Under the pieces are notes generated by a model. That model did no database searches. It was not told the DNA's origin and worked only from the letters and a program-made list of their open reading frames with translations. From Chitinophaga lutea (GTDB lineage Bacteria > Bacteroidota > Bacteroidia > Chitinophagales > Chitinophagaceae): a DNA stretch of 64,000 bases. Shown here in pieces: positions 1 through 64,000 of the stretch. Each line of letters opens with the position of its first letter. Positions within the stretch are counted from its first letter, which is position 1. The stretch is taken from contig NZ_RPDH01000002.1 of the NCBI RefSeq assembly GCF_003813775.1, positions 1,302,001-1,366,000 of the forward strand. Reading direction: 5' to 3'. A program made the translations under genes and the position numbers.

Positions 1-142
1 CAATAAATTTTACGCTGTTCTGTGGCAGGCCATTTTCATCTGTATAGTGGACAAGATGATACGAATGAGGTTCCGGTTCCTGAGCCAGGACCGCCATAGG
101 AAATAACAGCAGCAAAAGGATAGGGCGCAGTTCCGTTAGCAT
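1..142 (-). CDS. Hybrid two-component sensor (HTCS-type), N-terminal fragment cut by the window edge
   Basis: Only the first 47 codons are present; the gene runs off the left edge. They read as a short basic start, a hydrophobic stretch of leucines and an Ala-Gln cleavage site, followed by a segment containing YTDENGLPQNSV. That phrase is typical of the first blade of the periplasmic two-component-regulator propeller in Bacteroidota hybrid sensors, which join sensor, histidine kinase, receiver and AraC output in one chain. The ATG is at 140-142. A TATATTTG box on the minus strand at 261-268 could be its promoter. Sitting beside glycan genes fits a role in sensing an oligosaccharide and switching on the adjacent locus. 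The family call rests on this N-terminus only. Confidence 0.7.
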   Translation of the reverse strand, partial: MLTELRPILLLLLFPMAVLAQEPEPHSYHLVHYTDENGLPQNSVKFI

Positions 143-320
143 GCTCGATCGTACACTTAGGGTAATATCTATATAGAAGGCTGTATTAAAGCTATGGTTT
201 TTCGAACATTCATATTCTATAATACGGTCGCATATAGCAGATAATTAACGCATCATCACGCAAATATATAAACGCTTATTCGGATTCCTAAGCTTTTTTT
301 TCAACAGCCGTACCTATACG

Positions 321-350
321 AAAAGAAAGGCCGCCCATACAGAGCGGCCT
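321..350 (-). terminator. Intrinsic terminator of the GH20 operon
   Basis: AGGCCGC (328-334) pairs with GCGGCCT (344-350). On the minus strand the stem is followed by a T-rich tail (TTCTTTTC). It lies 30 bases past the stop codon of the GH20-type gene and closes locus 1. Confidence 0.8.
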
Positions 351-379
351 CGTTGCCGGGTTTCCGTTCAGGGAAAATA

Positions 380-1516
380 TCATTTCGCCGCTTCCCGTAT
401 TGCTTTGAACAGTGCTTTGAAGGTATCGGCGTTGTCTTTCGTGTTAGGGCGGTACTCCCCTTTCCCATAATATGCGCGGATAAATTCGGCGGAATTCACC
501 CACATGGTTTCAAACACGCCGCGCATGCGTGAAGCCAGGGGCACCGCCCAGTCCGCACGGGTCCCGTCTTTCCGGGTCATGAGCACCTGCTGCAATTGCG
601 CGAGCGCCACATCGGTTTTGGCGCATGCGCTGGGCAGCACATTGAACCCTTTTATCGCAAAATATCCCGGTGTGGGCGGCGCGCTTTCATATTTCCAGTC
701 GGTGATGACGATGTCTTTCGGAATGCGGTCGATGGCGCGGTGGGTGTCGTTCATGCTGGCCTGCCAGCCCAGCAGGTTGGTGGTTTTCCCGTCGATGAGG
801 CGGTCGCTCCACATCCACATCTCCACGTTTTTCTCCCGGAGGTGGGCGTGCAGGCGGTTCACGTATTCGGCGAATATTTCCGACCGGTCGCCTCCCTGGC
901 AGCGCGGGCATTTATCGTAGCCGATGATCCATACTTCGTCGAGGCCCACGTGCAGGGCGTCCGCTTCGCATACCGCCACCAGTTCGTCCATAATGGGGAA
1001 CAGCACCTTCAGCAGGTCAGGGTGGCGGGGACAGATGCTTTTGCTGTAGAACTCGAACATTCCGGCATCCTTCCAGGGTACGGGCGGGTTGAAGTCGGGC
1101 GACTCGTCAAACTGGGGATAGTGTTTCAGCAGGGGGCCCATTTCCGTTTGCTCCGACTGGTGCGCCATGAGGTTCATGGTGGGAATGAGCCGGATTTTCG
1201 CATCCCTGCAGGCCCGCACGATCTGTTTCATCTCCGCTTCCGACAGGGCGTTTTTCTCCGCCAGTTCGGGATGGGATTTGAACTGGTACATGTATTCGAT
1301 GCGGATGGCCAGGGTATTGACGCCTTCTTTGACGAGAGCGGTGCGGATAAAATCACAGAACATGGGCACGTCCTGTTTGGCGGGCACGCTCAGCAGCAGC
1401 CCCCGCACGGGTAATTCGTTCCATTTGAAGGCGGGCGCGGCCTGCGCGCCTGCCTTCCCTGCGGCGGATATGCCAATGCATACCGCCAGCAGGTGTTGCA
1501 GTAGTCTTCGTTTCAT
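380..1516 (-). CDS. Secreted GH20-type glycoside hydrolase (beta-hexosaminidase-like)
   Basis: A 378-residue protein with a signal peptide (about residues 1-24, ending AGA before Gln). The core is a TIM-barrel-like sequence with HVGLDE at 189-194, the HxGxDE signature of family 20, in which Asp and Glu polarise the substrate acetamido group and act as general acid. A CPRC pair (C203, C206) follows directly. At this length there is only a catalytic domain, without the usual GH20b domain. It is the last gene of locus 1, four bases after the NHL lipoprotein gene, and so probably acts on the glycan imported by the SusC/SusD pair. Activity on N-acetylhexosamine is inferred; some short GH20 relatives have other specificities. 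Confidence 0.75.
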   Translation of the reverse strand: MKRRLLQHLLAVCIGISAAGKAGAQAAPAFKWNELPVRGLLLSVPAKQDVPMFCDFIRTALVKEGVNTLAIRIEYMYQFKSHPELAEKNALSEAEMKQIVRACRDAKIRLIPTMNLMAHQSEQTEMGPLLKHYPQFDESPDFNPPVPWKDAGMFEFYSKSICPRHPDLLKVLFPIMDELVAVCEADALHVGLDEVWIIGYDKCPRCQGGDRSEIFAEYVNRLHAHLREKNVEMWMWSDRLIDGKTTNLLGWQASMNDTHRAIDRIPKDIVITDWKYESAPPTPGYFAIKGFNVLPSACAKTDVALAQLQQVLMTRKDGTRADWAVPLASRMRGVFETMWVNSAEFIRAYYGKGEYRPNTKDNADTFKALFKAIREAAK

Positions 1517-1519
1517 CTT

Positions 1520-2800
1520 TTATTCAGCGATTACTTTTCTGATGCGGTTGTTTTTACGGTCGGAAACATACACAAGGCCGTCTTTTGCGACTGCCACACC
1601 TGTCGGCGCATTGAACAGGGCGGCGGAGCCGGTGCCGTCTTTAAAACCGGCCGTACTGCCGCCGGTGTAGGTGCTCACTTTCCAGGTGCCCGCTTCCACG
1701 AAGCGGATGCACTGGTTGGAGTTGACGGGCGAACCGTCCCAGGTGCCGTTGCCGGCGATGAACAGGTTGTCGTTCCTATCGATGGCGATGCCCCAGGGGA
1801 AGTCGAACTTAGCGGCCGTAGCGGCGCCGTTGACGAGGCCTGTCTGGCCTGCCTGGCCGATGGTTACGCCCGGTGCCCAGGTGCCGGCTTTGAACTCGCT
1901 GATCACGGAGGAGCCGTTCTGCACCACAAAAAGGTTCCCCTTGCTGTCTACCGCCACATCGGAAGGATAATCGAGCCCGGTGATGATTTTGGTGCTGTTG
2001 CCGTCCGCCGTTACTTCGTATATGCTGCCGGGTTTCTTGGCGTCGGCGAAGTAAATCTTCCCGTTCCGCTTGTCGATGCCAAGACCCCATGCCTCGAACC
2101 AGCCGATCAGCGTGGTGGTACCGTCCGGCGTGATTTTGCGGATGGTCCATGCGGCGGGGTCGGAGGTAATGATGTTGCCCTGCGCATCCACCGCCACATC
2201 GATGGGCACGAAAAACTCCGCTTCCGTGCCTTTGCCTTCCTTGTATCCCCAGTTGCCGTTGCCGGCCAGGGTGGTCACCACGCCACCAGGCGTGATCTTT
2301 CGGATACGCCTGTTCTCCCCTTCCGCTACGTATACGTTCCCGGCATCGTCCACATCCAGCCCGCAACGGTTGCCGATGTTAAACACGGCATCGGTCCCCT
2401 TACCGTCCGAATACCCGGCGCTGCCGTTGCCGGCCAGCGTGGTGGCGGTATAGGAAGGCTGGTACTGGAAGGCGTCTTTGCTCTTGCCTTTATTGCCGTT
2501 GATGCTCACTTCGATGGGACCTGTACCGGCTTTGGTGGGGATCACAATGAGGATGCGGTCTTCCACCACTCCTTCCACGATCGCTTTCACACCGTTCACG
2601 GTTACGGTGACCCCATTCGTGTCTGTACTGAAATTGGTGCCGTACAGGAGCACTTCGGTGCCTGCGCCCCCAGCGGCCGGGGTGAATTTGTCGATCACCA
2701 CCGGTGCGGACGGATTGTGCGCAAAACCCTTGTCTTTGTTACAGCCGGCCGAAACCATGGCGGTAGCGGCGGCCAGCAGGATGTATATGAATTTTTTCAT
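1520..2800 (-). CDS. IPT/TIG and NHL-repeat lipoprotein
   Basis: A 426-residue lipoprotein: signal peptide with lipobox ending at Cys20, an IPT/TIG immunoglobulin-like domain at about 35-115 (VVIDKFTPAAGGAGTEVLLYG), then NHL-type six-bladed propeller repeats to the end, recognisable by the recurring LAGNG, GVAVD and IRKI phrases. Such proteins commonly follow susD in Bacteroidota loci and are thought to be surface-exposed glycan-binding accessories (SusE/F position). The gene lies 25 bases after susD and 3 bases before the GH20-type gene, so it is co-transcribed. No catalytic residues are visible; a binding role is inferred from family and position. Confidence 0.85.
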   Translation of the reverse strand: MKKFIYILLAAATAMVSAGCNKDKGFAHNPSAPVVIDKFTPAAGGAGTEVLLYGTNFSTDTNGVTVTVNGVKAIVEGVVEDRILIVIPTKAGTGPIEVSINGNKGKSKDAFQYQPSYTATTLAGNGSAGYSDGKGTDAVFNIGNRCGLDVDDAGNVYVAEGENRRIRKITPGGVVTTLAGNGNWGYKEGKGTEAEFFVPIDVAVDAQGNIITSDPAAWTIRKITPDGTTTLIGWFEAWGLGIDKRNGKIYFADAKKPGSIYEVTADGNSTKIITGLDYPSDVAVDSKGNLFVVQNGSSVISEFKAGTWAPGVTIGQAGQTGLVNGAATAAKFDFPWGIAIDRNDNLFIAGNGTWDGSPVNSNQCIRFVEAGTWKVSTYTGGSTAGFKDGTGSAALFNAPTGVAVAKDGLVYVSDRKNNRIRKVIAE

Positions 2801-2825
2801 TGCCTGTTTTTTAATTGAAGGAAGA

Positions 2826-4481
2826 TTACCATCCCGGCGTTTGTTTGAATTCCGGGTTGCGGGCGCTCACTTTGTCGATTTCGCTTTGCGGAACGGGCAG
2901 CCAGTAATTGCGCGCCGCGCTGAACACCCGTTTTTCGATCACGGGATAAGTGTATGTCACGTTGCCGGAACCGGTAACGGTGACGCCGTGCACTTCGCGG
3001 TTGTCGATGGTTTCGGCGATTTTCCAGCGGCGTACGTCCCAGAAACGGTGATCTTCCAGCGCCAGTTCGATCCTTCTTTCCCGCCGTATTTTCTCCCGCA
3101 CGGCGTCTTTGCTGCCGCCGCCGTAATCCGGCATGCCCGCACGGGCACGCACGGCGTTGATGGCGTTGTACACGGCCGCACCGGGACCACGGGCCTCGTT
3201 TTCGGCTTCCGCATAGTTGAGATACAGTTCCGCCGTGCGCATCAGTACCCATTTCCGGTCGGTGGCGCCGGTGCCCGCGAAGAGGTTCACGGATTCCAGC
3301 TGGTATTTGCGCGGCCAGTAGTTGGTGCTGATCTGCCCCGAACGCGGCGCATCCGCCCCGTTGGGATCGAGCAGGCGGCCTTTCCACATAGCGCCGGGAT
3401 ACAGGATAGTAGCGGCAAAGCGCGGGTCGCGGCCATCATACGGGCGCTGCGGGTTGTAGCCCGATGCGGGATCGGTGATGGGCAGGCCGGTATTCTTCAT
3501 CTCATAATCGTCCACCAGCTCCTGTAAGGGATTGATATTACCGTAGCCATTGGCGCCGCGTGGATTCATTTCGCGGTCGATGCCGCCGTCGCCGAAGGCG
3601 CCCGGGGAGGGACGGCTCCAGATCACTTCGCGGTTGAAATACTGGATGAAGATTTCGCCGTAGTTGCCATGGAGGGTATACCCGGTGTTGAGCGCAGTGT
3701 CGAGCGCGGCGCGGCAGGCTTCCGCCGCCACCGTCCAGCGGCTCTGATCGTTGGCCGGGTTAAAGAGGGGGCTGGCGTTGTAGAGCAGCACCCTTCCCTT
3801 CAGCGCCAGCGCGATCATTTTCGACGCGCGCCCCCAGTTGTTGGGGCGGGATGTATAATTCACCGGCAGCAGGGTTTCCGCTTCGGCGAGGTCTTTAAGG
3901 ATAACGGCGATCACCTCCTGGATAGGCGCACGTTTGTAATAAATCGCGTCCGGCTCGTCGAAGGGGTTCTGCACTTCCGACAAAATGGGCAGTTCGCCCC
4001 AGCGGATCACGAGGTTAAAATAATAGTACGCGCGCAACAGCAGCACCTCCCCTCGCAGCCGGCTCCGGCGTTCGGGGTAGTTCGGATCTACGGGCACTTT
4101 ATCGTAATTGGCGAGGAAAAGGTTGCAGGAACGGATTTTCCCGAAGTACTCCGCCCACTGGTCCTGCATCGGGAAATTCGCCGGGCTCATGGAGCCGGTG
4201 TTGAAGTTCCCCGCATCGGGATAAGAGGCCGAGTTGTCGCCCGCCTGGTTGGTTTCGTCCGTAGCGCTGCTCAAAGCCCAGGCAGAGCGGGGCTTGTAAA
4301 TATTAGGCAGGCTCTGGTAGATGACGTTCACGAACTTCTCCGCGTTCTCGATGTTCCTGAACACCTCTTCTTCGGTGATCAGGTCGCTCGGCTTGCGGTC
4401 GAGGTAGTTTTTGCTGCAGGCGGCGAGGAGCGGCAGCAGCAGCCACAACAGGTGCACAGTTTTCATCCTTGTTATTTTCAT
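2826..4481 (-). CDS. SusD/RagB family surface glycan-binding lipoprotein, locus 1
   Basis: The ATG chosen gives MKITRMKTVHLL, a lipoprotein signal with lipobox LLAAC and lipidated Cys22; the ATG at 4464-4466 is equally possible. The reading frame stays open upstream to 4601, but that would overlap the end of susC and lacks a signal start. About 551 residues, the usual SusD size, with the N-terminal TPR-like region (SDLITEEEVFRNIENAEKFVNVIYQ) and the RagB C-terminal block (KWVLMRTAELYLNYAEAENE, RRIELALEDHRFWDVRRW). It caps the SusC channel and captures glycan at the cell surface. It lies 10 bases after susC. Confidence 0.93.
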   Translation of the reverse strand: MKITRMKTVHLLWLLLPLLAACSKNYLDRKPSDLITEEEVFRNIENAEKFVNVIYQSLPNIYKPRSAWALSSATDETNQAGDNSASYPDAGNFNTGSMSPANFPMQDQWAEYFGKIRSCNLFLANYDKVPVDPNYPERRSRLRGEVLLLRAYYYFNLVIRWGELPILSEVQNPFDEPDAIYYKRAPIQEVIAVILKDLAEAETLLPVNYTSRPNNWGRASKMIALALKGRVLLYNASPLFNPANDQSRWTVAAEACRAALDTALNTGYTLHGNYGEIFIQYFNREVIWSRPSPGAFGDGGIDREMNPRGANGYGNINPLQELVDDYEMKNTGLPITDPASGYNPQRPYDGRDPRFAATILYPGAMWKGRLLDPNGADAPRSGQISTNYWPRKYQLESVNLFAGTGATDRKWVLMRTAELYLNYAEAENEARGPGAAVYNAINAVRARAGMPDYGGGSKDAVREKIRRERRIELALEDHRFWDVRRWKIAETIDNREVHGVTVTGSGNVTYTYPVIEKRVFSAARNYWLPVPQSEIDKVSARNPEFKQTPGW

Positions 4482-4491
4482 TGACGGTGGT

Positions 4492-7400
4492 TTAGAGGTT
4501 AATGGTGATACCCGCGTTATACACGCGCATGATCGGATAAGGCTGCCAGCCCCAGCGGTCGCCGGCGTTGGATTCCGGGTCGATGCCCAGTTCGCGCACA
4601 TTGTCCCAGCTCACGAGGTTCATCCCGTTCAGGTAGATACGGGCGTTTTTGATCTTCACCCGGTTGGTCCAGTGCCGCGGCAGGCGGTACCCGATCTCGA
4701 GGTTTTTCAGTTTCAGGTAATCCGTTTTGCGGATCCAGTAGCTCGAGTTCATGTAGTTGTTCGCCATGTTGCTCTCGGACAGGTGCAGCGCCGGAAAAGT
4801 GGCGGTGGCAGCCGTTTCGGGCGTCCAGCGGCCTTCGTGTATCGGGCGGTAGCTTTCGCGGTAGTTGAACACGAGCTGCGCGGAATAGATCTGCCGGCCG
4901 CCGAGTGCGCCCTGGAACAGCGCGCTGATGTCGAAGCCCTTGTAATCGAGCCCGAAGGTGGCGCCGAAATAGCTGGTGGGCACATTGAGCATCGGCAGCA
5001 TTACCCGGTCGGCATCGTTGATGATGTTGTTGCCGTCGATGTCGCGGTATTTGATATCACCGGGAATGAGCGGCGAGAAAGTCTGCTTCGGGCTTTTCGC
5101 GATCTCTTCCTTGCTCTGGAACAATCCTTCCGCCACATACCCCAGGCCATACCCGATGGGAAGGCCTACCTGGCTCTGGTGAGCATATTCCAGCTTCGGC
5201 TCGTCCATTTCCAGGATTTTATTTTTCACGTACTGGTAGTTCATTTTGGTAAACACGCCTACCTGGCCGATCTGTGCATTTACATGCAGGTCCGCTTCAA
5301 TCCCCCTGTTGATGATGCGTCCCATGTTGCGGTTCAGCGAGGCGGTGATGCCGAGGTAAGAAGGAATGGAACCGGCGGCGGTAAGAATGTCCGACCGTAG
5401 TTCACGGAACACGTCCACGTTCAGTTTCACGCGGTCTTTAAAGAAACCCGTTTCGAGGCCGATATCCGTTTTGGCCGCCTTTTCCCAGGTGATGGCCGTG
5501 TTCCCGATGCGGTTCTCGTAATAGCCGCCTACTCCGGACGCTACGCTGCCGAACGTAAAACCGTCGCCGCGCGAGAAGTCGGAAATATAAAGCCAGCGGG
5601 CAAAACCGATCTGGTCGTTACCCACGTACCCATGCGAGAAACGCAGTTTCATGAAACTGAGTGCGGAGCTTTTGGGCATGAAGTTTTCGTTGCTGATCAT
5701 CCAGGCCGCGGAGGCAGCCGGGAAAAAGCCGTAACGGTTACCAGTCGGGAAGTTCTCCGAGCCGTTGTAACCGGCGTTGAATTCGAGGTAGTACTTTTTG
5801 TTGTAGTTGTACGCTACCCTGCCCACATAACCTTCATATACACGCGGAAGGTCGCCGGACTGCGAGCGGTAGTTCCGGTTGAAGAGGAACAAACCGCTGA
5901 AGGAATGTTTCCCGAAATCGCGGTCGTACATCAGCTTCATGTCGTAATAGTAGTACCGCTGCCCGCTGTTGTAGCCGGAACGCTGGAGGCTGGTGGCGGC
6001 GCGGTGCTGCGTGTAGAGGCCACCGCTGGTGCCGGGCTCGGGTTTGTAGCGGTAGGAATCGAATTCCTGGTCGAACGCCACATTGATGTCGCCGTAATTC
6101 TCGAAAGTGAAGAGGCCTTTTACTTTCAGGCCGGGCGTGATGAAGTCGAGCTTGCGGGTGAGGGCCACGCTACCGCTGGTGCTGTGCCAGTAAGCATCGA
6201 GGTAGCCGTTGCGGGTGAGCACCCCGTAGAGGTTGTAGAAGTCCTCACGCATATTGCCGGAAGCGATGCTGCCGTTGGGGTTTTTAACGGGCGTGAGATG
6301 GTTCGTCATCTGTGAGAGTAGCACCCAGAAGAACTCGTGCCCGGCGCGGTCGGCGGAGGGACTCGTTCTGTTCTCCAGGCGCGATGCGAGGTCAACCTGG
6401 AGATCGGTGTTTTGATCGAGCGTAATGTCGACGTTGGACCGGAAATTGAACCGGTCGTATTTGTACTTGACGCCATAGGCGTTGTCGGAGGAATGTTTAT
6501 AAAGCGGTTCCTGGCGCAGGTAGGAGCCGGACACAAAATAGCGCACGTACTTGGAGCCACCGTTGATATTCACGTTGAGCGCCTTCTGCGGGGAGTTTTT
6601 CCGGATCATTTCTTCGTACCAGTCTACGTTCGGATAGTCGTACGGTTTGAGGCCCGTCCGGAAATATTCCAGTTCCTGCTCCGACCAGACCGGCTGCAAG
6701 CCGTCGTTTTTCGCCGCCTCGTTCTGCAAGAGGCCCGAGCGGTACGAATTGAGAAAACGCGGAAAGGTTACCGGCTGCTGGGTAGCCGTTTGCATATTGA
6801 TCTGGATGTTCGGCGGCCCTTCCTGCCCGCGGCGGGTGGTTACCAGCACGATGCCGTTCGCGCCCTGGATGCCGTATAGTGCCGTAGCGGATGCATCTTT
6901 GAGTATCGACACGGATTCGATCTCGTTCGCGTCGAGCTGGCCGAGGTCCGCATTGCCACGCGGCAGCCCGTCGATCACCACCAGGGGGTTGGTAGCGCCG
7001 GTGGTGTTGATGCCGCGGATGAAAAGCTGCGAATAATCCGAGCCGGGGCGGCCGGAGTGCTGCACCGTTACGAGGCCGGGCAGCCTGCCTGCGAGGGCGT
7101 TCGTGAGGTTGGCTACGGGGCTTTGTTTCAGCTCCTTCGTCTGGATGCTGCTGATGGCCCCGGTGATGCTCTGTCTTACCTGCTTCTGGCCGTAGCCGAG
7201 CACCACTACTTCGTTGAGGCCGGCGGCAGAGGGTTTCAGCTGGATGGCCGGCAGCTGCGCTTTGCCGTTCACCGGCACTTCCTGCGGCTCATGGCCTACA
7301 TACGAAATCACCAGCACGCCGTTGGGCGGCACCTGGAGGGTGAAGTTCCCTTTATCGTCGGTGGTGGTACCCTTGGAGGTGCCTTTCAGCTGGATGCTCA

Positions 7401-7827
7401 CGCCGATCAGCTCCGTGCCGTTTTCGCCGGTCACCTTGCCTTTCACCGTGATGTTTTCCTGCTGCGCGGGAGAGATCACCACCAGCCCGTCTTCCAGGAT
7501 GCGGTATGTGAGCGCCTTGCTGCGCAGCACCTGGTCGAGCACCACGGGCAGCGTGGCGTTGTTGAACTTCACGTCCACCTTATCTCCCACCGGGAATGTT
7601 TTGATGTTATATAAAAAGCGGTAGTTGCTTTTCGTTTCTATCCAGTCCAACAGCTTTTGCAATTCGATTTGTTTGCTTTCGATAGAGAAACGGCTCTGCG
7701 AATAACCTTCCGCCCGCAGCTGCAGGATGAAAACGGTCATCAGAATCAGGCATAGCTTCATAACTAACAGTGTTTTTCGCACTAAATGCTTGGGAATTGC
7801 TGGTTGAAAACGCAGCGTTTTTTTCAT
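4492..7827 (-). CDS. SusC/RagA TonB-dependent outer-membrane transporter with STN domain, locus 1
   Basis: The start is set at the ATG at 7825-7827 (MKKTLRF), which is preceded by CAAAAGT as at the other two susC genes here; the frame is open to 7890. About 1111 residues: signal anchor, STN domain at about 35-95 (the part that touches FecR), carboxypeptidase-like regulatory beta-sandwich at about 125-195, TonB plug (VVVLGYGQ..., LFIRGINTTG, LVVIDGLPRG, SILKDASATALYG) and a 22-strand barrel to the end. The STN domain indicates transenvelope signalling to FecR and the ECF sigma factor upstream. It forms the import channel with SusD. Confidence 0.95.
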   Translation of the reverse strand: MKKTLRFQPAIPKHLVRKTLLVMKLCLILMTVFILQLRAEGYSQSRFSIESKQIELQKLLDWIETKSNYRFLYNIKTFPVGDKVDVKFNNATLPVVLDQVLRSKALTYRILEDGLVVISPAQQENITVKGKVTGENGTELIGVSIQLKGTSKGTTTDDKGNFTLQVPPNGVLVISYVGHEPQEVPVNGKAQLPAIQLKPSAAGLNEVVVLGYGQKQVRQSITGAISSIQTKELKQSPVANLTNALAGRLPGLVTVQHSGRPGSDYSQLFIRGINTTGATNPLVVIDGLPRGNADLGQLDANEIESVSILKDASATALYGIQGANGIVLVTTRRGQEGPPNIQINMQTATQQPVTFPRFLNSYRSGLLQNEAAKNDGLQPVWSEQELEYFRTGLKPYDYPNVDWYEEMIRKNSPQKALNVNINGGSKYVRYFVSGSYLRQEPLYKHSSDNAYGVKYKYDRFNFRSNVDITLDQNTDLQVDLASRLENRTSPSADRAGHEFFWVLLSQMTNHLTPVKNPNGSIASGNMREDFYNLYGVLTRNGYLDAYWHSTSGSVALTRKLDFITPGLKVKGLFTFENYGDINVAFDQEFDSYRYKPEPGTSGGLYTQHRAATSLQRSGYNSGQRYYYYDMKLMYDRDFGKHSFSGLFLFNRNYRSQSGDLPRVYEGYVGRVAYNYNKKYYLEFNAGYNGSENFPTGNRYGFFPAASAAWMISNENFMPKSSALSFMKLRFSHGYVGNDQIGFARWLYISDFSRGDGFTFGSVASGVGGYYENRIGNTAITWEKAAKTDIGLETGFFKDRVKLNVDVFRELRSDILTAAGSIPSYLGITASLNRNMGRIINRGIEADLHVNAQIGQVGVFTKMNYQYVKNKILEMDEPKLEYAHQSQVGLPIGYGLGYVAEGLFQSKEEIAKSPKQTFSPLIPGDIKYRDIDGNNIINDADRVMLPMLNVPTSYFGATFGLDYKGFDISALFQGALGGRQIYSAQLVFNYRESYRPIHEGRWTPETAATATFPALHLSESNMANNYMNSSYWIRKTDYLKLKNLEIGYRLPRHWTNRVKIKNARIYLNGMNLVSWDNVRELGIDPESNAGDRWGWQPYPIMRVYNAGITINL

Positions 7828-7840
7828 ACTTTTGGTTTGA

Positions 7841-7934
7841 GTGTTGAACAATTGAAACAAATAGCTTCCCGCACGGAAATTATGTTTCATTCCATGTTTG
7901 ACATGAAGGGGAGTGTAGCAGCACTTCCCTTTTT
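7841..7934 (+). ncRNA. Candidate cis-antisense RNA over the susC leader, locus 1
   Basis: On the plus strand a TTG box (7804-7806), a 20-base spacer and TACTTTTG (7827-7834) match the Bacteroidota promoter pattern and overlap the susC start codon. About 100 bases on, AAGGGGAGTG (7906-7915) pairs with CACTTCCCTT (7922-7931) around the loop TAGCAG and is followed by T residues to 7934, a plausible intrinsic terminator. No plus-strand gene exists here to need one. The implied RNA of about 94 bases is complementary to the susC 5' leader. The 5' part (GGTTTGAGTGTTGAACAAT) resembles the equivalent region of locus 3. The alternative is a structured susC mRNA leader. Ends are estimates. Confidence 0.42.
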
Positions 7935-8010
7935 CATTTGGCTGGAACCGGCTGTGCTAGCCCGGCATGGCGGAGTTGGCGAATCGAATCATAGCTGTAT
8001 TTTTGGTTGA

Positions 8011-9006
8011 CTAATGCTGAATAAAAACGGTATCTCCCTTGATATCATACGTGAAATCTGCGGTCAGTTGCAGGGCTTTCAGCGCCCTTTGGATGTCTTC
8101 TTTGCGGAATTCCCCTGAAAAACGGTTGTCATTTAAAGCGGTGTCCTGTATAACGATGCGTTTGTTGAACCAGCGTTCCATGATTTTGGCCAGTTCCCCG
8201 AAGGATTTGTTTTTGAATTGCAGGCGGTCGTTGCGCCACATGCTTTCGCCAACGGGACTGTCGTTTACCGGTTTGGCCTCCAGCACTTCCGCGGCAAATT
8301 CGCCCCAATCCTGCTGGCCGGCCGGTACGACGCCTTTTTTACGGGTCAGCAGCAGTTTTTCGCCGGGGCTCAGGAGCTGGCGCTTTCCGGGGTCGCGGAG
8401 GAGGTTGACGGCCACTTTTCCTTCCACCAGGGTGGTTTCGAGGCTGGCGTCTTCAGGATAGGCCCTGAGGTTGAAGGCCGTGCCGAGCACCTGTACGCTG
8501 AGGTCGGCCGTCCGGATAACGAAGGGGTGTTCGGTTTGGGGGGCCACTTCAAAATACCCTTCCCCCCGGAGCTGCACCGTCCGCTGGCCGTTGTGCATAT
8601 CCCTGGCATATTCCAGGCGGCTGCTCACATTGAGCCACACGCGGGTACCGTCGGGCAGGGTAATGGTCGTGCGCTCCCCTGCGGCTGTCTGCACCATTTC
8701 CATGGCCGGCTGGCGGAAGAGCAGCCAGGCGCCCGTCCCGATAGCCAGTACCAATACGGCGGCAGCGGCCGTCCACCAGCGGGTGCGGATACGCCGGACG
8801 GGCGTTTCCACCCACTCCCCTTCCTGCTGCAACTGCTCTACCATGTTGCGGTATACGGCTTCCAGTGCGGGAGCCGTGTTGGGCATACCGGCGGCGTGGC
8901 GGGATTCAAACCGGCCGTACCAGGTTTCTACGGCCTGTTTTTCTTCTTCCGTACATTCGTTCCGGAGGTATTTGTCCAGTAACTGCAGCAGTTGTTGATG
9001 GTCCAT
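8011..9006 (-). CDS. FecR-type anti-sigma factor, locus 1
   Basis: Start chosen at the ATG at 9004-9006 (MDHQQLLQLLDKYL), which begins the typical FecR N-terminal helix bundle; the frame is open to 9033. About 331 residues: cytoplasmic sigma-binding part (1-85), one transmembrane helix near 95-112 (AAAAVLVLAIGTGAWLLF), periplasmic FecR domain (ERTTITLPDGTRVWLN... GYFEVAPQTEHPFVIRT... VLGTAFNLRAY) and a C-terminal DUF4974-like/STN-contact region ending FSGEFRKEDIQRALKALQLT. It relays occupancy of SusC to the ECF sigma factor, which is divergently transcribed 102 bases away. Confidence 0.92.
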   Translation of the reverse strand: MDHQQLLQLLDKYLRNECTEEEKQAVETWYGRFESRHAAGMPNTAPALEAVYRNMVEQLQQEGEWVETPVRRIRTRWWTAAAAVLVLAIGTGAWLLFRQPAMEMVQTAAGERTTITLPDGTRVWLNVSSRLEYARDMHNGQRTVQLRGEGYFEVAPQTEHPFVIRTADLSVQVLGTAFNLRAYPEDASLETTLVEGKVAVNLLRDPGKRQLLSPGEKLLLTRKKGVVPAGQQDWGEFAAEVLEAKPVNDSPVGESMWRNDRLQFKNKSFGELAKIMERWFNKRIVIQDTALNDNRFSGEFRKEDIQRALKALQLTADFTYDIKGDTVFIQH

Positions 9007-9108
9007 GAGGGTGCTTATGTATAGTAAAGACACGGCACCTTCTTCCCACCCTACCCCTTTTCCGCATATTTTTATCCGTATCGTGATTTTTCTGCTATTT
9101 TTACGGGG

Positions 9109-9696
9109 ATGGCTTACACCACACTGTCTGACAAGGAACTACTCACGCTGCTGGCCGGGAATGACAATCAGGCGTTCGAGACGCTGTACCGGCGCCATGC
9201 GGACGCCCTCTACCAGGCTGCGTACCGCAAGCTACCCGTTCCCCACCTCGTGGAAGACCTGCTGCAGGAAGTGTTCGCCAACCTTTACCGCAAGCGGGCC
9301 GAACTGGGCGACATCGACAACATCAAAGCCTATCTCTACAACGCCCTCCGCTACCGCATCCTCAACGAACTGCGCAATTCCCTGCTGCACGCCGAACATC
9401 ACCGGAAGCTGCCGGCCGACACCGCAGCCGAGGCTGTTATCCGCTACGACCTGCAGCAGCTGGAGAAACGTTTCGCCGGGGCGCTGGAGCAACTGACGGA
9501 GCGCAGCCGCGAAATATTCCTCCTTTCCCGCCGCGACCATCTGTCGTATAAAGAGATTGCCGACCGCCTGGGAATTTCCGTGAAAGCCGTTGAAAAACAC
9601 ATGAGCCGCTCGCTGCAGGTGATGCGGCACGAGCTGAAGGATTACGGGTTGTCCGGGGTGGCATGCCTCGCCGTGGCGCAGTATCTTTTGCAATAA
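9109..9696 (+). CDS. ECF RNA polymerase sigma-70 factor, locus 1
   Basis: A 195-residue ECF sigma factor. Region 2 is at about 10-80 (AFETLYRRHADALYQAAYRK, DLLQEVFANLYRKR, IKAYLYNALRYRILNELR), and region 4 at about 130-185 (LTERSREIFLLSRRDHLSYKEIADRLGISVKAVEKHM). A hydrophobic tail follows (SGVACLAVAQYLLQ). Unlike the other two loci, where sigma and fecR are co-directional, this gene is divergent from its fecR, so the shared 102-base gap at 9007-9108 should hold both promoters. It is expected to direct transcription of locus 1 when FecR releases it. Confidence 0.93.
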   Translation: MAYTTLSDKELLTLLAGNDNQAFETLYRRHADALYQAAYRKLPVPHLVEDLLQEVFANLYRKRAELGDIDNIKAYLYNALRYRILNELRNSLLHAEHHRKLPADTAAEAVIRYDLQQLEKRFAGALEQLTERSREIFLLSRRDHLSYKEIADRLGISVKAVEKHMSRSLQVMRHELKDYGLSGVACLAVAQYLLQ

Positions 9697-9703
9697 AGGG
9701 CAT

Positions 9704-9730
9704 AAAAAAAGGCGCGGTTGCCCACGCCTT
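9704..9730 (-). terminator. Strong minus-strand intrinsic terminator with GCAA tetraloop
   Basis: On the minus strand AAGGCGTGG (9722-9730) pairs with CCGCGCCTT (9709-9717) around GCAA, a GNRA tetraloop, followed by a T tract (9704-9710). On the plus strand nothing T-rich follows, so it is not an obvious terminator for the sigma gene that ends at 9696. It implies a transcript arriving from the right on the minus strand, where there is no protein gene. Confidence 0.75.
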
Positions 9731-9957
9731 GGCGATCCCCCCAAGGATCTCGTCTGTAATGCAGTACAAGCCCCAACTTGTTACTGCGTGTCTGGTTTAT
9801 CACATGAAGGACACAGTAAACTTTCCTGAATAATTGTTGCAGCGAATCCCCAGGGGATGCATGACACCCTCCCGCACCGCATGCGCTGACCTGCCGGGCG
9901 ATACCACCTGCACTACATGGGCAGTGAGATGTCCATACGCCGGTTAGCTATCACCGT

Positions 9958-9987
9958 TTTGATTAAATAAACTGGAAATTAAATTTG
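9958..9987 (+). promoter_or_regulatory. Bacteroidota-type promoter, plus strand
   Basis: TTTG (9958-9961), an 18-base spacer and TAAATTTG (9980-9987) match the TTTG / TAnnTTTG pattern. It points toward the esterase gene at 10337, which would give a leader of about 340 bases. It lies inside, and opposite to, the candidate minus-strand RNA. Confidence 0.4.
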
Positions 9988-10098
9988 CTTTTCATACCCT
10001 GTTCATCGTTTCACGCTGCCGGGCGGCTTTACACAGTGCCGGCGTGCTTCTTCTATTTGGATGAATTGTTCTTCTATGCGACAGTTAAATGCTCCGGA

Positions 10099-10128
10099 CA
10101 AATATATCACCTGCGGTTTAAATTTCAA
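10099..10128 (-). promoter_or_regulatory. Bacteroidota-type promoter for the minus-strand RNA
   Basis: On the minus strand TTG (10126-10128), a 19-base spacer and TATATTTG (10099-10106) form a near-consensus promoter. The expected start is near 10093. A LacI-like operator half overlaps the upstream box. Confidence 0.45.
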
Positions 10129-10137
10129 TCGTTTGCA
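10124..10137. promoter_or_regulatory. Imperfect LacI-family operator
   Basis: TTCAATCGTTTGCA differs at two positions from the perfect palindrome TGCAAACGTTTGCA found at 62840-62853 in this window. It overlaps the upstream box of the minus-strand promoter and lies 200 bases before the esterase gene, so it could govern either. Confidence 0.4.
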
Positions 10138-10336
10138 TGAATATTCTGCCGGTTTCCGGGCGCAATTGTCAAGAAAGCATAGATAGTGGTCAAAATAATT
10201 GAGATGCCATCAGGGGCAAATGAAAAACTACACGTTTCCGGGGATTGCACGGGCCGCGGGAAGGCCGTATCTTTTGCGGGTAAAGATTGATATTTTACGG
10301 TTATCATCAACGGCCGGCTTATTATAAACACAATCC

Positions 10337-11119
10337 ATGAAACGTATTTCCACCTTCTTAACGCTGATTGCGCTTATCATCATTTCAGTGCAGCCTGTTG
10401 CGGCGCAGCCGTCCCAACCGGATCCCGATTTCCACATTTACCTGCTCATCGGCCAGTCGAACATGGCCGGCCGGGGTAAAGTGGACTCCATCAGCAAGCT
10501 GTCGCGCCCACGCATATTGATGTTCGACAGTACGCGAAAGTTCGTTCCCGCCACGGACCCGCTTCACTTCGATAAAAAAGTGGCCGGTGTGGGACCGGGC
10601 CTCAGTTTCGCCGATCATATGCTGCCGGCCGGGGGCCGTATCAAAATCGGATTGGTGCCGGCGGCGGTGGGCGGCACTTCTATTAAATCGTGGGTACCCG
10701 GGGGATTTGACTCCGCAACGAAGACGCATCCGTACGATGAGGCGATGGTACGCATCAAAGCCGCTTTACGGTATGGCGTGCTGAAAGGGATACTCTGGCA
10801 CCAGGGCGAGGCCAACTCCGGTGGTTTTGCGCAAAGCCCTACCTATATTACACAATTACAGGCCCTGGTGGCCCGGTTAAGGTCTGAGCTCAATGCGCCC
10901 GATGTTCCTTTTGTAATGGGTGAACTGGGTTACTTCCGGCCGAAGTTCAGGAATTTTAATGCCATGCTGCAACAGGTGCCGGACAGCATCCGCAACATCA
11001 CCGTTGTGAGCGCGCAAGGTCTGGGGCATAAAGGCGACACTACGCATTTCGATACGCAGGCGGCGCGGGAACTAGGAAAGAGATTTGCCGTCGGGATGAA
11101 GCAACTGCAGCAGAAGTGA
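10337..11119 (+). CDS. Secreted CE6-type carbohydrate esterase (SASA/SGNH fold)
   Basis: A 260-residue protein with a signal peptide ending VAAQ near residue 24. Block I is IGQSNMAGRG at about 38-47, with the nucleophile Ser in GQSNMAG; ILWHQGEANS at about 155-164 carries the second signature; HFD near 239 supplies the Asp/His part of the triad. This pattern is the sialic-acid 9-O-acetylesterase/acetyl-xylan esterase superfamily (CE6), which removes acetyl groups from polysaccharides. It stands alone on the plus strand. A LacI-like operator lies 200 bases upstream. The substrate is unknown; deacetylation to prepare a glycan for the neighbouring hydrolases is an inference. Confidence 0.82.
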   Translation: MKRISTFLTLIALIIISVQPVAAQPSQPDPDFHIYLLIGQSNMAGRGKVDSISKLSRPRILMFDSTRKFVPATDPLHFDKKVAGVGPGLSFADHMLPAGGRIKIGLVPAAVGGTSIKSWVPGGFDSATKTHPYDEAMVRIKAALRYGVLKGILWHQGEANSGGFAQSPTYITQLQALVARLRSELNAPDVPFVMGELGYFRPKFRNFNAMLQQVPDSIRNITVVSAQGLGHKGDTTHFDTQAARELGKRFAVGMKQLQQK

Positions 11120-11566
11120 TCAGTCTTCGAAAGGCTTCGTTGCATACACCCCCATGATCAGGGCATTGATGTCTTCTTCCCCGAGGCCGTGCTCCTCCTC
11201 TTTCTTCCGCATCCATTCCTGTATCTGTTCCAACGCCTGCGGCGCTTCTACCCCGGCCTGCATTTGTTCCGCCGTGAGCTGAAAGGGCGCGCCGATCAGC
11301 AGGAAGGCGCTTTCCGGGAGCAGTTGCGCTTTCACCTCTTCCGTTACCGCGCAACTGAGCACGGGCTCATCGCCGTTTACCAGTTCGAGGTGATGGCCCG
11401 CTACCCTGCCCCATAAGTCGGTAGCGGACACGTAAAAAAACACGTCTCCTTCATACACTTTTCCGCCGATGTCCTTCAATACCGGCGTGGCAAACATGAT
11501 GCCGTCGGGCACGAATAAATAAGGAATTTTTCCAATCAGACCGGTAAAACAATGTTCGTTCATCAT
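11120..11566 (-). CDS. Hypothetical protein, 148 residues
   Basis: I do not recognise a family. The frame is open up to 11680, but that stretch contains the terminator of the next gene (11624-11664), so I place the start at the double ATG at 11561-11566 (MMNEHCFTGLIGKIPYLF). The protein is soluble and acidic, with no signal peptide. The middle reads like a beta-rich domain (GDVFFYVSATDLWGRVAGHHLELVNG), and the C-terminus is helical and charged (LEQIQEWMRKKEEEHGLGEEDINALIMGVYATKPF). Its stop codon abuts that of the convergent esterase gene. Confidence 0.7.
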   Translation of the reverse strand: MMNEHCFTGLIGKIPYLFVPDGIMFATPVLKDIGGKVYEGDVFFYVSATDLWGRVAGHHLELVNGDEPVLSCAVTEEVKAQLLPESAFLLIGAPFQLTAEQMQAGVEAPQALEQIQEWMRKKEEEHGLGEEDINALIMGVYATKPFED

Positions 11567-11623
11567 GATGGGTTTTAACAATCCTGCGATGAGGTTTCCG
11601 GTTGAAAAATACGAATAATCCGG

Positions 11624-11664
11624 TAAAGAAAAGCCTGTCTCGCAATCGCTGCTCGACAGGCCTT
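11624..11664 (-). terminator. Intrinsic terminator closing locus 2
   Basis: AAGCCTGTC (11631-11639) pairs with GACAGGCCTT (11655-11664); on the minus strand it is followed by TTTTCTTT. It ends the locus 2 operon 30 bases past the DUF4998 gene, and it argues against a longer start for the gene at 11120. Confidence 0.78.
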
Positions 11665-11692
11665 CCACCTTGCAATCCAATTTATCAATCTG

Positions 11693-12778
11693 TCATTTCA
11701 TCGTCAGCACTTCATCAAAAGCCGTGCGATGTGTGGTGCCGGGCTGGTTCATCCAGTATTTCACCCGCAGCACCTTGGTAGCAGGATCGAATTTATTGAC
11801 GCCGGAGGGGTCCAGCTCGGCCGACCGGCCATTGGAGGCGGGCTGGCCATGTTTGTTGACCACGCTGATCACATTGTACCGGGCATCGAACAGCAGCACC
11901 GCCCCGAAGGAACCATAGGTAGAATTAGCCCCGTTGTTTTGCAGTTTGTGCAGCACGTCTTTGCTGAAATCGTCGTCTACCATTTCCAGCTGCCGGAGGG
12001 TGCCCTGGCGCAACGTCACATTCCAGGGGTATGGACCGGTAAGGCTTGCGCTGGTAAAGTCCACCATGGTGCCCGTGCATACGTATTGCCCGTTGGCAAG
12101 GTTGATCTCCTGTGATTTTTCCGCAAAGAACGTATCGATTCCTTTTTCCGGCACGTAAGCCGTCCGGAATGTGATGACATCCACCAGGGGATCGATATCC
12201 TTAAGGGTATCTTTCAGTGCGGCGGTATTGCTTATTTTGCGCTGTACAGGCGCCTGCATGGTATTCCTGTAGGTGGCAACGGTGTATTTGCAGGTAGTGT
12301 CCACGGAAGAAAAGTCGAGCGCCATACCTTTGCGGCAGTTCATCGTTGCTACTTTCCGTATGAACAGTTCGGCTTCAAAAGCGCTGCCGAGCGCGCGGCC
12401 ACTGACCAGCGCCGAACCGGGCGTGGATGAATTACCGGCTTTATCGTACGCCACGATCTCGAAGGTATAGTCGCCCTCGGTGAGGCCGGTCACCAGCGTT
12501 TTCTGCACCACATTTGCCTTGTCGGGCTGTACTTCCAGCTTTTTCTGGCGGTTGTTCCAGTAGATGATGTATTTGACAGTATTCGGGTCTTTAGATTGGG
12601 TAAACTGAATTTCCACCCTTTCCCTGCCGGAATGGACCTCCAGCTGATACGGCGCGCCCAGGTAAATGATTTCCCCGTTTTCAAGGTAAGGCGCGTAGGT
12701 ATGATCCATTTTCGTGCAGGCAAACAGGGCCATCAAAGGTATCAGCAGTTTGATATATGTCAGCTTCATGAAACGCAT
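11693..12778 (-). CDS. DUF4998-type lipoprotein, locus 2
   Basis: A 361-residue lipoprotein; the signal starts at MRFMKLTYIKLLIPLMALFAC (a second ATG at 12769 is as good), with lipidated Cys near 21. The N-terminal half (MDHTYAPYLENGEIIYLGAP, VHSGRERVEIQF, DPNTVKYIIYWNN) is the DUF4998 pattern, a fibronectin-like module found almost only beside SusC/SusD in Bacteroidota. The C-terminal half looks like a beta-sandwich with TYGSFGAVLLFDARYN. It follows the DUF5000-type gene by 19 bases and ends the operon. A glycan-binding SusE/F-like role is presumed, not shown. Confidence 0.8.
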   Translation of the reverse strand: MRFMKLTYIKLLIPLMALFACTKMDHTYAPYLENGEIIYLGAPYQLEVHSGRERVEIQFTQSKDPNTVKYIIYWNNRQKKLEVQPDKANVVQKTLVTGLTEGDYTFEIVAYDKAGNSSTPGSALVSGRALGSAFEAELFIRKVATMNCRKGMALDFSSVDTTCKYTVATYRNTMQAPVQRKISNTAALKDTLKDIDPLVDVITFRTAYVPEKGIDTFFAEKSQEINLANGQYVCTGTMVDFTSASLTGPYPWNVTLRQGTLRQLEMVDDDFSKDVLHKLQNNGANSTYGSFGAVLLFDARYNVISVVNKHGQPASNGRSAELDPSGVNKFDPATKVLRVKYWMNQPGTTHRTAFDEVLTMK

Positions 12779-12797
12779 TTAATTCGATGAGAAAATA

Positions 12798-14003
12798 TTA
12801 CAGGTAGTCGCCCATAAACTTGATGGACGCCATTTCCAACCCCGTGCCACCGCTGAAGTTTTCCAGGATGACGATCCGGAAATACCGCATGGGGACTGCG
12901 GGGAGGGGGAGCACGAACTCTGCGCCGCTGTCGACTATTACGTAATCCGCTGCGTTCATCTGGCCGTAGGGCAAACCGGAGGGTTTCACCAGCTCGAACA
13001 CGCCGCCCAGCTGCGTCCAGCTTCCATCAAGCGCGCCGTTGGGATTGGGGTTCATGCTGCCGTAAAGTTTGAAATAGCGGAGTGTGCCGTTCCTGAATTC
13101 CGCTCCGCCGTTTTTGCGCATGTAATAGCGGATGCGGCTCAATACAACCGGCTTTCCAAGGTCGACCGTCACCCTGGCGGGGATGGAATCGTTGGCGCCT
13201 TTAACGCCGTAAAAGGCCCAATCGCCCGCACGGTAGGGATTCTTGAGGGGCACATCAATATTGGAATTACAACATGCCAGCTGGTCGCCGCCCAGTACCA
13301 GCCCTTTCATCACCGATCTGTCCAGCTCCACTTCGTTCATGGATTTGACCTTTGCCCAGATGGTATCGGAGGTGTTTCCCCAGCGGTCGCGCACGTACGC
13401 GCCATACTTCCGTTCGCCGGCTTTAAAACCGCGGACGGAAAAATTGCCGGACGGTTTTTTGGTGTAGTCGGTGTACACGTATTCCGCTTTACCGGCCGTG
13501 TCTACCAGCGCTACGATGGCGATGTCGCCCTCGGTGGGGTTCTGGTAAGCGATATTGGCGCCGCCGAAATCCGCGTAAATCTGCAGGGTGCTTTTCACCG
13601 ACAGGTAGGGCGGCGTTTGCGGGAACACCGTTACCTCCACCGGATCCGATTTTACTTCACTCCTGCTCACGGCACGAAGTGTCACTTTGTATTCGGCGGA
13701 TTTTTCAAACCCCCTTACCACAATGGTATCGGTGTAATAAGATGATTTGGCCTGCTGGGAAGCATGGTCGTTCACCTTGTAGTCCGCCTGCACATACATG
13801 ATTTCCGGGTCGGCGGGAATATTGTACACGATCGTGGCGCCGCCGGCAAAATTAATGACGCGCACATTGGTGACGGCGGGCGGTTTTTTATCGCTTTTGT
13901 AAATGGGCTCGAGATTGGTGCCGGTCTGTTTCTGGCAGGAATGAATGCCGGCGATGGCCGCCAGTAGCACACAAGCCGTCAGTATGCTGAAGATAATTTT
14001 CAT
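12798..14003 (-). CDS. DUF4959/DUF5126/DUF5000 lipoprotein, locus 2
   Basis: A 401-residue lipoprotein with a signal peptide and lipobox around residues 18-23 (AGIHSC). Three consecutive beta modules can be followed: an N-terminal DUF4959-like part (PPAVTNVRVINFAGGATIVYN), a central DUF5126-like part (YGAYVRDRWGNTSDTIWAKV), and a C-terminal discoidin-like DUF5000 part (RVTVDLGKPVVLSRIRYYMRK, PMRYFRIVILENF). This arrangement is a standard accessory downstream of SusD and is likely to bind carbohydrate through the discoidin-like domain. It follows susD by 27 bases. Confidence 0.82.
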   Translation of the reverse strand: MKIIFSILTACVLLAAIAGIHSCQKQTGTNLEPIYKSDKKPPAVTNVRVINFAGGATIVYNIPADPEIMYVQADYKVNDHASQQAKSSYYTDTIVVRGFEKSAEYKVTLRAVSRSEVKSDPVEVTVFPQTPPYLSVKSTLQIYADFGGANIAYQNPTEGDIAIVALVDTAGKAEYVYTDYTKKPSGNFSVRGFKAGERKYGAYVRDRWGNTSDTIWAKVKSMNEVELDRSVMKGLVLGGDQLACCNSNIDVPLKNPYRAGDWAFYGVKGANDSIPARVTVDLGKPVVLSRIRYYMRKNGGAEFRNGTLRYFKLYGSMNPNPNGALDGSWTQLGGVFELVKPSGLPYGQMNAADYVIVDSGAEFVLPLPAVPMRYFRIVILENFSGGTGLEMASIKFMGDYL

Positions 14004-14030
14004 GGAATCGTTTTTAAGTCAGGGAAATGA

Positions 14031-15917
14031 TCACCAAAGCGGGTTTTGCACAAGATTTGGATTGACGTTCAGGTCGCTTTCCCGGATCGGGGCCAGGAAA
14101 TCCCGGTAGGTATTATGCGGCGTGTATAATGTTCTTGCCCGGTAAAACGCGGCAGGCGTATTCTGCAGCATGTCCCAGCCCGTCACCGGCCTGTTCATCA
14201 GGTCGAGCCGTTTCCAGCGGCGCATGTTCCAGTAATTTTCGCCTTCAAAGATCAGTTCGATCATGGTTTCCTGCTGGATGATGTTGCGCAGGCCCTCTTT
14301 GGAAGATGGTTTGGCGGCATTGCGCGAAAACCGGCTCCATGATTCCACCACACCGGAAAGTCCGGCGCGCTGGCGCACGAGGTCGATATACTGGTACGCT
14401 TTTTCCGAGGGCCCTTCGGCTTCATTCAACGCTTCGGCGCACATCAGGTACAGCGCTCCGAGCCGGATGGCGGGCCAGGCGTATGCGTCGGCGGTATAAG
14501 AACCGCCATCGCCGGAGGTTTTCCAGCTCACCAGCTTCTTCGGCCAGTAACCCGTAAAGGAAGTCCTGGAAAGGCTGTTTGCAGAAGACGAGCCCCACAT
14601 GGTGCTGATGTAAAGCAGGTTCTCTTCGCCGGACCGCTGTTTGATAAAGTAAGAAGAACCGTCAAACGCCAGGTCGGCATAGAAACGCAGCTCCCTGTCG
14701 AGGTTAAAGGAGGATGTGGTGTAATTCGGCTTGAGGATGGCCCGCTGGCCTTCGGGAACGGTTTTCAACGTCGTATACCGGTTGGCATAATCCCAGGAAG
14801 GGTCTTCATCAATCGGTACCCCGTTTCTGGTATAAAAGATCTCACAGGCTTTCATATTGGCGGCCCAGAGGGAAATGGTATAGGAATACACATCGTTGCG
14901 CGGCGCACACTGGCGTTGCAGGTTGCCGGTGGAGCTGTGTGTAAAGGCCCAGATCACTTCGGGGTTCCACTCTTCCGTTACCGCCCCCCGGATGTCCATG
15001 CATTTTTTGGTGGTGTCGCCGATTGCATTCAGATCAAAGGGTTTCACAAAATAATGCAGTTTGAATCCCGCCTCATGTGCGAGCTGAATGGCTTCCTGAC
15101 AAGCAGTGGCGGCGGTCGCCCATTTTGTCTGATCCGCGGAGAGGCTCATCAACGGCTTGCCGTCTTTATTCTTCAGATCAGCATAATCTTTATTGCCATT
15201 GAAAAGGGGGCTGGCATTAAGCACGAGTGTATAAGCCTTGATCGCCAGGGCAATCGGCCGGGTGATACGCCCCATTTCTTCACGCTGGTTGCCGATTACC
15301 AAGGGCAAATCGTCCTTCGCCTCATCAATCAGCGTGGCTATGTAAGCAGCCACCTCATCCACCGGCTGCCGCTTTACCCGCACGTCGTCCACGTTCGCGT
15401 ATACCGGCAGGTTCTCCCTGATAATCGGCACAGGTCCGTACATTCTGAGCAGGAGAAAATGATAGTAGGCCTTCAGCACTTTCACTTCCGCAATCCAGCG
15501 CTTTCTTTCAAACTCCTGTATATCCGGCACACGCTGGATGTTATCCAGAAATATGTTGCAGGTACGGATGGCCACATACATCGGCACCCCGCCGTTGGTG
15601 CCGCTCCAGTAGTTGGCGATAGGATCCACTACGTTCTGGTAATCGTAACAAAGTTCCATGATGGAATTCGGCACGCCGGACTGCGAGCCCGGGTATGGCG
15701 TTGCTATCTCGCGGGAGCCCAGGAATCCGTAATTCCGGTCAACATTTCCCAGCTGCGGCAGGTAGGAATAACAGGTGAAAAGGTATTTTTTGGCGGTGGC
15801 CCTGAGCTGGAACGCCTGGTCGAGTGTGGCGATGTTATCGGGCACGATGTCGAGAAACTTGCTGCACGAAGCCGCCGTTCCCAACAGCATGATCAACATG
15901 ACTCTGATAATCCTCAT
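14031..15917 (-). CDS. SusD/RagB family surface glycan-binding lipoprotein, locus 2
   Basis: A 628-residue lipoprotein, longer than typical SusD (about 550), with signal MRIIRVMLIMLLGTAASC and lipidated Cys18. RagB/SusD hallmarks are present: SKFLDIVPDNIATLDQAF at the mature N-terminus, helical TPR-like repeats, and the C-terminal LIFEGENYWNMRRWKRLDLMN block. It sits 42 bases after susC in the locus 2 operon. It should form the lid of the partner SusC and determine which oligosaccharide is captured. Confidence 0.93.
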   Translation of the reverse strand: MRIIRVMLIMLLGTAASCSKFLDIVPDNIATLDQAFQLRATAKKYLFTCYSYLPQLGNVDRNYGFLGSREIATPYPGSQSGVPNSIMELCYDYQNVVDPIANYWSGTNGGVPMYVAIRTCNIFLDNIQRVPDIQEFERKRWIAEVKVLKAYYHFLLLRMYGPVPIIRENLPVYANVDDVRVKRQPVDEVAAYIATLIDEAKDDLPLVIGNQREEMGRITRPIALAIKAYTLVLNASPLFNGNKDYADLKNKDGKPLMSLSADQTKWATAATACQEAIQLAHEAGFKLHYFVKPFDLNAIGDTTKKCMDIRGAVTEEWNPEVIWAFTHSSTGNLQRQCAPRNDVYSYTISLWAANMKACEIFYTRNGVPIDEDPSWDYANRYTTLKTVPEGQRAILKPNYTTSSFNLDRELRFYADLAFDGSSYFIKQRSGEENLLYISTMWGSSSANSLSRTSFTGYWPKKLVSWKTSGDGGSYTADAYAWPAIRLGALYLMCAEALNEAEGPSEKAYQYIDLVRQRAGLSGVVESWSRFSRNAAKPSSKEGLRNIIQQETMIELIFEGENYWNMRRWKRLDLMNRPVTGWDMLQNTPAAFYRARTLYTPHNTYRDFLAPIRESDLNVNPNLVQNPLW

Positions 15918-15959
15918 AAATATTTTTTTGCTGTTTGAAAATTCTTGTTGCGGTCGTCG

Positions 15960-18900
15960 TTATTTGACGGAAAGCGTCACCCCTGCGTTGATCACACGCT
16001 GTATGGGATAACCGAGGCCGTTGCCGCCCATTTCAACGTCCCAGAGGTTAAACTTGCTGAACGTAAACAGGTTGACGCCGTTGACGTAAAAGCGGGCGTT
16101 GGACAGGCGCAGCCGTCTCATCAGCTGATCTGGCAGGGTAAACCCGAGTTCGGCCGACTTGATCCGCAGCAGCGCGCCGTTGCGCATGAACCAGGTACTC
16201 GTCTGGATATTGTTGGCATTTTCGTCCACGCTCAGGCGCGGCCACAATGCATAAATATTACGGTTGTCTTCGCTCCAGTGATTATCCGCCCACACTTTCA
16301 ACAGCTGGCGCTGTTCTCTGACGAACGGCGATGTGCTCTTGGCGTCGATCCAGAATGATTCCCTGGCCAGTCCCTGGAAGAAAATGGAGAAATCGAAGCG
16401 GCCGTAGCCGGAAGAAATGCCGAAGCCGTACACGATCTCCGGCGCGGAAGGAAACCCTATCGGCGCCTGGTCCAGCTCGGTAATCCTGCCGTCGCCGTTG
16501 ATATCGCGGTATTTGATATCTCCGCCGCCATATGGCCCGAAACTTTGCCGGGGTGAATTCCGGGCATCCAGGTCGTCAACAAAAAGGCGCTCTGCGATAT
16601 ACCCCCAGTTTTGGGAAAGCGACCGGCCTACGTGCAATTTGTTTTTTTCCTTGTATTCCGGTTCTTCGTATACGTCAAACCGGCTGGTGGCATAGGTAAA
16701 ATTGGCCATGCCCTTTGCCCACCACTTGCTGTTGAGCCGCTGTGAAAAATCGATGGCCACTTCGAAACCCTGCGACTGCGCTTTGCCCACATTCGCCCGC
16801 GACACAGCGCTGAGGCCCATCGTAGTGGGAATAGACGCGCGGTCCATCAGGATGTTGCTGCGCCTCTCCTGCCACATGTCCATATCGATATTGAGTTTGC
16901 CGAGAATGGACGTTTCGAAACCCAGATTGGTTTTGCCCGCCTTTTCCCAGGAGATGTTGTTGTTGGCGTACCGGGATATGTCGATGCCCGACAGCGTGTA
17001 ATCTTTCAGCGTGCCGAATCGCATGCCCCGGTCGCCGCTGTTCATGTTTACGTTCGACAGGTAAAAGAACCGGTCTGTCGGCGAGCCGATGGCGTCGTTA
17101 CCTACCAGGCCGTATGTTGCCCTGAGTTTCAGTTTCGGCACGATGCGCCTGATCGGCTCCCAGAAATCTTCGTTGGAAACGGTGTACCCTACCCCGGCTG
17201 AAGGGAAAAAGCCGAAGCGGTGGCTTTTATGGAAACGTTCGGAGCCATTGTAACCGAAGTTGAACTCCAGCGCATACCGGCTGTCGTACACATAATTCAC
17301 CCTGCCGGAAAGGCCCACATTGCGGAAGGGCAGCGAGCTCTGCAGTGAGCCCGCGTTGCCCACCAGGCTGTTTTTGGCGATCCCCACCAGCGTAGCGCCC
17401 ACGCTATGGATCTTGTTGAATACGCGACCGTAGTCCAGCGCCAGTTCACCATAAAAGTCGGCGGACAGTACCTTCTCACCTTCCTGGTAATCGAGATATT
17501 CCGTACCTGCCGGCGCCTGCGACTGCCCGGCTTCGAGGTTGATGGGCCGGATGGAATATCCTTTGGTAGCGTAATCGTAATTATAAGCGATGTAATAAAA
17601 CGGGTTATAGGCCCGGTTCACGGCAAAAGATCCGTTTCGCTGCAGGTTGACCATACCGCGGGCAGAGAGCCCCTGCGTCACAAAATCCAGTTTCTGGCGC
17701 ATGCCTACCTGGGCGTTGATGTTGAAGCGGCTCGATTGCCGATAGCCTTTTTGCAGATCCGAGTAGGGATTATTGTACTGGCCATCCGCCGAGTTGCCGA
17801 ACATAATATGTTTAACATACCGTGTTTCGTCTGTTGGCTCGTAGTAGGCAGGAAACAGCACGGAATTGGATTCCATGATCTGTTTGTAAATATCCGCGCC
17901 GCCGGCCAGCGGACCGGAATAGTCGTCGAAAGAACCGGAGAGGCGCGCGGTCATTTCCGTGGTAGACGTGAGGTTCAGGTTGATATTGCTTCGCAGCGAA
18001 TAAGACCGCAGCCGGGAATTGCTATTGAAATTGCTTTTCCTGTCTACTTTCAAAATGCCGTTATCGATATTCATGGCGCCGGACACGTAGTAACGGGCCA
18101 CCTTCCCGCCACCGCTCAGGCTGAGGTTATAGCGCTGGTTGTTGGTCGATTTTTTCAGCAGTTTTTCCTGCCAGTCGGTAGACGGGAACACCACCGGATC
18201 GAGGCCCTTACGGGTATTTTCGATTTTGTCTCTTGAATACAACAACCCTCCCAGCGGGTTCCTGGTCAGCACCGCTTCGTTGGCCAGTTCCATGTATGTC
18301 ACGGGGTCGGCCAGTTCCACGTTGCGGGTGGATTGCGATAATGAGTTCTCGGCGCGGAACGAAAGGTTTACGCTTCCTTCGCGTCCTTCCTTGGTAGTGA
18401 TGAGGATAACGCCGTTGGCGCCTTTCGACCCGTAGAGCGCTGTAGCCGTAGCATCTTTCATGATCGAAAAGCTGGCGATATCATCCACCTGCAGCCGCGC
18501 CAGATCTGTAGAAGAGGCTTCGATGTTATCGATCAGTATCAGGGGCGATTTCCGGTACCCGAAGGTGGTAACGCCCCTTACGAAAAAGTCTGCGTTATCG
18601 AATCCGGGTTCGCCGCTTCGCTGGAATGCGATGATACCGGCGAGTTTGCCTGCGAGGGCGTTGGTGAGATTGCTGACAGGGATTTTCAATTCGCCCGGCT
18701 TGATGCTCGTAACAGCGCCTACCACTTCCGTTTTTTTCTGACGGCCATGCGCCACTACCACCACCTCATCCACTTTACCTTCAGCCGGCCGTAGTATGAT
18801 GTTCATCACGCCGTTGGTGGTAATGGCCACTTCCAGCGGCTCAAAGCCGATGAACGACACCTGCAGCACGCCTCCTTTCGCCGGCGCTTCAATGGTGAAA

Positions 18901-19409
18901 ACGCCGTTGGCATCCGTGGCCACGCCCTTGGTGGTGCCTTTGATCTTTACCGTAGCGCCCGGCAGCGGGATGCCCTTATCATCCGTCACCCGGCCTTTTA
19001 CTTCCATCCGCTGTTGCTCTTCCGCGGCAACAACGGCAGTGGCCTGTGCAGCTACCGTCGTAATGATGATCGTTTGCTGTGAAATCGCATACCCCAGCGG
19101 CCGGCCCCTGAAACAATGTTTCAGTGCCTCTTCCAGCGGCATGTTCCTGATGTCGATATCGATTTTGCCTGCATTGTTCAGCACTTCATCTTCATAAAAG
19201 AACTTCATCTGTGTTTGCCGGTTGATCTCCTTAAAGATCTTTTTCAGCGGCACGTTCTTCCCTTTCAGCGTTACGTGCTGGCTGTAACTTCCAGCGCTCA
19301 CCTGCATGCAGATACCCAATAAAAAAATGCCTGTCAGCTTCATAACTAAATGTGTGTGGAACCATTTTCCCCGCCCGGGCGGGAAGGAGAATTGTAACTT
19401 TAAATGCAT
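15960..19409 (-). CDS. SusC/RagA TonB-dependent transporter with STN domain, locus 2
   Basis: A 1149-residue transporter. The ATG at 19407-19409 is preceded by GCAAAAGT, as in the other two susC genes. Domains in order: signal anchor (1-40), STN (about 45-115, KNVPLKKIFKEINRQTQMKFFY), carboxypeptidase-like sandwich (about 137-210, VKGRVTDDKGIPLPGATVKI), plug (EVVVVAHGRQKKTEVVGA, FFVRGVTTFGYR, LILIDNIEASS, SIMKDATATALYGSKGANG) and barrel. The plug phrase LILIDNIEAS replaces the usual VVIDG, a mild variant. The STN domain pairs it with the adjacent FecR for signalling. Confidence 0.95.
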   Translation of the reverse strand: MHLKLQFSFPPGRGKWFHTHLVMKLTGIFLLGICMQVSAGSYSQHVTLKGKNVPLKKIFKEINRQTQMKFFYEDEVLNNAGKIDIDIRNMPLEEALKHCFRGRPLGYAISQQTIIITTVAAQATAVVAAEEQQRMEVKGRVTDDKGIPLPGATVKIKGTTKGVATDANGVFTIEAPAKGGVLQVSFIGFEPLEVAITTNGVMNIILRPAEGKVDEVVVVAHGRQKKTEVVGAVTSIKPGELKIPVSNLTNALAGKLAGIIAFQRSGEPGFDNADFFVRGVTTFGYRKSPLILIDNIEASSTDLARLQVDDIASFSIMKDATATALYGSKGANGVILITTKEGREGSVNLSFRAENSLSQSTRNVELADPVTYMELANEAVLTRNPLGGLLYSRDKIENTRKGLDPVVFPSTDWQEKLLKKSTNNQRYNLSLSGGGKVARYYVSGAMNIDNGILKVDRKSNFNSNSRLRSYSLRSNINLNLTSTTEMTARLSGSFDDYSGPLAGGADIYKQIMESNSVLFPAYYEPTDETRYVKHIMFGNSADGQYNNPYSDLQKGYRQSSRFNINAQVGMRQKLDFVTQGLSARGMVNLQRNGSFAVNRAYNPFYYIAYNYDYATKGYSIRPINLEAGQSQAPAGTEYLDYQEGEKVLSADFYGELALDYGRVFNKIHSVGATLVGIAKNSLVGNAGSLQSSLPFRNVGLSGRVNYVYDSRYALEFNFGYNGSERFHKSHRFGFFPSAGVGYTVSNEDFWEPIRRIVPKLKLRATYGLVGNDAIGSPTDRFFYLSNVNMNSGDRGMRFGTLKDYTLSGIDISRYANNNISWEKAGKTNLGFETSILGKLNIDMDMWQERRSNILMDRASIPTTMGLSAVSRANVGKAQSQGFEVAIDFSQRLNSKWWAKGMANFTYATSRFDVYEEPEYKEKNKLHVGRSLSQNWGYIAERLFVDDLDARNSPRQSFGPYGGGDIKYRDINGDGRITELDQAPIGFPSAPEIVYGFGISSGYGRFDFSIFFQGLARESFWIDAKSTSPFVREQRQLLKVWADNHWSEDNRNIYALWPRLSVDENANNIQTSTWFMRNGALLRIKSAELGFTLPDQLMRRLRLSNARFYVNGVNLFTFSKFNLWDVEMGGNGLGYPIQRVINAGVTLSVK

Positions 19410-19422
19410 ACTTTTGCTTTTT

Positions 19423-19554
19423 ACCCGCCGCGGCTTGGTGCCTGGCGGGTGTTTGGATTTGAGAATAAACTTTCTTTCCTGAGATGGTTTTACGGCATTT
19501 TAGCCGGTTCAACCCAAACGAAGAGCCGTTCCGTCTCGCACACGGGACGGTTTT
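19423..19554 (+). ncRNA. Candidate cis-antisense RNA over the susC leader, locus 2
   Basis: TACTTTTG (19409-19416) on the plus strand overlaps the susC start codon. No clear upstream TTTG box lies at the usual spacing. ACCCGCC (19423-19429) pairs with GGCGGGT (19444-19450) to give a 5' hairpin. CCGTCTCG (19531-19538) pairs with CGGGACGG (19543-19550) around CACA and is followed by TTTTCTATTTTG, a plausible terminator. The layout repeats that of loci 1 and 3, although the sequence is mostly different and the RNA would be longer, about 130 bases. The alternative is a structured element in the fecR-susC mRNA. Confidence 0.35.
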
Positions 19555-19575
19555 CTATTTTGGGCTGATGCTGTT

Positions 19576-20742
19576 TTATTGAATGACTGTAATGTTCCTT
19601 CCTGTTATTTCAAACCGGACGCCCGCCAGCTGCATGAACTGCAACACCTCTGCAATGCTGCTGTTCCTGCTGACGACGCCTGAAAACCGACGGTTAACGG
19701 TGTTCCCCCTGTAAGTAATGTCTACATCGTACCACCGGCTGATTTGCCGCATGATGTCGGGCAGGGCGAGGTTCTCGAAGTGGAACAGGCCGTTTTTCCA
19801 GGCCATCACTTCATCGAGGTCAACAACACCTTCCGCCTTCCGGAGGCCGGCGCCTGCAATGGCCTGCTGCCCAGGTTGAAGGGTAATGTTTTCGCACCCG
19901 TTTGCAACGCTGACGGCTCCTTCGAGGAGTGTTACGCTGGTAGCCGCTTCGTCTTCATAGGCATGGATATTAAAATGGGTGCCGTGCACCATTACGGTGG
20001 TACCGCGCGCCTCTACCTCAAATTGCACCGCGGGGTTCCTGGCCACTTCAAAATATACTTCGCCGGTAATCTCTACAGTGCGTGTTCCTTTGAACACAGT
20101 GGGGAAACGAATGGATGAGGCCGCATTCAGATATGCCCGGGAGCCGTCGGGCAGCATCACTGCATACACGCCGCCCTTCGGGGTGGATATTTTATTGTAG
20201 CGCATTTCGTCGTTGGGCTCGCCGGTAACACGATAGGCAAGCATGCCGTTTTTCAGTTTGGAAACCGCCGCAGCGCCTTGTTGTGCGAGCATGCCGTTGT
20301 CCGCACTGTCGAGCTGCACGATGGCGCCGTCACTTAAAGTCAGTATTGCTTTTTTTCCGCCAGGCACAATCATCGACGACACCGCGGTTATGGACGCATC
20401 GTTTGGCGCCGGCGCAACGGGCGTCTTTAAGAAGAACCATCCACCGGCAAATACTGCAACAAGGATAGCAGCGGCGGCGGCCGTTCGCCACATCAGGCGG
20501 AAGGTCCGTGTGTTTTTCCGGCCGGCCAGCATCAGCGTGGCGAACATCTTATTCCGTTGCGCGGCATCCGTTTGCCCGTCGTAACGACCGGACTGCAGAT
20601 CGGCCAGAATTTTCGCCGCAGCAGCCTGTTCATGTTCCGGCAAACGGTCGCAGAACGCCTGTAGCTCCGCTTCTGACAGTGTACCTGCCGCGTATCCTTC
20701 CAATAACTGATTAAAATCCGGTGTACCCCTTTTTGCGTCCAT
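19576..20742 (-). CDS. FecR-type anti-sigma factor, locus 2
   Basis: A 388-residue single-pass membrane protein. The N-terminal cytoplasmic part (1-85) contains DFNQLLEGYAAGTLSEAELQAF. The membrane helix is at about 88-108 (AAAAAILVAVFAGGWFFL). The periplasmic FecR domain (KAILTLSDGAIVQLDS, VMLPDGSRAYLNAASSIRFP, GEVYFEVARNPAVQFEVEARG, HGTHFNIHAYED) has an insertion of about 50 residues before the second DGS motif, as in the longer Bacteroidota FecR form. The C-terminal region (FSGVVSRNSSIAEVLQFMQLAG) contacts the STN domain. It lies 21 bases after the sigma gene. Confidence 0.92.
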   Translation of the reverse strand: MDAKRGTPDFNQLLEGYAAGTLSEAELQAFCDRLPEHEQAAAAKILADLQSGRYDGQTDAAQRNKMFATLMLAGRKNTRTFRLMWRTAAAAAILVAVFAGGWFFLKTPVAPAPNDASITAVSSMIVPGGKKAILTLSDGAIVQLDSADNGMLAQQGAAAVSKLKNGMLAYRVTGEPNDEMRYNKISTPKGGVYAVMLPDGSRAYLNAASSIRFPTVFKGTRTVEITGEVYFEVARNPAVQFEVEARGTTVMVHGTHFNIHAYEDEAATSVTLLEGAVSVANGCENITLQPGQQAIAGAGLRKAEGVVDLDEVMAWKNGLFHFENLALPDIMRQISRWYDVDITYRGNTVNRRFSGVVSRNSSIAEVLQFMQLAGVRFEITGRNITVIQ

Positions 20743-20763
20743 ATGCCGTGCGGTGATGACAGT

Positions 20764-21369
20764 TCATATATAAAGACACCGGAAAAAATCCAGTGTACCA
20801 GCGCACAATAAAAAAAAACCGATTTCACCATCGTGCTTCCTGACATAGTCACGGATAAACAGCATAGCCCGGAAAAGGTGGTTGCGCACAGTGTTGCGGG
20901 AAAGTTTCAGCTGGTCGGCCACTTCATTCAGTTTCAGCCCGTGGCGCTGGTTGAGCTGGTAAATCATACGCTGCCTGGGAGGCAGGCGCAGTACGGCTTC
21001 TTCAAGTACAAGCTGCGATTCTTTTTGCATGTATGCTGTTTCCGGGGCGGGCGTAAAGCTGTCCGACAATTCCTGGTGACGCTTCATGCAGGCCTTTTCC
21101 CTGGCAATGCCCCGCAGCAGGTTCAGGATATGATTTCGGGTCATAATGAAAATGTAATCGTGCAACCGGGTAACCGTATGCAGGCTCTCCCGTTTCGTCC
21201 AGATTTTCAGGAAAATATCCTGCACCACTTCTTCCGACATCTCGGAAGACTTCGTGTACGTATACGCCACGCCGAACACCCTGTCTGAATACTGTTCAAA
21301 CAGTTGGCGGAATGCGGTTTCATCCCCCGCGGCTATCTGCTGCCGCAATGTATCGTTGCAGGGATTCAC
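20764..21369 (-). CDS. ECF RNA polymerase sigma-70 factor, locus 2
   Basis: A 201-residue ECF sigma factor of the Bacteroidota FecI-like group. Region 2 is at about 15-90 (AFRQLFEQYSDRVFGVAYTYTK, EEVVQDIFLKIWTKRESL), and region 4 at about 125-180 (RLPPRQRMIYQLNQRHGLKLNEVADQLKLSRNTVRNHL). The C-terminal tail is hydrophobic (GFFLLCAGTLDFF). It begins the locus 2 operon. The upstream DUF5054 gene ends only 55 bases away on the same strand, so read-through from the glycosidase transcript is possible. Confidence 0.93.
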   Translation of the reverse strand: MNPCNDTLRQQIAAGDETAFRQLFEQYSDRVFGVAYTYTKSSEMSEEVVQDIFLKIWTKRESLHTVTRLHDYIFIMTRNHILNLLRGIAREKACMKRHQELSDSFTPAPETAYMQKESQLVLEEAVLRLPPRQRMIYQLNQRHGLKLNEVADQLKLSRNTVRNHLFRAMLFIRDYVRKHDGEIGFFLLCAGTLDFFRCLYI

Positions 21370-21424
21370 GTGGATGGAGTTGTCATCTCAGAAAATGGTG
21401 ATACTATGGTTGATAAAAAAGATC

Positions 21425-24043
21425 CTATTCCAATATCCAGCTGGCGGGTGAATAGGCGTGCAGCGGTACGTTGAACGCCTGTTTGCTGACGGGTATGCGC
21501 TTCCCGGTAACTTCGCCGCGGAGGTCTACCGGCGTTGCGTAACGCACTTTCAACGATGCGGGCAGGCGGATGATAACAGGCGCCGTAATGCCCGATTGTT
21601 CCCATACGCGCAGCATGGTTTTTCCGCCGCTATCCGGATTCTTTCCGAAGGCAGTGACCAGTACGCCTTTGCGGGAAACGCTCAACCCTTCCCTCTCTGC
21701 AGGCAGGGTACCGTTACCCGCCGCAGCGGCCGCCAGTAAAGGCACCCGCATTTCCCACGCGTTCACCGCCAGGTCGTTTTCTTTCGTTTCCGTTCCCCGC
21801 ACCGGCCAGATCCGCACGCGCTCACTCCAGGAGCCTTCCTGCCATAACGGGAAATTTGTGTTCCACATGTTATTGTACAGGTTGACAAACACCACCGGTT
21901 TTTCCGGTACGTAGTCCATACTGAACCGCCAGAGGCCCGGCTCTCCCAGCGATACCAGCGGCGCTTCCGCGGCACAAAGCCCGACGCCTGTGTTACCACC
22001 GGTCACCAGCACCCCGCTGTTCACCGCATGTATGTGACGGTTGGTGCCGGGTATAATGTCTTTCGCGGGATTCACCGGCGCTCCCAGCCGGCCCAGGAGA
22101 AATGAGGGCTGTCTGATCTTAAACGGGAAACAAAGCCATCCACCTTCGGGATGTTTCTCAGCGGTCTTATCTTCCACCGTCCAGGTCACGTCCACAAGGG
22201 GAACGTTCCGAGGGAAGGTGAAGACGATTGTGCAAGCCTTCGCCAGCCCTTCCGTGTTGCCGGCGATCAGCGTCACACGGTCTTCCGCCGGCGTTGCGTC
22301 GACGGATATTTTCCAATCCGACGGAGATACCGCGCGGTATGGCACCTGTGTTTCATCCGGCATACCGGGTTTACCGATATCGTTGAGCCCCCAGCTATCG
22401 TGGATGCGGGAATACTTGTAGAAAAAGCGGTCGAATACTTCACGCTTGCTGAACCGCTCGTGCAAAAACTGTCCGATCACATACCCCGAGGCGGTATCCA
22501 CCAGTTCGGCGCCGGTGGCTTTATCCACCAGCGAACGGATGCCGCCTTTTTGAAGATCGAAATGCGCGGTAAAGTGGGGCGTACTGAGCGTTGCAGCGGC
22601 AGCCTGCTGCACCGGCGTATGCCGAACAAGGGGTACTGTTTTATATCCGTTCGGGGGTACATTTTCTACAAACACACGCACCCCATCTACCATCACCATA
22701 CCGGAACGTTTCCAGGGCAAGGGGTTGTACACCACCACGCCTTTATCTTTTACGGATGCCGCCAGCTGCTGCAAACGGGCTTCCAGTTCACTGTTCACGA
22801 TTGCTGCGGCGGTACGGGCATAGTTGGCGTGATCGTTGTATGACTGCAGCCATTTCCGCTTGTTCCCGCGCGGCAACTTTGCGTAATCGCCGCCGGCAGG
22901 CAGCGGTTCCTGTTCCATGGCGGCCAGCCATTGTTTCCATTCTTCTCCATATAAGCGCCTGGGGCCATATTCCGCATTCATTCCCCAGGTGTGTTCACCA
23001 TACAACAGGCTTTGTTCGTAGGCCTGCGCCAGGCGTGGCGCTACATCCCCGGTATGGAGGCCCCACATCCGTAAATGTGTATCCATGCTTTCCAGCGCAG
23101 GCGCCAATGGCCTGGCCGTTCTGGCAAGCCCGGTAGCCTGCGGCATCGACATCAGCCCGTGAATCCAGGTATCGGGCATATCCCCGCGCACTACGGGCAG
23201 GTCGGGCTGTTCGGCCAGCAATGCCTTGGCAAAGTCGTCGAGCGTTCCGAAATGCACATTCACGCCGGGCATTTTGGTTTCATATTGTTTTCTCCATTTT
23301 TCCACGTCTTCCGGCGAGGGAGGGCCGTGATTATCGCCGGCCATGATCATCGACAAATAGTTTTTGCAGGGCCAGTCAGCCGGCGGAAACGGGTCGCTGC
23401 CGTAGTCGATCGTGTATGCACAGAGCACCTTCGAACCGTCTGCCCCTTCCCACCAGAAAAGCTGCGGCACGCGCGGATACTGGCTGGCAGGATTAACGCC
23501 GATATGCAAAAACCGGATACCGGCGTGATGCAGCAAGGTGGGCATCACCCAGCTGTGCGACGGCACATCCGTCATCTTTGCGGCCACCGGCAGCGGCCGG
23601 TTATATTTGTGTGCAATCTTTGCGGCGAAACCCAGTCCCCTGGCAAGGTCCTCCAGTTCAAGCGACTCTGTGTGCGTCGAAAACGGCAATGCATGCGGCG
23701 CAAGCGCACCTTCCCTCACAGCCTGCTCTACCAGCACCTTCCTGGCGGAATCCTGCTGTGGGCCCAACATCTGCGCCCACAGCGGCCAGGCCGGCACCGT
23801 CCAGACAAAACGTTTGTTTGGCGGCAACGCCCTGTTGGCAGCCATTACTTTCAGGGATTTGTCCATCATCTCCGTACGGTAGCGCTCAAAAACATTCGCG
23901 GCCAAATCCGTAAAGCCAAGGTCAAAGTGACTTTTGACCACTACCCAGACATCTGTTACTGCGGGGGATGCTTTTCTCACCTGGCCCGTTGCGGAAAAGG
24001 TAAACAGGGTCAATACCAGTATGTATAGATTTTTTCTGCGCAT
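21425..24043 (-). CDS. Secreted GH38-like protein (DUF5054)
   Basis: I start at the ATG at 24041-24043 (MRRKNLYILVLTLF), which gives a signal peptide and 872 residues. The longer frame to 24205 has no signal and would reach into the terminator of the next gene. The mature N-terminus has VVVKSHFDLGF (H39, D41), matching the zinc-binding HxDxG motif of family 38 alpha-mannosidases. A (beta/alpha)7-like catalytic part to about 350 and a long beta-sandwich C-terminal half follow, as in GH38. DUF5054 proteins are GH38 relatives of unproven specificity. Lying between the GH110/propeller genes and locus 2, it probably trims alpha-linked sugars in the periplasm or at the surface. Confidence 0.78.
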   Translation of the reverse strand: MRRKNLYILVLTLFTFSATGQVRKASPAVTDVWVVVKSHFDLGFTDLAANVFERYRTEMMDKSLKVMAANRALPPNKRFVWTVPAWPLWAQMLGPQQDSARKVLVEQAVREGALAPHALPFSTHTESLELEDLARGLGFAAKIAHKYNRPLPVAAKMTDVPSHSWVMPTLLHHAGIRFLHIGVNPASQYPRVPQLFWWEGADGSKVLCAYTIDYGSDPFPPADWPCKNYLSMIMAGDNHGPPSPEDVEKWRKQYETKMPGVNVHFGTLDDFAKALLAEQPDLPVVRGDMPDTWIHGLMSMPQATGLARTARPLAPALESMDTHLRMWGLHTGDVAPRLAQAYEQSLLYGEHTWGMNAEYGPRRLYGEEWKQWLAAMEQEPLPAGGDYAKLPRGNKRKWLQSYNDHANYARTAAAIVNSELEARLQQLAASVKDKGVVVYNPLPWKRSGMVMVDGVRVFVENVPPNGYKTVPLVRHTPVQQAAAATLSTPHFTAHFDLQKGGIRSLVDKATGAELVDTASGYVIGQFLHERFSKREVFDRFFYKYSRIHDSWGLNDIGKPGMPDETQVPYRAVSPSDWKISVDATPAEDRVTLIAGNTEGLAKACTIVFTFPRNVPLVDVTWTVEDKTAEKHPEGGWLCFPFKIRQPSFLLGRLGAPVNPAKDIIPGTNRHIHAVNSGVLVTGGNTGVGLCAAEAPLVSLGEPGLWRFSMDYVPEKPVVFVNLYNNMWNTNFPLWQEGSWSERVRIWPVRGTETKENDLAVNAWEMRVPLLAAAAAGNGTLPAEREGLSVSRKGVLVTAFGKNPDSGGKTMLRVWEQSGITAPVIIRLPASLKVRYATPVDLRGEVTGKRIPVSKQAFNVPLHAYSPASWILE

Positions 24044-24207
24044 ATAGTTCGTCGATCGGCCGGGCACAACTTCACCGGTCTTTTCCGAAAAGTAACACCC
24101 CTCCCTGCAAATGACCCTTCCAAAATTGATCATTTCCGATGCTATTTTGACACCCCGCCCCACTCCGGTTTCCCCGGGGCCTTGCTTTCTGTTCTTATCG
24201 AGCACCT

Positions 24208-24240
24208 AAAAAAGGAATACCCCGTTGCCGGGGTATTCCT
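24208..24240 (-). terminator. Strong intrinsic terminator of the T9SS propeller gene
   Basis: AGGAATACCCCG pairs with CGGGGTATTCCT (24213-24240) around a short loop; on the minus strand six T residues follow. It lies 22 bases past the stop codon of the propeller gene and separates it from the DUF5054 gene. Confidence 0.88.
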
Positions 24241-24261
24241 GTCTACGTGTATGCAACCTGT

Positions 24262-27200
24262 CTATTTGCTCACTACAAACAATTTGGACACCGCTTTCCC
24301 TTCGATCATCATCGACAGCACATACGTACCGTTCTGCAAAGCATTCGTATTGACGAGCACTTTGTTGGCACCGGTTACTACATCGATTTTACGCAGCAGC
24401 TGCAATTTGCCGGACACATCGAATATCTTCAGTTCCGTAACACCCTCACGGCCGGCGGTAAACTCAACGGTGAGGTCTTTTGCCACCGGGTTCGGGTACA
24501 ACACAAATCTTCCTTTCGGATTTTTCTGCGCTGCGTGGTCCCTGGCAACGGCAGCCTGTGCAGGCGTGGTGATTTCTCCTTCGGAGAGGTTGATCTCGGC
24601 TACAGACGACCAGTCCGCGTTATTGATCACGCTCAGGGAGTGCAGCTTCACATAACGGCCAATCCTTGGCGTAAAGTTCACGATACGGGCGGTAGCTCCG
24701 TTTGCCGGCCAGCTGTCGTGGGCCACGAGCGTCCACAACACACTGTCCTGGCTGATATAAATCTCATATTCTTCGATCTTTCCGCCGGCGCTGCCCATAT
24801 CCTGCCGTGGCAGGTAACTCAGGCTGCCGATGGTGGCGCAGGTCCCCAGGTCGATCACCAGGTCGTGCGGGTGGGTGGCGCCACCGGAAACGCTCGACAG
24901 CCAATAGGTGGAAATACTGTCATCAATGGCATGGATGGCACGGCCGTTATGGGCGCCGGCATTCACCGTTTCTTCAGACGAAGCCGCAATGCGCCAGGTG
25001 CTCTTTGCCGGGATGGCGCCGCCTGTACAGGGCACGAAGGAATTACCCTCCGTAGCGATGATGAACTGCCCGAAGCGGTTCATACCGCAGCTGCTACCGA
25101 AGGTCACGGAACCGCTGGTACCGGGGTTCGTACTGTCAGCCGCACAGATGAACGAATTCCATGTGGTATCAAAGGCGTTTTCCGGGCGTTTGAATAATTT
25201 GAGCACGGAAGGGTTTGCCGCATCTCCAACCGTTACCGCCAGCCTGCCGAAAGTGATATGATCAAGCGGTGCAATGGAATCGTTGACCCCGTAGTTCCTG
25301 ATGATCCAGTAATCAGGGCTCAACCTGCCGGCAGTGGCGGGCAGCCCATTCGGCTGGCCGTACAAACGGTGCACCACCACTTCCCCGTTCGGCACACGCG
25401 TAGCGTTCACATGCAGTCCTACCGCGGGTACGTCGAAATTGTACTGGCCGCCGGCTGCAATGGTGAGGCGTTCACTCACCCCCGTGCCCACCGGTGCGGT
25501 GGACGTTGTGATGAGGCTGTTGCCAACGATGGCGGGAACACCTGTACCCAGCGCATCATAGAGGGTGCTCGAGGTTGCGTCGTACTGGTTGAACTGGTAA
25601 TAAGCCACCAAACCGGTATCAATACCAGGCCTCCGCACAAAATGCATCTTCTCGCGAATCTCTTCCTGCGTCATCGTATAGTTTACGATCGCCAGCTCAT
25701 CGATGGCGCCTTTAAAGTTACCACCCTGACCGGCATGCAGGTCTTCATTGATCGTTAGCGCCTGCTGCGAAAAGTCGATCGGCGCAAAGTTGCCGTTGGT
25801 TACCCAGGGCGTACCACCGTTGAGGTAGATTTTGATCGTGGTCGGCGAATACGTCACCGCAATGTGATTCCATTGATCCACGGCGAGGTTGATGGAAGAA
25901 GTGATTCCGTAAGACAACGTGCTGTTGCTCACCACGAGGTTGTTATTGGCTGCATACCCTTTGAAGGCGAAGCCTATCCCCAGCCTGCTCGGGCCTTTCA
26001 CGGATACGATCTGCGAGAAGCTCTTTTGCAGGCCTTTCGGTTTCACCCAGGCGGTTACGGTAAAGGTGTTGCTGTTGTAAGCGATTTTCTTCAGCGGTAT
26101 GCGCGAAGTGGCGGTACCGCTGATATCAAGGGCTTTACCGGCGATGGTGTCCGCCTTGCAGATATCTGTCTGGAAGTTGATGAATTGTGTGAGGGTAATC
26201 TCGTCAGACACATTCGCCGCGTTGGTCACCTTCAGCTTCACATCATACCGGCCCGGTGTGGTGTACACTACTTTCGGATTCTCCAGGCTGGAAACCGACG
26301 GAGAGCCGCCGGGGAAATGCCACTCGTAAGTAACCGCACCCGGCGCTACCGCCGCCGCGCTGTAAAACTGCAAGCTGTCGGCCCCGCAAACGGCATTCCA
26401 GCGTTCCGAAGCAATATTCGCTTCAACGCCGGATGTTTCATACAGGTCGTTTTCCCATGCGCCACGGGAACTGCCGAAGCGGATTTTGTTTTTAGCGGGC
26501 ACTAAGTACAATCGGCCCTTGATGTACCCCATCATCGGCAGGGTGCTGCCCACCTGCTCCCATTGCGGCATGGTGTTGTTACGGTACCAGACTTTCGTGC
26601 CGGTTGCGGTGATCGTGATGATGTACACCCCGCCGTTGGTTCCACGTTGGTAAGCAATGTCGCTCACGGCAGCCGCGGGAAGGTTCGGCGTGGTGATGTT
26701 GGTCCAGGTAGTGCCCCCGTCGGCAGAGCGCAGCACTTTCGCCGCATTCTGCGCGTTGCCGTAGGAGGCCCACAGTTCGTCCGGCGTTTTACCGGTTTCG
26801 ATGGCGGTGATGTTCGTCTGGTTGCTGCTGGCGGTCAGGGAGGGCGTTACATTCACCCAGGTCACGCCGCTGTCGGTCGTTTTCATGATCTTTTTCTGGC
26901 TCAGCAGCACGTACATGATTTTCGGGTCGCGGCGGGCGATGCGCAGAGCGTTCACTGTTTCTCCAAAATCTTTGAAAGTGGCGGCAGACGCCATGTTATC
27001 AGACGACTGCACCAGTATTTTATTATTGGACTTTTTAATGCCGAAAATATTAAAAGCAAGATGGGGATGGAATTGCAGGGAGCCCAAATCCACATCCGAC
27101 GCAACGGACGACTCGGTGACGGTGCCGTTTTCATTCAAATATCCCTTGTTCACACCGTATGCCCAGTCGTAATACAACCAACGGTCCTGGTACGGATTCA

Positions 27201-28875
27201 CCGAACATACGCCCGCGTCGGCGCCTTTGATATTGCGCCATCCGCCAGGCCCTTCAAAACTGCGCACGAAGGTCTGGTTATGGTCGAGGCCGGCCAACAC
27301 AATGTCGCTTTTCGGGGATGAAGAAAATCCCCAGATATCCATCGAGTTGATCTCGAAACCTGTGCCCACCATGGTAACACCACCGTTGGTGGAAATGCCC
27401 AGCCCGCCGTCGTTGCCTACCAGTACCACATCGCCCACCGCACTGATGCCGCGGATGTCGGCGTGAAGATAGTTACAGCCCGGGCCGTAAGGTTTTACGA
27501 ACGTTTTACCGCTGTCCGCGGATTTGAGTATATAATCGGGACTGTATTGCCCCTGGTACATCACGTTGCGGTTATTCCAGTCGATATCAAAAGCTTCCAC
27601 GTAGGCTTTAATGGTATCTGCCCCGAGGAAAGCACCGGTAGAAGAAATTTTATAGCGGGGTTTGTTGCTCACGTACTGCTGGAATACAGAAACCATGTCC
27701 GGGCTGGAGGGAATGGTTTTCATGCCCACCATGCTGGTGCTGGTCCAGCCGGTGTTCAGTGTGGTGTTCAGGTTCACCAGCAGCGAGAAGGTGGCGCCTT
27801 TATCGGTCGACTTGTAGATACAGGCCTGGTTGGCGCCGTTCCAGACACCGAGATAAAACTCATCCGGGTTGCTGAAGTTCGCTTCGAGCCCGAAGAAGTT
27901 AAAAAACCGTTCGTTGAGGCCGAAAGGTGTGTTCAGGTTGTACTGTGAGGTACCCCGGCGGTTGGCGCCGCCCAGGCTGTTATCAAACACCACCGTCCAG
28001 GTGTTGCCGCCGTCGGTGGAGCGGTACAATTTCCTGCCGAAGGTGCTGAGCACCACCTGCTGGTCGTCGGAGGCGAGGGTGACGAAATAGGGCCTTTCCG
28101 TCGGGGAGGCATTGCGGTTCAGTTGCGGCAGCAGCGTCCAGTTGATGCCGCCGTCGGTCGACTTCAGCAAGCCCGCTTCGGTGGCAGAATAGACCAGATC
28201 GCTGTTCAGCTTGTGCGCTTCGATTTCACCGTAATAATAATCGCGGTTGGCGTAGGTGTTAGTGCCGTTGGCGAAGCTGCCATCGGTCAGCTGCCAGGTG
28301 CCACCCTGGTCCTTGCTCACCCATAACCCGCCGTAAGAGAATCCTGCGAACAGGTTCTGCGTGTTGTAGGGGTTGACGTACACCCGGTCGCAGAAACCAC
28401 CCGTTACCAGATTGTTATTACCGCATTGCTGGCGGGTCATGTTCGCCGGGCCGATCATTTTCCAGGTGCCGAAGGTACCGTCGGCCGTAGCAGGCATGCC
28501 GGCAACGGCGGTTTTGGCGGCCCTGTTCTTTTTAAGCACGGGATAAGCGCCGCCCATGCCAGCTTTGTCTTTGTAGAGTGCAGCCATCTGCATCCAGGTG
28601 ACGAAACGGTCTTTCAGCTTGCTGTCTTCATTCGCATGTTTGGCGAAATAACTGTTAAATGCGGCTTGTGCTTTCCGGATGTCCGGTTTTCGTTTGAGCA
28701 TCTCTGCAAACCAGGAACTGTGTGCATGCGCGTATTCGTTTTTCTCGTTCTCTCTTTCTTTCTTTTCGTGCTCTTCATGCTCTTCCGATTCGTAGTTTTC
28801 TTTGCGCTCCTGCGCGAACGTGGTGGTGCCCAACAGTGCCAGCACCGTTACAAGGCGGGTAAATTTACTTATCAT
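24262..28875 (-). CDS. Very large secreted BNR-propeller/PKD/LamG/discoidin protein with T9SS tail
   Basis: A 1537-residue protein with a signal peptide (1-21). Next is an unusual Glu/His/Lys-rich stretch (about 23-50, ESEEHEEHEKKERENEKNEY). Sortilin/BNR-type beta-propeller repeats run from about 115 to 840 (repeated SADGGTTWTNI, STDGGNTWTVV, TTDSGVTWVNV). Then come a PKD domain (about 845-925, YEWHFPGGSPSVSSLENP), a LamG/concanavalin-like domain (about 950-1110, FTVTAWVKPKG), an F5/8 discoidin-like domain (about 1325-1455) and a C-terminal type IX sorting domain (last 75 residues, FVLYPNPVAKDLTVEF). It should cross the outer membrane by T9SS and stay on the surface. BNR propellers of this kind occur in GH74 and sialidase-like enzymes, but I see no certain catalytic residues, so binding or hydrolysis of a polysaccharide is open. 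Confidence 0.82.
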   Translation of the reverse strand: MISKFTRLVTVLALLGTTTFAQERKENYESEEHEEHEKKERENEKNEYAHAHSSWFAEMLKRKPDIRKAQAAFNSYFAKHANEDSKLKDRFVTWMQMAALYKDKAGMGGAYPVLKKNRAAKTAVAGMPATADGTFGTWKMIGPANMTRQQCGNNNLVTGGFCDRVYVNPYNTQNLFAGFSYGGLWVSKDQGGTWQLTDGSFANGTNTYANRDYYYGEIEAHKLNSDLVYSATEAGLLKSTDGGINWTLLPQLNRNASPTERPYFVTLASDDQQVVLSTFGRKLYRSTDGGNTWTVVFDNSLGGANRRGTSQYNLNTPFGLNERFFNFFGLEANFSNPDEFYLGVWNGANQACIYKSTDKGATFSLLVNLNTTLNTGWTSTSMVGMKTIPSSPDMVSVFQQYVSNKPRYKISSTGAFLGADTIKAYVEAFDIDWNNRNVMYQGQYSPDYILKSADSGKTFVKPYGPGCNYLHADIRGISAVGDVVLVGNDGGLGISTNGGVTMVGTGFEINSMDIWGFSSSPKSDIVLAGLDHNQTFVRSFEGPGGWRNIKGADAGVCSVNPYQDRWLYYDWAYGVNKGYLNENGTVTESSVASDVDLGSLQFHPHLAFNIFGIKKSNNKILVQSSDNMASAATFKDFGETVNALRIARRDPKIMYVLLSQKKIMKTTDSGVTWVNVTPSLTASSNQTNITAIETGKTPDELWASYGNAQNAAKVLRSADGGTTWTNITTPNLPAAAVSDIAYQRGTNGGVYIITITATGTKVWYRNNTMPQWEQVGSTLPMMGYIKGRLYLVPAKNKIRFGSSRGAWENDLYETSGVEANIASERWNAVCGADSLQFYSAAAVAPGAVTYEWHFPGGSPSVSSLENPKVVYTTPGRYDVKLKVTNAANVSDEITLTQFINFQTDICKADTIAGKALDISGTATSRIPLKKIAYNSNTFTVTAWVKPKGLQKSFSQIVSVKGPSRLGIGFAFKGYAANNNLVVSNSTLSYGITSSINLAVDQWNHIAVTYSPTTIKIYLNGGTPWVTNGNFAPIDFSQQALTINEDLHAGQGGNFKGAIDELAIVNYTMTQEEIREKMHFVRRPGIDTGLVAYYQFNQYDATSSTLYDALGTGVPAIVGNSLITTSTAPVGTGVSERLTIAAGGQYNFDVPAVGLHVNATRVPNGEVVVHRLYGQPNGLPATAGRLSPDYWIIRNYGVNDSIAPLDHITFGRLAVTVGDAANPSVLKLFKRPENAFDTTWNSFICAADSTNPGTSGSVTFGSSCGMNRFGQFIIATEGNSFVPCTGGAIPAKSTWRIAASSEETVNAGAHNGRAIHAIDDSISTYWLSSVSGGATHPHDLVIDLGTCATIGSLSYLPRQDMGSAGGKIEEYEIYISQDSVLWTLVAHDSWPANGATARIVNFTPRIGRYVKLHSLSVINNADWSSVAEINLSEGEITTPAQAAVARDHAAQKNPKGRFVLYPNPVAKDLTVEFTAGREGVTELKIFDVSGKLQLLRKIDVVTGANKVLVNTNALQNGTYVLSMMIEGKAVSKLFVVSK

Positions 28876-29043
28876 ACAAGGGGACTTTAGATTTCGGTTC
28901 TTAAGAGTAGCGGATATGTGATCTCGGATTCTAAACAGTAGTCAACAACGCATCCATGTGGAAGATACAGCGTGGGGTATGAAAGCAGGGAATCCTCCGG
29001 GCGTGAAATGACAATCCCATAACAATTCCGCCTATACGGGCAG

Positions 29044-29114
29044 AACTGTTTGTTGTACGATTTTCAAGGTCAACCGGCCTGACAATGCAGACAAAAACGG
29101 GTTAACAAACAGTT
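29044..29114. repeat. Widely spaced 11-base inverted repeat
   Basis: AACTGTTTGTT (29044-29054) and AACAAACAGTT (29104-29114) are exact inverted copies separated by 49 bases, in the 257-base gap between the GH110 and propeller genes. A G-T pair extends each end. There is no T tract on either side. It may be a long-range RNA stem past the GH110 stop codon or a pair of regulator sites upstream of the propeller gene. Confidence 0.55.
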
Positions 29115-29132
29115 TTTGGGGATTGTTGATTG

Positions 29133-30905
29133 TTATTGATCCACGTTGAGTTTTTCAAATCCATGGAGGGTATTCCCCTTCACCGTCACTCCCCTGCAGC
29201 CCTGCAAAACAATACTGGCCCTCACTGGCCCGGCCGGCATGAATTGCGTCCGTTCGATCCGGTTACCGGTAAATGTGAGCCGATCGGTGCTACGGGCAAA
29301 GAGAACGGGATAATCGTACTGGGCGAAGGTGTTGCCGGTGATGCGGATGTTGCGATGCACGTAATGCCCCGGCACGGCCTTCTTTACCTCCGGCTCTATG
29401 GCGATCGTAAAATTATGCCCTCCCCTATTGTAACCGCATTCCCGGAATTCGTTGCCCCGGATGGTCACGTCCTGCACCGGCCCGGATTCGTACCAGCCGG
29501 AAGCGTCATTGGCGATGAGGATGGCATGCATCCCTGTTCTGTAAAAGACGTTGTTTTCTATCAGTACTTTCCGGCGGGTGGTCACCAGCAGCCCGCGGGT
29601 GTTGGTGCCCTCAAACCGGCAATTGCGAACGGTGAGCGAAGGTGTCCAGGTCACATTCTCCACGGCATCGCCGGGTTTGATACCCGCAGGAAGGGGCGAT
29701 TCAAATGTGAGCTCCATTTCCCGCTCTGATACCAGCCGGGCCGATTTTATGACGGGGAATGCGTATATCCGAAGGGAAGCCGCATCCAGCAGAGCAGTGC
29801 TATCACCCGGGAAAAACGCCTCCATTCCGTAAGTTTGCGCATGCATGAAACGCACCCGCAGTTTGCCGGGGGAAACCACCTCCTGCACAATGAGATGGGT
29901 ACCGTGCACATTGACGGGATCGTCGTGCGAGCCGTTAAAGCGGCTATTTTCAATGGTGATCTGGCCACGGCACCCGGAAAAATGCATGCCGTCTGCAAAG
30001 GCCGCAATGCGCCGGCCGCTTTCTTCACGAGGCATCACTACCACACCGTCGTAGTGCAGGTTTTCGGAGAATTGCGCCACAATGCCCAGCCCGTGCATGT
30101 AATGCATCCGTACGTTTTTCAGCCGCACATTGGTGGAGCGGTTGACGAATGCGCCCACATGGTCGCGAATAGGATCCCGGACGCTGATAACATCTCCGGG
30201 TACAAAACGCCGCTTCCGGAAATCGCCGGAGAAACGCACTGTACCAGGCGCCAGCTGCATGGCCCTGCTTTTTTCAAAAGGCTGCCAGTTGTCGTACCAC
30301 AGCGTATTATCAGCAGGCCGTACGCGGATGGCATGAAAGTGGCGCATCCCCCATCCTTCGCCATACCACCGCAATTGCCCGCCGGCGATCTCGTAACGGG
30401 AATCCGGGTTCACACTTACGTTCACGGTGGAGTCGGCAGCTGAAAGGATGGTCATTTCCGACATACTGGGCCGCTCAAAATCCACGTCCAGGTGTTGAAG
30501 CGTCATATTCCGGCAGCGGTCCATGGCCCAGGTGATCATCTTCCCGTGAAACATCAGCAGGGCGCCGTTTCCTTCCACAGTGAGGTTTTCCATCCCTTCG
30601 AACAACAGGCCGACTTTTTTCAGCTTGGACGGGCATTCCGTTTCCGACGAGGTATTGGAAATAAAATATTCCCGCACTGCGGCATGTTCGGGCCAGATGT
30701 CGTACCGACCGGAATCGAGTAGCAGCACGGTTGCTTTTTTCTCCTTGCAAACCGCAATCGCGCGTTGCAGGGCAGGCAGCGCATCTTCGTAACTGCCGGC
30801 TTTCGCGCCGAAATCCGATGCACGCACGGTGTCGCCCGGGGTAACGCCTTGTGCTGACACACCTACTGTTAGCCAGCTCATGATCATTATGCTTATTCTT
30901 TTCAT
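29133..30905 (-). CDS. GH110 alpha-1,3-galactosidase-like beta-helix protein
   Basis: A 590-residue protein with a signal peptide (1-19, ending VSAQ) and right-handed parallel beta-helix repeats throughout. The central block FADGMHFSGC (303-312) and GSHDDPVNVHG (325-335) is the family 110 signature. D305 and D329 lie 24 residues apart, the spacing I recall for the two proposed catalytic acids of characterised GH110 enzymes. The family removes terminal alpha-1,3-galactose, as in blood-group B and related structures or in some algal galactans. The size is typical for the family. It has its own transcription unit after the locus 3 terminator. Natural substrate cannot be told from sequence. Confidence 0.87.
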   Translation of the reverse strand: MKRISIMIMSWLTVGVSAQGVTPGDTVRASDFGAKAGSYEDALPALQRAIAVCKEKKATVLLLDSGRYDIWPEHAAVREYFISNTSSETECPSKLKKVGLLFEGMENLTVEGNGALLMFHGKMITWAMDRCRNMTLQHLDVDFERPSMSEMTILSAADSTVNVSVNPDSRYEIAGGQLRWYGEGWGMRHFHAIRVRPADNTLWYDNWQPFEKSRAMQLAPGTVRFSGDFRKRRFVPGDVISVRDPIRDHVGAFVNRSTNVRLKNVRMHYMHGLGIVAQFSENLHYDGVVVMPREESGRRIAAFADGMHFSGCRGQITIENSRFNGSHDDPVNVHGTHLIVQEVVSPGKLRVRFMHAQTYGMEAFFPGDSTALLDAASLRIYAFPVIKSARLVSEREMELTFESPLPAGIKPGDAVENVTWTPSLTVRNCRFEGTNTRGLLVTTRRKVLIENNVFYRTGMHAILIANDASGWYESGPVQDVTIRGNEFRECGYNRGGHNFTIAIEPEVKKAVPGHYVHRNIRITGNTFAQYDYPVLFARSTDRLTFTGNRIERTQFMPAGPVRASIVLQGCRGVTVKGNTLHGFEKLNVDQ

Positions 30906-31053
30906 CTTTCGTAAAGTTAACGACCAGTATCTCGACAGTTCTCAACAGAATTTGCAATTGCATCTGTTTTTTTTGCAATGCGCGATTCCCGCCTCTTACG
31001 GCACCAACGGCGCGGTCGCTAAAAAAAAGCCATGCAACATATTCAACGCATCT

Positions 31054-31085
31054 AAAAAAAGCAGCCCGCACCGAGCGCGGACTGC
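31054..31085 (-). terminator. Intrinsic terminator closing locus 3
   Basis: GCAGCCCGC pairs with GCGGACTGC (31061-31085, one mismatch), followed on the minus strand by seven T residues (31054-31060). It lies 16 bases after the stop of the small locus 3 lipoprotein. Confidence 0.85.
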
Positions 31086-31100
31086 CTGTAAATAACCGGA

Positions 31101-31544
31101 TTATTTGATGAGCGTCAGCTGGAGCGTCCAGGTGTTTTTGGTAACACCATCGGCAGCCGTCACTTCATAGGAAGCGGGTTTGGAATAATCGCCGGGCGTA
31201 CCGAGTGCCGGTGAACCGTTCACCGGTTTGATGGAAGCGGCGGTAGACACATCGCACATTCCCACGATGTTGGCGGCGGAAACACCGTTGCGGACCGCTG
31301 CGGTAAAATTACCGGCTGCGGCCGGCACCGTGGTGGTGACGGCAATGGTTTTGCCGTTCACCACCGGTGCGGCGGTATTAAAACGTATGACGCGGAAAGT
31401 GCCGTTGTCGTTCCAGCGGTATTCAAAGTCGAACCGTGTAATATTGGCGCCTTTAAATGCCGGCAACTCGTCAAGCCCTTTTTTGAGGCACGACGACAGC
31501 AGGCCCGTTACAGCGACCAATATGATCAGCAAGTATTTTTTCAT
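31101..31544 (-). CDS. Small lipoprotein accessory, locus 3
   Basis: A 147-residue lipoprotein: signal MKKYLLIILVAVTGLLSSC with lipidated Cys19, then a compact beta-rich domain (ITRFDFEYRWNDNGTFRVIRFN, GKTIAVTTTVPAAAGNFT, SYEVTAADGVTKNTWTLQLTLIK). The closing phrase, in which added material is described as extending a known quantity, resembles the DUF5018-like modules found after SusD in Bacteroidota; this assignment is tentative. It is the last gene of the locus 3 operon, 28 bases after susD. Probably a surface glycan-binding accessory. Confidence 0.72.
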   Translation of the reverse strand: MKKYLLIILVAVTGLLSSCLKKGLDELPAFKGANITRFDFEYRWNDNGTFRVIRFNTAAPVVNGKTIAVTTTVPAAAGNFTAAVRNGVSAANIVGMCDVSTAASIKPVNGSPALGTPGDYSKPASYEVTAADGVTKNTWTLQLTLIK

Positions 31545-31572
31545 ATCCTTTGAGTTGAATCAGTTTAATAAA

Positions 31573-33267
31573 TCACCATCCATCGTTATTCGGCGCCAGG
31601 TTAGGATTGGCCTGTATCTGGCCCTGCGGCACCGGGAACAGGAACCTCCTTGCATTGAACTGCCGGTTGGAGTTATTGTTCAGCGTGATGGCGGCAATGG
31701 TAAAGGAACGTCCGTCGGCCGCGATGTCGATGCCGCGGATGGGCTCCGCCAGTTCGGGAATGGTCGCCTGGCCGTTGAATTTCGCCCATCGCAGCAGGCT
31801 CCAGTAACGGTCTTCTTCCAGCACCATGTCTACCCGCCGCTCGTTGCGATAGGCCGTCCACGCTTCTGCCTGGGTCAGCGTTCCCAGCGCAGGCAATCCG
31901 CCATGCGTTTCCCTGGTTTTATTGATAGCGGCCACCGCTTCGGCGGTACGGCTTTTCAGCAGTAGCGCTTCGGCATAGTTCAGGTATACTTCCCCCAGGC
32001 GGATGACGGACTGATGGTGATCCGTCGGGTCGCTGTACCAGAGTTTCTTTACTTCGTACAAACCTTTCCGGTAGTAATAGTTGGATTCAGATACGCCCCA
32101 TTCGCCGCCTACGTTGCTGAGGCGGTTCATATTGCCGAGGGCGCGGGTAAGCACTGCATTGTTGAACAGTTTGGTGGAATCGTACACCACAGTGGCGTAA
32201 AACCGTTTGTCGCGGTTGCGGTAGATGGCTTTGGACACATATCCCCCGTTGGCCAGGAAATCCGTGTAATAAGAGGTCGCGTTCCATTTTTTTGCTTTCC
32301 CGTCGGCTTCGTCCACCACCTCATAAGCATCCACCAGGTTCTGCGAAGGAAACCTTTCCGGCCATCCTTCGAAGCTTTCGGTGAAAGGCGGATGGTTGTA
32401 CCCGGGGTTGAGCTTTTCGTTACCGTGATTGGGGCAAAGTGCCTGCATGGCCGTACTGCTGAAAGACGTATTGATGCCTTTCCGGAAGTACGCAAGAATA
32501 AGCTCTTTGGAAGCCTGCGCTTTGCCGAAATCGTTGAACATGCCTGCATAGTCGGCGTCGAGGGCGTAATTCATCCCCAGCACCGCTTGCGCGTCCGCGA
32601 TCACGATATCGAGGTACGCATCCTTTTTTGCAGGGATGTAGGCCGCACCCTGCAGTGCCACACGGGTGCGCATGGCCAGCGCAGCGCCTTTGGAAGCGCG
32701 GCCGGTGGCTGCCGTGGCCGGCAGGTCGGTAGCCGCTTCGGCCAGATCTTTCAGGATAAAATCATAGGTTTCCGGCATACTCTTGCGGGGCAGGCGAAAA
32801 TCCGCCGTGTTGGCCTCCAGCACCTTGTCTACGATCATCACGCCTCCGAAACGCTGGGCCATGAAGTAATAAACCAAAGCGCGGAGAAATTTCCCTTCGG
32901 CGATCATCACTTTCCGGTCGGCCTCCAGGATCGCCGTGTTGTTGGTGAGTTTTTCGAGAACGAGGTTGCAGTTACGGATGCGTGCATATTGGTTCCATCC
33001 CGCATCGTAATTGTTATCGATGTTATCGAGCGATACATTGTTCGTATAATTATTGCAGTTATTATCCGTCCAGTCGTCGAGTTTCTGGTTGTAATACAGC
33101 TGCAGCACGCGGCCATAGGTATCGAACACATACCCTTCGGCCAGGCTTTTATCCTTCCAGATAGCTTCTTCCGGGAAGCGGTCGAGGTAACCCTTGTCGA
33201 GCAGGTCTTTTTTGCAGGCGGCCGCCAGCACTACTATCGCCGCTCCCATCCATATGATCTTTTTCAT
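31573..33267 (-). CDS. SusD/RagB family surface glycan-binding lipoprotein, locus 3
   Basis: A 564-residue lipoprotein: signal MKKIIWMGAAIVVLAAAC with lipidated Cys18, mature start KKDLLDKGYLDRFPEEAIWKD. TPR-like helices follow (NCNLVLEKL-type region, EGKFLRALVYYFMAQRFGGVMIVDK), then the RagB C-terminal block (IRLGEVYLNYAEALLLKS, ERRVDMVLEEDRYWSLLRW). Standard SusD length. It lies 24 bases after susC and should cap that transporter. Confidence 0.94.
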   Translation of the reverse strand: MKKIIWMGAAIVVLAAACKKDLLDKGYLDRFPEEAIWKDKSLAEGYVFDTYGRVLQLYYNQKLDDWTDNNCNNYTNNVSLDNIDNNYDAGWNQYARIRNCNLVLEKLTNNTAILEADRKVMIAEGKFLRALVYYFMAQRFGGVMIVDKVLEANTADFRLPRKSMPETYDFILKDLAEAATDLPATAATGRASKGAALAMRTRVALQGAAYIPAKKDAYLDIVIADAQAVLGMNYALDADYAGMFNDFGKAQASKELILAYFRKGINTSFSSTAMQALCPNHGNEKLNPGYNHPPFTESFEGWPERFPSQNLVDAYEVVDEADGKAKKWNATSYYTDFLANGGYVSKAIYRNRDKRFYATVVYDSTKLFNNAVLTRALGNMNRLSNVGGEWGVSESNYYYRKGLYEVKKLWYSDPTDHHQSVIRLGEVYLNYAEALLLKSRTAEAVAAINKTRETHGGLPALGTLTQAEAWTAYRNERRVDMVLEEDRYWSLLRWAKFNGQATIPELAEPIRGIDIAADGRSFTIAAITLNNNSNRQFNARRFLFPVPQGQIQANPNLAPNNDGW

Positions 33268-33291
33268 GTAGAATTTTTTGATTGATGAAAA

Positions 33292-36200
33292 CTAGAACCC
33301 TATGTTCAGCCCTACGGAATACACTTTCTGCACTGGATAGCCATAGTTGCTTTCGTCGCTGGTTTCCGGATCGAAATAGTCCTTTACCGGCGAGAAAGTG
33401 AGCAGGTTGGTGCCATTCAGCGTAACCAGGCAGCTGTTCAGGAAAGCCAGTTGCCGCGGGAACTGCTTTTTGGCATCGAAGGCGATACGCAGGCTTTTCA
33501 GACGGAGGTAACGCGCATCATAGAGCCAAAAATCGGAAGCGGTGCCGCCCGGCGCATAGTTGTTATTCCCATTGCGGTCCGACGACAATGCCTGTCGCGG
33601 GAAACGGGCCTCCCTGTTGTCGGGCGTCCAGAAATCGCGCTGGAAGTCATATACCAGGAAGTTTGCGGAATACGCCGTGAGCGAGCCTTGCAGCCGCACA
33701 GTGCGGGTACCGGTGCCCTGCCACAACATCTCCACGCTGAACGCCTTCCAGGTCGCTGACATGTTCATCCCGAACGTGAGCGCGGGGAAACGCTGTTTGC
33801 CGATGCGGGTGGCGTCGTTGCCGTCAATCTTTCCGTCGCCGTTGGTATCCTCATAGCGGATGTCGCCAGGCGTCAGCTGTCCGCCGGGCGTATAGCGGGG
33901 ATGATTGATGATGTCGTCGACCGACTGGTAATACCCCTGGTTGTGAAGCCCGTTGCCCCAAACAAATGTAGCGTGGGTGCGGCGGTTCTTCGGGTTCTTG
34001 AGCGACACGCTGTCCTCACTGTCGTCACGCTCCCACAGTTCGTTGTACATCGTAAGGTTACCGCCTACCTGGTACTGGAAATCCTTGCCCGCCCTGTCGG
34101 CATAATTGAGCTGGAATTCCATACCATGGCGCCGGAAAGCGGAGTTGGACGATGCATAAGGAAGACCGGTGCCGAGTGGCGTGGTATACCGTGCCGCGGA
34201 ATTGATGATATAGCCGGTGGTCCGTTTGTAAAAATAATCCACGCTGCCGCTCAGGCGATTGCGCAGCAAAGCGAAGTCGAGGCCCGTGTTGTAATCGCGG
34301 GTGGAGTACCACGACAATACGAACCTGTCTACCAGGCTACCTTCCCTGAACCCGATCATCGGATTGCCGCCAACCACGTAGGCATTTTCTATGAGGGAGT
34401 AGCTATTCAGCAGGTAGGGGAAACGCACGGCATTACCGGCGGGATCCCGCACATCGTCATTGCCCACTGTAGCGATTGTATAGCGCAGCTTGAACTGGTC
34501 GAAGATTTTTTTGAAGGGGAAGAACTCTTCGTCACTGGCCACCCATCCGAGCGACAGCGAGGGGAAGAACCCCCATTTGCTGTTGCGTTCGCGGGGAAAG
34601 CGGTCTGAACCGTCGTAACGGAAGCTGCCCTCGATGATGTATCGCGCATCGTAGTCGTATTTCAGGCGGCCCACATATCCGCGACGCCCGCCTTCAGCGG
34701 CGCTGCCGCCATTGACGAGGCCATTGTTGCTGCCCGCGAAAAGCTGATCCACAGCGGAAGAGGGAAAATTGATACGCCTGGCCGACAATTGTTCCGCCAT
34801 ATCTTCGCTTTCCTCATACAGCGCCAGCACATTCACCGCATGTTTGCGGAAACTACGCTGGTACTCGATGCGTGCCTGCAGCGTGGTACTTTGCGAGCGA
34901 TCCGATATCTCGTCCAGGGAAGGCGGCGTGCGGTATTGTTCGATGCCCAGGTTGTCGAATTGTGGTGCGCGGGTATACCAACCTTTCCGGAAGCGGTCTT
35001 CTATTTTGTAATACCCCAGCACGCCGGCTTTGAGCCCCTTTACCCAGGGTACCTGCCAGTCGAGCGTCAGGTTGCCGTTCACGTTCCGGAACTCATCGCG
35101 GCGGTAACCCGAACGGGGATCGATGTCTACGAGCGGATGATCAACACCCGCTGCATAAGTCCCGTCTTTGTTATAAGCCATTTTAAACGGGGGACTGTTT
35201 TGCAGGTGGCTCCATATTTCGAAAGCGCTGGCACCGGGAAACCCGTTATTGGTGAGCGTAGCATACATGTTAGCGCTGGCGGTGATGCCCTGTTTGTCGA
35301 AGTGCTGGGTAACGCTGGCACGGGCGTTATACCGTTTGAAGCCGGTTACATCCGTTTTGTAGTTGCTATGTTGATTGAAATAGGCTAGAGAAAGAAAGTA
35401 TGTTGTTTTATCGGAGCCTCCGCTTACGTCGAGGCTGTATTTCGTTTGCGGCGTGTAATTGCGCAGGGTCATATCGTACCAGTCGTTATCCTGCCACACA
35501 TAGGGATCTTTTTTGTTCAGGATGGTATCGAGCCTGCCCGGGGAGTACACGGCCGGCTGATTATCCGCGGCCGCGGCTGCATTCTGCGCCAGCGCAAAGT
35601 TGTAGGCGTTGACGCGTTTCGGCAATACCGTCGGTTTCGAAAACTCGGTGAGCACCCCGAAGTTGATACTCACTTTTCCGGCGCGGCCGCGCTTGGTGGT
35701 AACGAGGATGATGCCGTTGGCGCCGCGTGCACCGTACACGGCCGTGGCACCACCGTCTTTCAAAATCGAAATGGCTTCGATATCTTGCGGCTGGAGGTTC
35801 TGGAAATCAAACCGCGACGATACCACGTTGTCGATTACGAACAACGGGCCGCCCCTGTCCGGGCCCGAACCGCCGCGAACGGCAATCCTTGCCGAGCCTA
35901 CGCCCGGTTCGCCGCCCGAGCTCATGGTGATCACACCCGGGGCGCGGCCGGCCAAAGCATCGGCCATATTGGAGAAAGGCAGCGTGGTCATCTTATCTGT
36001 TTTGATGGTCGACACCGCCGTTACCAGCTTGCGCCGGGTGTCGCTGCCGTAACCTACCACCACCACCTGTTCCAGTGCGCTGGCAGATACCTTCAGCCGC
36101 ACGTCCATGGGTGTGGCAGCGGCTGCCAGCTCCTGCGGTTCGTAACCGATCAGTGAGAAAATGAGTGTAGCCCCTTCCGGAACGTTCAGTTCGAAGGCGC

Positions 36201-36681
36201 CGGTTTCGGACGTGGTGGTGCCTCCCGGCCCGTTTTTCTGCCTGACGATTGCCCCTACCAGCGGGGCTCCCGACGTATCTTTCACCGTGCCCCTGACAAT
36301 AAGGTAGCGCATGGCGCCCGGCTCATGGGGACCAATTACCACCAGTTCCGGCGACTTCAGGGTAAAGGAAAGCGGGGTGCCTTCCAGCACGCGCGTCAAC
36401 ACTTCTTCCACTTTCGCGTTGTGCACGGAAAGGGTCACCTGCTTATCCGGCGGCAGGAGATCATCGTTGTAAATAAAACGGAAAGAGCTACGCTGTTCGA
36501 TCATTCGAAGCGCGTCCTTGAGGCTTGCCTGGTCGAAGCGCAGCGAGATTCTCCGTTGAGAGAACCCGGCCTGTAACTGAAGGCAGGCAAGCAGCAGCAG
36601 GAAAGTAATCTTCATAACTTTGATGCACTGGGTGATAGCAGGCCGGTACGGCAAGCCGCAGGTCCTGTGTGTTTTTTTCAT
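33292..36681 (-). CDS. SusC/RagA TonB-dependent transporter with STN domain, locus 3
   Basis: A 1129-residue transporter; the ATG at 36679-36681 is preceded by CCAAAGGT, matching the other susC starts. Domains in order: signal anchor (1-41), STN (about 45-115, RISLRFDQASLKDALRMIEQRSSFRFIY), carboxypeptidase-like sandwich (about 128-205), plug (EQVVVVGYGSDTRRKLVTAVS, IAVRGGSGPDRGGPLFVIDNVV, SILKDGGATAVYGARGANG) and barrel. The locus contains no hydrolase of its own; GH110 and the propeller protein just beyond the terminator are the natural partners. Confidence 0.95.
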   Translation of the reverse strand: MKKTHRTCGLPYRPAITQCIKVMKITFLLLLACLQLQAGFSQRRISLRFDQASLKDALRMIEQRSSFRFIYNDDLLPPDKQVTLSVHNAKVEEVLTRVLEGTPLSFTLKSPELVVIGPHEPGAMRYLIVRGTVKDTSGAPLVGAIVRQKNGPGGTTTSETGAFELNVPEGATLIFSLIGYEPQELAAAATPMDVRLKVSASALEQVVVVGYGSDTRRKLVTAVSTIKTDKMTTLPFSNMADALAGRAPGVITMSSGGEPGVGSARIAVRGGSGPDRGGPLFVIDNVVSSRFDFQNLQPQDIEAISILKDGGATAVYGARGANGIILVTTKRGRAGKVSINFGVLTEFSKPTVLPKRVNAYNFALAQNAAAAADNQPAVYSPGRLDTILNKKDPYVWQDNDWYDMTLRNYTPQTKYSLDVSGGSDKTTYFLSLAYFNQHSNYKTDVTGFKRYNARASVTQHFDKQGITASANMYATLTNNGFPGASAFEIWSHLQNSPPFKMAYNKDGTYAAGVDHPLVDIDPRSGYRRDEFRNVNGNLTLDWQVPWVKGLKAGVLGYYKIEDRFRKGWYTRAPQFDNLGIEQYRTPPSLDEISDRSQSTTLQARIEYQRSFRKHAVNVLALYEESEDMAEQLSARRINFPSSAVDQLFAGSNNGLVNGGSAAEGGRRGYVGRLKYDYDARYIIEGSFRYDGSDRFPRERNSKWGFFPSLSLGWVASDEEFFPFKKIFDQFKLRYTIATVGNDDVRDPAGNAVRFPYLLNSYSLIENAYVVGGNPMIGFREGSLVDRFVLSWYSTRDYNTGLDFALLRNRLSGSVDYFYKRTTGYIINSAARYTTPLGTGLPYASSNSAFRRHGMEFQLNYADRAGKDFQYQVGGNLTMYNELWERDDSEDSVSLKNPKNRRTHATFVWGNGLHNQGYYQSVDDIINHPRYTPGGQLTPGDIRYEDTNGDGKIDGNDATRIGKQRFPALTFGMNMSATWKAFSVEMLWQGTGTRTVRLQGSLTAYSANFLVYDFQRDFWTPDNREARFPRQALSSDRNGNNNYAPGGTASDFWLYDARYLRLKSLRIAFDAKKQFPRQLAFLNSCLVTLNGTNLLTFSPVKDYFDPETSDESNYGYPVQKVYSVGLNIGF

Positions 36682-36694
36682 ACCTTTGGTTGAG

Positions 36695-36787
36695 ATGGTT
36701 TGACAATAGATGCCCCTTCCCTTTGCAAAACGAAGGGCATCTGTACTGAAAACTTTCTTCAGGGGGATGTGTCAGCATTCCCCTTTT
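36695..36787 (+). ncRNA. Candidate cis-antisense RNA over the susC leader, locus 3
   Basis: TACCTTTG (36681-36688) on the plus strand overlaps the susC start codon; no good upstream box is seen. A strong hairpin follows, AGATGCCC (36708-36715) with GGGCATCT (36735-36742), extended by TTC/GAA. Then AGGGGGATG (36761-36769) pairs with CATTCCCCT (36776-36784) around TGTCAG, followed by T residues to 36787. The 3' hairpin is close in sequence to that of locus 1, and the 5' segment (GGTTGAGATGGTTTGACAAT) aligns with it too, so the two look like one family. Implied length about 93 bases. A conserved mRNA leader is the alternative. Confidence 0.45.
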
Positions 36788-36853
36788 GTTTGACGGCAGG
36801 GCGTTAGGTGGAATTGTTCTTCATAACAGAAGTGAGTTTGGTTGATTGCGTAT

Positions 36854-37915
36854 CTAATGTACCTCGTTGATGTTCACTGTTCTTTGCATCGAGTCGTATG
36901 TATAGTCAAAACGATGGCCGGATGCAGCTTTCAGCGCATCCAGCACGTCTTCCAGCTTTTCGCTTTTTATGGTGGCGGTAAATTCCAGTTTCGCTGCCGC
37001 ATCATCCGCGAAGCGAATGTCTACATTATACCACCTTTCCAGCCGGGCAGCAAGGCTGGGAAAAGGTTCGCGGTCGCAGCAAAGGGTATTGTCTTTCCAG
37101 GCGATTTCCGGGATGAGGCCGTCTTTACCTTTCTGAAACCGCAGCGCTTCGATGGCCACCGATTCCGATAGCGCTTTGCCCTTGGCTCCGGGGCGCGTAA
37201 TCAGCAGTTTCTCCATGGGCTTCAGCAACACGGTTTCCGTTTTTCCGCCGCTCGGGTAGGCCACCTGTACGCTTCCTTTCAGTAAGGCCGTTTCTACTGA
37301 GGGCTCGCCATCATAGGCCTTTAAATTGAAGGCCGTTCCCAACACTTTCACTTCCACCCCGGCAGCCGTTATCACAAAGGGGGTCTCGGCCTGTGTAGCC
37401 ACATCGAAGTAAGCCTCCCCATTGAGGCGGATGCGGCGGTTATCGCGCCCGAAACCATCGTCGTACGCCAGTTTGCTGCCGGCATTGAGCCAGACCAGCG
37501 AGCCGTCAGGCAGGGTAATACGTGATTTGATGCCTGGTTTCGCGGTAATTTCATGCAATTCATGCTCCGGTGCGCCGGTAAAAAACAGGTAACAGGCACC
37601 GGCAATACAGGCAGCCGCCACCATGGTTATCCATGCCACAGTTTTTCCCCGCCGGGCATGCATAGGCGGCAGGACCGGCTCGGGGCTTTCACCCGCGTCA
37701 CCCGCCAGCTTTCCCCGCAGCAATTCCAGTTTGCGGGCCTTCTCCTGTTCCGGTATGGATGGGCGGCTGACGGGCCAGTTCTTCGACAACAGCGAAAGAG
37801 CCGGGTCTTCTTCCGCGTCCGGCACGCGCATGGCGGCCAGTTCCTTTAATTCTGCCTCCGTGATTTCCCCGCTCAGTTGGCGGCCAATCAGGATCCAGTA
37901 TCGATCATCAGACAT
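36854..37915 (-). CDS. FecR-type anti-sigma factor, locus 3
   Basis: Start placed at the ATG at 37913-37915 (MSDDRYWILIGRQLSGEIT), the usual FecR N-terminus; ATGs at 37927 and 37936 are possible. About 353 residues: cytoplasmic sigma-binding part, membrane helix near 98-116 (AWITMVAAACIAGACYLFF), periplasmic FecR domain (KSRITLPDGSLVWLNAGSKLAY, GEAYFDVATQAETPFVITA, VLGTAFNLKAYDG) and C-terminal STN-contact region (LEFTATIKSEKLEDVLDALKAASG). It lies 71 bases after the sigma gene. Confidence 0.92.
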   Translation of the reverse strand: MSDDRYWILIGRQLSGEITEAELKELAAMRVPDAEEDPALSLLSKNWPVSRPSIPEQEKARKLELLRGKLAGDAGESPEPVLPPMHARRGKTVAWITMVAAACIAGACYLFFTGAPEHELHEITAKPGIKSRITLPDGSLVWLNAGSKLAYDDGFGRDNRRIRLNGEAYFDVATQAETPFVITAAGVEVKVLGTAFNLKAYDGEPSVETALLKGSVQVAYPSGGKTETVLLKPMEKLLITRPGAKGKALSESVAIEALRFQKGKDGLIPEIAWKDNTLCCDREPFPSLAARLERWYNVDIRFADDAAAKLEFTATIKSEKLEDVLDALKAASGHRFDYTYDSMQRTVNINEVH

Positions 37916-37986
37916 GAAGACATGCATTGGATTCACCTATAAGACAAATCCGGGGGGAGTAATCACCTAAAACGAATTAAAAAAAA

Positions 37987-38544
37987 TCAGGGGTAGCGCA
38001 CGAGGTAGGGAGCAATGGCCGCGTGGATGCGCTTCAGCGCAATGGCCACCTGGCTGTCGATGGTGCGAACGGAAATGTTTAGGATGGACGCGATTTCTTT
38101 GTACCGCAGGCCCTCTTCGCGGGCGAGCCGGAAAATCATGCGGCATTTGGGCGGCAGCGCTTCTACCGCACGGGCCGCGGCGTCGTGCAGTTCCCGCGAA
38201 ATGTACTGCTGCTCGGGATTGGATGTATCGAAGTAAGATTCGAGGGGTACGTCCAGCTGGTCGAATGGAAAAAACATCCGTTTCTGATGGTGCTGGATAT
38301 AGTTGAGGGAAGCATTTCGGATGCAGGAATACAGGTATACCCGCAGGTTGTCGATTGCCTGCAGCGTACTCCTTTTTTTCCAGAGCGTTACAAAGGTGTC
38401 TGCCACGATATCTTCGGCCAGCGAATGGTCCATGAGAAAAGAAGTCGCAAACCGGGTCAGCTCCGGCGAAAAATGAAGATACAGCTGCTCGAATGAAGCA
38501 GCGTCGTCATGCAATGCAATTTTTTCCTGCCAGGCGCTGATCAC
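37987..38544 (-). CDS. ECF RNA polymerase sigma-70 factor, locus 3
   Basis: A 185-residue ECF sigma factor. Region 2 is at about 15-85 (ASFEQLYLHFSPELTRFATSFL, EDIVADTFVTLWKKRSTLQ), and region 4 at about 120-175 (ALPPKCRMIFRLAREEGLRYKEIASILNISVRTIDSQVAIAL). It heads the locus 3 operon. The 244-base gap upstream is shared with the divergent WG-repeat gene. Confidence 0.94.
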   Translation of the reverse strand: MISAWQEKIALHDDAASFEQLYLHFSPELTRFATSFLMDHSLAEDIVADTFVTLWKKRSTLQAIDNLRVYLYSCIRNASLNYIQHHQKRMFFPFDQLDVPLESYFDTSNPEQQYISRELHDAAARAVEALPPKCRMIFRLAREEGLRYKEIASILNISVRTIDSQVAIALKRIHAAIAPYLVRYP

Positions 38545-38788
38545 TTTCTAACAATTATATGGTGTGCAATGCGAAATATGATATCGAATTAAGACGTGGC
38601 CAATACAACGAATACATCAGAAGAGGATGAACGGTCGGAGTTAAAGGTAACGACCCGCCAAACAGGAAATTCACACAGAATTAGCAATTTCTTACGGTAT
38701 TTTAACAAACCCGTTCGGAGGAAGCCCCGGTACCTCCCTTTCACAATCACACATTTTCGTATACTTGCACCCTTAACCCGGAAACCAT

Positions 38789-41140
38789 ATGTCGCACAGA
38801 ATATATCTCTACAATATAAGCGGCCTGCCTGCCGCCAGTGAAGAAAGACCGGCCCCCACCGGCATCGATGCCATCCTCGCCTCCTATGGCACTAATGGCG
38901 ACGGCGTGTTGATGCTCACCGAGTGGGGCTACGAACTCCCTCTGCTGTTGCAACCGCTGCTGGCCGGCGACATCACCATACTGCCACCTTTGTACAACGG
39001 CACCGAAGGCGGGCTGTATGCCCCTGCCTCCGCGGGCATAACCGCCATCCGTGCGTTGTATGACTTCATCGACAGACACAAAAAGCACCTCATCAAAAAC
39101 CAGCCGGCCTTTGAGCACGCGAAAGACCAGCTGTTGCAGTTCCTGGACAACAAAGCGGTGTTTCCATATTTCCATCTCGACGCCTGGGATGTTTTTAACG
39201 TGATGGACGATGGCAGCGAAGGCAACCACGCCGCACAGGCCCGCGTATTGGCGGAAAGCATCAAAGCTAATAATGCCGCTATCACCGCGGCTATTGCAGC
39301 GGATGATCCTGCCCTGCTCGACGCCTGCCCCTATTTTGCTTCAGGAGACGCCTTTTTCCGGAACTTCCGGGAACTGCTCAACGAAGAAACCTACAATTAC
39401 GGCTGGGCCGTGATCGACAGCTTTGAGCCCGAAACGTCCAACGAGCCGGAAGTGTTCCGGGACGGCGACCGCTATGGCCTGAAAGACGTAATGGGACAGG
39501 AAATTCTGCCAGCTGTCTACGAAGATGCATATGTACTCACCGGTAATCAGATCGCCGTAATGCAGCAGGGATCATGGGGCATCATCGACTTCAAAGGCAA
39601 CACCCTTGTTGATTTCCGTGCGGCGCAGGACGTTGCGGTGGATTATAGCGGTCACTACGCGCACTATATTTTTTACGGAGCCGATGGGCGCAACCAGTAT
39701 TTCACACACCGGTTCCGGCCGCTGGCGGAGGGCCGCGCCATCAGCATCGACATGTTCGGCGAGTACTACATTCTGAAACAGGGCAACCGGGTGGGCCTGA
39801 AGGACGCTGACGGGAACGAAGTGCTGCCTGCAGACTACAAAAACATCCGCGCTGAATATACACTCAACGGCCTCATCGCCGAAGACGGCAATGGCAAAGG
39901 ACTGTACGTGCCACAAAAAGGCTGGGTGCTCCCCTGCATTTACCAGGCGCTGCATCCATTAAAAGACGTGGGTGACAGCAATGGCGAGGTCTTCGTGGTG
40001 GTGATGCAGAACAAACGCACCGGCCTGTTCACCGCAGGCAGTAAACCGGGATGGGTCCTACCCATGGAATACGACGGGGTAAAATGGATCAAAAAAGATA
40101 TTTTCGGCTACCAGCAAAACAAACATTGGGGCTTGGCCGGCATTGCCGGGAACATCATCACCAGCCCCATCTACAAAAGCCTCAGTGGCAAGGGCGGCGA
40201 GCTGGCATATGGCACAGCTCTGGGTTTCCACGATGCGGGCATCGATGTGATCAGCCGCAACGGCGACACACGTCCCATCAACGTAAACGAAGCCAAAAAA
40301 GAACTGCGCGACGCAAAATATTACTTCAGTAAAGCGGAAACAGCACAGCTCGAACAGATCGCCGCGCCACAAAAGCTTGCGGAAAGCTGGTACCAAAAAG
40401 GAGAAGACGCGCTCGGGAAAGAGCAGTTTGCGAAAGCGCTGGAACATTACGGGAAAGCGGCGGAACTGGGGCATAGCGGGGCGATGACTGATATCGGGTT
40501 CATTTATGAAACGGCTGACGACTTCATCAATTACCAACTCGCCTTTGATTGGTACAGCAAAGCCGCGTTACTGGAGAACCAGTACGGCATGAACAACCTC
40601 GCCCTCTCCTACCTCTACGGCCGCGGCACGGAGCAGGATACCGCCATGGCGATTCACTGGCTGGAAAAAGCCGCAGCAGCGGGCCACGCCGGGGCGCTCA
40701 CCTCCCTGGGAGAGATCTATTTCCAACCGGAATACAATCACGTGGACCTCGACAAAGCCCTGCAATATTATTGGGATGCTTATAAAGCGAACGAAGACGT
40801 ATCCCTGTTCATCGGCAACATTCACGAAAAGAAAGGCGATCATACCAACGCGGTGTTTTACTACAAGGAAGCAGCGCAAAAAGGCAGCGCCTTCGCCAAA
40901 TGGCGGCTGGGTTGTTTTTATACAGACGGCACGGGTGTAGCTTCCGACCTCAACGTAGCCATGAATTACTACCTCGAAGCGGTAGACGAACAACCGGAGG
41001 TACACGTAGACCTTGCCATTCTCTACATGAGCAGCACATTTTACGACCCGGCCAAAGCCCGTGCTCACATCGATGCTGCCGAAGCCGCAGGTGTGCCCTA
41101 CGCCGACGAATACCGCGAAAAATTTCGCAACCGCTGGTAG
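38789..41140 (+). CDS. WG-repeat and Sel1-repeat protein
   Basis: A 783-residue soluble protein without signal peptide. The N-terminal 220 residues form an unassigned domain beginning MSHRIYLYNISG. WG (KWG) repeats run from about 225 to 465 (YGLKDVMGQEILPAVYEDA, SWGIIDFKGNTLVDF, VGLKDADGNEVLPADYKNI, HWGLAGIAGNIITSPIYKSL). Sel1/TPR-like repeats run from about 530 to 770 (YGKAAELGHSGAMTDIGFIYE, WLEKAAAAGHAGALTSLGEIYF, YKEAAQKGSAFAKWRLGCFY). Both repeat types mediate protein contacts, and a scaffold role is likely. TATACTTG at 38760-38767 may be its promoter box. It stands alone on the plus strand. Confidence 0.8.
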   Translation: MSHRIYLYNISGLPAASEERPAPTGIDAILASYGTNGDGVLMLTEWGYELPLLLQPLLAGDITILPPLYNGTEGGLYAPASAGITAIRALYDFIDRHKKHLIKNQPAFEHAKDQLLQFLDNKAVFPYFHLDAWDVFNVMDDGSEGNHAAQARVLAESIKANNAAITAAIAADDPALLDACPYFASGDAFFRNFRELLNEETYNYGWAVIDSFEPETSNEPEVFRDGDRYGLKDVMGQEILPAVYEDAYVLTGNQIAVMQQGSWGIIDFKGNTLVDFRAAQDVAVDYSGHYAHYIFYGADGRNQYFTHRFRPLAEGRAISIDMFGEYYILKQGNRVGLKDADGNEVLPADYKNIRAEYTLNGLIAEDGNGKGLYVPQKGWVLPCIYQALHPLKDVGDSNGEVFVVVMQNKRTGLFTAGSKPGWVLPMEYDGVKWIKKDIFGYQQNKHWGLAGIAGNIITSPIYKSLSGKGGELAYGTALGFHDAGIDVISRNGDTRPINVNEAKKELRDAKYYFSKAETAQLEQIAAPQKLAESWYQKGEDALGKEQFAKALEHYGKAAELGHSGAMTDIGFIYETADDFINYQLAFDWYSKAALLENQYGMNNLALSYLYGRGTEQDTAMAIHWLEKAAAAGHAGALTSLGEIYFQPEYNHVDLDKALQYYWDAYKANEDVSLFIGNIHEKKGDHTNAVFYYKEAAQKGSAFAKWRLGCFYTDGTGVASDLNVAMNYYLEAVDEQPEVHVDLAILYMSSTFYDPAKARAHIDAAEAAGVPYADEYREKFRNRW

Positions 41141-41143
41141 AAA

Positions 41144-41314
41144 TTACCGGTTAAATGTTTTCAGCACAAAGCCCACCGTATCTGCCTTCGATTCGGCAAG
41201 TCGTTTGTTGAACGCTGCCACCGTTTTGCGGAAGAGCGTTTCGGTTATGCCATCCGATTCGCGGCCGGTAAGGTACAATTTGAAAGTATTGTGATGACGC
41301 ATCTGCACGAGCAT
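41144..41314 (-). CDS. Possible 56-residue small protein
   Basis: A short frame starting at the ATG at 41312-41314 (MLVQMRHHNTFKLYLTG) and ending KTFNR. It fills the gap between the AraC gene, 57 bases upstream, and the convergent WG-repeat gene, whose stop codon is 4 bases away. Codon use and the mixed basic/amphipathic composition look protein-like (ITETLFRKTVAAFNKRLAES). No family is recognised. It could be an unannotated small protein or chance. Confidence 0.4.
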   Translation of the reverse strand: MLVQMRHHNTFKLYLTGRESDGITETLFRKTVAAFNKRLAESKADTVGFVLKTFNR

Positions 41315-41370
41315 GACGCGATGCGACGGCCCGCTGATGAAGCCGGTTATACCGCAACACCTGCACCAGC

Positions 41371-42255
41371 CTAAAACCCGTTCACCGCATTATACTGCGC
41401 GATGTACTCCCTTGGGGAATGCCCTTTGATGCTTTTGAAAACCCGGTTAAAATTGGTGATACTGTTGAAGCCCGCATTGTAGGCCGCGTCGGCGATACCG
41501 TCGGGTTTCCCGGGCCGGGTGAGGTTTTTACACGCTTCGTTGATCCGCACCTCGTTCAGGAAGTTCACGAACTTGCGGCCGGTATGCCTTTTGAAATACC
41601 GGCAGAAGGCCGGCGGCGTCATATATGCCACGGCCGCCACTTCCTCCAGCGATACAGGCGTGTTGTAGCGTTGCATGATAAAACTCAATATCCTGCTCAG
41701 CCGTATGCCTTCGCTTTCCGACATTTCCGCCGAATAATCCACCGGGCATAACGGAACGGAGCCTTTGAGGGAATGCAGCGTGGTAAGCAGCTCAAGAAAG
41801 CGCTGAAGCGCCTCGAGCCCTGATGCTGCATGTACTGCGTGAATGCCGGCGGCCACCACTGTGTTGTGGGCAGCAGCCACTTTGAACCCGTGTTTGCCCG
41901 CCTGCAGGAAGGCTTTAACCGCCTTCATCTCGGGCAGATTGAATAATCCGCCCATGGTGCCATTGATATTGAAATAAAGTGATGTGGCTTTGATGGTATG
42001 CGTGCTGCCCGGTGCAAAATACTCCGGGTTGCTTTTGAAAAGGTGCGGCAGGTTACCGCCAATCAGGAAGATGTCGCCCGGCCGGAAGGCATGCATGTTG
42101 TTCCCAGCAATGAGGATGCCCGCTCCCTTTTCCACGAGGGTGAGCTGACACTCGTCGTGACGGTGCAGGAACTGGTAAAAGTGCGGCTGCTCGATCTGTT
42201 CGGCAATCACACTTTTATCGTCAGGATATAAAATGGTAAACGGCAGTACTTTCAT
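41371..42255 (-). CDS. AraC-family regulator, probably of hydroxyproline catabolism
   Basis: Start placed at the ATG at 42253-42255 (MKVLPFTILYPDDKS); the frame is open to 42309 without a better start. About 294 residues: N-terminal cupin sensor domain (HRHDECQLTLVEKGAGILIAG, FRPGDIFLIGGNLPHLF) and C-terminal double helix-turn-helix (VSLEEVAAVAYMTPPAFCRYFKRHTGRKF, GIADAAYNAGFNSITNFNRVFKSIKGHSPREY). It lies downstream of the hydroxyproline operon on the same strand with its own 105-base promoter gap. That gap contains three GGYNAAAA elements also found upstream of the operon, so autoregulation and control of the operon are likely. Confidence 0.9.
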   Translation of the reverse strand: MKVLPFTILYPDDKSVIAEQIEQPHFYQFLHRHDECQLTLVEKGAGILIAGNNMHAFRPGDIFLIGGNLPHLFKSNPEYFAPGSTHTIKATSLYFNINGTMGGLFNLPEMKAVKAFLQAGKHGFKVAAAHNTVVAAGIHAVHAASGLEALQRFLELLTTLHSLKGSVPLCPVDYSAEMSESEGIRLSRILSFIMQRYNTPVSLEEVAAVAYMTPPAFCRYFKRHTGRKFVNFLNEVRINEACKNLTRPGKPDGIADAAYNAGFNSITNFNRVFKSIKGHSPREYIAQYNAVNGF

Positions 42256-42319
42256 AAGCAGCGTTACGTAGCTACAATTTACACATTTTATCCTGAAACA
42301 ACCCAACAAGCACCTATCC

Positions 42320-42348
42320 GGTTAAAATCCGGCAAAAACCGGTCAAAA
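42320..42348. promoter_or_regulatory. Candidate AraC operator upstream of its own gene
   Basis: GGTTAAAA (42320), GGCAAAAA (42331) and GGTCAAAA (42341) are spaced 10-11 bases apart, one helical turn, 65-93 bases upstream of the regulator start. The last two recur upstream of the hydroxyproline operon. Confidence 0.45.
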
Positions 42349-42360
42349 TATGGCCGGCCG

Positions 42361-43605
42361 TCAGAACCGATCCGGGGCAAACGGCTCCATACCTACCTCG
42401 GTTGGCTGGCCATTGATGAGGCGGCTCACAAGCAGGCCGGTGGCCGGGCCAAGGCTGAGGCCCATCATGCCATGGCCAGTGGCCAGTACCAGGTTTTTCA
42501 CTTTTTTACTGTACCCGATGTAAGGAAGGCCGTCCGGCGAAGAAGGCCGGAATCCGAACCAGGTGTTGGCCGTAGCGGGCAACGCAGGGCGAAGGCCTGG
42601 AAAATAAGCCGGAATGGCATCTACAATGCCCTGTACACGGTTCATATTCACCTTCCCGTTGATACGGGCCAGCTCCATGGTGCCGCCGTAGCGGATTTGT
42701 TCGTCCATCGGTGTAACGGCCACCCGCGCTTCACAAAGGAGCGCCGGGATCTGCAGGCAATCGTTCGGATTCTCGCCCATGAACGAATACCCCTTTCCCG
42801 GCATCAGCGGTGCTTTGACGTGCAGCATTTTTGCCACGGCGGGCGACCAGGCACCGGTGGCCAACACAAAATGGTCGGCGGTAAATCGTTTGCCCGATGC
42901 CGTTATCGCACGAATGACGCCTCCTTCCATTTCCACACCGTCTGCCGCATGGTTGCGCAGGATGGTGACGTTGTTTTTTTCAAGATATGCGAGCAGGGTG
43001 GTCATGAGACTGCGGGGTGAGAGATGCCCGTCGCAACGATAATGTACCGCGCCGAGCACATCCAACTCCAGGTCCGGCTGGAGCGCCCGGCAGGCCTTTG
43101 CGTCGAGCAGCGCGAAATCGAGCCCGAGCGCGGCGGCGTCTTTTACAAGATGCGCTTCTTCTTCCGCCGCTTTGTTGGTTTTAAAAAAGGCCAGGATGCC
43201 TTTGTGTTGCAGGCCGAACGCTAAACCCGGCTCCTGCGCCAGTTCGTTGTACAACGACCGGCTCAGGAGCGACAGGTCGCGCAGCGGTACGGCCGCGGCC
43301 GCCACATGTCTGGCGGTAGCATGTTTGATGAATTGTAACCCCCAGCCGATCAGTTCACTGTTAATCGCCGGTTTTATATAAAATGGGCTCCTGCTGTTAA
43401 ACATCCAGCGGATGCCCTGTCTGATCATACCCGGTGCGGCCAGCGGCACAAAGTGGCTCGGTACGATCATGCCGGCGTTGCCGTAAGAGCAGTTGCCGGT
43501 GATGTCGCCTTTGTCGAGCACGGTTACCTCGTGTCCTTCCCGGTGCAGGTAATACGCCGCACTCAGCCCGATGATGCCACCGCCGATGATAATGATGTGT
43601 GCCAT
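42361..43605 (-). CDS. FAD-dependent cis-4-hydroxy-D-proline dehydrogenase (DadA-like)
   Basis: A 414-residue DadA/DAO-family flavoprotein. The dinucleotide-binding motif is at 3-33 (IIIIGGGIIGLSAAYYLHREG, acidic end LDKGD). The second FAD motif is near 270-285 (DHFVLATGAWSPAV), and the C-terminal motif is LVLATGHGMMGLSLGPATG. It is the last gene of a four-gene operon whose other members complete the hydroxyproline route, so its likely reaction is oxidation of cis-4-hydroxy-D-proline to 1-pyrroline-4-hydroxy-2-carboxylate. A general D-amino-acid dehydrogenase is the alternative. It follows the epimerase gene by 13 bases. Confidence 0.87.
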   Translation of the reverse strand: MAHIIIIGGGIIGLSAAYYLHREGHEVTVLDKGDITGNCSYGNAGMIVPSHFVPLAAPGMIRQGIRWMFNSRSPFYIKPAINSELIGWGLQFIKHATARHVAAAAVPLRDLSLLSRSLYNELAQEPGLAFGLQHKGILAFFKTNKAAEEEAHLVKDAAALGLDFALLDAKACRALQPDLELDVLGAVHYRCDGHLSPRSLMTTLLAYLEKNNVTILRNHAADGVEMEGGVIRAITASGKRFTADHFVLATGAWSPAVAKMLHVKAPLMPGKGYSFMGENPNDCLQIPALLCEARVAVTPMDEQIRYGGTMELARINGKVNMNRVQGIVDAIPAYFPGLRPALPATANTWFGFRPSSPDGLPYIGYSKKVKNLVLATGHGMMGLSLGPATGLLVSRLINGQPTEVGMEPFAPDRF

Positions 43606-43618
43606 GTTCTGTCAAAAA

Positions 43619-44623
43619 TTAAAGCACCTGGAAGCCGAATGCGTACGGGTCATCCGCTTCGTCGATCCTGATCGTATTGTATCCGTATACCCGCGCCCAT
43701 CCTTCCACGCTGGGAACGATGGCCGGTTTGCCGCCCACTTCCGTCACCGCTTCCACACGGCCGGTGAATTTGCTGCCGATGATGCTTTCATGCACAAACG
43801 CATCGCCTTCTTTCAGCTTGCCTTTGGCATGCCATTGCGCCATGCGGGCGGAAGTGCCGGTGCCGCAGGGTGAGCGGTCGATGGCCTTGTCGCCGTAAAA
43901 AACGGCATTCCGTGCTGTGGATGAAGGGTCGAGCGGCGTTCCCGCCCAGAGTACGTGGCTGCAGCCATTGATGGTGGCATCGTCCGGATGTACGAACGTG
44001 TATGCTTCATTGATGCGCTGGCGGATTACCTGGCTCCAGGCCACCAGCTGTGCGGCGGTATGGTTTTCGAGCCCTGAAAAATTTTCCTGTGGGTCGATGA
44101 TCGCGTAGAAGTTCCCGCCATAGGCCACATCGAAAACGAGGGACCCCAGGCCCGGGCAATCCACCTGCAGATTTTCCGCGGCAAGGTATGCGGGCACGTT
44201 TTTCAGTTTCACGGATTTCACCTTCCCTCCTTCTTCTTTGTAAGTAATGATCACCAGCCCTGCCGGCGCTTCCATCCTGACGGTGCCGCGCACTTTCGGG
44301 ATCAGCAGTCCTTCTTCTATGGCGATCGTGATGGTGCCGATGGTGCCGTGGCCGCACATGGGCAGGCAGCCGCTGGTTTCGATGAACAGCACCGCCACAT
44401 CGTTTTCAGGATTGTGCGGCGGATAGAGGATGCTGCCGGACATCATGTCGTGCCCCCTGGGCTCAAACATCAGCCCTTTGCGGATCCAGTCGAATTCCCG
44501 GAGGAAGTGCTGCCGTTTTTCGCTCATGCTGGCGCCCTGCAGGACGGGACCGCCCCCGGCAACCAGCCGAACCGGGTTGCCGCAGGTATGCGCATCCACA
44601 CAGAAGAATGTTTTTGCGATCAT
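43619..44623 (-). CDS. 4-hydroxyproline 2-epimerase (proline racemase family)
   Basis: Start at the ATG at 44621-44623 (MIAKTFFCVDAHTCGNPVR), giving 334 residues, the normal size; the frame is open further upstream inside the dehydrogenase gene. The two catalytic cysteines of the family are present as C90 in MCGHG and C253 in SPCGTGT, which marks an active epimerase and not the Thr-containing dehydratase variant. Converts trans-4-hydroxy-L-proline to cis-4-hydroxy-D-proline. The start codon overlaps the stop of the upstream dehydrogenase gene (ATGA), indicating translational coupling. Confidence 0.92.
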   Translation of the reverse strand: MIAKTFFCVDAHTCGNPVRLVAGGGPVLQGASMSEKRQHFLREFDWIRKGLMFEPRGHDMMSGSILYPPHNPENDVAVLFIETSGCLPMCGHGTIGTITIAIEEGLLIPKVRGTVRMEAPAGLVIITYKEEGGKVKSVKLKNVPAYLAAENLQVDCPGLGSLVFDVAYGGNFYAIIDPQENFSGLENHTAAQLVAWSQVIRQRINEAYTFVHPDDATINGCSHVLWAGTPLDPSSTARNAVFYGDKAIDRSPCGTGTSARMAQWHAKGKLKEGDAFVHESIIGSKFTGRVEAVTEVGGKPAIVPSVEGWARVYGYNTIRIDEADDPYAFGFQVL

Positions 44624-46191
44624 CGTGTTGACAAATTTTGATCCGTTGTACGGAGAATATTGAATGGATTGGCGGCCCGTAGTTCGCCGGGCAGCAAAGC
44701 ATCCGGCCAGTTCTGCCAGGCCAGCGGCCGCACGAAACGGTAGATGGCGGCGGAGCCCACGGAGGTAAAGCGGCTGTCGCTGCTGGCCGGAAAAGGCCCG
44801 CCATGCTGCATCGCGGCGCACACCTCCACACCAGTAGGCACACCGTTAAAAATGAGCCGGCCGGCGATGCCGGATAATTGCAGCAACAAATCCTGCTCTC
44901 CTGATAATTCCTCTTCTTCCGCGATCACCGTAGCGGTGAGCTGACCTTGGAGTGACGCCACCACCGCCTGCAGGGAAGCTTTGTTCTTCGCCACTACCAG
45001 CAATGAACTGGGACCGAACACTTCTTCACGCAGCGCGGGTGTTTGCAGAAAATCTTCCGCCTGCACTTTCAGGACCTGTGCTTGCGCCTGTCCTCCCCCT
45101 GCTTCCGTGACAACGGCCAGCGGCGATACGCCTGTTTCCTGGCGCATGGCGGTCGACAATTCCATATAATGATGATGGATAGATGCAGTGAGCATGGTAG
45201 CCGGCGGTGTTTGCCGGATGGCCGCTGCCAGTGCGGATTCGAAACGTTCCAGCGAAGGGGTTTCAATAGCCAGCAACAAACCAGGATTGGTGCAGAATTG
45301 TCCCGCTCCTAATGTGATGGCGCCTGCCAGTTCAGCGGCGATTGCCTCTGCTCTTTTTTCCATGGCGCCGGGCAATATAACTACCGGATTGATGCTGCCC
45401 ATTTCCGCGAACACCGGTACCGGTACGGCCCGCTGTGCGGCAAGGCGTTGCAGCGCCATACCGCCTTTCAGTGAACCGGTGAAGGCCACGGCTTTCGTGA
45501 GGGGATGCTGCACCAGTGCAGCGCCAACCACATAACCATCGTCGTACAACATCGAAAACACACCTGGCGGCAGGCCGCATTTTTTTACAGCGGCATTCAC
45601 AGCCCCTGCTACCAGCGCGCTGACACCGGGGTGCGCCGCATGCGCTTTGACTAACACGGGACAGCCCGCAGCCAGCGCCGAAGCGGTATCTCCACCGGCC
45701 ACCGAAAACGCCAGTGGGAAATTGCTTGCACCAAACACCACCACCGGGCCCAGGGGCACCAGCATTTTGCGGATGTCGGGCCGGGGTTGCGGTTTGCGGT
45801 CGGGTTGCGCGGTGTCGATCACCGCCTGCACCCAAGACCCTTCTTCCACCAGGTTTGCAAAAAGGTTCAGCTGGCCTGTTGTTCTGCCCAACTCCCCGGT
45901 GAGGCGCGCAACGGGTAAGCCGGTTTCGGCATGGGCTCTCACGATCAGTGAATCTCCAATGGCTGATAATTCCGCCGCTATCGTTCGCAGCAGGGCTGCT
46001 TTTTCTTCGCGGCTTGTTCCCCGGTAAGACGGGAATGCCGCAGCAGCAGCCTCCATCGCCTGGTTCACTGCGGGCTCATCTGCGCAGGCAAACGCACCGG
46101 GCAGTGTTTCCCCGGTAGCCGGGTTCACCGCCTTGAAATATCTTGTTTCGAGCTGTTTGTAAACTCCTCCTATACTGTTTGCGGTTTCCAT
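44620..46191 (-). CDS. 2,5-dioxovalerate (alpha-ketoglutarate semialdehyde) dehydrogenase
   Basis: A 523-residue aldehyde dehydrogenase of the NADP-dependent KGSADH group. The catalytic Glu is at E263 (FAEMGSINPV) and the nucleophile at C300 (GAGQFCTNPGL), with NAD(P)-binding GASNFPLAFS and FTGSLKGG segments. Both the length and the QFCTNPG motif fit this subgroup better than betaine- or succinate-semialdehyde enzymes. It performs the last step, oxidising the semialdehyde to 2-oxoglutarate. The start overlaps the end of the upstream DapA-family gene by 22 bases. Confidence 0.9.
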   Translation of the reverse strand: METANSIGGVYKQLETRYFKAVNPATGETLPGAFACADEPAVNQAMEAAAAAFPSYRGTSREEKAALLRTIAAELSAIGDSLIVRAHAETGLPVARLTGELGRTTGQLNLFANLVEEGSWVQAVIDTAQPDRKPQPRPDIRKMLVPLGPVVVFGASNFPLAFSVAGGDTASALAAGCPVLVKAHAAHPGVSALVAGAVNAAVKKCGLPPGVFSMLYDDGYVVGAALVQHPLTKAVAFTGSLKGGMALQRLAAQRAVPVPVFAEMGSINPVVILPGAMEKRAEAIAAELAGAITLGAGQFCTNPGLLLAIETPSLERFESALAAAIRQTPPATMLTASIHHHYMELSTAMRQETGVSPLAVVTEAGGGQAQAQVLKVQAEDFLQTPALREEVFGPSSLLVVAKNKASLQAVVASLQGQLTATVIAEEEELSGEQDLLLQLSGIAGRLIFNGVPTGVEVCAAMQHGGPFPASSDSRFTSVGSAAIYRFVRPLAWQNWPDALLPGELRAANPFNILRTTDQNLSTR

Positions 46192-47105
46192 GCGGATGTT
46201 GTATCGGGTAATGCCGGACGGGCGGCCAATGCGTCGTCAATCACTTTCTGTACACGGGTGCGTTCTTCGCCTGTCAATGGCAGCCTCGGGGCACGGACAT
46301 GTTCCGTACCGATGCCGGTGGCCGTGGCGGCGAGTTTGATATATTGCACCAGTTTGGGATGAATATCGAGCTCCAGCAACGGCATGAACCAGCGGTAGAT
46401 TTTCAGGGCAGCCTCAACGTCTCCTGATTTCACCAACCGGAATATCGCCACGGTTTCTTTCGGGAATGCATCCACCAGCCCAGCCACCCATCCGCAGGCG
46501 CCCAGTACGAGGCTTTCCATTGCGAGGGGATCCACGCCGGTGAGTATTTTATACCGGTCGCCGAAGCGGTTGATCATGCGCGTAATATTGATCACATCCC
46601 TGGTAGATTCCTTCACGGCCTGGATGTTTTTATACGGCAGCAGCGCCTCGAACATCTCCAGCGTAATCATGATTTTATAATCCACCGGGTTGTTGTATAA
46701 CATGATCGGCAGGCTGGTAGCCTCCGCCACGGATTTGAAGTAAGTAACCGTTTCGTTCGCGTCCGCATTATACCGCATGGGCGGCAGCAGCATCAAAGCA
46801 TTCGCCCCCCAGCTTTCCGCTTCCCTGGCGAGGTTGGTGGCAGCGCGGGTAGTTTGTTCAGCGATGTTAACAATGATGGGAAAACCTTCCGGCAGAAATT
46901 CGCGCGCAGCGAAATAAAGCTGTTTTTTCTCTTCGTTGCTGAGCGAGCTGGCCTCGCCGAGTGACCCGCCGAGAATGATACCATCTACCCCTGCATCCAG
47001 CTGGGCCTGTAGGTTGGTACGGAATACCTCCAGATCTATTTCATCAGATGTATTGAACGGCGTGAGCAGTGCGGGGAACACACCGTTCCAGTTAAATTGG
47101 GCCAT
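46170..47105 (-). CDS. DapA-family 1-pyrroline-4-hydroxy-2-carboxylate deaminase
   Basis: A 311-residue DHDPS/NAL-family TIM barrel. The Schiff-base lysine is K165 (IQAVKEST) and the conserved tyrosine is Y137 (LYNNPVDY). The substrate loop is GGSLGEASSLS (46-56), where DHDPS enzymes carry GTTGE. The operon context points to deamination of the dehydrogenase product to alpha-ketoglutarate semialdehyde, not to lysine synthesis. It is the first gene of the operon; a TACTTTTG box ends 15 bases upstream of the start codon. Confidence 0.88.
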   Translation of the reverse strand: MAQFNWNGVFPALLTPFNTSDEIDLEVFRTNLQAQLDAGVDGIILGGSLGEASSLSNEEKKQLYFAAREFLPEGFPIIVNIAEQTTRAATNLAREAESWGANALMLLPPMRYNADANETVTYFKSVAEATSLPIMLYNNPVDYKIMITLEMFEALLPYKNIQAVKESTRDVINITRMINRFGDRYKILTGVDPLAMESLVLGACGWVAGLVDAFPKETVAIFRLVKSGDVEAALKIYRWFMPLLELDIHPKLVQYIKLAATATGIGTEHVRAPRLPLTGEERTRVQKVIDDALAARPALPDTTSAWKPQTV

Positions 47106-47119
47106 AACATTTGTTTGAC

Positions 47120-47127
47120 CAAAAGTA
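47120..47127 (-). promoter_or_regulatory. TAnnTTTG promoter box of the hydroxyproline operon
   Basis: TACTTTTG on the minus strand, 15 bases upstream of the first start codon; transcription would begin around 47113, leaving a very short leader. No clear upstream TTTG box is seen, consistent with an activator-dependent promoter. Confidence 0.45.
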
Positions 47128-47212
47128 CACGATAGGCCCCGGCGGCACTTTACGCGAATTGGCCGCTACTTTGCGGAAATTAACCGGTTTGAAGCGGCGT
47201 TGATATGATTGG

Positions 47213-47232
47213 GGCAAAAAACGGGGTCAAAA
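47213..47232. promoter_or_regulatory. Candidate AraC operator upstream of the hydroxyproline operon
   Basis: GGCAAAAA (47213-47220) and GGTCAAAA (47225-47232) repeat, on the same strand, the pair found upstream of the AraC gene (42331-42348). They lie about 110 bases upstream of the first operon gene. Confidence 0.45.
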
Positions 47233-47452
47233 CACTTTACGCCGCGATAAAGAAGTTCTCCCCAAAGGGAATATCAACTTGCCGGCATGCACAGATCCGG
47301 TGGGTTTCCTATCTTCGTGTATTCAATAAAAATGCACGTATGAAGTCCATTTATCTCCAACGACCGCGATCGCACCCAGCGCATCACCGTTACGGAAGGG
47401 GAATTGTACCTGCCGTACGACGTGATGGTGACCCCCTGAGCCGCCGGTCCTT

Positions 47453-48220
47453 TTACAGTATCAGCACTTCACCATCGGCCGGAATGAGCAATTGACCGCT
47501 GCTGATGCCCGCCGCGTCCGCCGCTGCGCGAAGCGATGCGCGGGTGGTGCGGCAGTGGTCGAGCGCTTCCATGTGCACCGCGATCACCTTTGCATTGCCG
47601 CCTGCCCGGATCAATGCAATGGCCTGCTCCTCCTGCATCAGGATCGGCGTATGCTCGTGCCCTGGAATTACGGCGCCGCCGGAATTGATGACGATATAAT
47701 CAGGACGGTGCCGGTGTATGTTATCCGCAATCTCCGGGAGCCAGATACTGTCGCCTACAATGTAGACGGTAGGCGCTCCTTCGGCTTTCAGCACGAAACC
47801 CGACACTTCACCCATTTTCAGCAATATCTCCCCGCTCCCATGCCTGCCGCCCGTGCGGATAATGTGGATACCGTTCCAATGTGTTTCATCGGTGATCTTT
47901 GCAGCATTCGTAAAATTTTCTTTTTCGAAGTAAGCTTCGTCGGCGGGCTGATGGAGCAGCGTGATGGATTTATCCAGTGCCTGGCTGGCCGCAGCGTCGA
48001 AATGGTCGCGGTGCGTGTGGGTGACGAGCACCCCGTCCAGATCGCGTGTGATGGCGTCAACGGGAACCGTCAGGTCGATCGTCGGGTTCCTGGCGATGCC
48101 GGCCAGGGAATCGTAAGCGTCTTTGGGGAAAAACATCGGGTCTACCAGTATCTTTCTGCCGGCGTACTGCAGCACCAGGGTGGCGTTGCGTATGAGTTGG
48201 AGGGTATTCGTGCGGGTCAT
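47453..48220 (-). CDS. UlaG-like metallo-beta-lactamase-fold hydrolase
   Basis: A 255-residue cytoplasmic protein. Metal-ligand motif THTHRDHFD near 78-86, a further Asp in YIVGDSIW near 162-169 and a His in VHMEALDH near 218-225. It opens with TLQLIRNATLVLQYAGRKILVDPMF, the typical start of UlaG/YcjY-like hydrolases that open lactone rings or cleave phosphoesters. It stands alone between the hydroxyproline operon and a plus-strand gene. The substrate is unknown. Confidence 0.82.
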   Translation of the reverse strand: MTRTNTLQLIRNATLVLQYAGRKILVDPMFFPKDAYDSLAGIARNPTIDLTVPVDAITRDLDGVLVTHTHRDHFDAAASQALDKSITLLHQPADEAYFEKENFTNAAKITDETHWNGIHIIRTGGRHGSGEILLKMGEVSGFVLKAEGAPTVYIVGDSIWLPEIADNIHRHRPDYIVINSGGAVIPGHEHTPILMQEEQAIALIRAGGNAKVIAVHMEALDHCRTTRASLRAAADAAGISSGQLLIPADGEVLIL

Positions 48221-48300
48221 ATGTTCAATTAAAGCGCAAATGTACAGCGAAGACTCTTATCCGCCTTCAGACATCTCAATTGTTTATATTTGATGCCGAA

Positions 48301-48993
48301 ATGAAGCACATCCTGACCGCGCTCTCCGAACTACCACCAGGCATTCAATTCCTGGTATTTCTCGCGCAAAACCTCTTCGTATTTGCAGCAGCATTGTTGT
48401 TTGGCGCTCTGATGCTGCGGAAAAACGGCGTTCCCTGGGAACCAGCCAGCAAACGGGATAGGTTCATCGCCGCGGGAACGGTGCTGATCAACACGGTCGT
48501 CACACAGGCAGGGTTCATGTTATGGCAAAAAGGCTGGATTGTAATTGACTCCTCCTGGTCGGCTTATTTCTTCGTGGATGCCCTGATTTTGTTCTTTGTG
48601 ATGGACTTCCTCATGTACGTTTTTCACTGGACCATCCACTATTCCTTCCTGTACCGGTTTATACACACGCTCCACCACGAGGCCATCGACCCGAAGCCGA
48701 TCGACCTTTTCGTGCTGCACCCGGCCGAAACATTCGCCTTTGGCGGCATGTGGCTGGCGATTTTACTGCCTTGGGCATTTAACATCTGGGCGATGGTGCT
48801 CTACCTCGTGTTGAATGTGGTGTTCGGGATAGTCGGCCACCTCGGCGGCAACGGCCAGCACTATAACACAGGCATCACCCGATTTATCGGCACCTCCCGC
48901 TTCCATCACGACCATCACCGCAACCTACACTGCAATTTCGGGTTCTACACCAACCTGTGGGACCGGCTCTTTGGTACCTACGTCAACGCTTGA
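48301..48993 (+). CDS. Sterol desaturase/fatty-acid hydroxylase family membrane protein
   Basis: A 230-residue integral membrane di-iron protein. Several membrane helices (QFLVFLAQNLFVFAAALLF, AYFFVDALILFFVMDFLMYV) surround the His clusters HWTIH, HTLHH and HHDHH, the ligand set of this superfamily. The ATG at 48301 is preferred over an in-frame TTG at 48280 because a TATATTTG promoter box occupies 48285-48292. It probably hydroxylates a lipid such as an ornithine-lipid or fatty acyl chain; the substrate is not determinable. Confidence 0.85.
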   Translation: MKHILTALSELPPGIQFLVFLAQNLFVFAAALLFGALMLRKNGVPWEPASKRDRFIAAGTVLINTVVTQAGFMLWQKGWIVIDSSWSAYFFVDALILFFVMDFLMYVFHWTIHYSFLYRFIHTLHHEAIDPKPIDLFVLHPAETFAFGGMWLAILLPWAFNIWAMVLYLVLNVVFGIVGHLGGNGQHYNTGITRFIGTSRFHHDHHRNLHCNFGFYTNLWDRLFGTYVNA

Positions 48994-49099
48994 ATCGCCG
49001 CATAGGCACCGCTGGACCATCCTATATATTCAAAACTGGTCCCCTCAAGCCATCCGGCTATGGCATACTTTTGCAGCTTAAACCGAAAAACATTTCAGC

Positions 49100-49546
49100 A
49101 TGGAATTCAAAATCAGGAAGGCAAGTCTTGAGGACTTAAACGAAACGGCGGAACTATTCAACCTGTATCGTATTTTTTATCGTCAGGAGTCTGACGTTGA
49201 ACGCGGCAAAGCATTTCTGAAGGAAAGGTTCCAGAACAGCGAGTCGGATATTTTCCTGGCGATGGCTGACGGCAAAGCGGTAGGCTTTGTTCAATTGTAC
49301 AAATTATTTCATTACACCAAACTGCAGAAACAATGGCTGCTTAGTGATTTATTTGTGCATCCGGATTACAGGGGTAAAGGAATTTCGGTAGCCCTGATAG
49401 AAAGAAGCAAACAATGGTGTGCGGAAACCAATGCCTGCGGGTTGATGCTGGAGACGGAAAAGACGAACGATATCGGGAATAACCTGTATCCCAGGTGCGG
49501 CTTTGAATACGATGGGTTGCACAATTACTATCACTGGTGGAAATAA
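49100..49546 (+). CDS. GNAT-family N-acetyltransferase
   Basis: A 148-residue GNAT protein. The acetyl-CoA-binding motif A is LLSDLFVHPDYRGKGISVALIERSKQW near 82-108, and the closing motif is LYPRCGFEYDGLHNYYHW. The N-terminus MEFKIRKASLEDLNETAELFNLYR is typical. A TACTTTTG box at 49066-49073 may be the promoter. The acceptor is unknown. Confidence 0.88.
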   Translation: MEFKIRKASLEDLNETAELFNLYRIFYRQESDVERGKAFLKERFQNSESDIFLAMADGKAVGFVQLYKLFHYTKLQKQWLLSDLFVHPDYRGKGISVALIERSKQWCAETNACGLMLETEKTNDIGNNLYPRCGFEYDGLHNYYHWWK

Positions 49547-49561
49547 TTCAATCACTGTACC

Positions 49562-49599
49562 AAAAGGACAAAGCCAACAACCCTGCTTTGTCCTTTTTT
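49562..49599. terminator. Bidirectional terminator between convergent genes
   Basis: AAAAGGACAAAGC (49562-49574) pairs exactly with GCTTTGTCCTTTT (49585-49597), a 13-base stem with T residues following on the plus strand and TTTTG on the minus strand. It serves the GNAT gene and the convergent esterase gene. Confidence 0.9.
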
Positions 49600-49603
49600 G
49601 TTA

Positions 49604-50557
49604 TCACTGCCGGGTATTTCCCCGGGCCGGATGTGACAGCAGCCATTTGACCAACGCCTTCGGCTCCGCGATGCTCCATGAATGGGGATGCCTTTTATTA
49701 TCCGGCTTTCTGTAACCTTTGTTGTCTGTTGTCGTCAAAACGGCATTTTTGTTGCCCAGCCACTGCAGTTCGTTGATCATGGCGGCGTTATCTTTCGCAT
49801 TGATGTAGGAGTAATCGTATCCTCTTTCACGCAGCCACCATTGTATATCCGGCTCGGTGAACAGCATGATGGGCGTATTCACCAGTGTTTTGACGGCCCG
49901 CTGTGTGGTGTCCGTGTACGAGTATGGCGACATGTCGTAAAAGTTTTGCCGCGCCGTCTCAGGCGTCCCTTTCAATTCCAGTTCGATCCTGCCTATCATG
50001 TACGTCACCTCTCCGTTCACCGGTTTGTTCCCGGCCAGCCGCACCATCCGTTTGGCGGCATCGTAGAAGCGCTCCCAGTCGAGTGGAGCATCTACCGCAA
50101 ACACGGCTTTTGCTTTCACGGGATATTTTTTCTCCACGGCCAGTTCCGCATATTTCACTGCACAGGATCCGCCGATGGAAAACCCGCCGATAAAAAAATC
50201 CTTCCCCTGTAATTTGTAACGGCCCATCACTTCTTTGATCTGCTGCTGCAGCGATTGCTGCGATGCGTTATCTGTTCCGAAATATAGTTGTCCTGTTTCC
50301 AGTAACGGAATAATAGTGAGAATACCCTGTTGCGCAGCAACCACTGGAAGCGTTGTTTGTTGCAGTACGTCGCGGGGCGAGGCGCCGAACCCGTCGAGCA
50401 GGAACATAAATGCCTTGGGCGGTTGATTGTCGGGCAGCACCGCGATGTACATGTTAACAGTGCTGTCTTTTGCGTTGAGGTATACTGTTTCGATTTTTTG
50501 CCCGAATGAGATAGCCGGGGCCAGCAGCATCAGGATGGAACAGGCGAGTTTTTGCAT
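49604..50557 (-). CDS. Secreted alpha/beta-hydrolase
   Basis: A 317-residue protein with a signal peptide (1-19, ending SFGQ). Nucleophile elbow GGFSIGGSCA near 139-148, an acid candidate in VFAVDAPLDW near 178-187 and a His candidate in RHPHSWS near 294-300. Fold and length fit a periplasmic esterase or acyl hydrolase; no closer assignment is possible. It is followed on the same strand, 13 bases upstream, by the NAD-binding gene, so the two are probably co-transcribed. Confidence 0.75.
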   Translation of the reverse strand: MQKLACSILMLLAPAISFGQKIETVYLNAKDSTVNMYIAVLPDNQPPKAFMFLLDGFGASPRDVLQQTTLPVVAAQQGILTIIPLLETGQLYFGTDNASQQSLQQQIKEVMGRYKLQGKDFFIGGFSIGGSCAVKYAELAVEKKYPVKAKAVFAVDAPLDWERFYDAAKRMVRLAGNKPVNGEVTYMIGRIELELKGTPETARQNFYDMSPYSYTDTTQRAVKTLVNTPIMLFTEPDIQWWLRERGYDYSYINAKDNAAMINELQWLGNKNAVLTTTDNKGYRKPDNKRHPHSWSIAEPKALVKWLLSHPARGNTRQ

Positions 50558-50570
50558 ATCAGGGAGGATT

Positions 50571-51233
50571 TTAGTTGGCGGCCAGATTCACAATATCCGG
50601 AACTTCCAGCACCTTTTTATCATACCCTTTCTGCGACACACTGATCATGGCTTTCCCCAGTTCCGATAATGTGATAAAATACTTCGGCATCAGCCACCTG
50701 AAAAATGGATAAAAGGGCATCAGGATGGCGTAAATCCCCGGGGTATTTTTAGCGCCTTTGAATGACTTCATAAACGCCGGCCTGAAATTGTAGACACCCT
50801 TGAAAGACAGCCTCATCAGGTCGTTTTCCGTTCTGCCCTTCACCCTGGCCCACATCAGTCTTCCTTTTCCAGAGCTGTCGGTACCCGCGCCGGATACGTA
50901 GCAGAAGGTCATATCGGGATTGATGGCCGCTAGTTGTTCAGCGAAATGTATGGTGAGGGTGTAAGTGACGGCGGTGTATTTTTCTTCCTTCATACCGACG
51001 GACGACACCCCGGCGCAGAAAAAGCAGGCGTTATAACCTTTCAGCCGGTCTGCGATGGCAGTAATGTCATTAAAATCGCCATGGATGATTTCCTCCACTT
51101 TGGGATGGGATACACCGGAAGGTTTCCGGTTGACCAGCAGTACCTTTTCCACAGCAGTATTCTGCAGGCACTCCTGCAATACCCCTTCCCCAACCATTCC
51201 TGTGGCGCCGGTGATGATGACTTTTAGTTGCAT
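50571..51233 (-). CDS. NAD(P)-binding Rossmann protein (atypical short-chain/epimerase family)
   Basis: Start at the ATG at 51231-51233 (MQLKVIITGATGMVGEGVLQ), giving 220 residues; the frame is open to 51413 without a plausible start. Cofactor motif TGATGMVGEG (TGxxGxxGxG) at 8-17, then VEKVLLVNRKP. A TSxCYVSGAG-type strand (FCYVSGAGTDSSGKGRLMW) replaces the usual Tyr-x-x-x-Lys. It resembles the HTATIP2/YtfG-type NAD(P)H-binding proteins of unknown substrate. It sits between the esterase and a lactamase-fold gene on the same strand. Confidence 0.8.
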   Translation of the reverse strand: MQLKVIITGATGMVGEGVLQECLQNTAVEKVLLVNRKPSGVSHPKVEEIIHGDFNDITAIADRLKGYNACFFCAGVSSVGMKEEKYTAVTYTLTIHFAEQLAAINPDMTFCYVSGAGTDSSGKGRLMWARVKGRTENDLMRLSFKGVYNFRPAFMKSFKGAKNTPGIYAILMPFYPFFRWLMPKYFITLSELGKAMISVSQKGYDKKVLEVPDIVNLAAN

Positions 51234-51282
51234 GATGATAGCCGGTTTTTCTTTTTTCAAGATGGTGTTGACGGGTTTGTGG

Positions 51283-52326
51283 TTATCGTTGTTCCCACCA
51301 TTTCTCCCACACTTTATCGAGGTGGTCGAGATCCACTTTTTCACCGATTTTCGGTGTGGTGATAGACTGATGACTGGCCGCCGCCATGGCAGCCGTCTGT
51401 TGCAGCGGCTCATACCAGGGATGCTGCGCCAGTTTGAATTTCGAATTGTGCACCGGCATGAAGTGTTTTGCTTTCAATTCTTCTGCTTCCTTCACCACTT
51501 CATCCGGCAACGAATGGATATAAGGCCATTTCTCGTTGTATTGGCCGCATTCGAGCAGGGCCAGGTCGAACGGGCCGAACTGTTCCCCGATATCCTTGAA
51601 GTGAGGGCCATAGCCGCTGTCGCCACCGAGGAACAGTTTTTTGGAGGGCGTTTGCAGCACGAAGGAACTCCAGAGGGAGATATTCCGGTTAAAAAGCCTG
51701 CCGGAGAAATGTCGTGCCGGTGTTAACGTAACCTTGAAACCACTACCCAAATCCACGCTATCGAACCAGTTCTTTTCGATGAGTTTATCCTGAACCCAGC
51801 CCCAGTATTCGAAATGCTGCGCCACCCCCAATCCGCAGATCACTTTCCCGATCTTCGGCTTTAATTGTTCGATGGTGGTATAGTCGAGATGGTCCCAATG
51901 ATCGTGCGAAATGAACAACACGTCGATATCCGGCATATCCGGAGCCTGGTACCGGTTGGAGCCCGGGAATGCTTTGACGGAGCCGCGGATGGGTGAGGCA
52001 TTTCCGCTGAATACGGGATCGATCAGGAACTTCCGTCCGTCCACCTGGATGAAATATGAACTGTGGCCAAACCAGACGAGGACGTTCTCTCCAGGGTGCA
52101 ACTGCTTCAAGTCCGTATCTACAAAGGGAATGGGCTGCACAGGCGCCGTGTCGGGGTGTTTACTCAGGAAATTCCAGAGCACTTTCGTCATACTCGCTCC
52201 TTCCGCCAGTGCAGGCGTTGGGATCAGGTTCTGAAACTGCCCGTCTTTATAATTCGAAAGTTTATTAAAGAGCGCCTTCCGGGTATTATCGGGAAGCCGC
52301 CCGTATTTTTTATTGAGTCCCATCAT
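51283..52326 (-). CDS. NAPE-PLD/UlaG-like metallo-beta-lactamase-fold hydrolase
   Basis: A 347-residue protein. Metal motif SHDHWDHLDY near 147-156, plus WFGHSSYFIQVDGRKFLIDPVFSG upstream, TPARHFSGR near 210 and LGGDSGYGPHF near 238. This set is typical of the family that includes N-acyl-phosphatidylethanolamine-hydrolysing enzymes and bacterial YtnP/UlaG-like proteins. No clear signal peptide. Its start overlaps the stop of the antiporter gene (ATGA), so the two are translationally coupled. Confidence 0.85.
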   Translation of the reverse strand: MMGLNKKYGRLPDNTRKALFNKLSNYKDGQFQNLIPTPALAEGASMTKVLWNFLSKHPDTAPVQPIPFVDTDLKQLHPGENVLVWFGHSSYFIQVDGRKFLIDPVFSGNASPIRGSVKAFPGSNRYQAPDMPDIDVLFISHDHWDHLDYTTIEQLKPKIGKVICGLGVAQHFEYWGWVQDKLIEKNWFDSVDLGSGFKVTLTPARHFSGRLFNRNISLWSSFVLQTPSKKLFLGGDSGYGPHFKDIGEQFGPFDLALLECGQYNEKWPYIHSLPDEVVKEAEELKAKHFMPVHNSKFKLAQHPWYEPLQQTAAMAAASHQSITTPKIGEKVDLDHLDKVWEKWWEQR

Positions 52327-53900
52327 CCATGTTTTATTTTTTCTTCTTCCAGGTCGATTTGATGGAGAAACTTTCTCACGATCTCTTCATCGATACGCTG
52401 CTCGTTTTTATTCTTTTGGAGCAGCCAGGTGCGCTGCCTGTCGAGAATGTTGATATAAATGGTCTGAATGTGCTCTGGCACCCGGTGCGGCTCGTCCGGC
52501 ACCAGCTGGTTTTTCCAGTGGCCGGCCAGCTTCCTCAGGTGATAGCTGTGTTCCAGTTCTCCCGGATGATGCTGGTGGAGGTAGTCCAGCGATTCTTTGG
52601 CCAGCTCTTCCCGGATGTGTTTTTCGGTTTCCTCTTCCGGCAGGTGGTCGTTGAAATCCGGGAGCTTCACTTTCCGGATGATCACCGGCAGCGTCAGTCC
52701 CTGCACTACCAGCGTCAGCAGAATCACGACGAACGTAATGTACAACACGAGGTTCCTGTGGGGAAAAGGCAGGCCATTATCCATCACCACGGGAATCGAC
52801 AGCGCCGCCGCGAGCGACACCACCCCGCGCATGCCGGTCCAGCCCATCACGAACGGAGCCCGCAAACCGGGATTCCTGTCGGCCACCGTAATAAAGTAAC
52901 TTGCAATCCTGGTCACGATTACCGCGCCGAATGCGGCCAGCATCCTGCCGAAGATCAGTACGAACGTGATGAGCACCCCGTAGCCGGTAGCCTCATAGAA
53001 ACTGATGCCTTCCTGCTTCAAACCGGCCACGATCTCCGGGAGGTCGAGGCCGATCAGCATAAACACCAGCCCGTTTAACAGGAACACAAAACTTTGCCAG
53101 ACGTTTTCGCCCCGCAGCCGCGAAGAGCTGCTCAGGAAGCGATGCCGGTGGTAGGATAAAAACAGCCCGCCGCTCACTACGGCCAGCACGCCGGAGGTAT
53201 GCGCCTCTTCCGCGGCGATATACATGGCGTAAGGCGTTACAAGGGTGAGGATGATATCCATATTAACATCCGTGGGCAGCCATTTATGTGCTTTCAGGAA
53301 AACAAGGCCTACCAGCAAGCCGATGCCCACTCCTCCTATAACCATCCAGCCGAAACTCAGCGCCGCCTCGTACCAGATGAACTGCCCGGTGGCTACCGCC
53401 ACCATCGCGAACCGGAAAACGATCAGCGACGAAGCATCGTTCAGCAGGCTTTCCCCTTCCAGGATGGCCGACATTCTTTTGGGCACTTTGACGAACTTCA
53501 GGATGGCACTGGCACTCACCGCATCCGGCGGCGACACGATACCGCCCAGCACAAACCCCAATGCCAGCGAAAAACCGGGGATAAAGGAGTTAGCTACGAA
53601 AGCCACGGAAATGGCTGTAAGGAACACCACGATAAAGGCGAAGCTGCCGATTATACGGCGCCAGTGCCAGAGCTCTTTCCAGGAATTTGCCCAGGCCGCT
53701 TCGTACAACAGTGGCGGGAGGAAAATAATAAAAATCAGCTCCGGGTCGATTTTCAATACGGGAACACCGGGGATAAAACTTACCAGCAATCCTGCCAGCA
53801 CCAATAATACGGGATAAGCTACCTTGATTTTATTGCCCAGCATGATCAGCAGCACGATCAGTACTATCACCGCCAAATAAAAAGGAAAATGTTCCAGCAT
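52323..53900 (-). CDS. CPA1-family Na+/H+ antiporter (NhaP-like)
   Basis: A 525-residue membrane protein with about 12 helices in the first 400 residues. Conserved features include LGGIVSPPDAVSA (near 120), GESLLNDASSLI (near 148), with the acidic and polar residues of the ion path, and GWTGMRGVVSLAAALSIP (near 355). The C-terminal 115 residues are cytoplasmic, charged and helical (EEETEKHIREELAKESLDYL). It exchanges Na+ or K+ for H+ in the inner membrane and helps pH and salt homeostasis. It is co-transcribed with the lactamase-fold gene. Confidence 0.92.
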   Translation of the reverse strand: MLEHFPFYLAVIVLIVLLIMLGNKIKVAYPVLLVLAGLLVSFIPGVPVLKIDPELIFIIFLPPLLYEAAWANSWKELWHWRRIIGSFAFIVVFLTAISVAFVANSFIPGFSLALGFVLGGIVSPPDAVSASAILKFVKVPKRMSAILEGESLLNDASSLIVFRFAMVAVATGQFIWYEAALSFGWMVIGGVGIGLLVGLVFLKAHKWLPTDVNMDIILTLVTPYAMYIAAEEAHTSGVLAVVSGGLFLSYHRHRFLSSSSRLRGENVWQSFVFLLNGLVFMLIGLDLPEIVAGLKQEGISFYEATGYGVLITFVLIFGRMLAAFGAVIVTRIASYFITVADRNPGLRAPFVMGWTGMRGVVSLAAALSIPVVMDNGLPFPHRNLVLYITFVVILLTLVVQGLTLPVIIRKVKLPDFNDHLPEEETEKHIREELAKESLDYLHQHHPGELEHSYHLRKLAGHWKNQLVPDEPHRVPEHIQTIYINILDRQRTWLLQKNKNEQRIDEEIVRKFLHQIDLEEEKIKHG

Positions 53901-53949
53901 ATCAGACTTTAAAGTTTATCCGGCAAATCTACATCAATAAAAAGCCCGT

Positions 53950-54216
53950 TTATCTCCCCCGGAACAGGCTTCTGGACGCCGGCGCTTTTCCGACCTCTTT
54001 ATACAGTATCACATTCGTAATACCGGCAGCCACTCTCCTCCCCGACACCTCGGTACCCGTGAAAGGCTCGTCCTTTTGGGTGGTTTCATAGTCGGATCGC
54101 ATAAACGAAGTCCCGGCCCTTCCTGCGGCATCCAGGCCGGCACGATGCAGCACGTCGTCTTCGATGATGACGGCTGAGGACTTAAAATATTTTAACTGAT
54201 TCAGCATTCCGGGCAA
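53950..54216 (-). CDS. Small hypothetical protein, 88 residues
   Basis: A short frame MPGMLNQLKYFKSSAVIIEDDVL and onward; the second ATG at 54207 (MLNQLKYF) is also possible. Mixed hydrophilic sequence without signal or membrane helix, ending in a basic tail (KAPASRSLFRGR). It lies 49 bases upstream of the antiporter gene on the same strand. I recognise no family. Codon use resembles its neighbours, so it is more likely real than not. Confidence 0.5.
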   Translation of the reverse strand: MPGMLNQLKYFKSSAVIIEDDVLHRAGLDAAGRAGTSFMRSDYETTQKDEPFTGTEVSGRRVAAGITNVILYKEVGKAPASRSLFRGR

Positions 54217-54344
54217 ATAAAGTTAACGCGGTGCTGTGATTGTTTTGGAGAGATGTTACGACGTGTTGTGCAATGGCTCCACCGGTTCCACGCTAAAACC
54301 TTTGTTTTTCCTATTTTAAATATAAATTATTTTCTAAATAAATA

Positions 54345-54384
54345 CAAAAAAGAAAAGAGCCAGTTACAAACAAACCCTTTTCTT
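54345..54384 (-). terminator. Possible terminator of the DUF4256 gene
   Basis: AAGAAAAG (54350-54357) pairs with CTTTTCTT (54377-54384); on the minus strand T residues follow. It is about 90 bases past the stop codon in an AT-rich 259-base gap, which also holds a hairpin at 54418-54438 (TTCGGTTG/CAACCGAA) without a T tract. Confidence 0.4.
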
Positions 54385-54475
54385 ATGTAGGTATAAGATA
54401 GTCTACAATGTTATCGCTTCGGTTGGGTGGCAACCGAAAACATTCCAGGAATAAAATGAAACATTTTACGGATCG

Positions 54476-55042
54476 TCAGACCCGCAGCGAGCCGCGGAAC
54501 GCCCTGGAAGAATAATACGACGATGCGCCGTTGTGGTACACGAATACGTGGCCGTACCGGTAATCGCCGAAGAGGGCCCCGCCAAGTTTCCGGATGGCAG
54601 GCGGCGTAATGATCCAGCTCGACGTTTTTGCATCGAAATTCCCCAGTTGCTGCAACTCACGGTATTGTTCCTCCGTCAACACATCGATACCCATGGCATC
54701 CGCTATTTCCAGGGCGCTGTCGTGCGGCTTGTGTTCTTTCCGCGCGTCGAGCGCCGCTTTGTCGTAACATACGTTCCGGCGGCCTTTGGGGGTTTCGGGC
54801 GAACAATCGTAAAAGATGTATTCGCCTGCTTTTTTATCGAATCCCACCACATCCGGCTCACCTTCGGTCTCTTCCATCTGGTAAAGCGACCATAGTTTGG
54901 CGGGATGGGATTCCAGTTTGGCCTGTACTTTGGCCCATTCAATGCCTTTATGGCGTTGCATGTTTTTCTCAAAGCGGGTTTTCAGTGCTTTGAGGAGGTC
55001 TTCGCGCTGTTTGGCGGATAGTTCCTTTTTTGCGTTTTTCAT
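54476..55042 (-). CDS. DUF4256 family protein
   Basis: A 188-residue soluble protein matching the DUF4256 pattern: LLKALKTRFEKNMQRHKGIEWAKVQAKLE, SLYQMEETEGEPDVVGFD, YIFYDCSPETPKGRRNVCYD, MGIDVLTEEQYRELQ and the closing GGALFGDYRYGHVFVYHNGASSYYSSRAFRG. The whole family is of this length and of unknown biochemical function. It stands alone, with its own gap on each side. Confidence 0.9.
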   Translation of the reverse strand: MKNAKKELSAKQREDLLKALKTRFEKNMQRHKGIEWAKVQAKLESHPAKLWSLYQMEETEGEPDVVGFDKKAGEYIFYDCSPETPKGRRNVCYDKAALDARKEHKPHDSALEIADAMGIDVLTEEQYRELQQLGNFDAKTSSWIITPPAIRKLGGALFGDYRYGHVFVYHNGASSYYSSRAFRGSLRV

Positions 55043-55141
55043 ATAAAACCAGTTAAATAAGGCTACTTCATGGAATAACCTAAAATAACAAAGGATTCTG
55101 ACCTGCTCAAATTTCTTTCCTGGGCTCCTGTTTCCGGCGCG

Positions 55142-55660
55142 CTAGTGCGGTAATTTCTCGCGGAAATAGCCGTACATCCAGGTACCCGCCACCGCGCTCA
55201 GGAGCACCACCCCCACCACCAACGCTCCCGTGCCTATCTGTGCAAATAACGGTCCGGGACAGGCGCCTGTAAGCGCCCAGCCTGCGCCAAAAAGCAGCCC
55301 GCCATATACCTGGCCCCTGTTGAATTTTTTCGGATGGAAAGTGATTTCTTCGCCGTGGATGGTTTTGATATTAAACCGCCTGATGAGCCACACGGAGATC
55401 ATGCCTACCAAAACTGCCGTTCCGATGACCCCATACATATGAAAACTCTGCAGCCGGAACATTTCCTGTATTCGGAACCAGCTGATGATTTCCGCTTTTA
55501 TGAATACCACGCCGAAAACGATGCCCACTGCCAGATATTTGAAATTGTACCACCAGGGATGCCGTTGCACTGATTCATTAATGCAGATAGTATCCAGCGA
55601 ACGCACTTCAAAGTCAGCATTGCCGGGTACTTGTTTGACAGGTTGTATTGTAGTTTGCAT
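55142..55660 (-). CDS. YeeE/YedE-type sulfur transporter subunit (second half)
   Basis: A 172-residue membrane protein of the YeeE/YedE (DUF6691) group with four helices. The conserved Cys motif TGACPGPLFAQIG lies near 128-140; in characterised relatives such cysteines relay persulfide or thiosulfate sulfur. Half-length YeeE/YedE proteins work in pairs, and the partner is encoded 22 bases upstream. It is the third gene of the operon starting with the CstB-like enzyme. Confidence 0.88.
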   Translation of the reverse strand: MQTTIQPVKQVPGNADFEVRSLDTICINESVQRHPWWYNFKYLAVGIVFGVVFIKAEIISWFRIQEMFRLQSFHMYGVIGTAVLVGMISVWLIRRFNIKTIHGEEITFHPKKFNRGQVYGGLLFGAGWALTGACPGPLFAQIGTGALVVGVVLLSAVAGTWMYGYFREKLPH

Positions 55661-55682
55661 AGTTGTCCGAATGATCTATAGA

Positions 55683-56246
55683 TTACAAATGAAGAATAAG
55701 CGGAAGAAGGAGATTGGCCGTAATGAAGCCACCTGCCATGAACATGACGGTCGCGACCAGGGAGGGCCATTGCAGATTACTAAGGCCCATAATGGCATGC
55801 CCTGAAGTACAACCTCCCGCATATCTTGAGCCAAAACCTACCAGAAATCCGCCACCCACCAGCAAGATCGATCCGCGCAGCGAAAAAAGGCCACTCCACG
55901 AAAACAATTCTGCAGGCAACAGGGAACCCTGACTGGTAATGCCATACCCGGCCAGTTCTTTGGCCAGTGCCGGATTCACGACCACCGGGTCAGGGTTTGG
56001 CAATAGCAGTGCGGTTATAACAGCCCCCGCCAATATGCCGCCCACAAAAAAGAAATTCCACATTTCTTTTTTCCAGTCGTAACGGAAAAACTTGATTCCG
56101 GCTGGAAAGCAGGCCGCACAGGCATGCCGCAGGTTCGCCGATATGCCGAAATGTTTGTTGCCCAGCAATAAAAGCGCCGGCACAATGAGCCCGATCAGGG
56201 CCCCTGCCACATACCATGGCCAGGGTTGTTGCAATATCTGAAGCAT
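55683..56246 (-). CDS. YeeE/YedE-type sulfur transporter subunit (first half)
   Basis: Start at the ATG at 56244-56246 ([15 protein letters not shown]), giving 187 residues; the frame is open to 56297 across the previous stop codon. Membrane protein with about five helices and the conserved motif [18 protein letters not shown] near 148-165, containing the sulfur-handling Cys. It pairs with the next gene to form a complete YeeE-like pore, probably importing thiosulfate or moving sulfane sulfur. It lies 14 bases after the CstB-like gene. Confidence 0.9.
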
Positions 56247-56260
56247 TGGTCTTTTTATGA

Positions 56261-57664
56261 TTATTGATGAACGACGGGATTGCCCCCCTGCTGCCAAAGG
56301 TTCATCCCGCCTGAAAAATTCAGCACATTCGTATAGCCGTTCCGGGCAAGCAATGAGTAACCGATGGTGGCACGGTCACCTCCCTGGCAGTGGATCACAA
56401 CCGTCTTGTCCCGGCTGATCTCGTCGAGATTATTGAGCATGGTTCCCAGAAATACATGATCTGCGCCGCTGATATGCCCGGCCCGGTATTCGGTAGCACC
56501 CCGCAGGTCCACCACCTGGATCCCGTTGTTCCGGTAAAGGGTTTTGAATTCATCCAGGGAAATGACCGGCACCTTGTTCAGTGCACCGCCTGTTGTTTCC
56601 CATGCTTTTACAGACGGGATATAGCCATGGATGTTGTCGAGCCCTATCCGCATCAGTTTGCGGGTAAGGTCGTCCAACTGTGCAGGCTCCGCCAGTAAAA
56701 TGAAAGGAGTGGTATAGTCGAGGAACCAGCCGGCCCAGGTGTTGAAAGAATTATTCCCCTGGATATTGATGCTCCCCGGAATGTGGCCCGCTGCAAAGGC
56801 CGCTTTATCGCGTGTATCGATCAGTTTGTACCCTTTTTCGAGCGCCTCTTTCAGTGCTGCGGCATCCAATTCCTGAAGAATGGGCACTTCGGTCAGCAAT
56901 GGCCTGTTCACTTTGTTGAGTTTCTTCATCATGGCGAAATATGCCGGCGGTTCCGGCTGATCTGCCAGCAGGTATTCCACGAATCCTGTTTCATCCTGCT
57001 CGAAACGAAACGCCCAGTTTCTCACCAGTTCATACCCCGTTGTTGTGGAAGGCACGGCGCCCAATGCTTTCCCACAGGCGGAACCGGCGCCATGGCCGGG
57101 CCATACCTGCACGAAGCCGGGCAGGGCGCTGAATTTTTTAAGCGAGCCAAATTGCTGCCGGGCGCCTGGTTCCTGCGTACCTGTTAATCCGGCTGCTTTT
57201 TCCAGCAGGTCGGGCCGTCCGATATCACCTACAAATACAAAGTCCCCGGTAAAGAGCATCACAGGAGCGTCGCTTGCCGGCAGGTCCGTCAGCAAAAAGC
57301 TGATGCTTTCGGGTGTATGACCCGGTGTGTGCAGTACGGCCAGTTCGAGATTCCCCACCCGGATGCGGCTGCCATCCCTAAGACCGATGTGGTCAAATTC
57401 GTATTGCCAGTCCGGTCCGCCTTCGTCAGAAAGATACATGCCTGCGCCAGTGAGGGCTGCCAATTCGCGCGATCCCGAGAGGAAGTCGGCATGAATATGG
57501 GTCTCCAGAATATGGGTGATTTTCATCTTCTGCTGCTGCGCAATCTCGAGGTAAGTGTCCACGTCCCTTTTGGGATCGATCACAGCGGCTACACCCGCTT
57601 TCTGGCAACCGATAAAATAACTGCCCTGTGCCAGGCTCTTATCATAAATGTGCTGAAAATACAT
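56261..57664 (-). CDS. CstB-like persulfide dioxygenase-rhodanese fusion
   Basis: A 467-residue cytoplasmic fusion. Residues 1-240 are a metallo-beta-lactamase-fold, ETHE1-type persulfide dioxygenase: THIHADF (55-61), HTPGH (112-116), D141 in FTGDFVF and GHGAGSACG (190-198) give the mononuclear iron site. Residues about 265-355 are a rhodanese-like domain lacking an active-site Cys, and about 370-465 form an active rhodanese with C426 in VVIHCQGGDR. Order and length match staphylococcal CstB, which turns persulfides into thiosulfate. First gene of the operon; a Crp-type palindrome lies 53-68 bases upstream. Confidence 0.9.
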   Translation of the reverse strand: MYFQHIYDKSLAQGSYFIGCQKAGVAAVIDPKRDVDTYLEIAQQQKMKITHILETHIHADFLSGSRELAALTGAGMYLSDEGGPDWQYEFDHIGLRDGSRIRVGNLELAVLHTPGHTPESISFLLTDLPASDAPVMLFTGDFVFVGDIGRPDLLEKAAGLTGTQEPGARQQFGSLKKFSALPGFVQVWPGHGAGSACGKALGAVPSTTTGYELVRNWAFRFEQDETGFVEYLLADQPEPPAYFAMMKKLNKVNRPLLTEVPILQELDAAALKEALEKGYKLIDTRDKAAFAAGHIPGSINIQGNNSFNTWAGWFLDYTTPFILLAEPAQLDDLTRKLMRIGLDNIHGYIPSVKAWETTGGALNKVPVISLDEFKTLYRNNGIQVVDLRGATEYRAGHISGADHVFLGTMLNNLDEISRDKTVVIHCQGGDRATIGYSLLARNGYTNVLNFSGGMNLWQQGGNPVVHQ

Positions 57665-57716
57665 AACATCTGTTTTGCTATTGACTACAAAGGTGCCGCC
57701 TCTTTTGCGGATTATC

Positions 57717-57732
57717 GGTGATGCAGGTCACA
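57717..57732. promoter_or_regulatory. Crp/Fnr-type operator upstream of the persulfide operon
   Basis: GGTGATGCAGGTCACA fits TGTGA-N6-TCACA with one mismatch. It sits between the Crp/Fnr gene and the CstB-like operon, 53 bases from the operon start codon. A related site is at 58422-58437. Confidence 0.6.
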
Positions 57733-57749
57733 TAGCAAAAAGATCCCCG

Positions 57750-58382
57750 TCAGGGCTTTATCCATTCGAATGAATTCCGGTGAATAATCACCCAGCCGTT
57801 TTTTTCCATCTTTTTCATCAGCCGGCTGATGACCTCCCGCGAGGAATTGAGGTCTGTGGCGATTTCCTGGTGCGTCAATTTGATATGCCGCCCCATTTTT
57901 TTCACCTGCCCGGTAATATAAAACTCCAGACGTTCGTCCATATTCCTGAACGCAATTGCATTGATCGTATTCAGCAATTCTTCGTAACGGGCGCGCCAGG
58001 TCCTGATCACAAAGTAATGCCAGCTTTTATACCTGCCCAGCCATTCATCCATGTATTGAAGCGGGATGGTCAGGACCGTCACATCGGTCATTGCTTTAGC
58101 CAGCACCTGACTGTTCTCCTGCCGGTACGTGCAAACCATCGAAACTGCGCAGGCTTCTCCGGGCTCTATGTCGTACATAAAAAACTCGTTGCCTTCCTCA
58201 TCTTCCTGGTAGAGCTTAACAATGCCTTCCAGTATCAGCATGGTAGACCTGATGGCCTGGCCTTTACGCAGCATATGGGTGCCCGCCGGAATGGTCCGGA
58301 TGTCGCCGTGCTGCGTCATTTCTTCGTACAGCCCTTCTTCGAGCCCGGGGAACAACTGGCGGAGGGAATAATGTTCTTGCAT
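57750..58382 (-). CDS. Crp/Fnr-family regulator of the sulfur module
   Basis: Start at the ATG at 58380-58382 (MQEHYSLRQLFPGLEE), giving 210 residues; the frame is open further upstream across the divergent promoter. Cyclic-nucleotide-binding-like beta-roll (25-125), long dimer helix, and winged helix-turn-helix with IATDLNSSREVISRLMKKME. The recognition helix carries Arg-Glu-x-x-x-Arg, the CRP arrangement that reads TGTGA, agreeing with the palindromes seen here. C78 and C84 (EACAVSMVC) could sense persulfide or oxidation; there is no Fnr-type iron-sulfur Cys cluster at the N-terminus. Confidence 0.88.
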   Translation of the reverse strand: MQEHYSLRQLFPGLEEGLYEEMTQHGDIRTIPAGTHMLRKGQAIRSTMLILEGIVKLYQEDEEGNEFFMYDIEPGEACAVSMVCTYRQENSQVLAKAMTDVTVLTIPLQYMDEWLGRYKSWHYFVIRTWRARYEELLNTINAIAFRNMDERLEFYITGQVKKMGRHIKLTHQEIATDLNSSREVISRLMKKMEKNGWVIIHRNSFEWIKP

Positions 58383-58421
58383 AGTTAAAATTACAAAATT
58401 AGGGCGGTCCGGGCATTGCTG

Positions 58422-58437
58422 TGTGACAATCATCACC
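58422..58437. promoter_or_regulatory. Crp/Fnr-type operator in the divergent crp-tauE promoter region
   Basis: TGTGACAATCATCACC matches TGTGA-N6-TCACA with a single mismatch. It is 40 bases from the regulator start and 37 from the TauE start, so one site could control both. Confidence 0.65.
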
Positions 58438-58473
58438 GATACCGCCAACAATAGCCGCGACTTTTGCCTGAAA

Positions 58474-59280
58474 ATGCACATTATGCACCTGTTGGGTTAT
58501 ATCGCTTCCTTATTGATCGGGATTTCGCTAGGGTTAATTGGCGGGGGCGGATCCATTCTCACTATGCCGGTGATGGTTTACCTGTTTGGCATTTCGCCGG
58601 TGACGGCTACTGCTTATTCATTGTTCGTGGTGGGTTCTACCAGCCTCGTCGGCGCAGCGCAGCAACACAAACAGGGAACAGTCAATATCAGGATGGCCCT
58701 GTTGTTCGCCGCAACTTCGGCAGGCATTGTTTTTCTAACCCGCAAATGGCTGGTCCCTGCCATACCGGAGCACATTGCAACTATCCGCGGGTTTGAGGTT
58801 ACGGAAAACTGGCTCACGATGGTGTTGTTCGCCTTGCTGATGCTCGTCTCCGCAGTTTTTATGATGCGCCACCGGCCGGTTTCTCCAACACAAACAGCCA
58901 CGCGCGGGTTCAGTCGTGGTAAAATGCTTCTCTTTGGCGCGGGTACCGGCCTGGTAACCGGTGTATTGGGCGCCGGAGGCGGTTTTCTCCTTATTCCCGC
59001 GCTCGTACTGATATTACATCTTCCCATGAAAGAGGCCGTAGGCACTTCCCTGCTGGTGATTGCACTGAACTCTCTCATTGGTTTTGCCGGTAATCTCCAC
59101 GATACGGGAATAGACTGGCAGCTCCTGCTGATCGTCACTTCACTGGCCATTGCAGGTATTGTGCTGGGAGGTTATCTGACCCGTAAGATACCCGGGGGCA
59201 AACTGAAGAAGGTATTCAGTTGGTTTGTACTGGCGATGGGCTGCTATATCCTCGTCAGGGAACTCTCGAACGCGCTGTGA
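58474..59280 (+). CDS. TauE/SafE-family sulfite/sulfur-anion exporter
   Basis: Start at the ATG at 58474 (MHIMHLLGYIASLL); ATGs upstream fall on the operator, and 58483 is also possible. About 268 residues with eight helices and the duplicated TauE motifs ISLGLIGGGGSILTMPVMVYLFG (N-terminal) and GLVTGVLGAGGGFLLIPALVL (C-terminal). Relatives export sulfite or other sulfur anions. Divergent from the Crp/Fnr gene. Together with the CstB-like enzyme it would remove the sulfite and thiosulfate made from persulfides. Confidence 0.9.
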   Translation: MHIMHLLGYIASLLIGISLGLIGGGGSILTMPVMVYLFGISPVTATAYSLFVVGSTSLVGAAQQHKQGTVNIRMALLFAATSAGIVFLTRKWLVPAIPEHIATIRGFEVTENWLTMVLFALLMLVSAVFMMRHRPVSPTQTATRGFSRGKMLLFGAGTGLVTGVLGAGGGFLLIPALVLILHLPMKEAVGTSLLVIALNSLIGFAGNLHDTGIDWQLLLIVTSLAIAGIVLGGYLTRKIPGGKLKKVFSWFVLAMGCYILVRELSNAL

Positions 59281-59328
59281 TTGTTTCCTGACAGCCTGTA
59301 ATGCCTGCCGCTCCTTTCCCGGCATAAA

Positions 59329-59354
59329 AAAAGCGCCCCGTTCGGTGCGCTTTT
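59329..59354. terminator. Bidirectional terminator between tauE and a lipoprotein gene
   Basis: AAAAGCGC (59329-59336) pairs with GCGCTTTT (59347-59354), with runs of A before and T after, so it can work for both convergent genes. Confidence 0.82.
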
Positions 59355-59375
59355 AAGCTATATAATACCACTCCC

Positions 59376-59876
59376 CTAGTTGCCTTTGTACGAATAACCT
59401 TTTTCACCGGATTGCCCTGCGTTAACCACAAGATTCTCCACACTGGTTTCTACCTTGCCGTTTATCTCGGCCTTGTAGCTGACCGTCATCGGCGCCCCGT
59501 CGAAATTCAGGTAATCTACATTCAGGGCCCCGAAGTCAAACGGCTTGACTGTCTCAATTACATATGTTTTGGTAGCACCGAGGAAGTTTTGCTCATCCAG
59601 CTTGGCAGCCGACTCATTTCCCAGTGCGGTACCGTTCAGCTTCCATATCGGCGAGCCCCATTGGCTGGCATCATGATTGCCTGCAGTTGCCTGAACATAG
59701 ATATTATCGTTCGCATCGGCACCTGTTACCGTTATCGTGAACTTCATGGATATTTTAGTAGCGCTGGGCTTGGGATCGTCTTTACTGCCACAGCCGGTAG
59801 ATACAAAACTTGCCATTGATACCAGGCACAGACCAAAAAAAATACGTTTTGCACTTTTCGTTTCCATTTTCTTCAA
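59376..59876 (-). CDS. Small secreted lipoprotein of unknown function
   Basis: A 166-residue lipoprotein: signal (METKSAKRIFFGLCLVSMASF...) with lipobox STGC and lipidated Cys near 29. A single immunoglobulin-like beta domain follows (KISMKFTITVTGADANDNIYVQATAGN, VDYLNFDGAPMTVSYKAEINGKVETSVENLVVNAG). A second ATG at 59867 could be the start. I recognise no named family. It is monocistronic. Confidence 0.75.
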   Translation of the reverse strand: MKKMETKSAKRIFFGLCLVSMASFVSTGCGSKDDPKPSATKISMKFTITVTGADANDNIYVQATAGNHDASQWGSPIWKLNGTALGNESAAKLDEQNFLGATKTYVIETVKPFDFGALNVDYLNFDGAPMTVSYKAEINGKVETSVENLVVNAGQSGEKGYSYKGN

Positions 59877-59946
59877 TTATTGGTGATGAATAAAGCAAAG
59901 GTAGGCCGGTATGATACCGTTGACAATCCCGGGAAAGCGGGTTTTT

Positions 59947-59969
59947 CACCCTCCTAACTATAGGAGGTG
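59947..59969. promoter_or_regulatory. Palindrome upstream of the small lipoprotein gene
   Basis: CAC-CTCCTA pairs with TAGGAG-GTG around ACTA with one bulged C. It lies 71-93 bases upstream of the lipoprotein start in a 246-base gap without genes. It could be an operator or an RNA hairpin. Confidence 0.4.
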
Positions 59970-60082
59970 TTCCTGCCCGCGTCTACATCCGCACCGCAGC
60001 CGTTTCATGACAACTTCACCGCGCTTCGCAGACAGCATCCTGCGCGGGTATAAGAAGAAAATTCATCACAATATCTACAACA

Positions 60083-60105
60083 AAAAGCGAAACAGCGGAG
60101 CTGTT
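60083..60105 (-). terminator. Intrinsic terminator of the imine-reductase-like gene
   Basis: AACAGC and GCTGTT (60091-60105) form a short stem; on the minus strand TCGCTTTTTG follows. It is 18 bases past the stop codon. Confidence 0.62.
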
Positions 60106-60122
60106 GTTACTTCCGGGTGATT

Positions 60123-60989
60123 TTACCGGAGCGTCTTCATGAGTGCTGAAATCCTTTCCTGTCCGTAACCGGCATCCAGCCCTTTGCGGAAAAGCCGCTG
60201 GGCGAAGGTTGCGAAACCATCGTCCAGTTTGTTTTCCGCGGAGAGGCGCACAATCAGGTCGAAGGTTCCGGCACAGATGTCGAGCGAGCTTTGAGGGCTG
60301 TCGTACTTTTTCTGCTCGATGTCGTCACCCGTGTCTTTGATCATTTGTCCCAATACGGGCGCAATGTCGCGGATCATTGTGCCGAGATCCGTCACCCGCA
60401 TGCCTTCCGACTCAATGATGCGGGCGCCGTTGAGGAATCCGATCATCATGCCGAACATACTGGAGAGCGCGGCGATGTCCCATGCCGAGGCAGCACCCGG
60501 AGCTTCGCCGAGGTAAATGAGGGTACCGCCAAGGATGCGCAGCGCCGCTTCCGCACCGGCCCAGGCTTGTGGGCTGCCGGAAAGGAAAATGGGCGTTTGT
60601 TCGGTGCCCATCTGCGAGGGGGTGGCCAGGATGGCGCCATCGAGATACCAGGCTCCCCGGGCGCTAAAAGCAGCGGCCATCAGACGCGCGTCCTGGGGGG
60701 TGCCCGTACTCAGTTGCACGATGGTTTTTCCTTCCAGGGAAACGCCTGCCAGCACTTGTTCTGTGGCCACATAGTCCAGCAAACATATCAGGATGATATC
60801 GTTCTCCGCTACTGCTTTGGCAATATCCGCAGTGTAGGTGGCGCCGATGGCTGTAAGCGGTTTGGCTTTCGCTTCGGAGCGGTTCCACACCGTCACTTTC
60901 TCACCTTTTTCCGTTAATAACCGGGCCAGTACTGCACCCATGGCCCCCAGTCCAATTGTGAGGATTCTTTGTTGCTGTGTATTTTTCAT
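60123..60989 (-). CDS. NAD(P)-dependent oxidoreductase, beta-hydroxyacid dehydrogenase/imine reductase type
   Basis: Start at the ATG at 60987-60989 (MKNTQQQRILTIGLGAMG), giving 288 residues. Rossmann motif GLGAMG at 13-18, VWNRSEAKAKPL for NADP selection, QLSTGTPQDAR near 107 in place of the substrate-binding DAPVSGG region, and a C-terminal all-helical dimer domain. It is like 6-phosphogluconate dehydrogenase-fold imine reductases; the usual catalytic Lys of hydroxyacid dehydrogenases is not evident. Divergent from a HxlR regulator across 143 bases, an arrangement typical of redox or electrophile-responsive pairs. Confidence 0.82.
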   Translation of the reverse strand: MKNTQQQRILTIGLGAMGAVLARLLTEKGEKVTVWNRSEAKAKPLTAIGATYTADIAKAVAENDIILICLLDYVATEQVLAGVSLEGKTIVQLSTGTPQDARLMAAAFSARGAWYLDGAILATPSQMGTEQTPIFLSGSPQAWAGAEAALRILGGTLIYLGEAPGAASAWDIAALSSMFGMMIGFLNGARIIESEGMRVTDLGTMIRDIAPVLGQMIKDTGDDIEQKKYDSPQSSLDICAGTFDLIVRLSAENKLDDGFATFAQRLFRKGLDAGYGQERISALMKTLR

Positions 60990-61043
60990 CGTTCGTTTTC
61001 TTTTGCTGCACAAAGTAACGGCAACCCCGAACGCATAACAATA

Positions 61044-61080
61044 AGGGAAAATTTCTTCGCATAGGGATAATTTTATCCTT
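61044..61080. promoter_or_regulatory. Candidate HxlR operator: paired AGGGANAATTT repeats
   Basis: AGGGAAAATTT (61044-61054) and AGGGATAATTT (61063-61073) are direct repeats 19 bases apart, each within a palindrome (GAAAATTTC at 61047-61055; GGATAATTTTATCC at 61065-61078). They lie in the divergent gap between the oxidoreductase and the HxlR gene, 53-89 bases from the regulator start. Confidence 0.55.
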
Positions 61081-61132
61081 GTCCGTTTACCGGCATCCAT
61101 GTATTTTTGTCAACACGCAAAACGACGAAGAT

Positions 61133-61513
61133 ATGTATGAGAAAAAGATACCAAAAGACTTCAGCTGCGGCATATCCGTGCTGATGGAAATCATCGGCGG
61201 CAAGTGGAAGTCGTATTTGCTGTTCCTGATCAGCACCGGTGTGCGCCGGCCAAGCGAACTGCACCGGAAAGTGCCCACCGCCACCAGCCGTGTGCTGAAC
61301 CTCCAGTTAAAGGAGCTCGAATTCCACGGCATCATCTGCAAGGAGATCTATCCTGAAGTACCGCCCCACGTAGAATATTCCCTCACGGCATTCGGCAAGT
61401 CCCTCATGCCCGTCATCAACGCGATGGACGCCTGGGGCAGCGGTTACGTCGGAGAATTCCAGCAGCTGATGCGGCAGAAAAGCGAATTGTATGTAGTGGA
61501 AACAGGCGAATGA
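61133..61513 (+). CDS. HxlR-family winged-helix regulator
   Basis: Start at the ATG at 61133 (MYEKKIPKDFSCGISVLMEII), giving 126 residues; the upstream in-frame start lies in the operator region. HxlR hallmarks: IGGKWKSYLLFLIS, RPSELHRKVPTATSRVLNLQLKELEFHGII, and YSLTAFGKSLMPVINAMDAWG. A single Cys near residue 12 is where HxlR sensors of aldehydes and disulfide stress carry their reactive Cys. It probably represses itself and the divergent oxidoreductase. Confidence 0.92.
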   Translation: MYEKKIPKDFSCGISVLMEIIGGKWKSYLLFLISTGVRRPSELHRKVPTATSRVLNLQLKELEFHGIICKEIYPEVPPHVEYSLTAFGKSLMPVINAMDAWGSGYVGEFQQLMRQKSELYVVETGE

Positions 61514-61531
61514 TCATTCACTTCTCTGCAT

Positions 61532-61558
61532 AAAAAAAGGCGCGAATATCCGCACCTT
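61532..61558. terminator. Terminator between convergent hxlR and MTHFR-like genes
   Basis: On the minus strand AAGGTGCG pairs with CGCGCCTT (61537-61558) and is followed by T residues (61532-61538), ending the MTHFR-like gene; it may serve the plus-strand gene less efficiently. Confidence 0.72.
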
Positions 61559-61594
61559 CTATGTCCTGTCGGACCATTATCTACAATCCTGCTC

Positions 61595-62569
61595 CTATTC
61601 CACGATACTTCCCAACTCCTTCACGAACGCATGTTTTCCCTCCGGCCGCACGAGGGCCAGCACATTCTTCAGCAATACATGGGCCGCTGCGATCTCGTCT
61701 TTTTTGATGGAGATGCTCTCGATGTTAAATCCCACCGGGATATTCTTCAGGTTCGCATACGCCAGCAATTCCTCCGCAATGTGAGTGGCCGTGGTTACGG
61801 AAGCTTCCAGGATGTCCTTGGAATGTTTCAGGTCGTTGTACAGCCAGCGGGGCACTTCAATGCCCAGCCACTCCATGAACTGGAGGGTCTTCAGCGAACC
61901 GCAGGGCGTCAGCGTAAAAATGATCGGCGCGGGGCGGTTGCCCGTTTCCAGCGCATGGTAATAGTAGTCAGACAGCAGGTTCTTCGACTCATTGAGATTG
62001 TACACGCATTGCGACACGAAGAAGCTGCAGCCTTTGTCCATCTTGTCAAAAATCCGGATGTGCTCGTCGCCTTTCTTCCTGTGCCGCTCCGGAATAGTCA
62101 CCCCACCCAGCGTTATGTGGTCGAAAGCCTCTTTTCTCAGCTGATAGGCATCGGTCAGGGAAAACTTCGTTTCTTCCACCTGCTGGTGCGACGACGCGCC
62201 TACGAACACCGTATATTCGATTTCCCCGTTCTCGCGTAACCAGCCTGCAAACTGGTCGTTTGTTTTGTTGGCGATGCTTTTATAAATGATCCGGGGTACG
62301 TTCAAGCCGGATAAAAACTCCTTGCTGTATGTTTCGGGCGGAATGGTGGGAATGAACGAATAGGTCCTTTCCTTTTCCGTACGGGTAGCTTCATCCTGGA
62401 TGTCGTAAAGGATCAGGCCGTCGATGGCCACACTCTTCAGCCTTTCTACCTGATTGGCCGCAATGATGATAAGGCGCTCCGCCTCGGTGGTAACCTTGGG
62501 CGGCGTAAGGCTGTAAAATACCAATCCCGGTTGCCGGTTGATGATCTTGTCCCTGAGGGTACTTTCCAT
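61595..62569 (-). CDS. Methylenetetrahydrofolate reductase-like TIM-barrel protein
   Basis: Start at the ATG at 62567-62569 (MESTLRDKIINRQPGLVFYSLTPPK), giving 324 residues; the frame is open to 62677. Features of the MTHFR-like barrel: VFYSLTPPKVTTEAERL at the position of the family's folate-site Glu, LILYDIQDEATRTEKER, LGGVTIPERHRKKGDEHIRIFDKMDKGCSFFVSQCVYN, and IIFTLTPCGSLKTLQFMEWLGI. It is shorter and clearly diverged from canonical MetF, so it may not reduce methylene-THF; FAD use is unproven. Monocistronic. Confidence 0.7.
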   Translation of the reverse strand: MESTLRDKIINRQPGLVFYSLTPPKVTTEAERLIIIAANQVERLKSVAIDGLILYDIQDEATRTEKERTYSFIPTIPPETYSKEFLSGLNVPRIIYKSIANKTNDQFAGWLRENGEIEYTVFVGASSHQQVEETKFSLTDAYQLRKEAFDHITLGGVTIPERHRKKGDEHIRIFDKMDKGCSFFVSQCVYNLNESKNLLSDYYYHALETGNRPAPIIFTLTPCGSLKTLQFMEWLGIEVPRWLYNDLKHSKDILEASVTTATHIAEELLAYANLKNIPVGFNIESISIKKDEIAAAHVLLKNVLALVRPEGKHAFVKELGSIVE

Positions 62570-62838
62570 GTTGTCAGTGGTTTGGGGCCGGGCCCCGCTG
62601 TAAAACCGAATTAAACCGCGCGAAGATACATAAACCGCCGGTTTTTTCATATTGGGGCAGCTTCCGGTATCAGGCATTCAAAAGTAATCCTATTTTATTC
62701 CGGGTTTGTGGTGACGACATCCGTTTACTGTATTTGACATAAAAAATAAAAACCACACCCAAATGGCCCGGATACCTGCCGATGCCACCCAATTTTATGC
62801 TAACCCGCCGTCCCGGCCGAAGCACTTCGTCGAAAAAA

Positions 62839-62869
62839 TTGCAAACGTTTGCACAAATTCATATATTTA
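62839..62869 (+). promoter_or_regulatory. Promoter of the lyase-like gene
   Basis: TTG (62839-62841), a 20-base spacer and TATATTTA (62862-62869) fit the Bacteroidota pattern except for the last base. The LacI palindrome overlaps the upstream box. The leader would be about 135 bases. Confidence 0.4.
62840..62853. promoter_or_regulatory. Perfect LacI-family operator
   Basis: TGCAAACGTTTGCA is an exact 14-base palindrome with the central CG step typical of LacI-family operators. It lies 157 bases upstream of the lyase-like gene. No LacI-type gene is in the window, so the regulator is encoded elsewhere. Confidence 0.7.
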
Positions 62870-63010
62870 CAGTATATCCGCCCGGAAATAGCTGACAGCG
62901 ACGCAAACCTGACCCTGAAAAATGGCTTCTGCATATATCCATAACAAATTGATTTCCTTTTCTAAAGACCCTTGTTTTCGATCATCCTTAAACCCATAAA
63001 ACCACACGTT

Positions 63011-64000
63011 ATGCATTTTCATTACCTCTCCCGGCTCTGCCACAAAACGGCTGCCGCATTCTTTTTACTGGCGACGGGTTTTGCCGCGCATGCCCAGGTC
63101 ACCCTCAAAGCAGACGGCCCCGGCAACACCTATCAGCTGATAGAATCAAAAGGTTTCGGCATCGAATCGCCGGATTGTCGGCACACTTCCTTCGGCCCGC
63201 ATGTCACCGAAATTTTCGACAACACCCTCGGCAAAAATGTATTTGTTTTTCACAGTCACCCGGTGGACGACGACGACCGCTGCACGAACGAAGACAGGAC
63301 CCGCATGGAGATCAAAGGCGGCAGCGGCTCGCCTGCGGATATGCAGCACACCCAGGGCCAAACTGCCTATTACCGCTGGAAATTCAAACTGGATGCGGGG
63401 TTCATTCCTTCCGGAAGGTTCACCCACATTTTCCAGATCAAAGCTATCGAAGGGGATGCAGGCGCTCCGCTGATCACCATCACCCCGCGAGCAGGCAGCC
63501 CTGAAAAGATGCAGATCATTCACAGCTCAGGCAGCGGCAGCGGCGGACTGGGCACGGTAACCGAGGTGAATCTCGCGCCTTTCAAAGGCACCTGGGTGGA
63601 AGCGTATGTAAAATACAAAAGCGGGGAAGGCAGCGCAGGCACTTTTGAAATCACTTTAAAAAGACTGAGCGACGGCGCCACCCTGCTCTCCTACACCAAC
63701 AACAGCCTGGATATGTGGCGGACGGGCGCCGATTATAACCGCCCAAAATGGGGTGTTTATCGTGGGAAAGACCCCGTGCTGAGAACGGAACAGGTATTGT
63801 TCAACGATTTCTGCATCACGGAGAGCAGCGCCAGTCTTTGCCCCAGCGACATCGGCCAGCCCAACCAGCCCCCGACCGTCGCTATCACCGCTCCTGCCAA
63901 TGGCGCAACGTTCAGCGCACCTGCCAATATCACCCTTTCGGCAAACGCCGCGGATACAGACGGCAGCATCACGAAAGTGGAGTTCTTCAACGGCGCACAA
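63011..64000 (+). CDS. Secreted polysaccharide-lyase-like protein with Ig-like domain, 3' end outside the window
   Basis: The first 330 codons are present. A signal peptide (1-30, AAHAQ) is followed by a jelly-roll-type domain of about 240 residues (FVFHSHPVDDDDRC, RTRMEIKGG, AYYRWKFKLDAGFIPSGRFTHIFQIK, KGTWVEAYVKYKSG, YNRPKWGVYRGKD). Its Arg-x-Glu and Trp-Gly-x-Tyr patterns resemble heparinase-I/alginate-lyase-like beta-jelly rolls. From about residue 290 a Big_7-type Ig-like module begins (PPTVAITAPANGATFSAPAN, KVEFFNGA). More modules, perhaps a T9SS tail, are expected beyond the edge. The lyase call is by resemblance; a pure binding protein is possible. Confidence 0.68.
   Translation, partial: MHFHYLSRLCHKTAAAFFLLATGFAAHAQVTLKADGPGNTYQLIESKGFGIESPDCRHTSFGPHVTEIFDNTLGKNVFVFHSHPVDDDDRCTNEDRTRMEIKGGSGSPADMQHTQGQTAYYRWKFKLDAGFIPSGRFTHIFQIKAIEGDAGAPLITITPRAGSPEKMQIIHSSGSGSGGLGTVTEVNLAPFKGTWVEAYVKYKSGEGSAGTFEITLKRLSDGATLLSYTNNSLDMWRTGADYNRPKWGVYRGKDPVLRTEQVLFNDFCITESSASLCPSDIGQPNQPPTVAITAPANGATFSAPANITLSANAADTDGSITKVEFFNGAQ

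Follow-up and report, generated by a model that had tools for sequence, protein, structure and literature searches.

The closest described counterparts of the candidates reported here are the DonS-type RNAs of Bacteroides, which the accessible text of PMC7366714 presents as a family of antisense RNAs of 78-128 nt encoded divergently to susC. The same text gives the Bacteroides promoter consensus as TAnnTTTG at -7 and TTTG at about -33, and reports a housekeeping (sigma-ABfr) promoter at half of the B. thetaiotaomicron antisense RNAs. In B. fragilis, DonS acts as a repressor of its PUL (PMC7366714, PMC11697453), by a mechanism that PMC11697453, in the part available, states to be unknown. For B. 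thetaiotaomicron, 32 PUL-associated antisense RNAs are described, whose correlations are negative in some cases and positive in others (PMC10994844, accessible part); because some of these asRNA-PUL pairs correlate positively, repression is not general. The accessible part of PMC10861873 adds counts only.

The candidates from Chitinophaga lutea resemble the DonS-type RNAs of B. fragilis and B. thetaiotaomicron in being short and encoded divergently, antisense to the leader of a susC homologue; they differ in lying outside Bacteroides, where DonS-type RNAs are known, and in being predicted from sequence. A likeness also exists to FopS and GibS, which together with RbpB exert post-transcriptional control at the susC start region in B. 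thetaiotaomicron (PMC11697453, accessible part), but these are trans-encoded paralogs, whereas the C. lutea candidates pair with their own locus only. The loci further resemble FecI/FecR-type control of susC by an ECF sigma factor and its anti-sigma factor, with sigma, FecR and SusC at each locus (and an STN domain in the SusC of loci 2 and 3), to which the predicted antisense RNA would be an additional layer. We consider it likely that each such susC locus carries a cis-antisense RNA gene of about 95 nt under a housekeeping-sigma promoter, the product being a predicted locus-by-locus repressor of susC. RNAs of the DonS kind are already known; a promoter placed on the susC start codon, and an arrangement of this breadth, were not found described in the literature searched, the coverage of which was partial, so that an earlier report is possible.

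Three sigma/FecR/SusC loci in the window

The window, the whole stretch of DNA analysed, comprises 64,000 nt within the 6.6 Mb genome of C. lutea and holds three loci at which Pfam matches bear out the sigma factor, FecR and SusC identities assigned in an earlier sequence-only reading. Locus 1 has susC (4492..7827; Plug and CarbopepD_reg_2 domains, with a 22-residue extension ahead of an MKLCLIL signal peptide) and fecR (8011..9033) on the minus strand, and an ECF sigma factor gene (9109..9696; sigma-70 r2/r4) on the plus strand, divergent from fecR. All genes of the other two loci are on the minus strand: susC (15960..19409), fecR (19576..20742) and the ECF sigma factor gene (20764..21369) in locus 2, and susC (33292..36681), fecR (36854..37936) and the ECF sigma factor gene (37987..38544) in locus 3, the STN domain of both SusC proteins being found at an E value of 1e-5.

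On the plus strand, a TAnnTTTG box overlaps the susC start codon of every locus, precisely where the sequence-only reading had placed it: TACTTTTG at 7827..7834 in locus 1 (minus-strand ATG 7825-7827), TACTTTTG again at 19409..19416 in locus 2 (ATG 19407-19409), and TACCTTTG at 36681..36688 in locus 3 (ATG 36679-36681). In all three, box and start codon share one base pair, read as the first T of the box and, on the minus strand, as the A of the ATG. The box fits the -7 element of the housekeeping promoter of DonS-type RNAs at all three loci, and a TTG of the -33 type is visible at locus 1 only (7804..7806, plus strand, 20 nt ahead of the -7 box, i.e., spacer 20), as had been remarked before. 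The start of the predicted RNA was set 12 nt past the first base of the box, an offset taken from Flavobacterium psychrophilum, in which a related box lies at -12 to -5 (PMC9723704, accessible part). On this basis the plus-strand antisense RNAs would span 7839..7934 at locus 1 (about 96 nt), 19421..19554 at locus 2 (about 134 nt, an outlier) and 36693..36787 at locus 3 (about 95 nt). The predicted start lies opposite susC position -12, within the A-rich stretch that is typical of positions -11 to -13 of other genes.

Each candidate has its own terminator on the same strand, as DonS-type RNAs do, so that box, predicted RNA and terminator are on the plus strand and susC on the minus strand in all three gaps. 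The terminators lie at 7906..7934 (hairpin 7906-7931, T residues 7932-7934), 19525..19554 (hairpin 19525-19551, T residues 19552-19554) and 36761..36787 (hairpin 36761-36784, T residues 36785-36787), which agrees with the earlier positions for loci 1 and 3 and corrects that of locus 2, in which the hairpin starts at 19525 and not at 19531. As to the earlier remark that no plus-strand gene needs these terminators, locus 1 does have a plus-strand gene, that of the sigma factor, but it begins about 1.2 kb past the terminator, which is therefore not its own. At locus 2 the terminator ends 142 nt from the susC ATG, and a nearer second hairpin ends at 19449. Because 142 nt is outside the range of 75-130 nt used below, loci 1 and 3 are regarded as typical and locus 2 as the weakest of the three.

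TAnnTTTG occurs 12 times on the plus strand of the window, and 5 of these 12 boxes are followed by a strong terminator within 160 nt: those of loci 1-3 and the boxes at 9980 and 12325, in which the pairing is probably due to chance. None of the 14 occurrences on the minus strand is followed in this way, and the chance level is 87 of 800 random positions with a strong terminator within 160 nt. Folded as whole RNAs, the antisense strand reaches -34.8 kcal/mol vs -24.3 for the sense strand at locus 1, -58.9 vs -49.2 at locus 2 and -37.2 vs -31.6 at locus 3. An Rfam search of the window returned nothing at gathering cut-offs.

A start-codon box paired with an antisense terminator

The surroundings of susC and fecR were then analysed throughout the C. 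lutea genome. From 63 FecR places, 56 fecR-susC loci were obtained after leaving out one place near the fetched end and six without a nearby ORF of 700 codons. Only 56 of 195 susC candidates were scored and locus 3 of the window is absent from that list, indicating that some susC genes of the genome were missed. The box, written in the susC direction as (C/T)AAAnnTATG at the susC start, is present in 29 of the 56 fecR-susC loci, and its other strand is the Bacteroidota -7 element. CAAAnnTATG was found 24 times between fecR and the signal peptide (in 23 loci), every time in the susC frame (24/24), which indicates that translation also constrains the box and that the start codon belongs to the signal. 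Three more CAAAnnTA occurrences are without the following TG, and two of the three are out of frame. Both middle bases of the box vary freely, and the last base is A, not G, in 6 of the 29 boxes. The start codon and the G-poor susC leader are also under translation constraint.

We rejected TAnnTTTG as the usual translation start context of this genome: of 106 large ORFs, 30 carry (C/T)AAAnnT ahead of the ATG (C in 24, T in 6), compared with 4 among 424 other genes, and what generally precedes start codons here is a run rich in A at -11 to -13, without this box. The AAAnnT context also occurs in L049, a large ORF that is not part of the fecR set.

The box is closely linked to a terminator on the strand opposite to susC. 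Scoring a strong hairpin with a T-tract opposite the susC strand, with its end 75-130 nt upstream of the ATG, we found a strong antisense terminator in 26 of 29 box loci vs 1 of 27 fecR-susC loci without the box; among the controls, other genes gave 20 of 418 and dinucleotide shuffles 4 of 174, and a terminator on the susC strand itself was seen at 2 of the 29 box loci. Three box loci fall outside this definition, locus 2 of the window (142 nt) and two others, and with a looser cut-off an antisense hairpin with T residues is present in all 29, at 78-157 nt. The pairing of box and terminator is real and far from chance genome-wide. Assuming a start at +12 nt and about 4 nt added after the hairpin, 24 of the 29 candidates would fall within the 78-128 nt of the DonS-type family. 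That the hairpin is a shared operator is unlikely, as the stem sequences differ between paralogs.

The strand was read from stems found with a strand-symmetric score in which G.T and A.C count equally. The C. lutea and genus sets were picked on the box alone; the "Bacteroides-like" set, which includes genome G138 of family f70, and the "other families" set were preselected for an antisense hairpin (for the strand, box-base and TTG analyses). G.U pairs possible on the antisense strand only exceed those possible on the sense strand only by 22:3 in the C. lutea genome and 45:1 in the genus; in the preselected sets the bias is 26:1, and a weak 5:3 in the other-families set. U-tracts follow the antisense hairpin in 22 of 24 C. 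lutea loci vs 3 on the sense strand, and in 34 of 34 vs 2 in the genus. The sequence-only reading had named, as evidence against antisense RNAs, conservation that fits only mRNA folding or the susC translation start; the outcome is the opposite, since it is the antisense strand that carries both the G.U pairs and the U-tracts.

The -33 element was assessed in 73 loci that remained after removal of similar sequences, with spacers 9-17 and 22-30 as background. At spacers 19-20, 13 of 146 positions have TTG, whereas the background spacers have it at 17 of 1314 (Fisher p 1.6e-6); the 19-20 range was chosen post hoc after inspection of the data, though it is implied by the names -33 and -7. Other genes have no TTG excess at these spacers (13/848 vs 173/7632). 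With 13 matches in 73 loci, a recognisable -33 TTG is absent at most loci. Spaced tetramers were also used to look for an ECF promoter motif common to the regions ahead of susC, and gave A-rich words only.

These observations bear on the alternative in which the box is a susC-specific translation start and nothing else, the hairpin belongs to the leader of the susC mRNA and there is no antisense RNA. The in-frame ATG in all 24 cases, the translated extension that follows it and the G-poor sense leader are what such a reading would predict, yet we judge it very unlikely: the context is rare in other genes (4/424), the box predicts an antisense terminator, the G.U pairs and U-tracts of the hairpin are on the antisense strand, and TTG is enriched upstream in the antisense direction. 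Moreover, at two loci of the genus (L140 and L141) the box-like TAAAGATA lies directly before the ATG, yet the terminator is still 103-104 nt away.

Conservation, pairing and the predicted switch

Orthologous loci of the genus were compared in three groups, of 8, 7 and 6 sequences. The box is conserved at an identity of 0.89-1.0, the hairpin at 0.89-0.93 and the six T residues at 0.82-1.0, but the next 50 bases at 0.44-0.53; since identity falls past the U-tract, the conserved block ends at the predicted end of the RNA. Pairwise single-base codon differences in the translated extension, silent to replacing, number 75:71, 37:92 and 38:41 in these groups. As silent and replacing changes are both present, strong protein constraint on the extension is not supported. 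A search of the literature for extended signal peptides in this bacterial group, in the sources accessible, gave nothing evidently related.

For the first 30 nt of the predicted RNAs, pairing with the leader of the same locus averages -50 kcal/mol, as against -11.4 kcal/mol for the leaders of other susC genes and -11.3 kcal/mol for unrelated leaders; pairing at or below -14 kcal/mol is reached by 22% of other susC leaders and 21% of unrelated leaders. Other susC leaders are thus paired no better than unrelated ones, which makes each predicted RNA locus-specific, and a shared seed that cross-regulates other susC genes is unsupported (-11.4 vs -11.3 kcal/mol). Alternatively, the conserved susC start could be the target of trans-acting small RNAs, a suggestion prompted by the FopS family, which binds the translation starts of susC mRNAs in B. 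thetaiotaomicron (PMC11697453, accessible part). We hold this to be extremely improbable, because the box varies freely at its two central positions, like a -7 element and unlike a pairing seed, and because the linked antisense terminator would be left unexplained.

We favour the cis-antisense RNA, for which the following mechanism is proposed. The housekeeping sigma factor would recognise a promoter with TAnnTTTG as its -7 element, superimposed on the susC start codon. On the strand opposite to susC, transcription would start some 12 nt upstream of the ATG, cross the leader and end, before fecR is reached, at the intrinsic terminator some 100 nt upstream of susC. The product, about 95 nt long at most loci, would be complementary over its full length to the susC leader of its own locus. 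Bacteroidota ribosomes use the A-rich stretch directly upstream of the ATG. As long as the ECF sigma factor is held by FecR, the antisense RNA would pair with leaked susC leader, including the A-rich stretch by the ATG, and this pairing would block translation or expose the mRNA to decay. Once the sigma factor is released, strong susC transcription over the antisense promoter would silence the antisense RNA, resulting in a sharp switch at each locus; such mutual exclusion with ECF-driven susC transcription would follow from the location of the antisense promoter inside the susC transcript. The leader of the B. thetaiotaomicron susC BT_3983 computes to about 77 nt, since leader position 72 corresponds to -6 (PMC11697453, accessible part). 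If the leaders considered here are similar, the terminator hairpin would be situated around the susC transcript start and the two RNAs would overlap by about 65 nt. The RNA genes are well supported, as box, terminator, strand, distance, conservation and complementarity confined to the own locus are all read from the sequence; transcription, start site, repression and mutual exclusion are predictions.

It may also be asked whether the RNA, once made, has a role of its own, or whether the effect comes from polymerase blocking or collision on susC, or from the terminator shielding fecR. The promoter lies where susC is transcribed, and the end of the terminator comes before fecR; in addition, the middle of the predicted RNA is at 0.60-0.85 identity vs 0.89-0.93 for the hairpin in two of the three ortholog groups, and the positively correlated asRNA-PUL pairs of Bacteroides (PMC10994844, accessible part) would be in keeping with an effect of this kind. 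Nevertheless, the near-constant length and the complementarity just upstream of the ATG suit a leader-binding RNA, and DonS, whatever its mechanism, does repress its PUL (PMC7366714, PMC11697453, accessible parts), so that we regard a purely transcriptional effect as unlikely.

Spread of the layout in Bacteroidota

The sequence-only reading is supported, and the layout that it noticed at three loci recurs far beyond them, in the C. lutea genome, in the genus, in other families and in two Bacteroides genomes. For 24 further genomes of the genus, 64 loci were reduced by 6 without a tblastn match and 4 that were duplicates or near an end, leaving 38 distinct box loci and 16 without the box. A strong terminator is present at 37 of the 38. 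It is also present at 7 of the 16, where degenerate or shifted boxes occur, e.g., CTAAGATATG and TAAAGATAATG, implying that the box is looser than the pattern used or is only part of the signal.

From other genera and families 20 loci were retrieved, of which 19 could be used; three came from a different genus within the same family. Here the terminator was found in 8 of 10 box loci and in none of the 9 loci without the box. Genome G138 of family f70 has it in 12 of 13 box loci and 0 of 6 without. For Bacteroides cellulosilyticus DSM 14838 and Bacteroides sp. GM023, in which 83 FecR_C matches led to 30 loci fetched and 28 usable, the counts are 11 of 12 and 0 of 16. Left out of these counts are L321, L350 and L360 (no susC) and L309 (too short), together with seven genomes that represent further families of the order and whose SusC proteins are mostly without the N-terminal region.

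More tentatively, and with less than even confidence, we suggest a Bacteroidia-wide cassette at FecR-controlled susC genes, in which an antisense housekeeping promoter is fused to the start codon, the same ten bases encode both initiations as a built-in two-state switch, and the extension of about 22 residues before the signal peptide is kept at least partly for the promoter. If the predicted RNAs are real, one genome would carry about 29 locus-specific antisense RNAs on its nutrient transporters; the layout also occurs in gut Bacteroides, in which RNAs of this kind are known and their mechanism is stated to be unknown (PMC11697453, accessible part). The placement itself, with the promoter on the start codon, the RNA end just upstream and the terminator before fecR, provides a simple search rule for any Bacteroidota genome, and its exactness makes the mechanism testable through single-base changes.

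When one locus per genome was taken across the class, the box was present in 5 of 28 loci and the terminator in 2 of those 5; three of the five box loci duplicate places in the other sets. In most of the remaining class-wide loci, fecR and susC nearly adjoin.

SusC extension and sigma gene orientation

In SusC proteins whose gene start carries the box, (C/T)AAAnnTATG, an in-frame extension precedes the signal peptide, most commonly about 22 codons in length; it is present at box loci in this genus and in Bacteroides (examples of such susC start regions are window 7762-7827, 19344-19409 and 36616-36681). The extension may be a functional extended signal peptide, or it may merely host the predicted antisense promoter. 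At locus 1 (window 9028-9696), the ECF sigma gene lies on the plus strand and is divergent from fecR; at loci 2 and 3, the sigma gene lies ahead of fecR on the same strand.

Variant susC leaders

Three loci (L140, L141 and L294) retain a box-like element at a shifted position relative to the ATG: the near-identical L140 and L141 have TAAAGATA immediately ahead of the ATG, and L294 has CAAATGTA, with the ATG within the element. The antisense terminator is still present in all three, 103-116 nt upstream. Seven susC loci of the same genus (L089-L092, L096, L102 and L104) share the start context ATTCCATGTTATG and lack an antisense terminator; this context represents a second conserved type of susC leader.

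Further box matches

A fourth plus-strand CATACCTTTG, followed 115 nt further on by a weak terminator-like hairpin (12325-12443 for the two together), sits within a minus-strand ORF (11693-12778), and the combination is probably due to chance. One large ORF (L049), outside the set of fecR loci, likewise has CAAAAATATG at its start.
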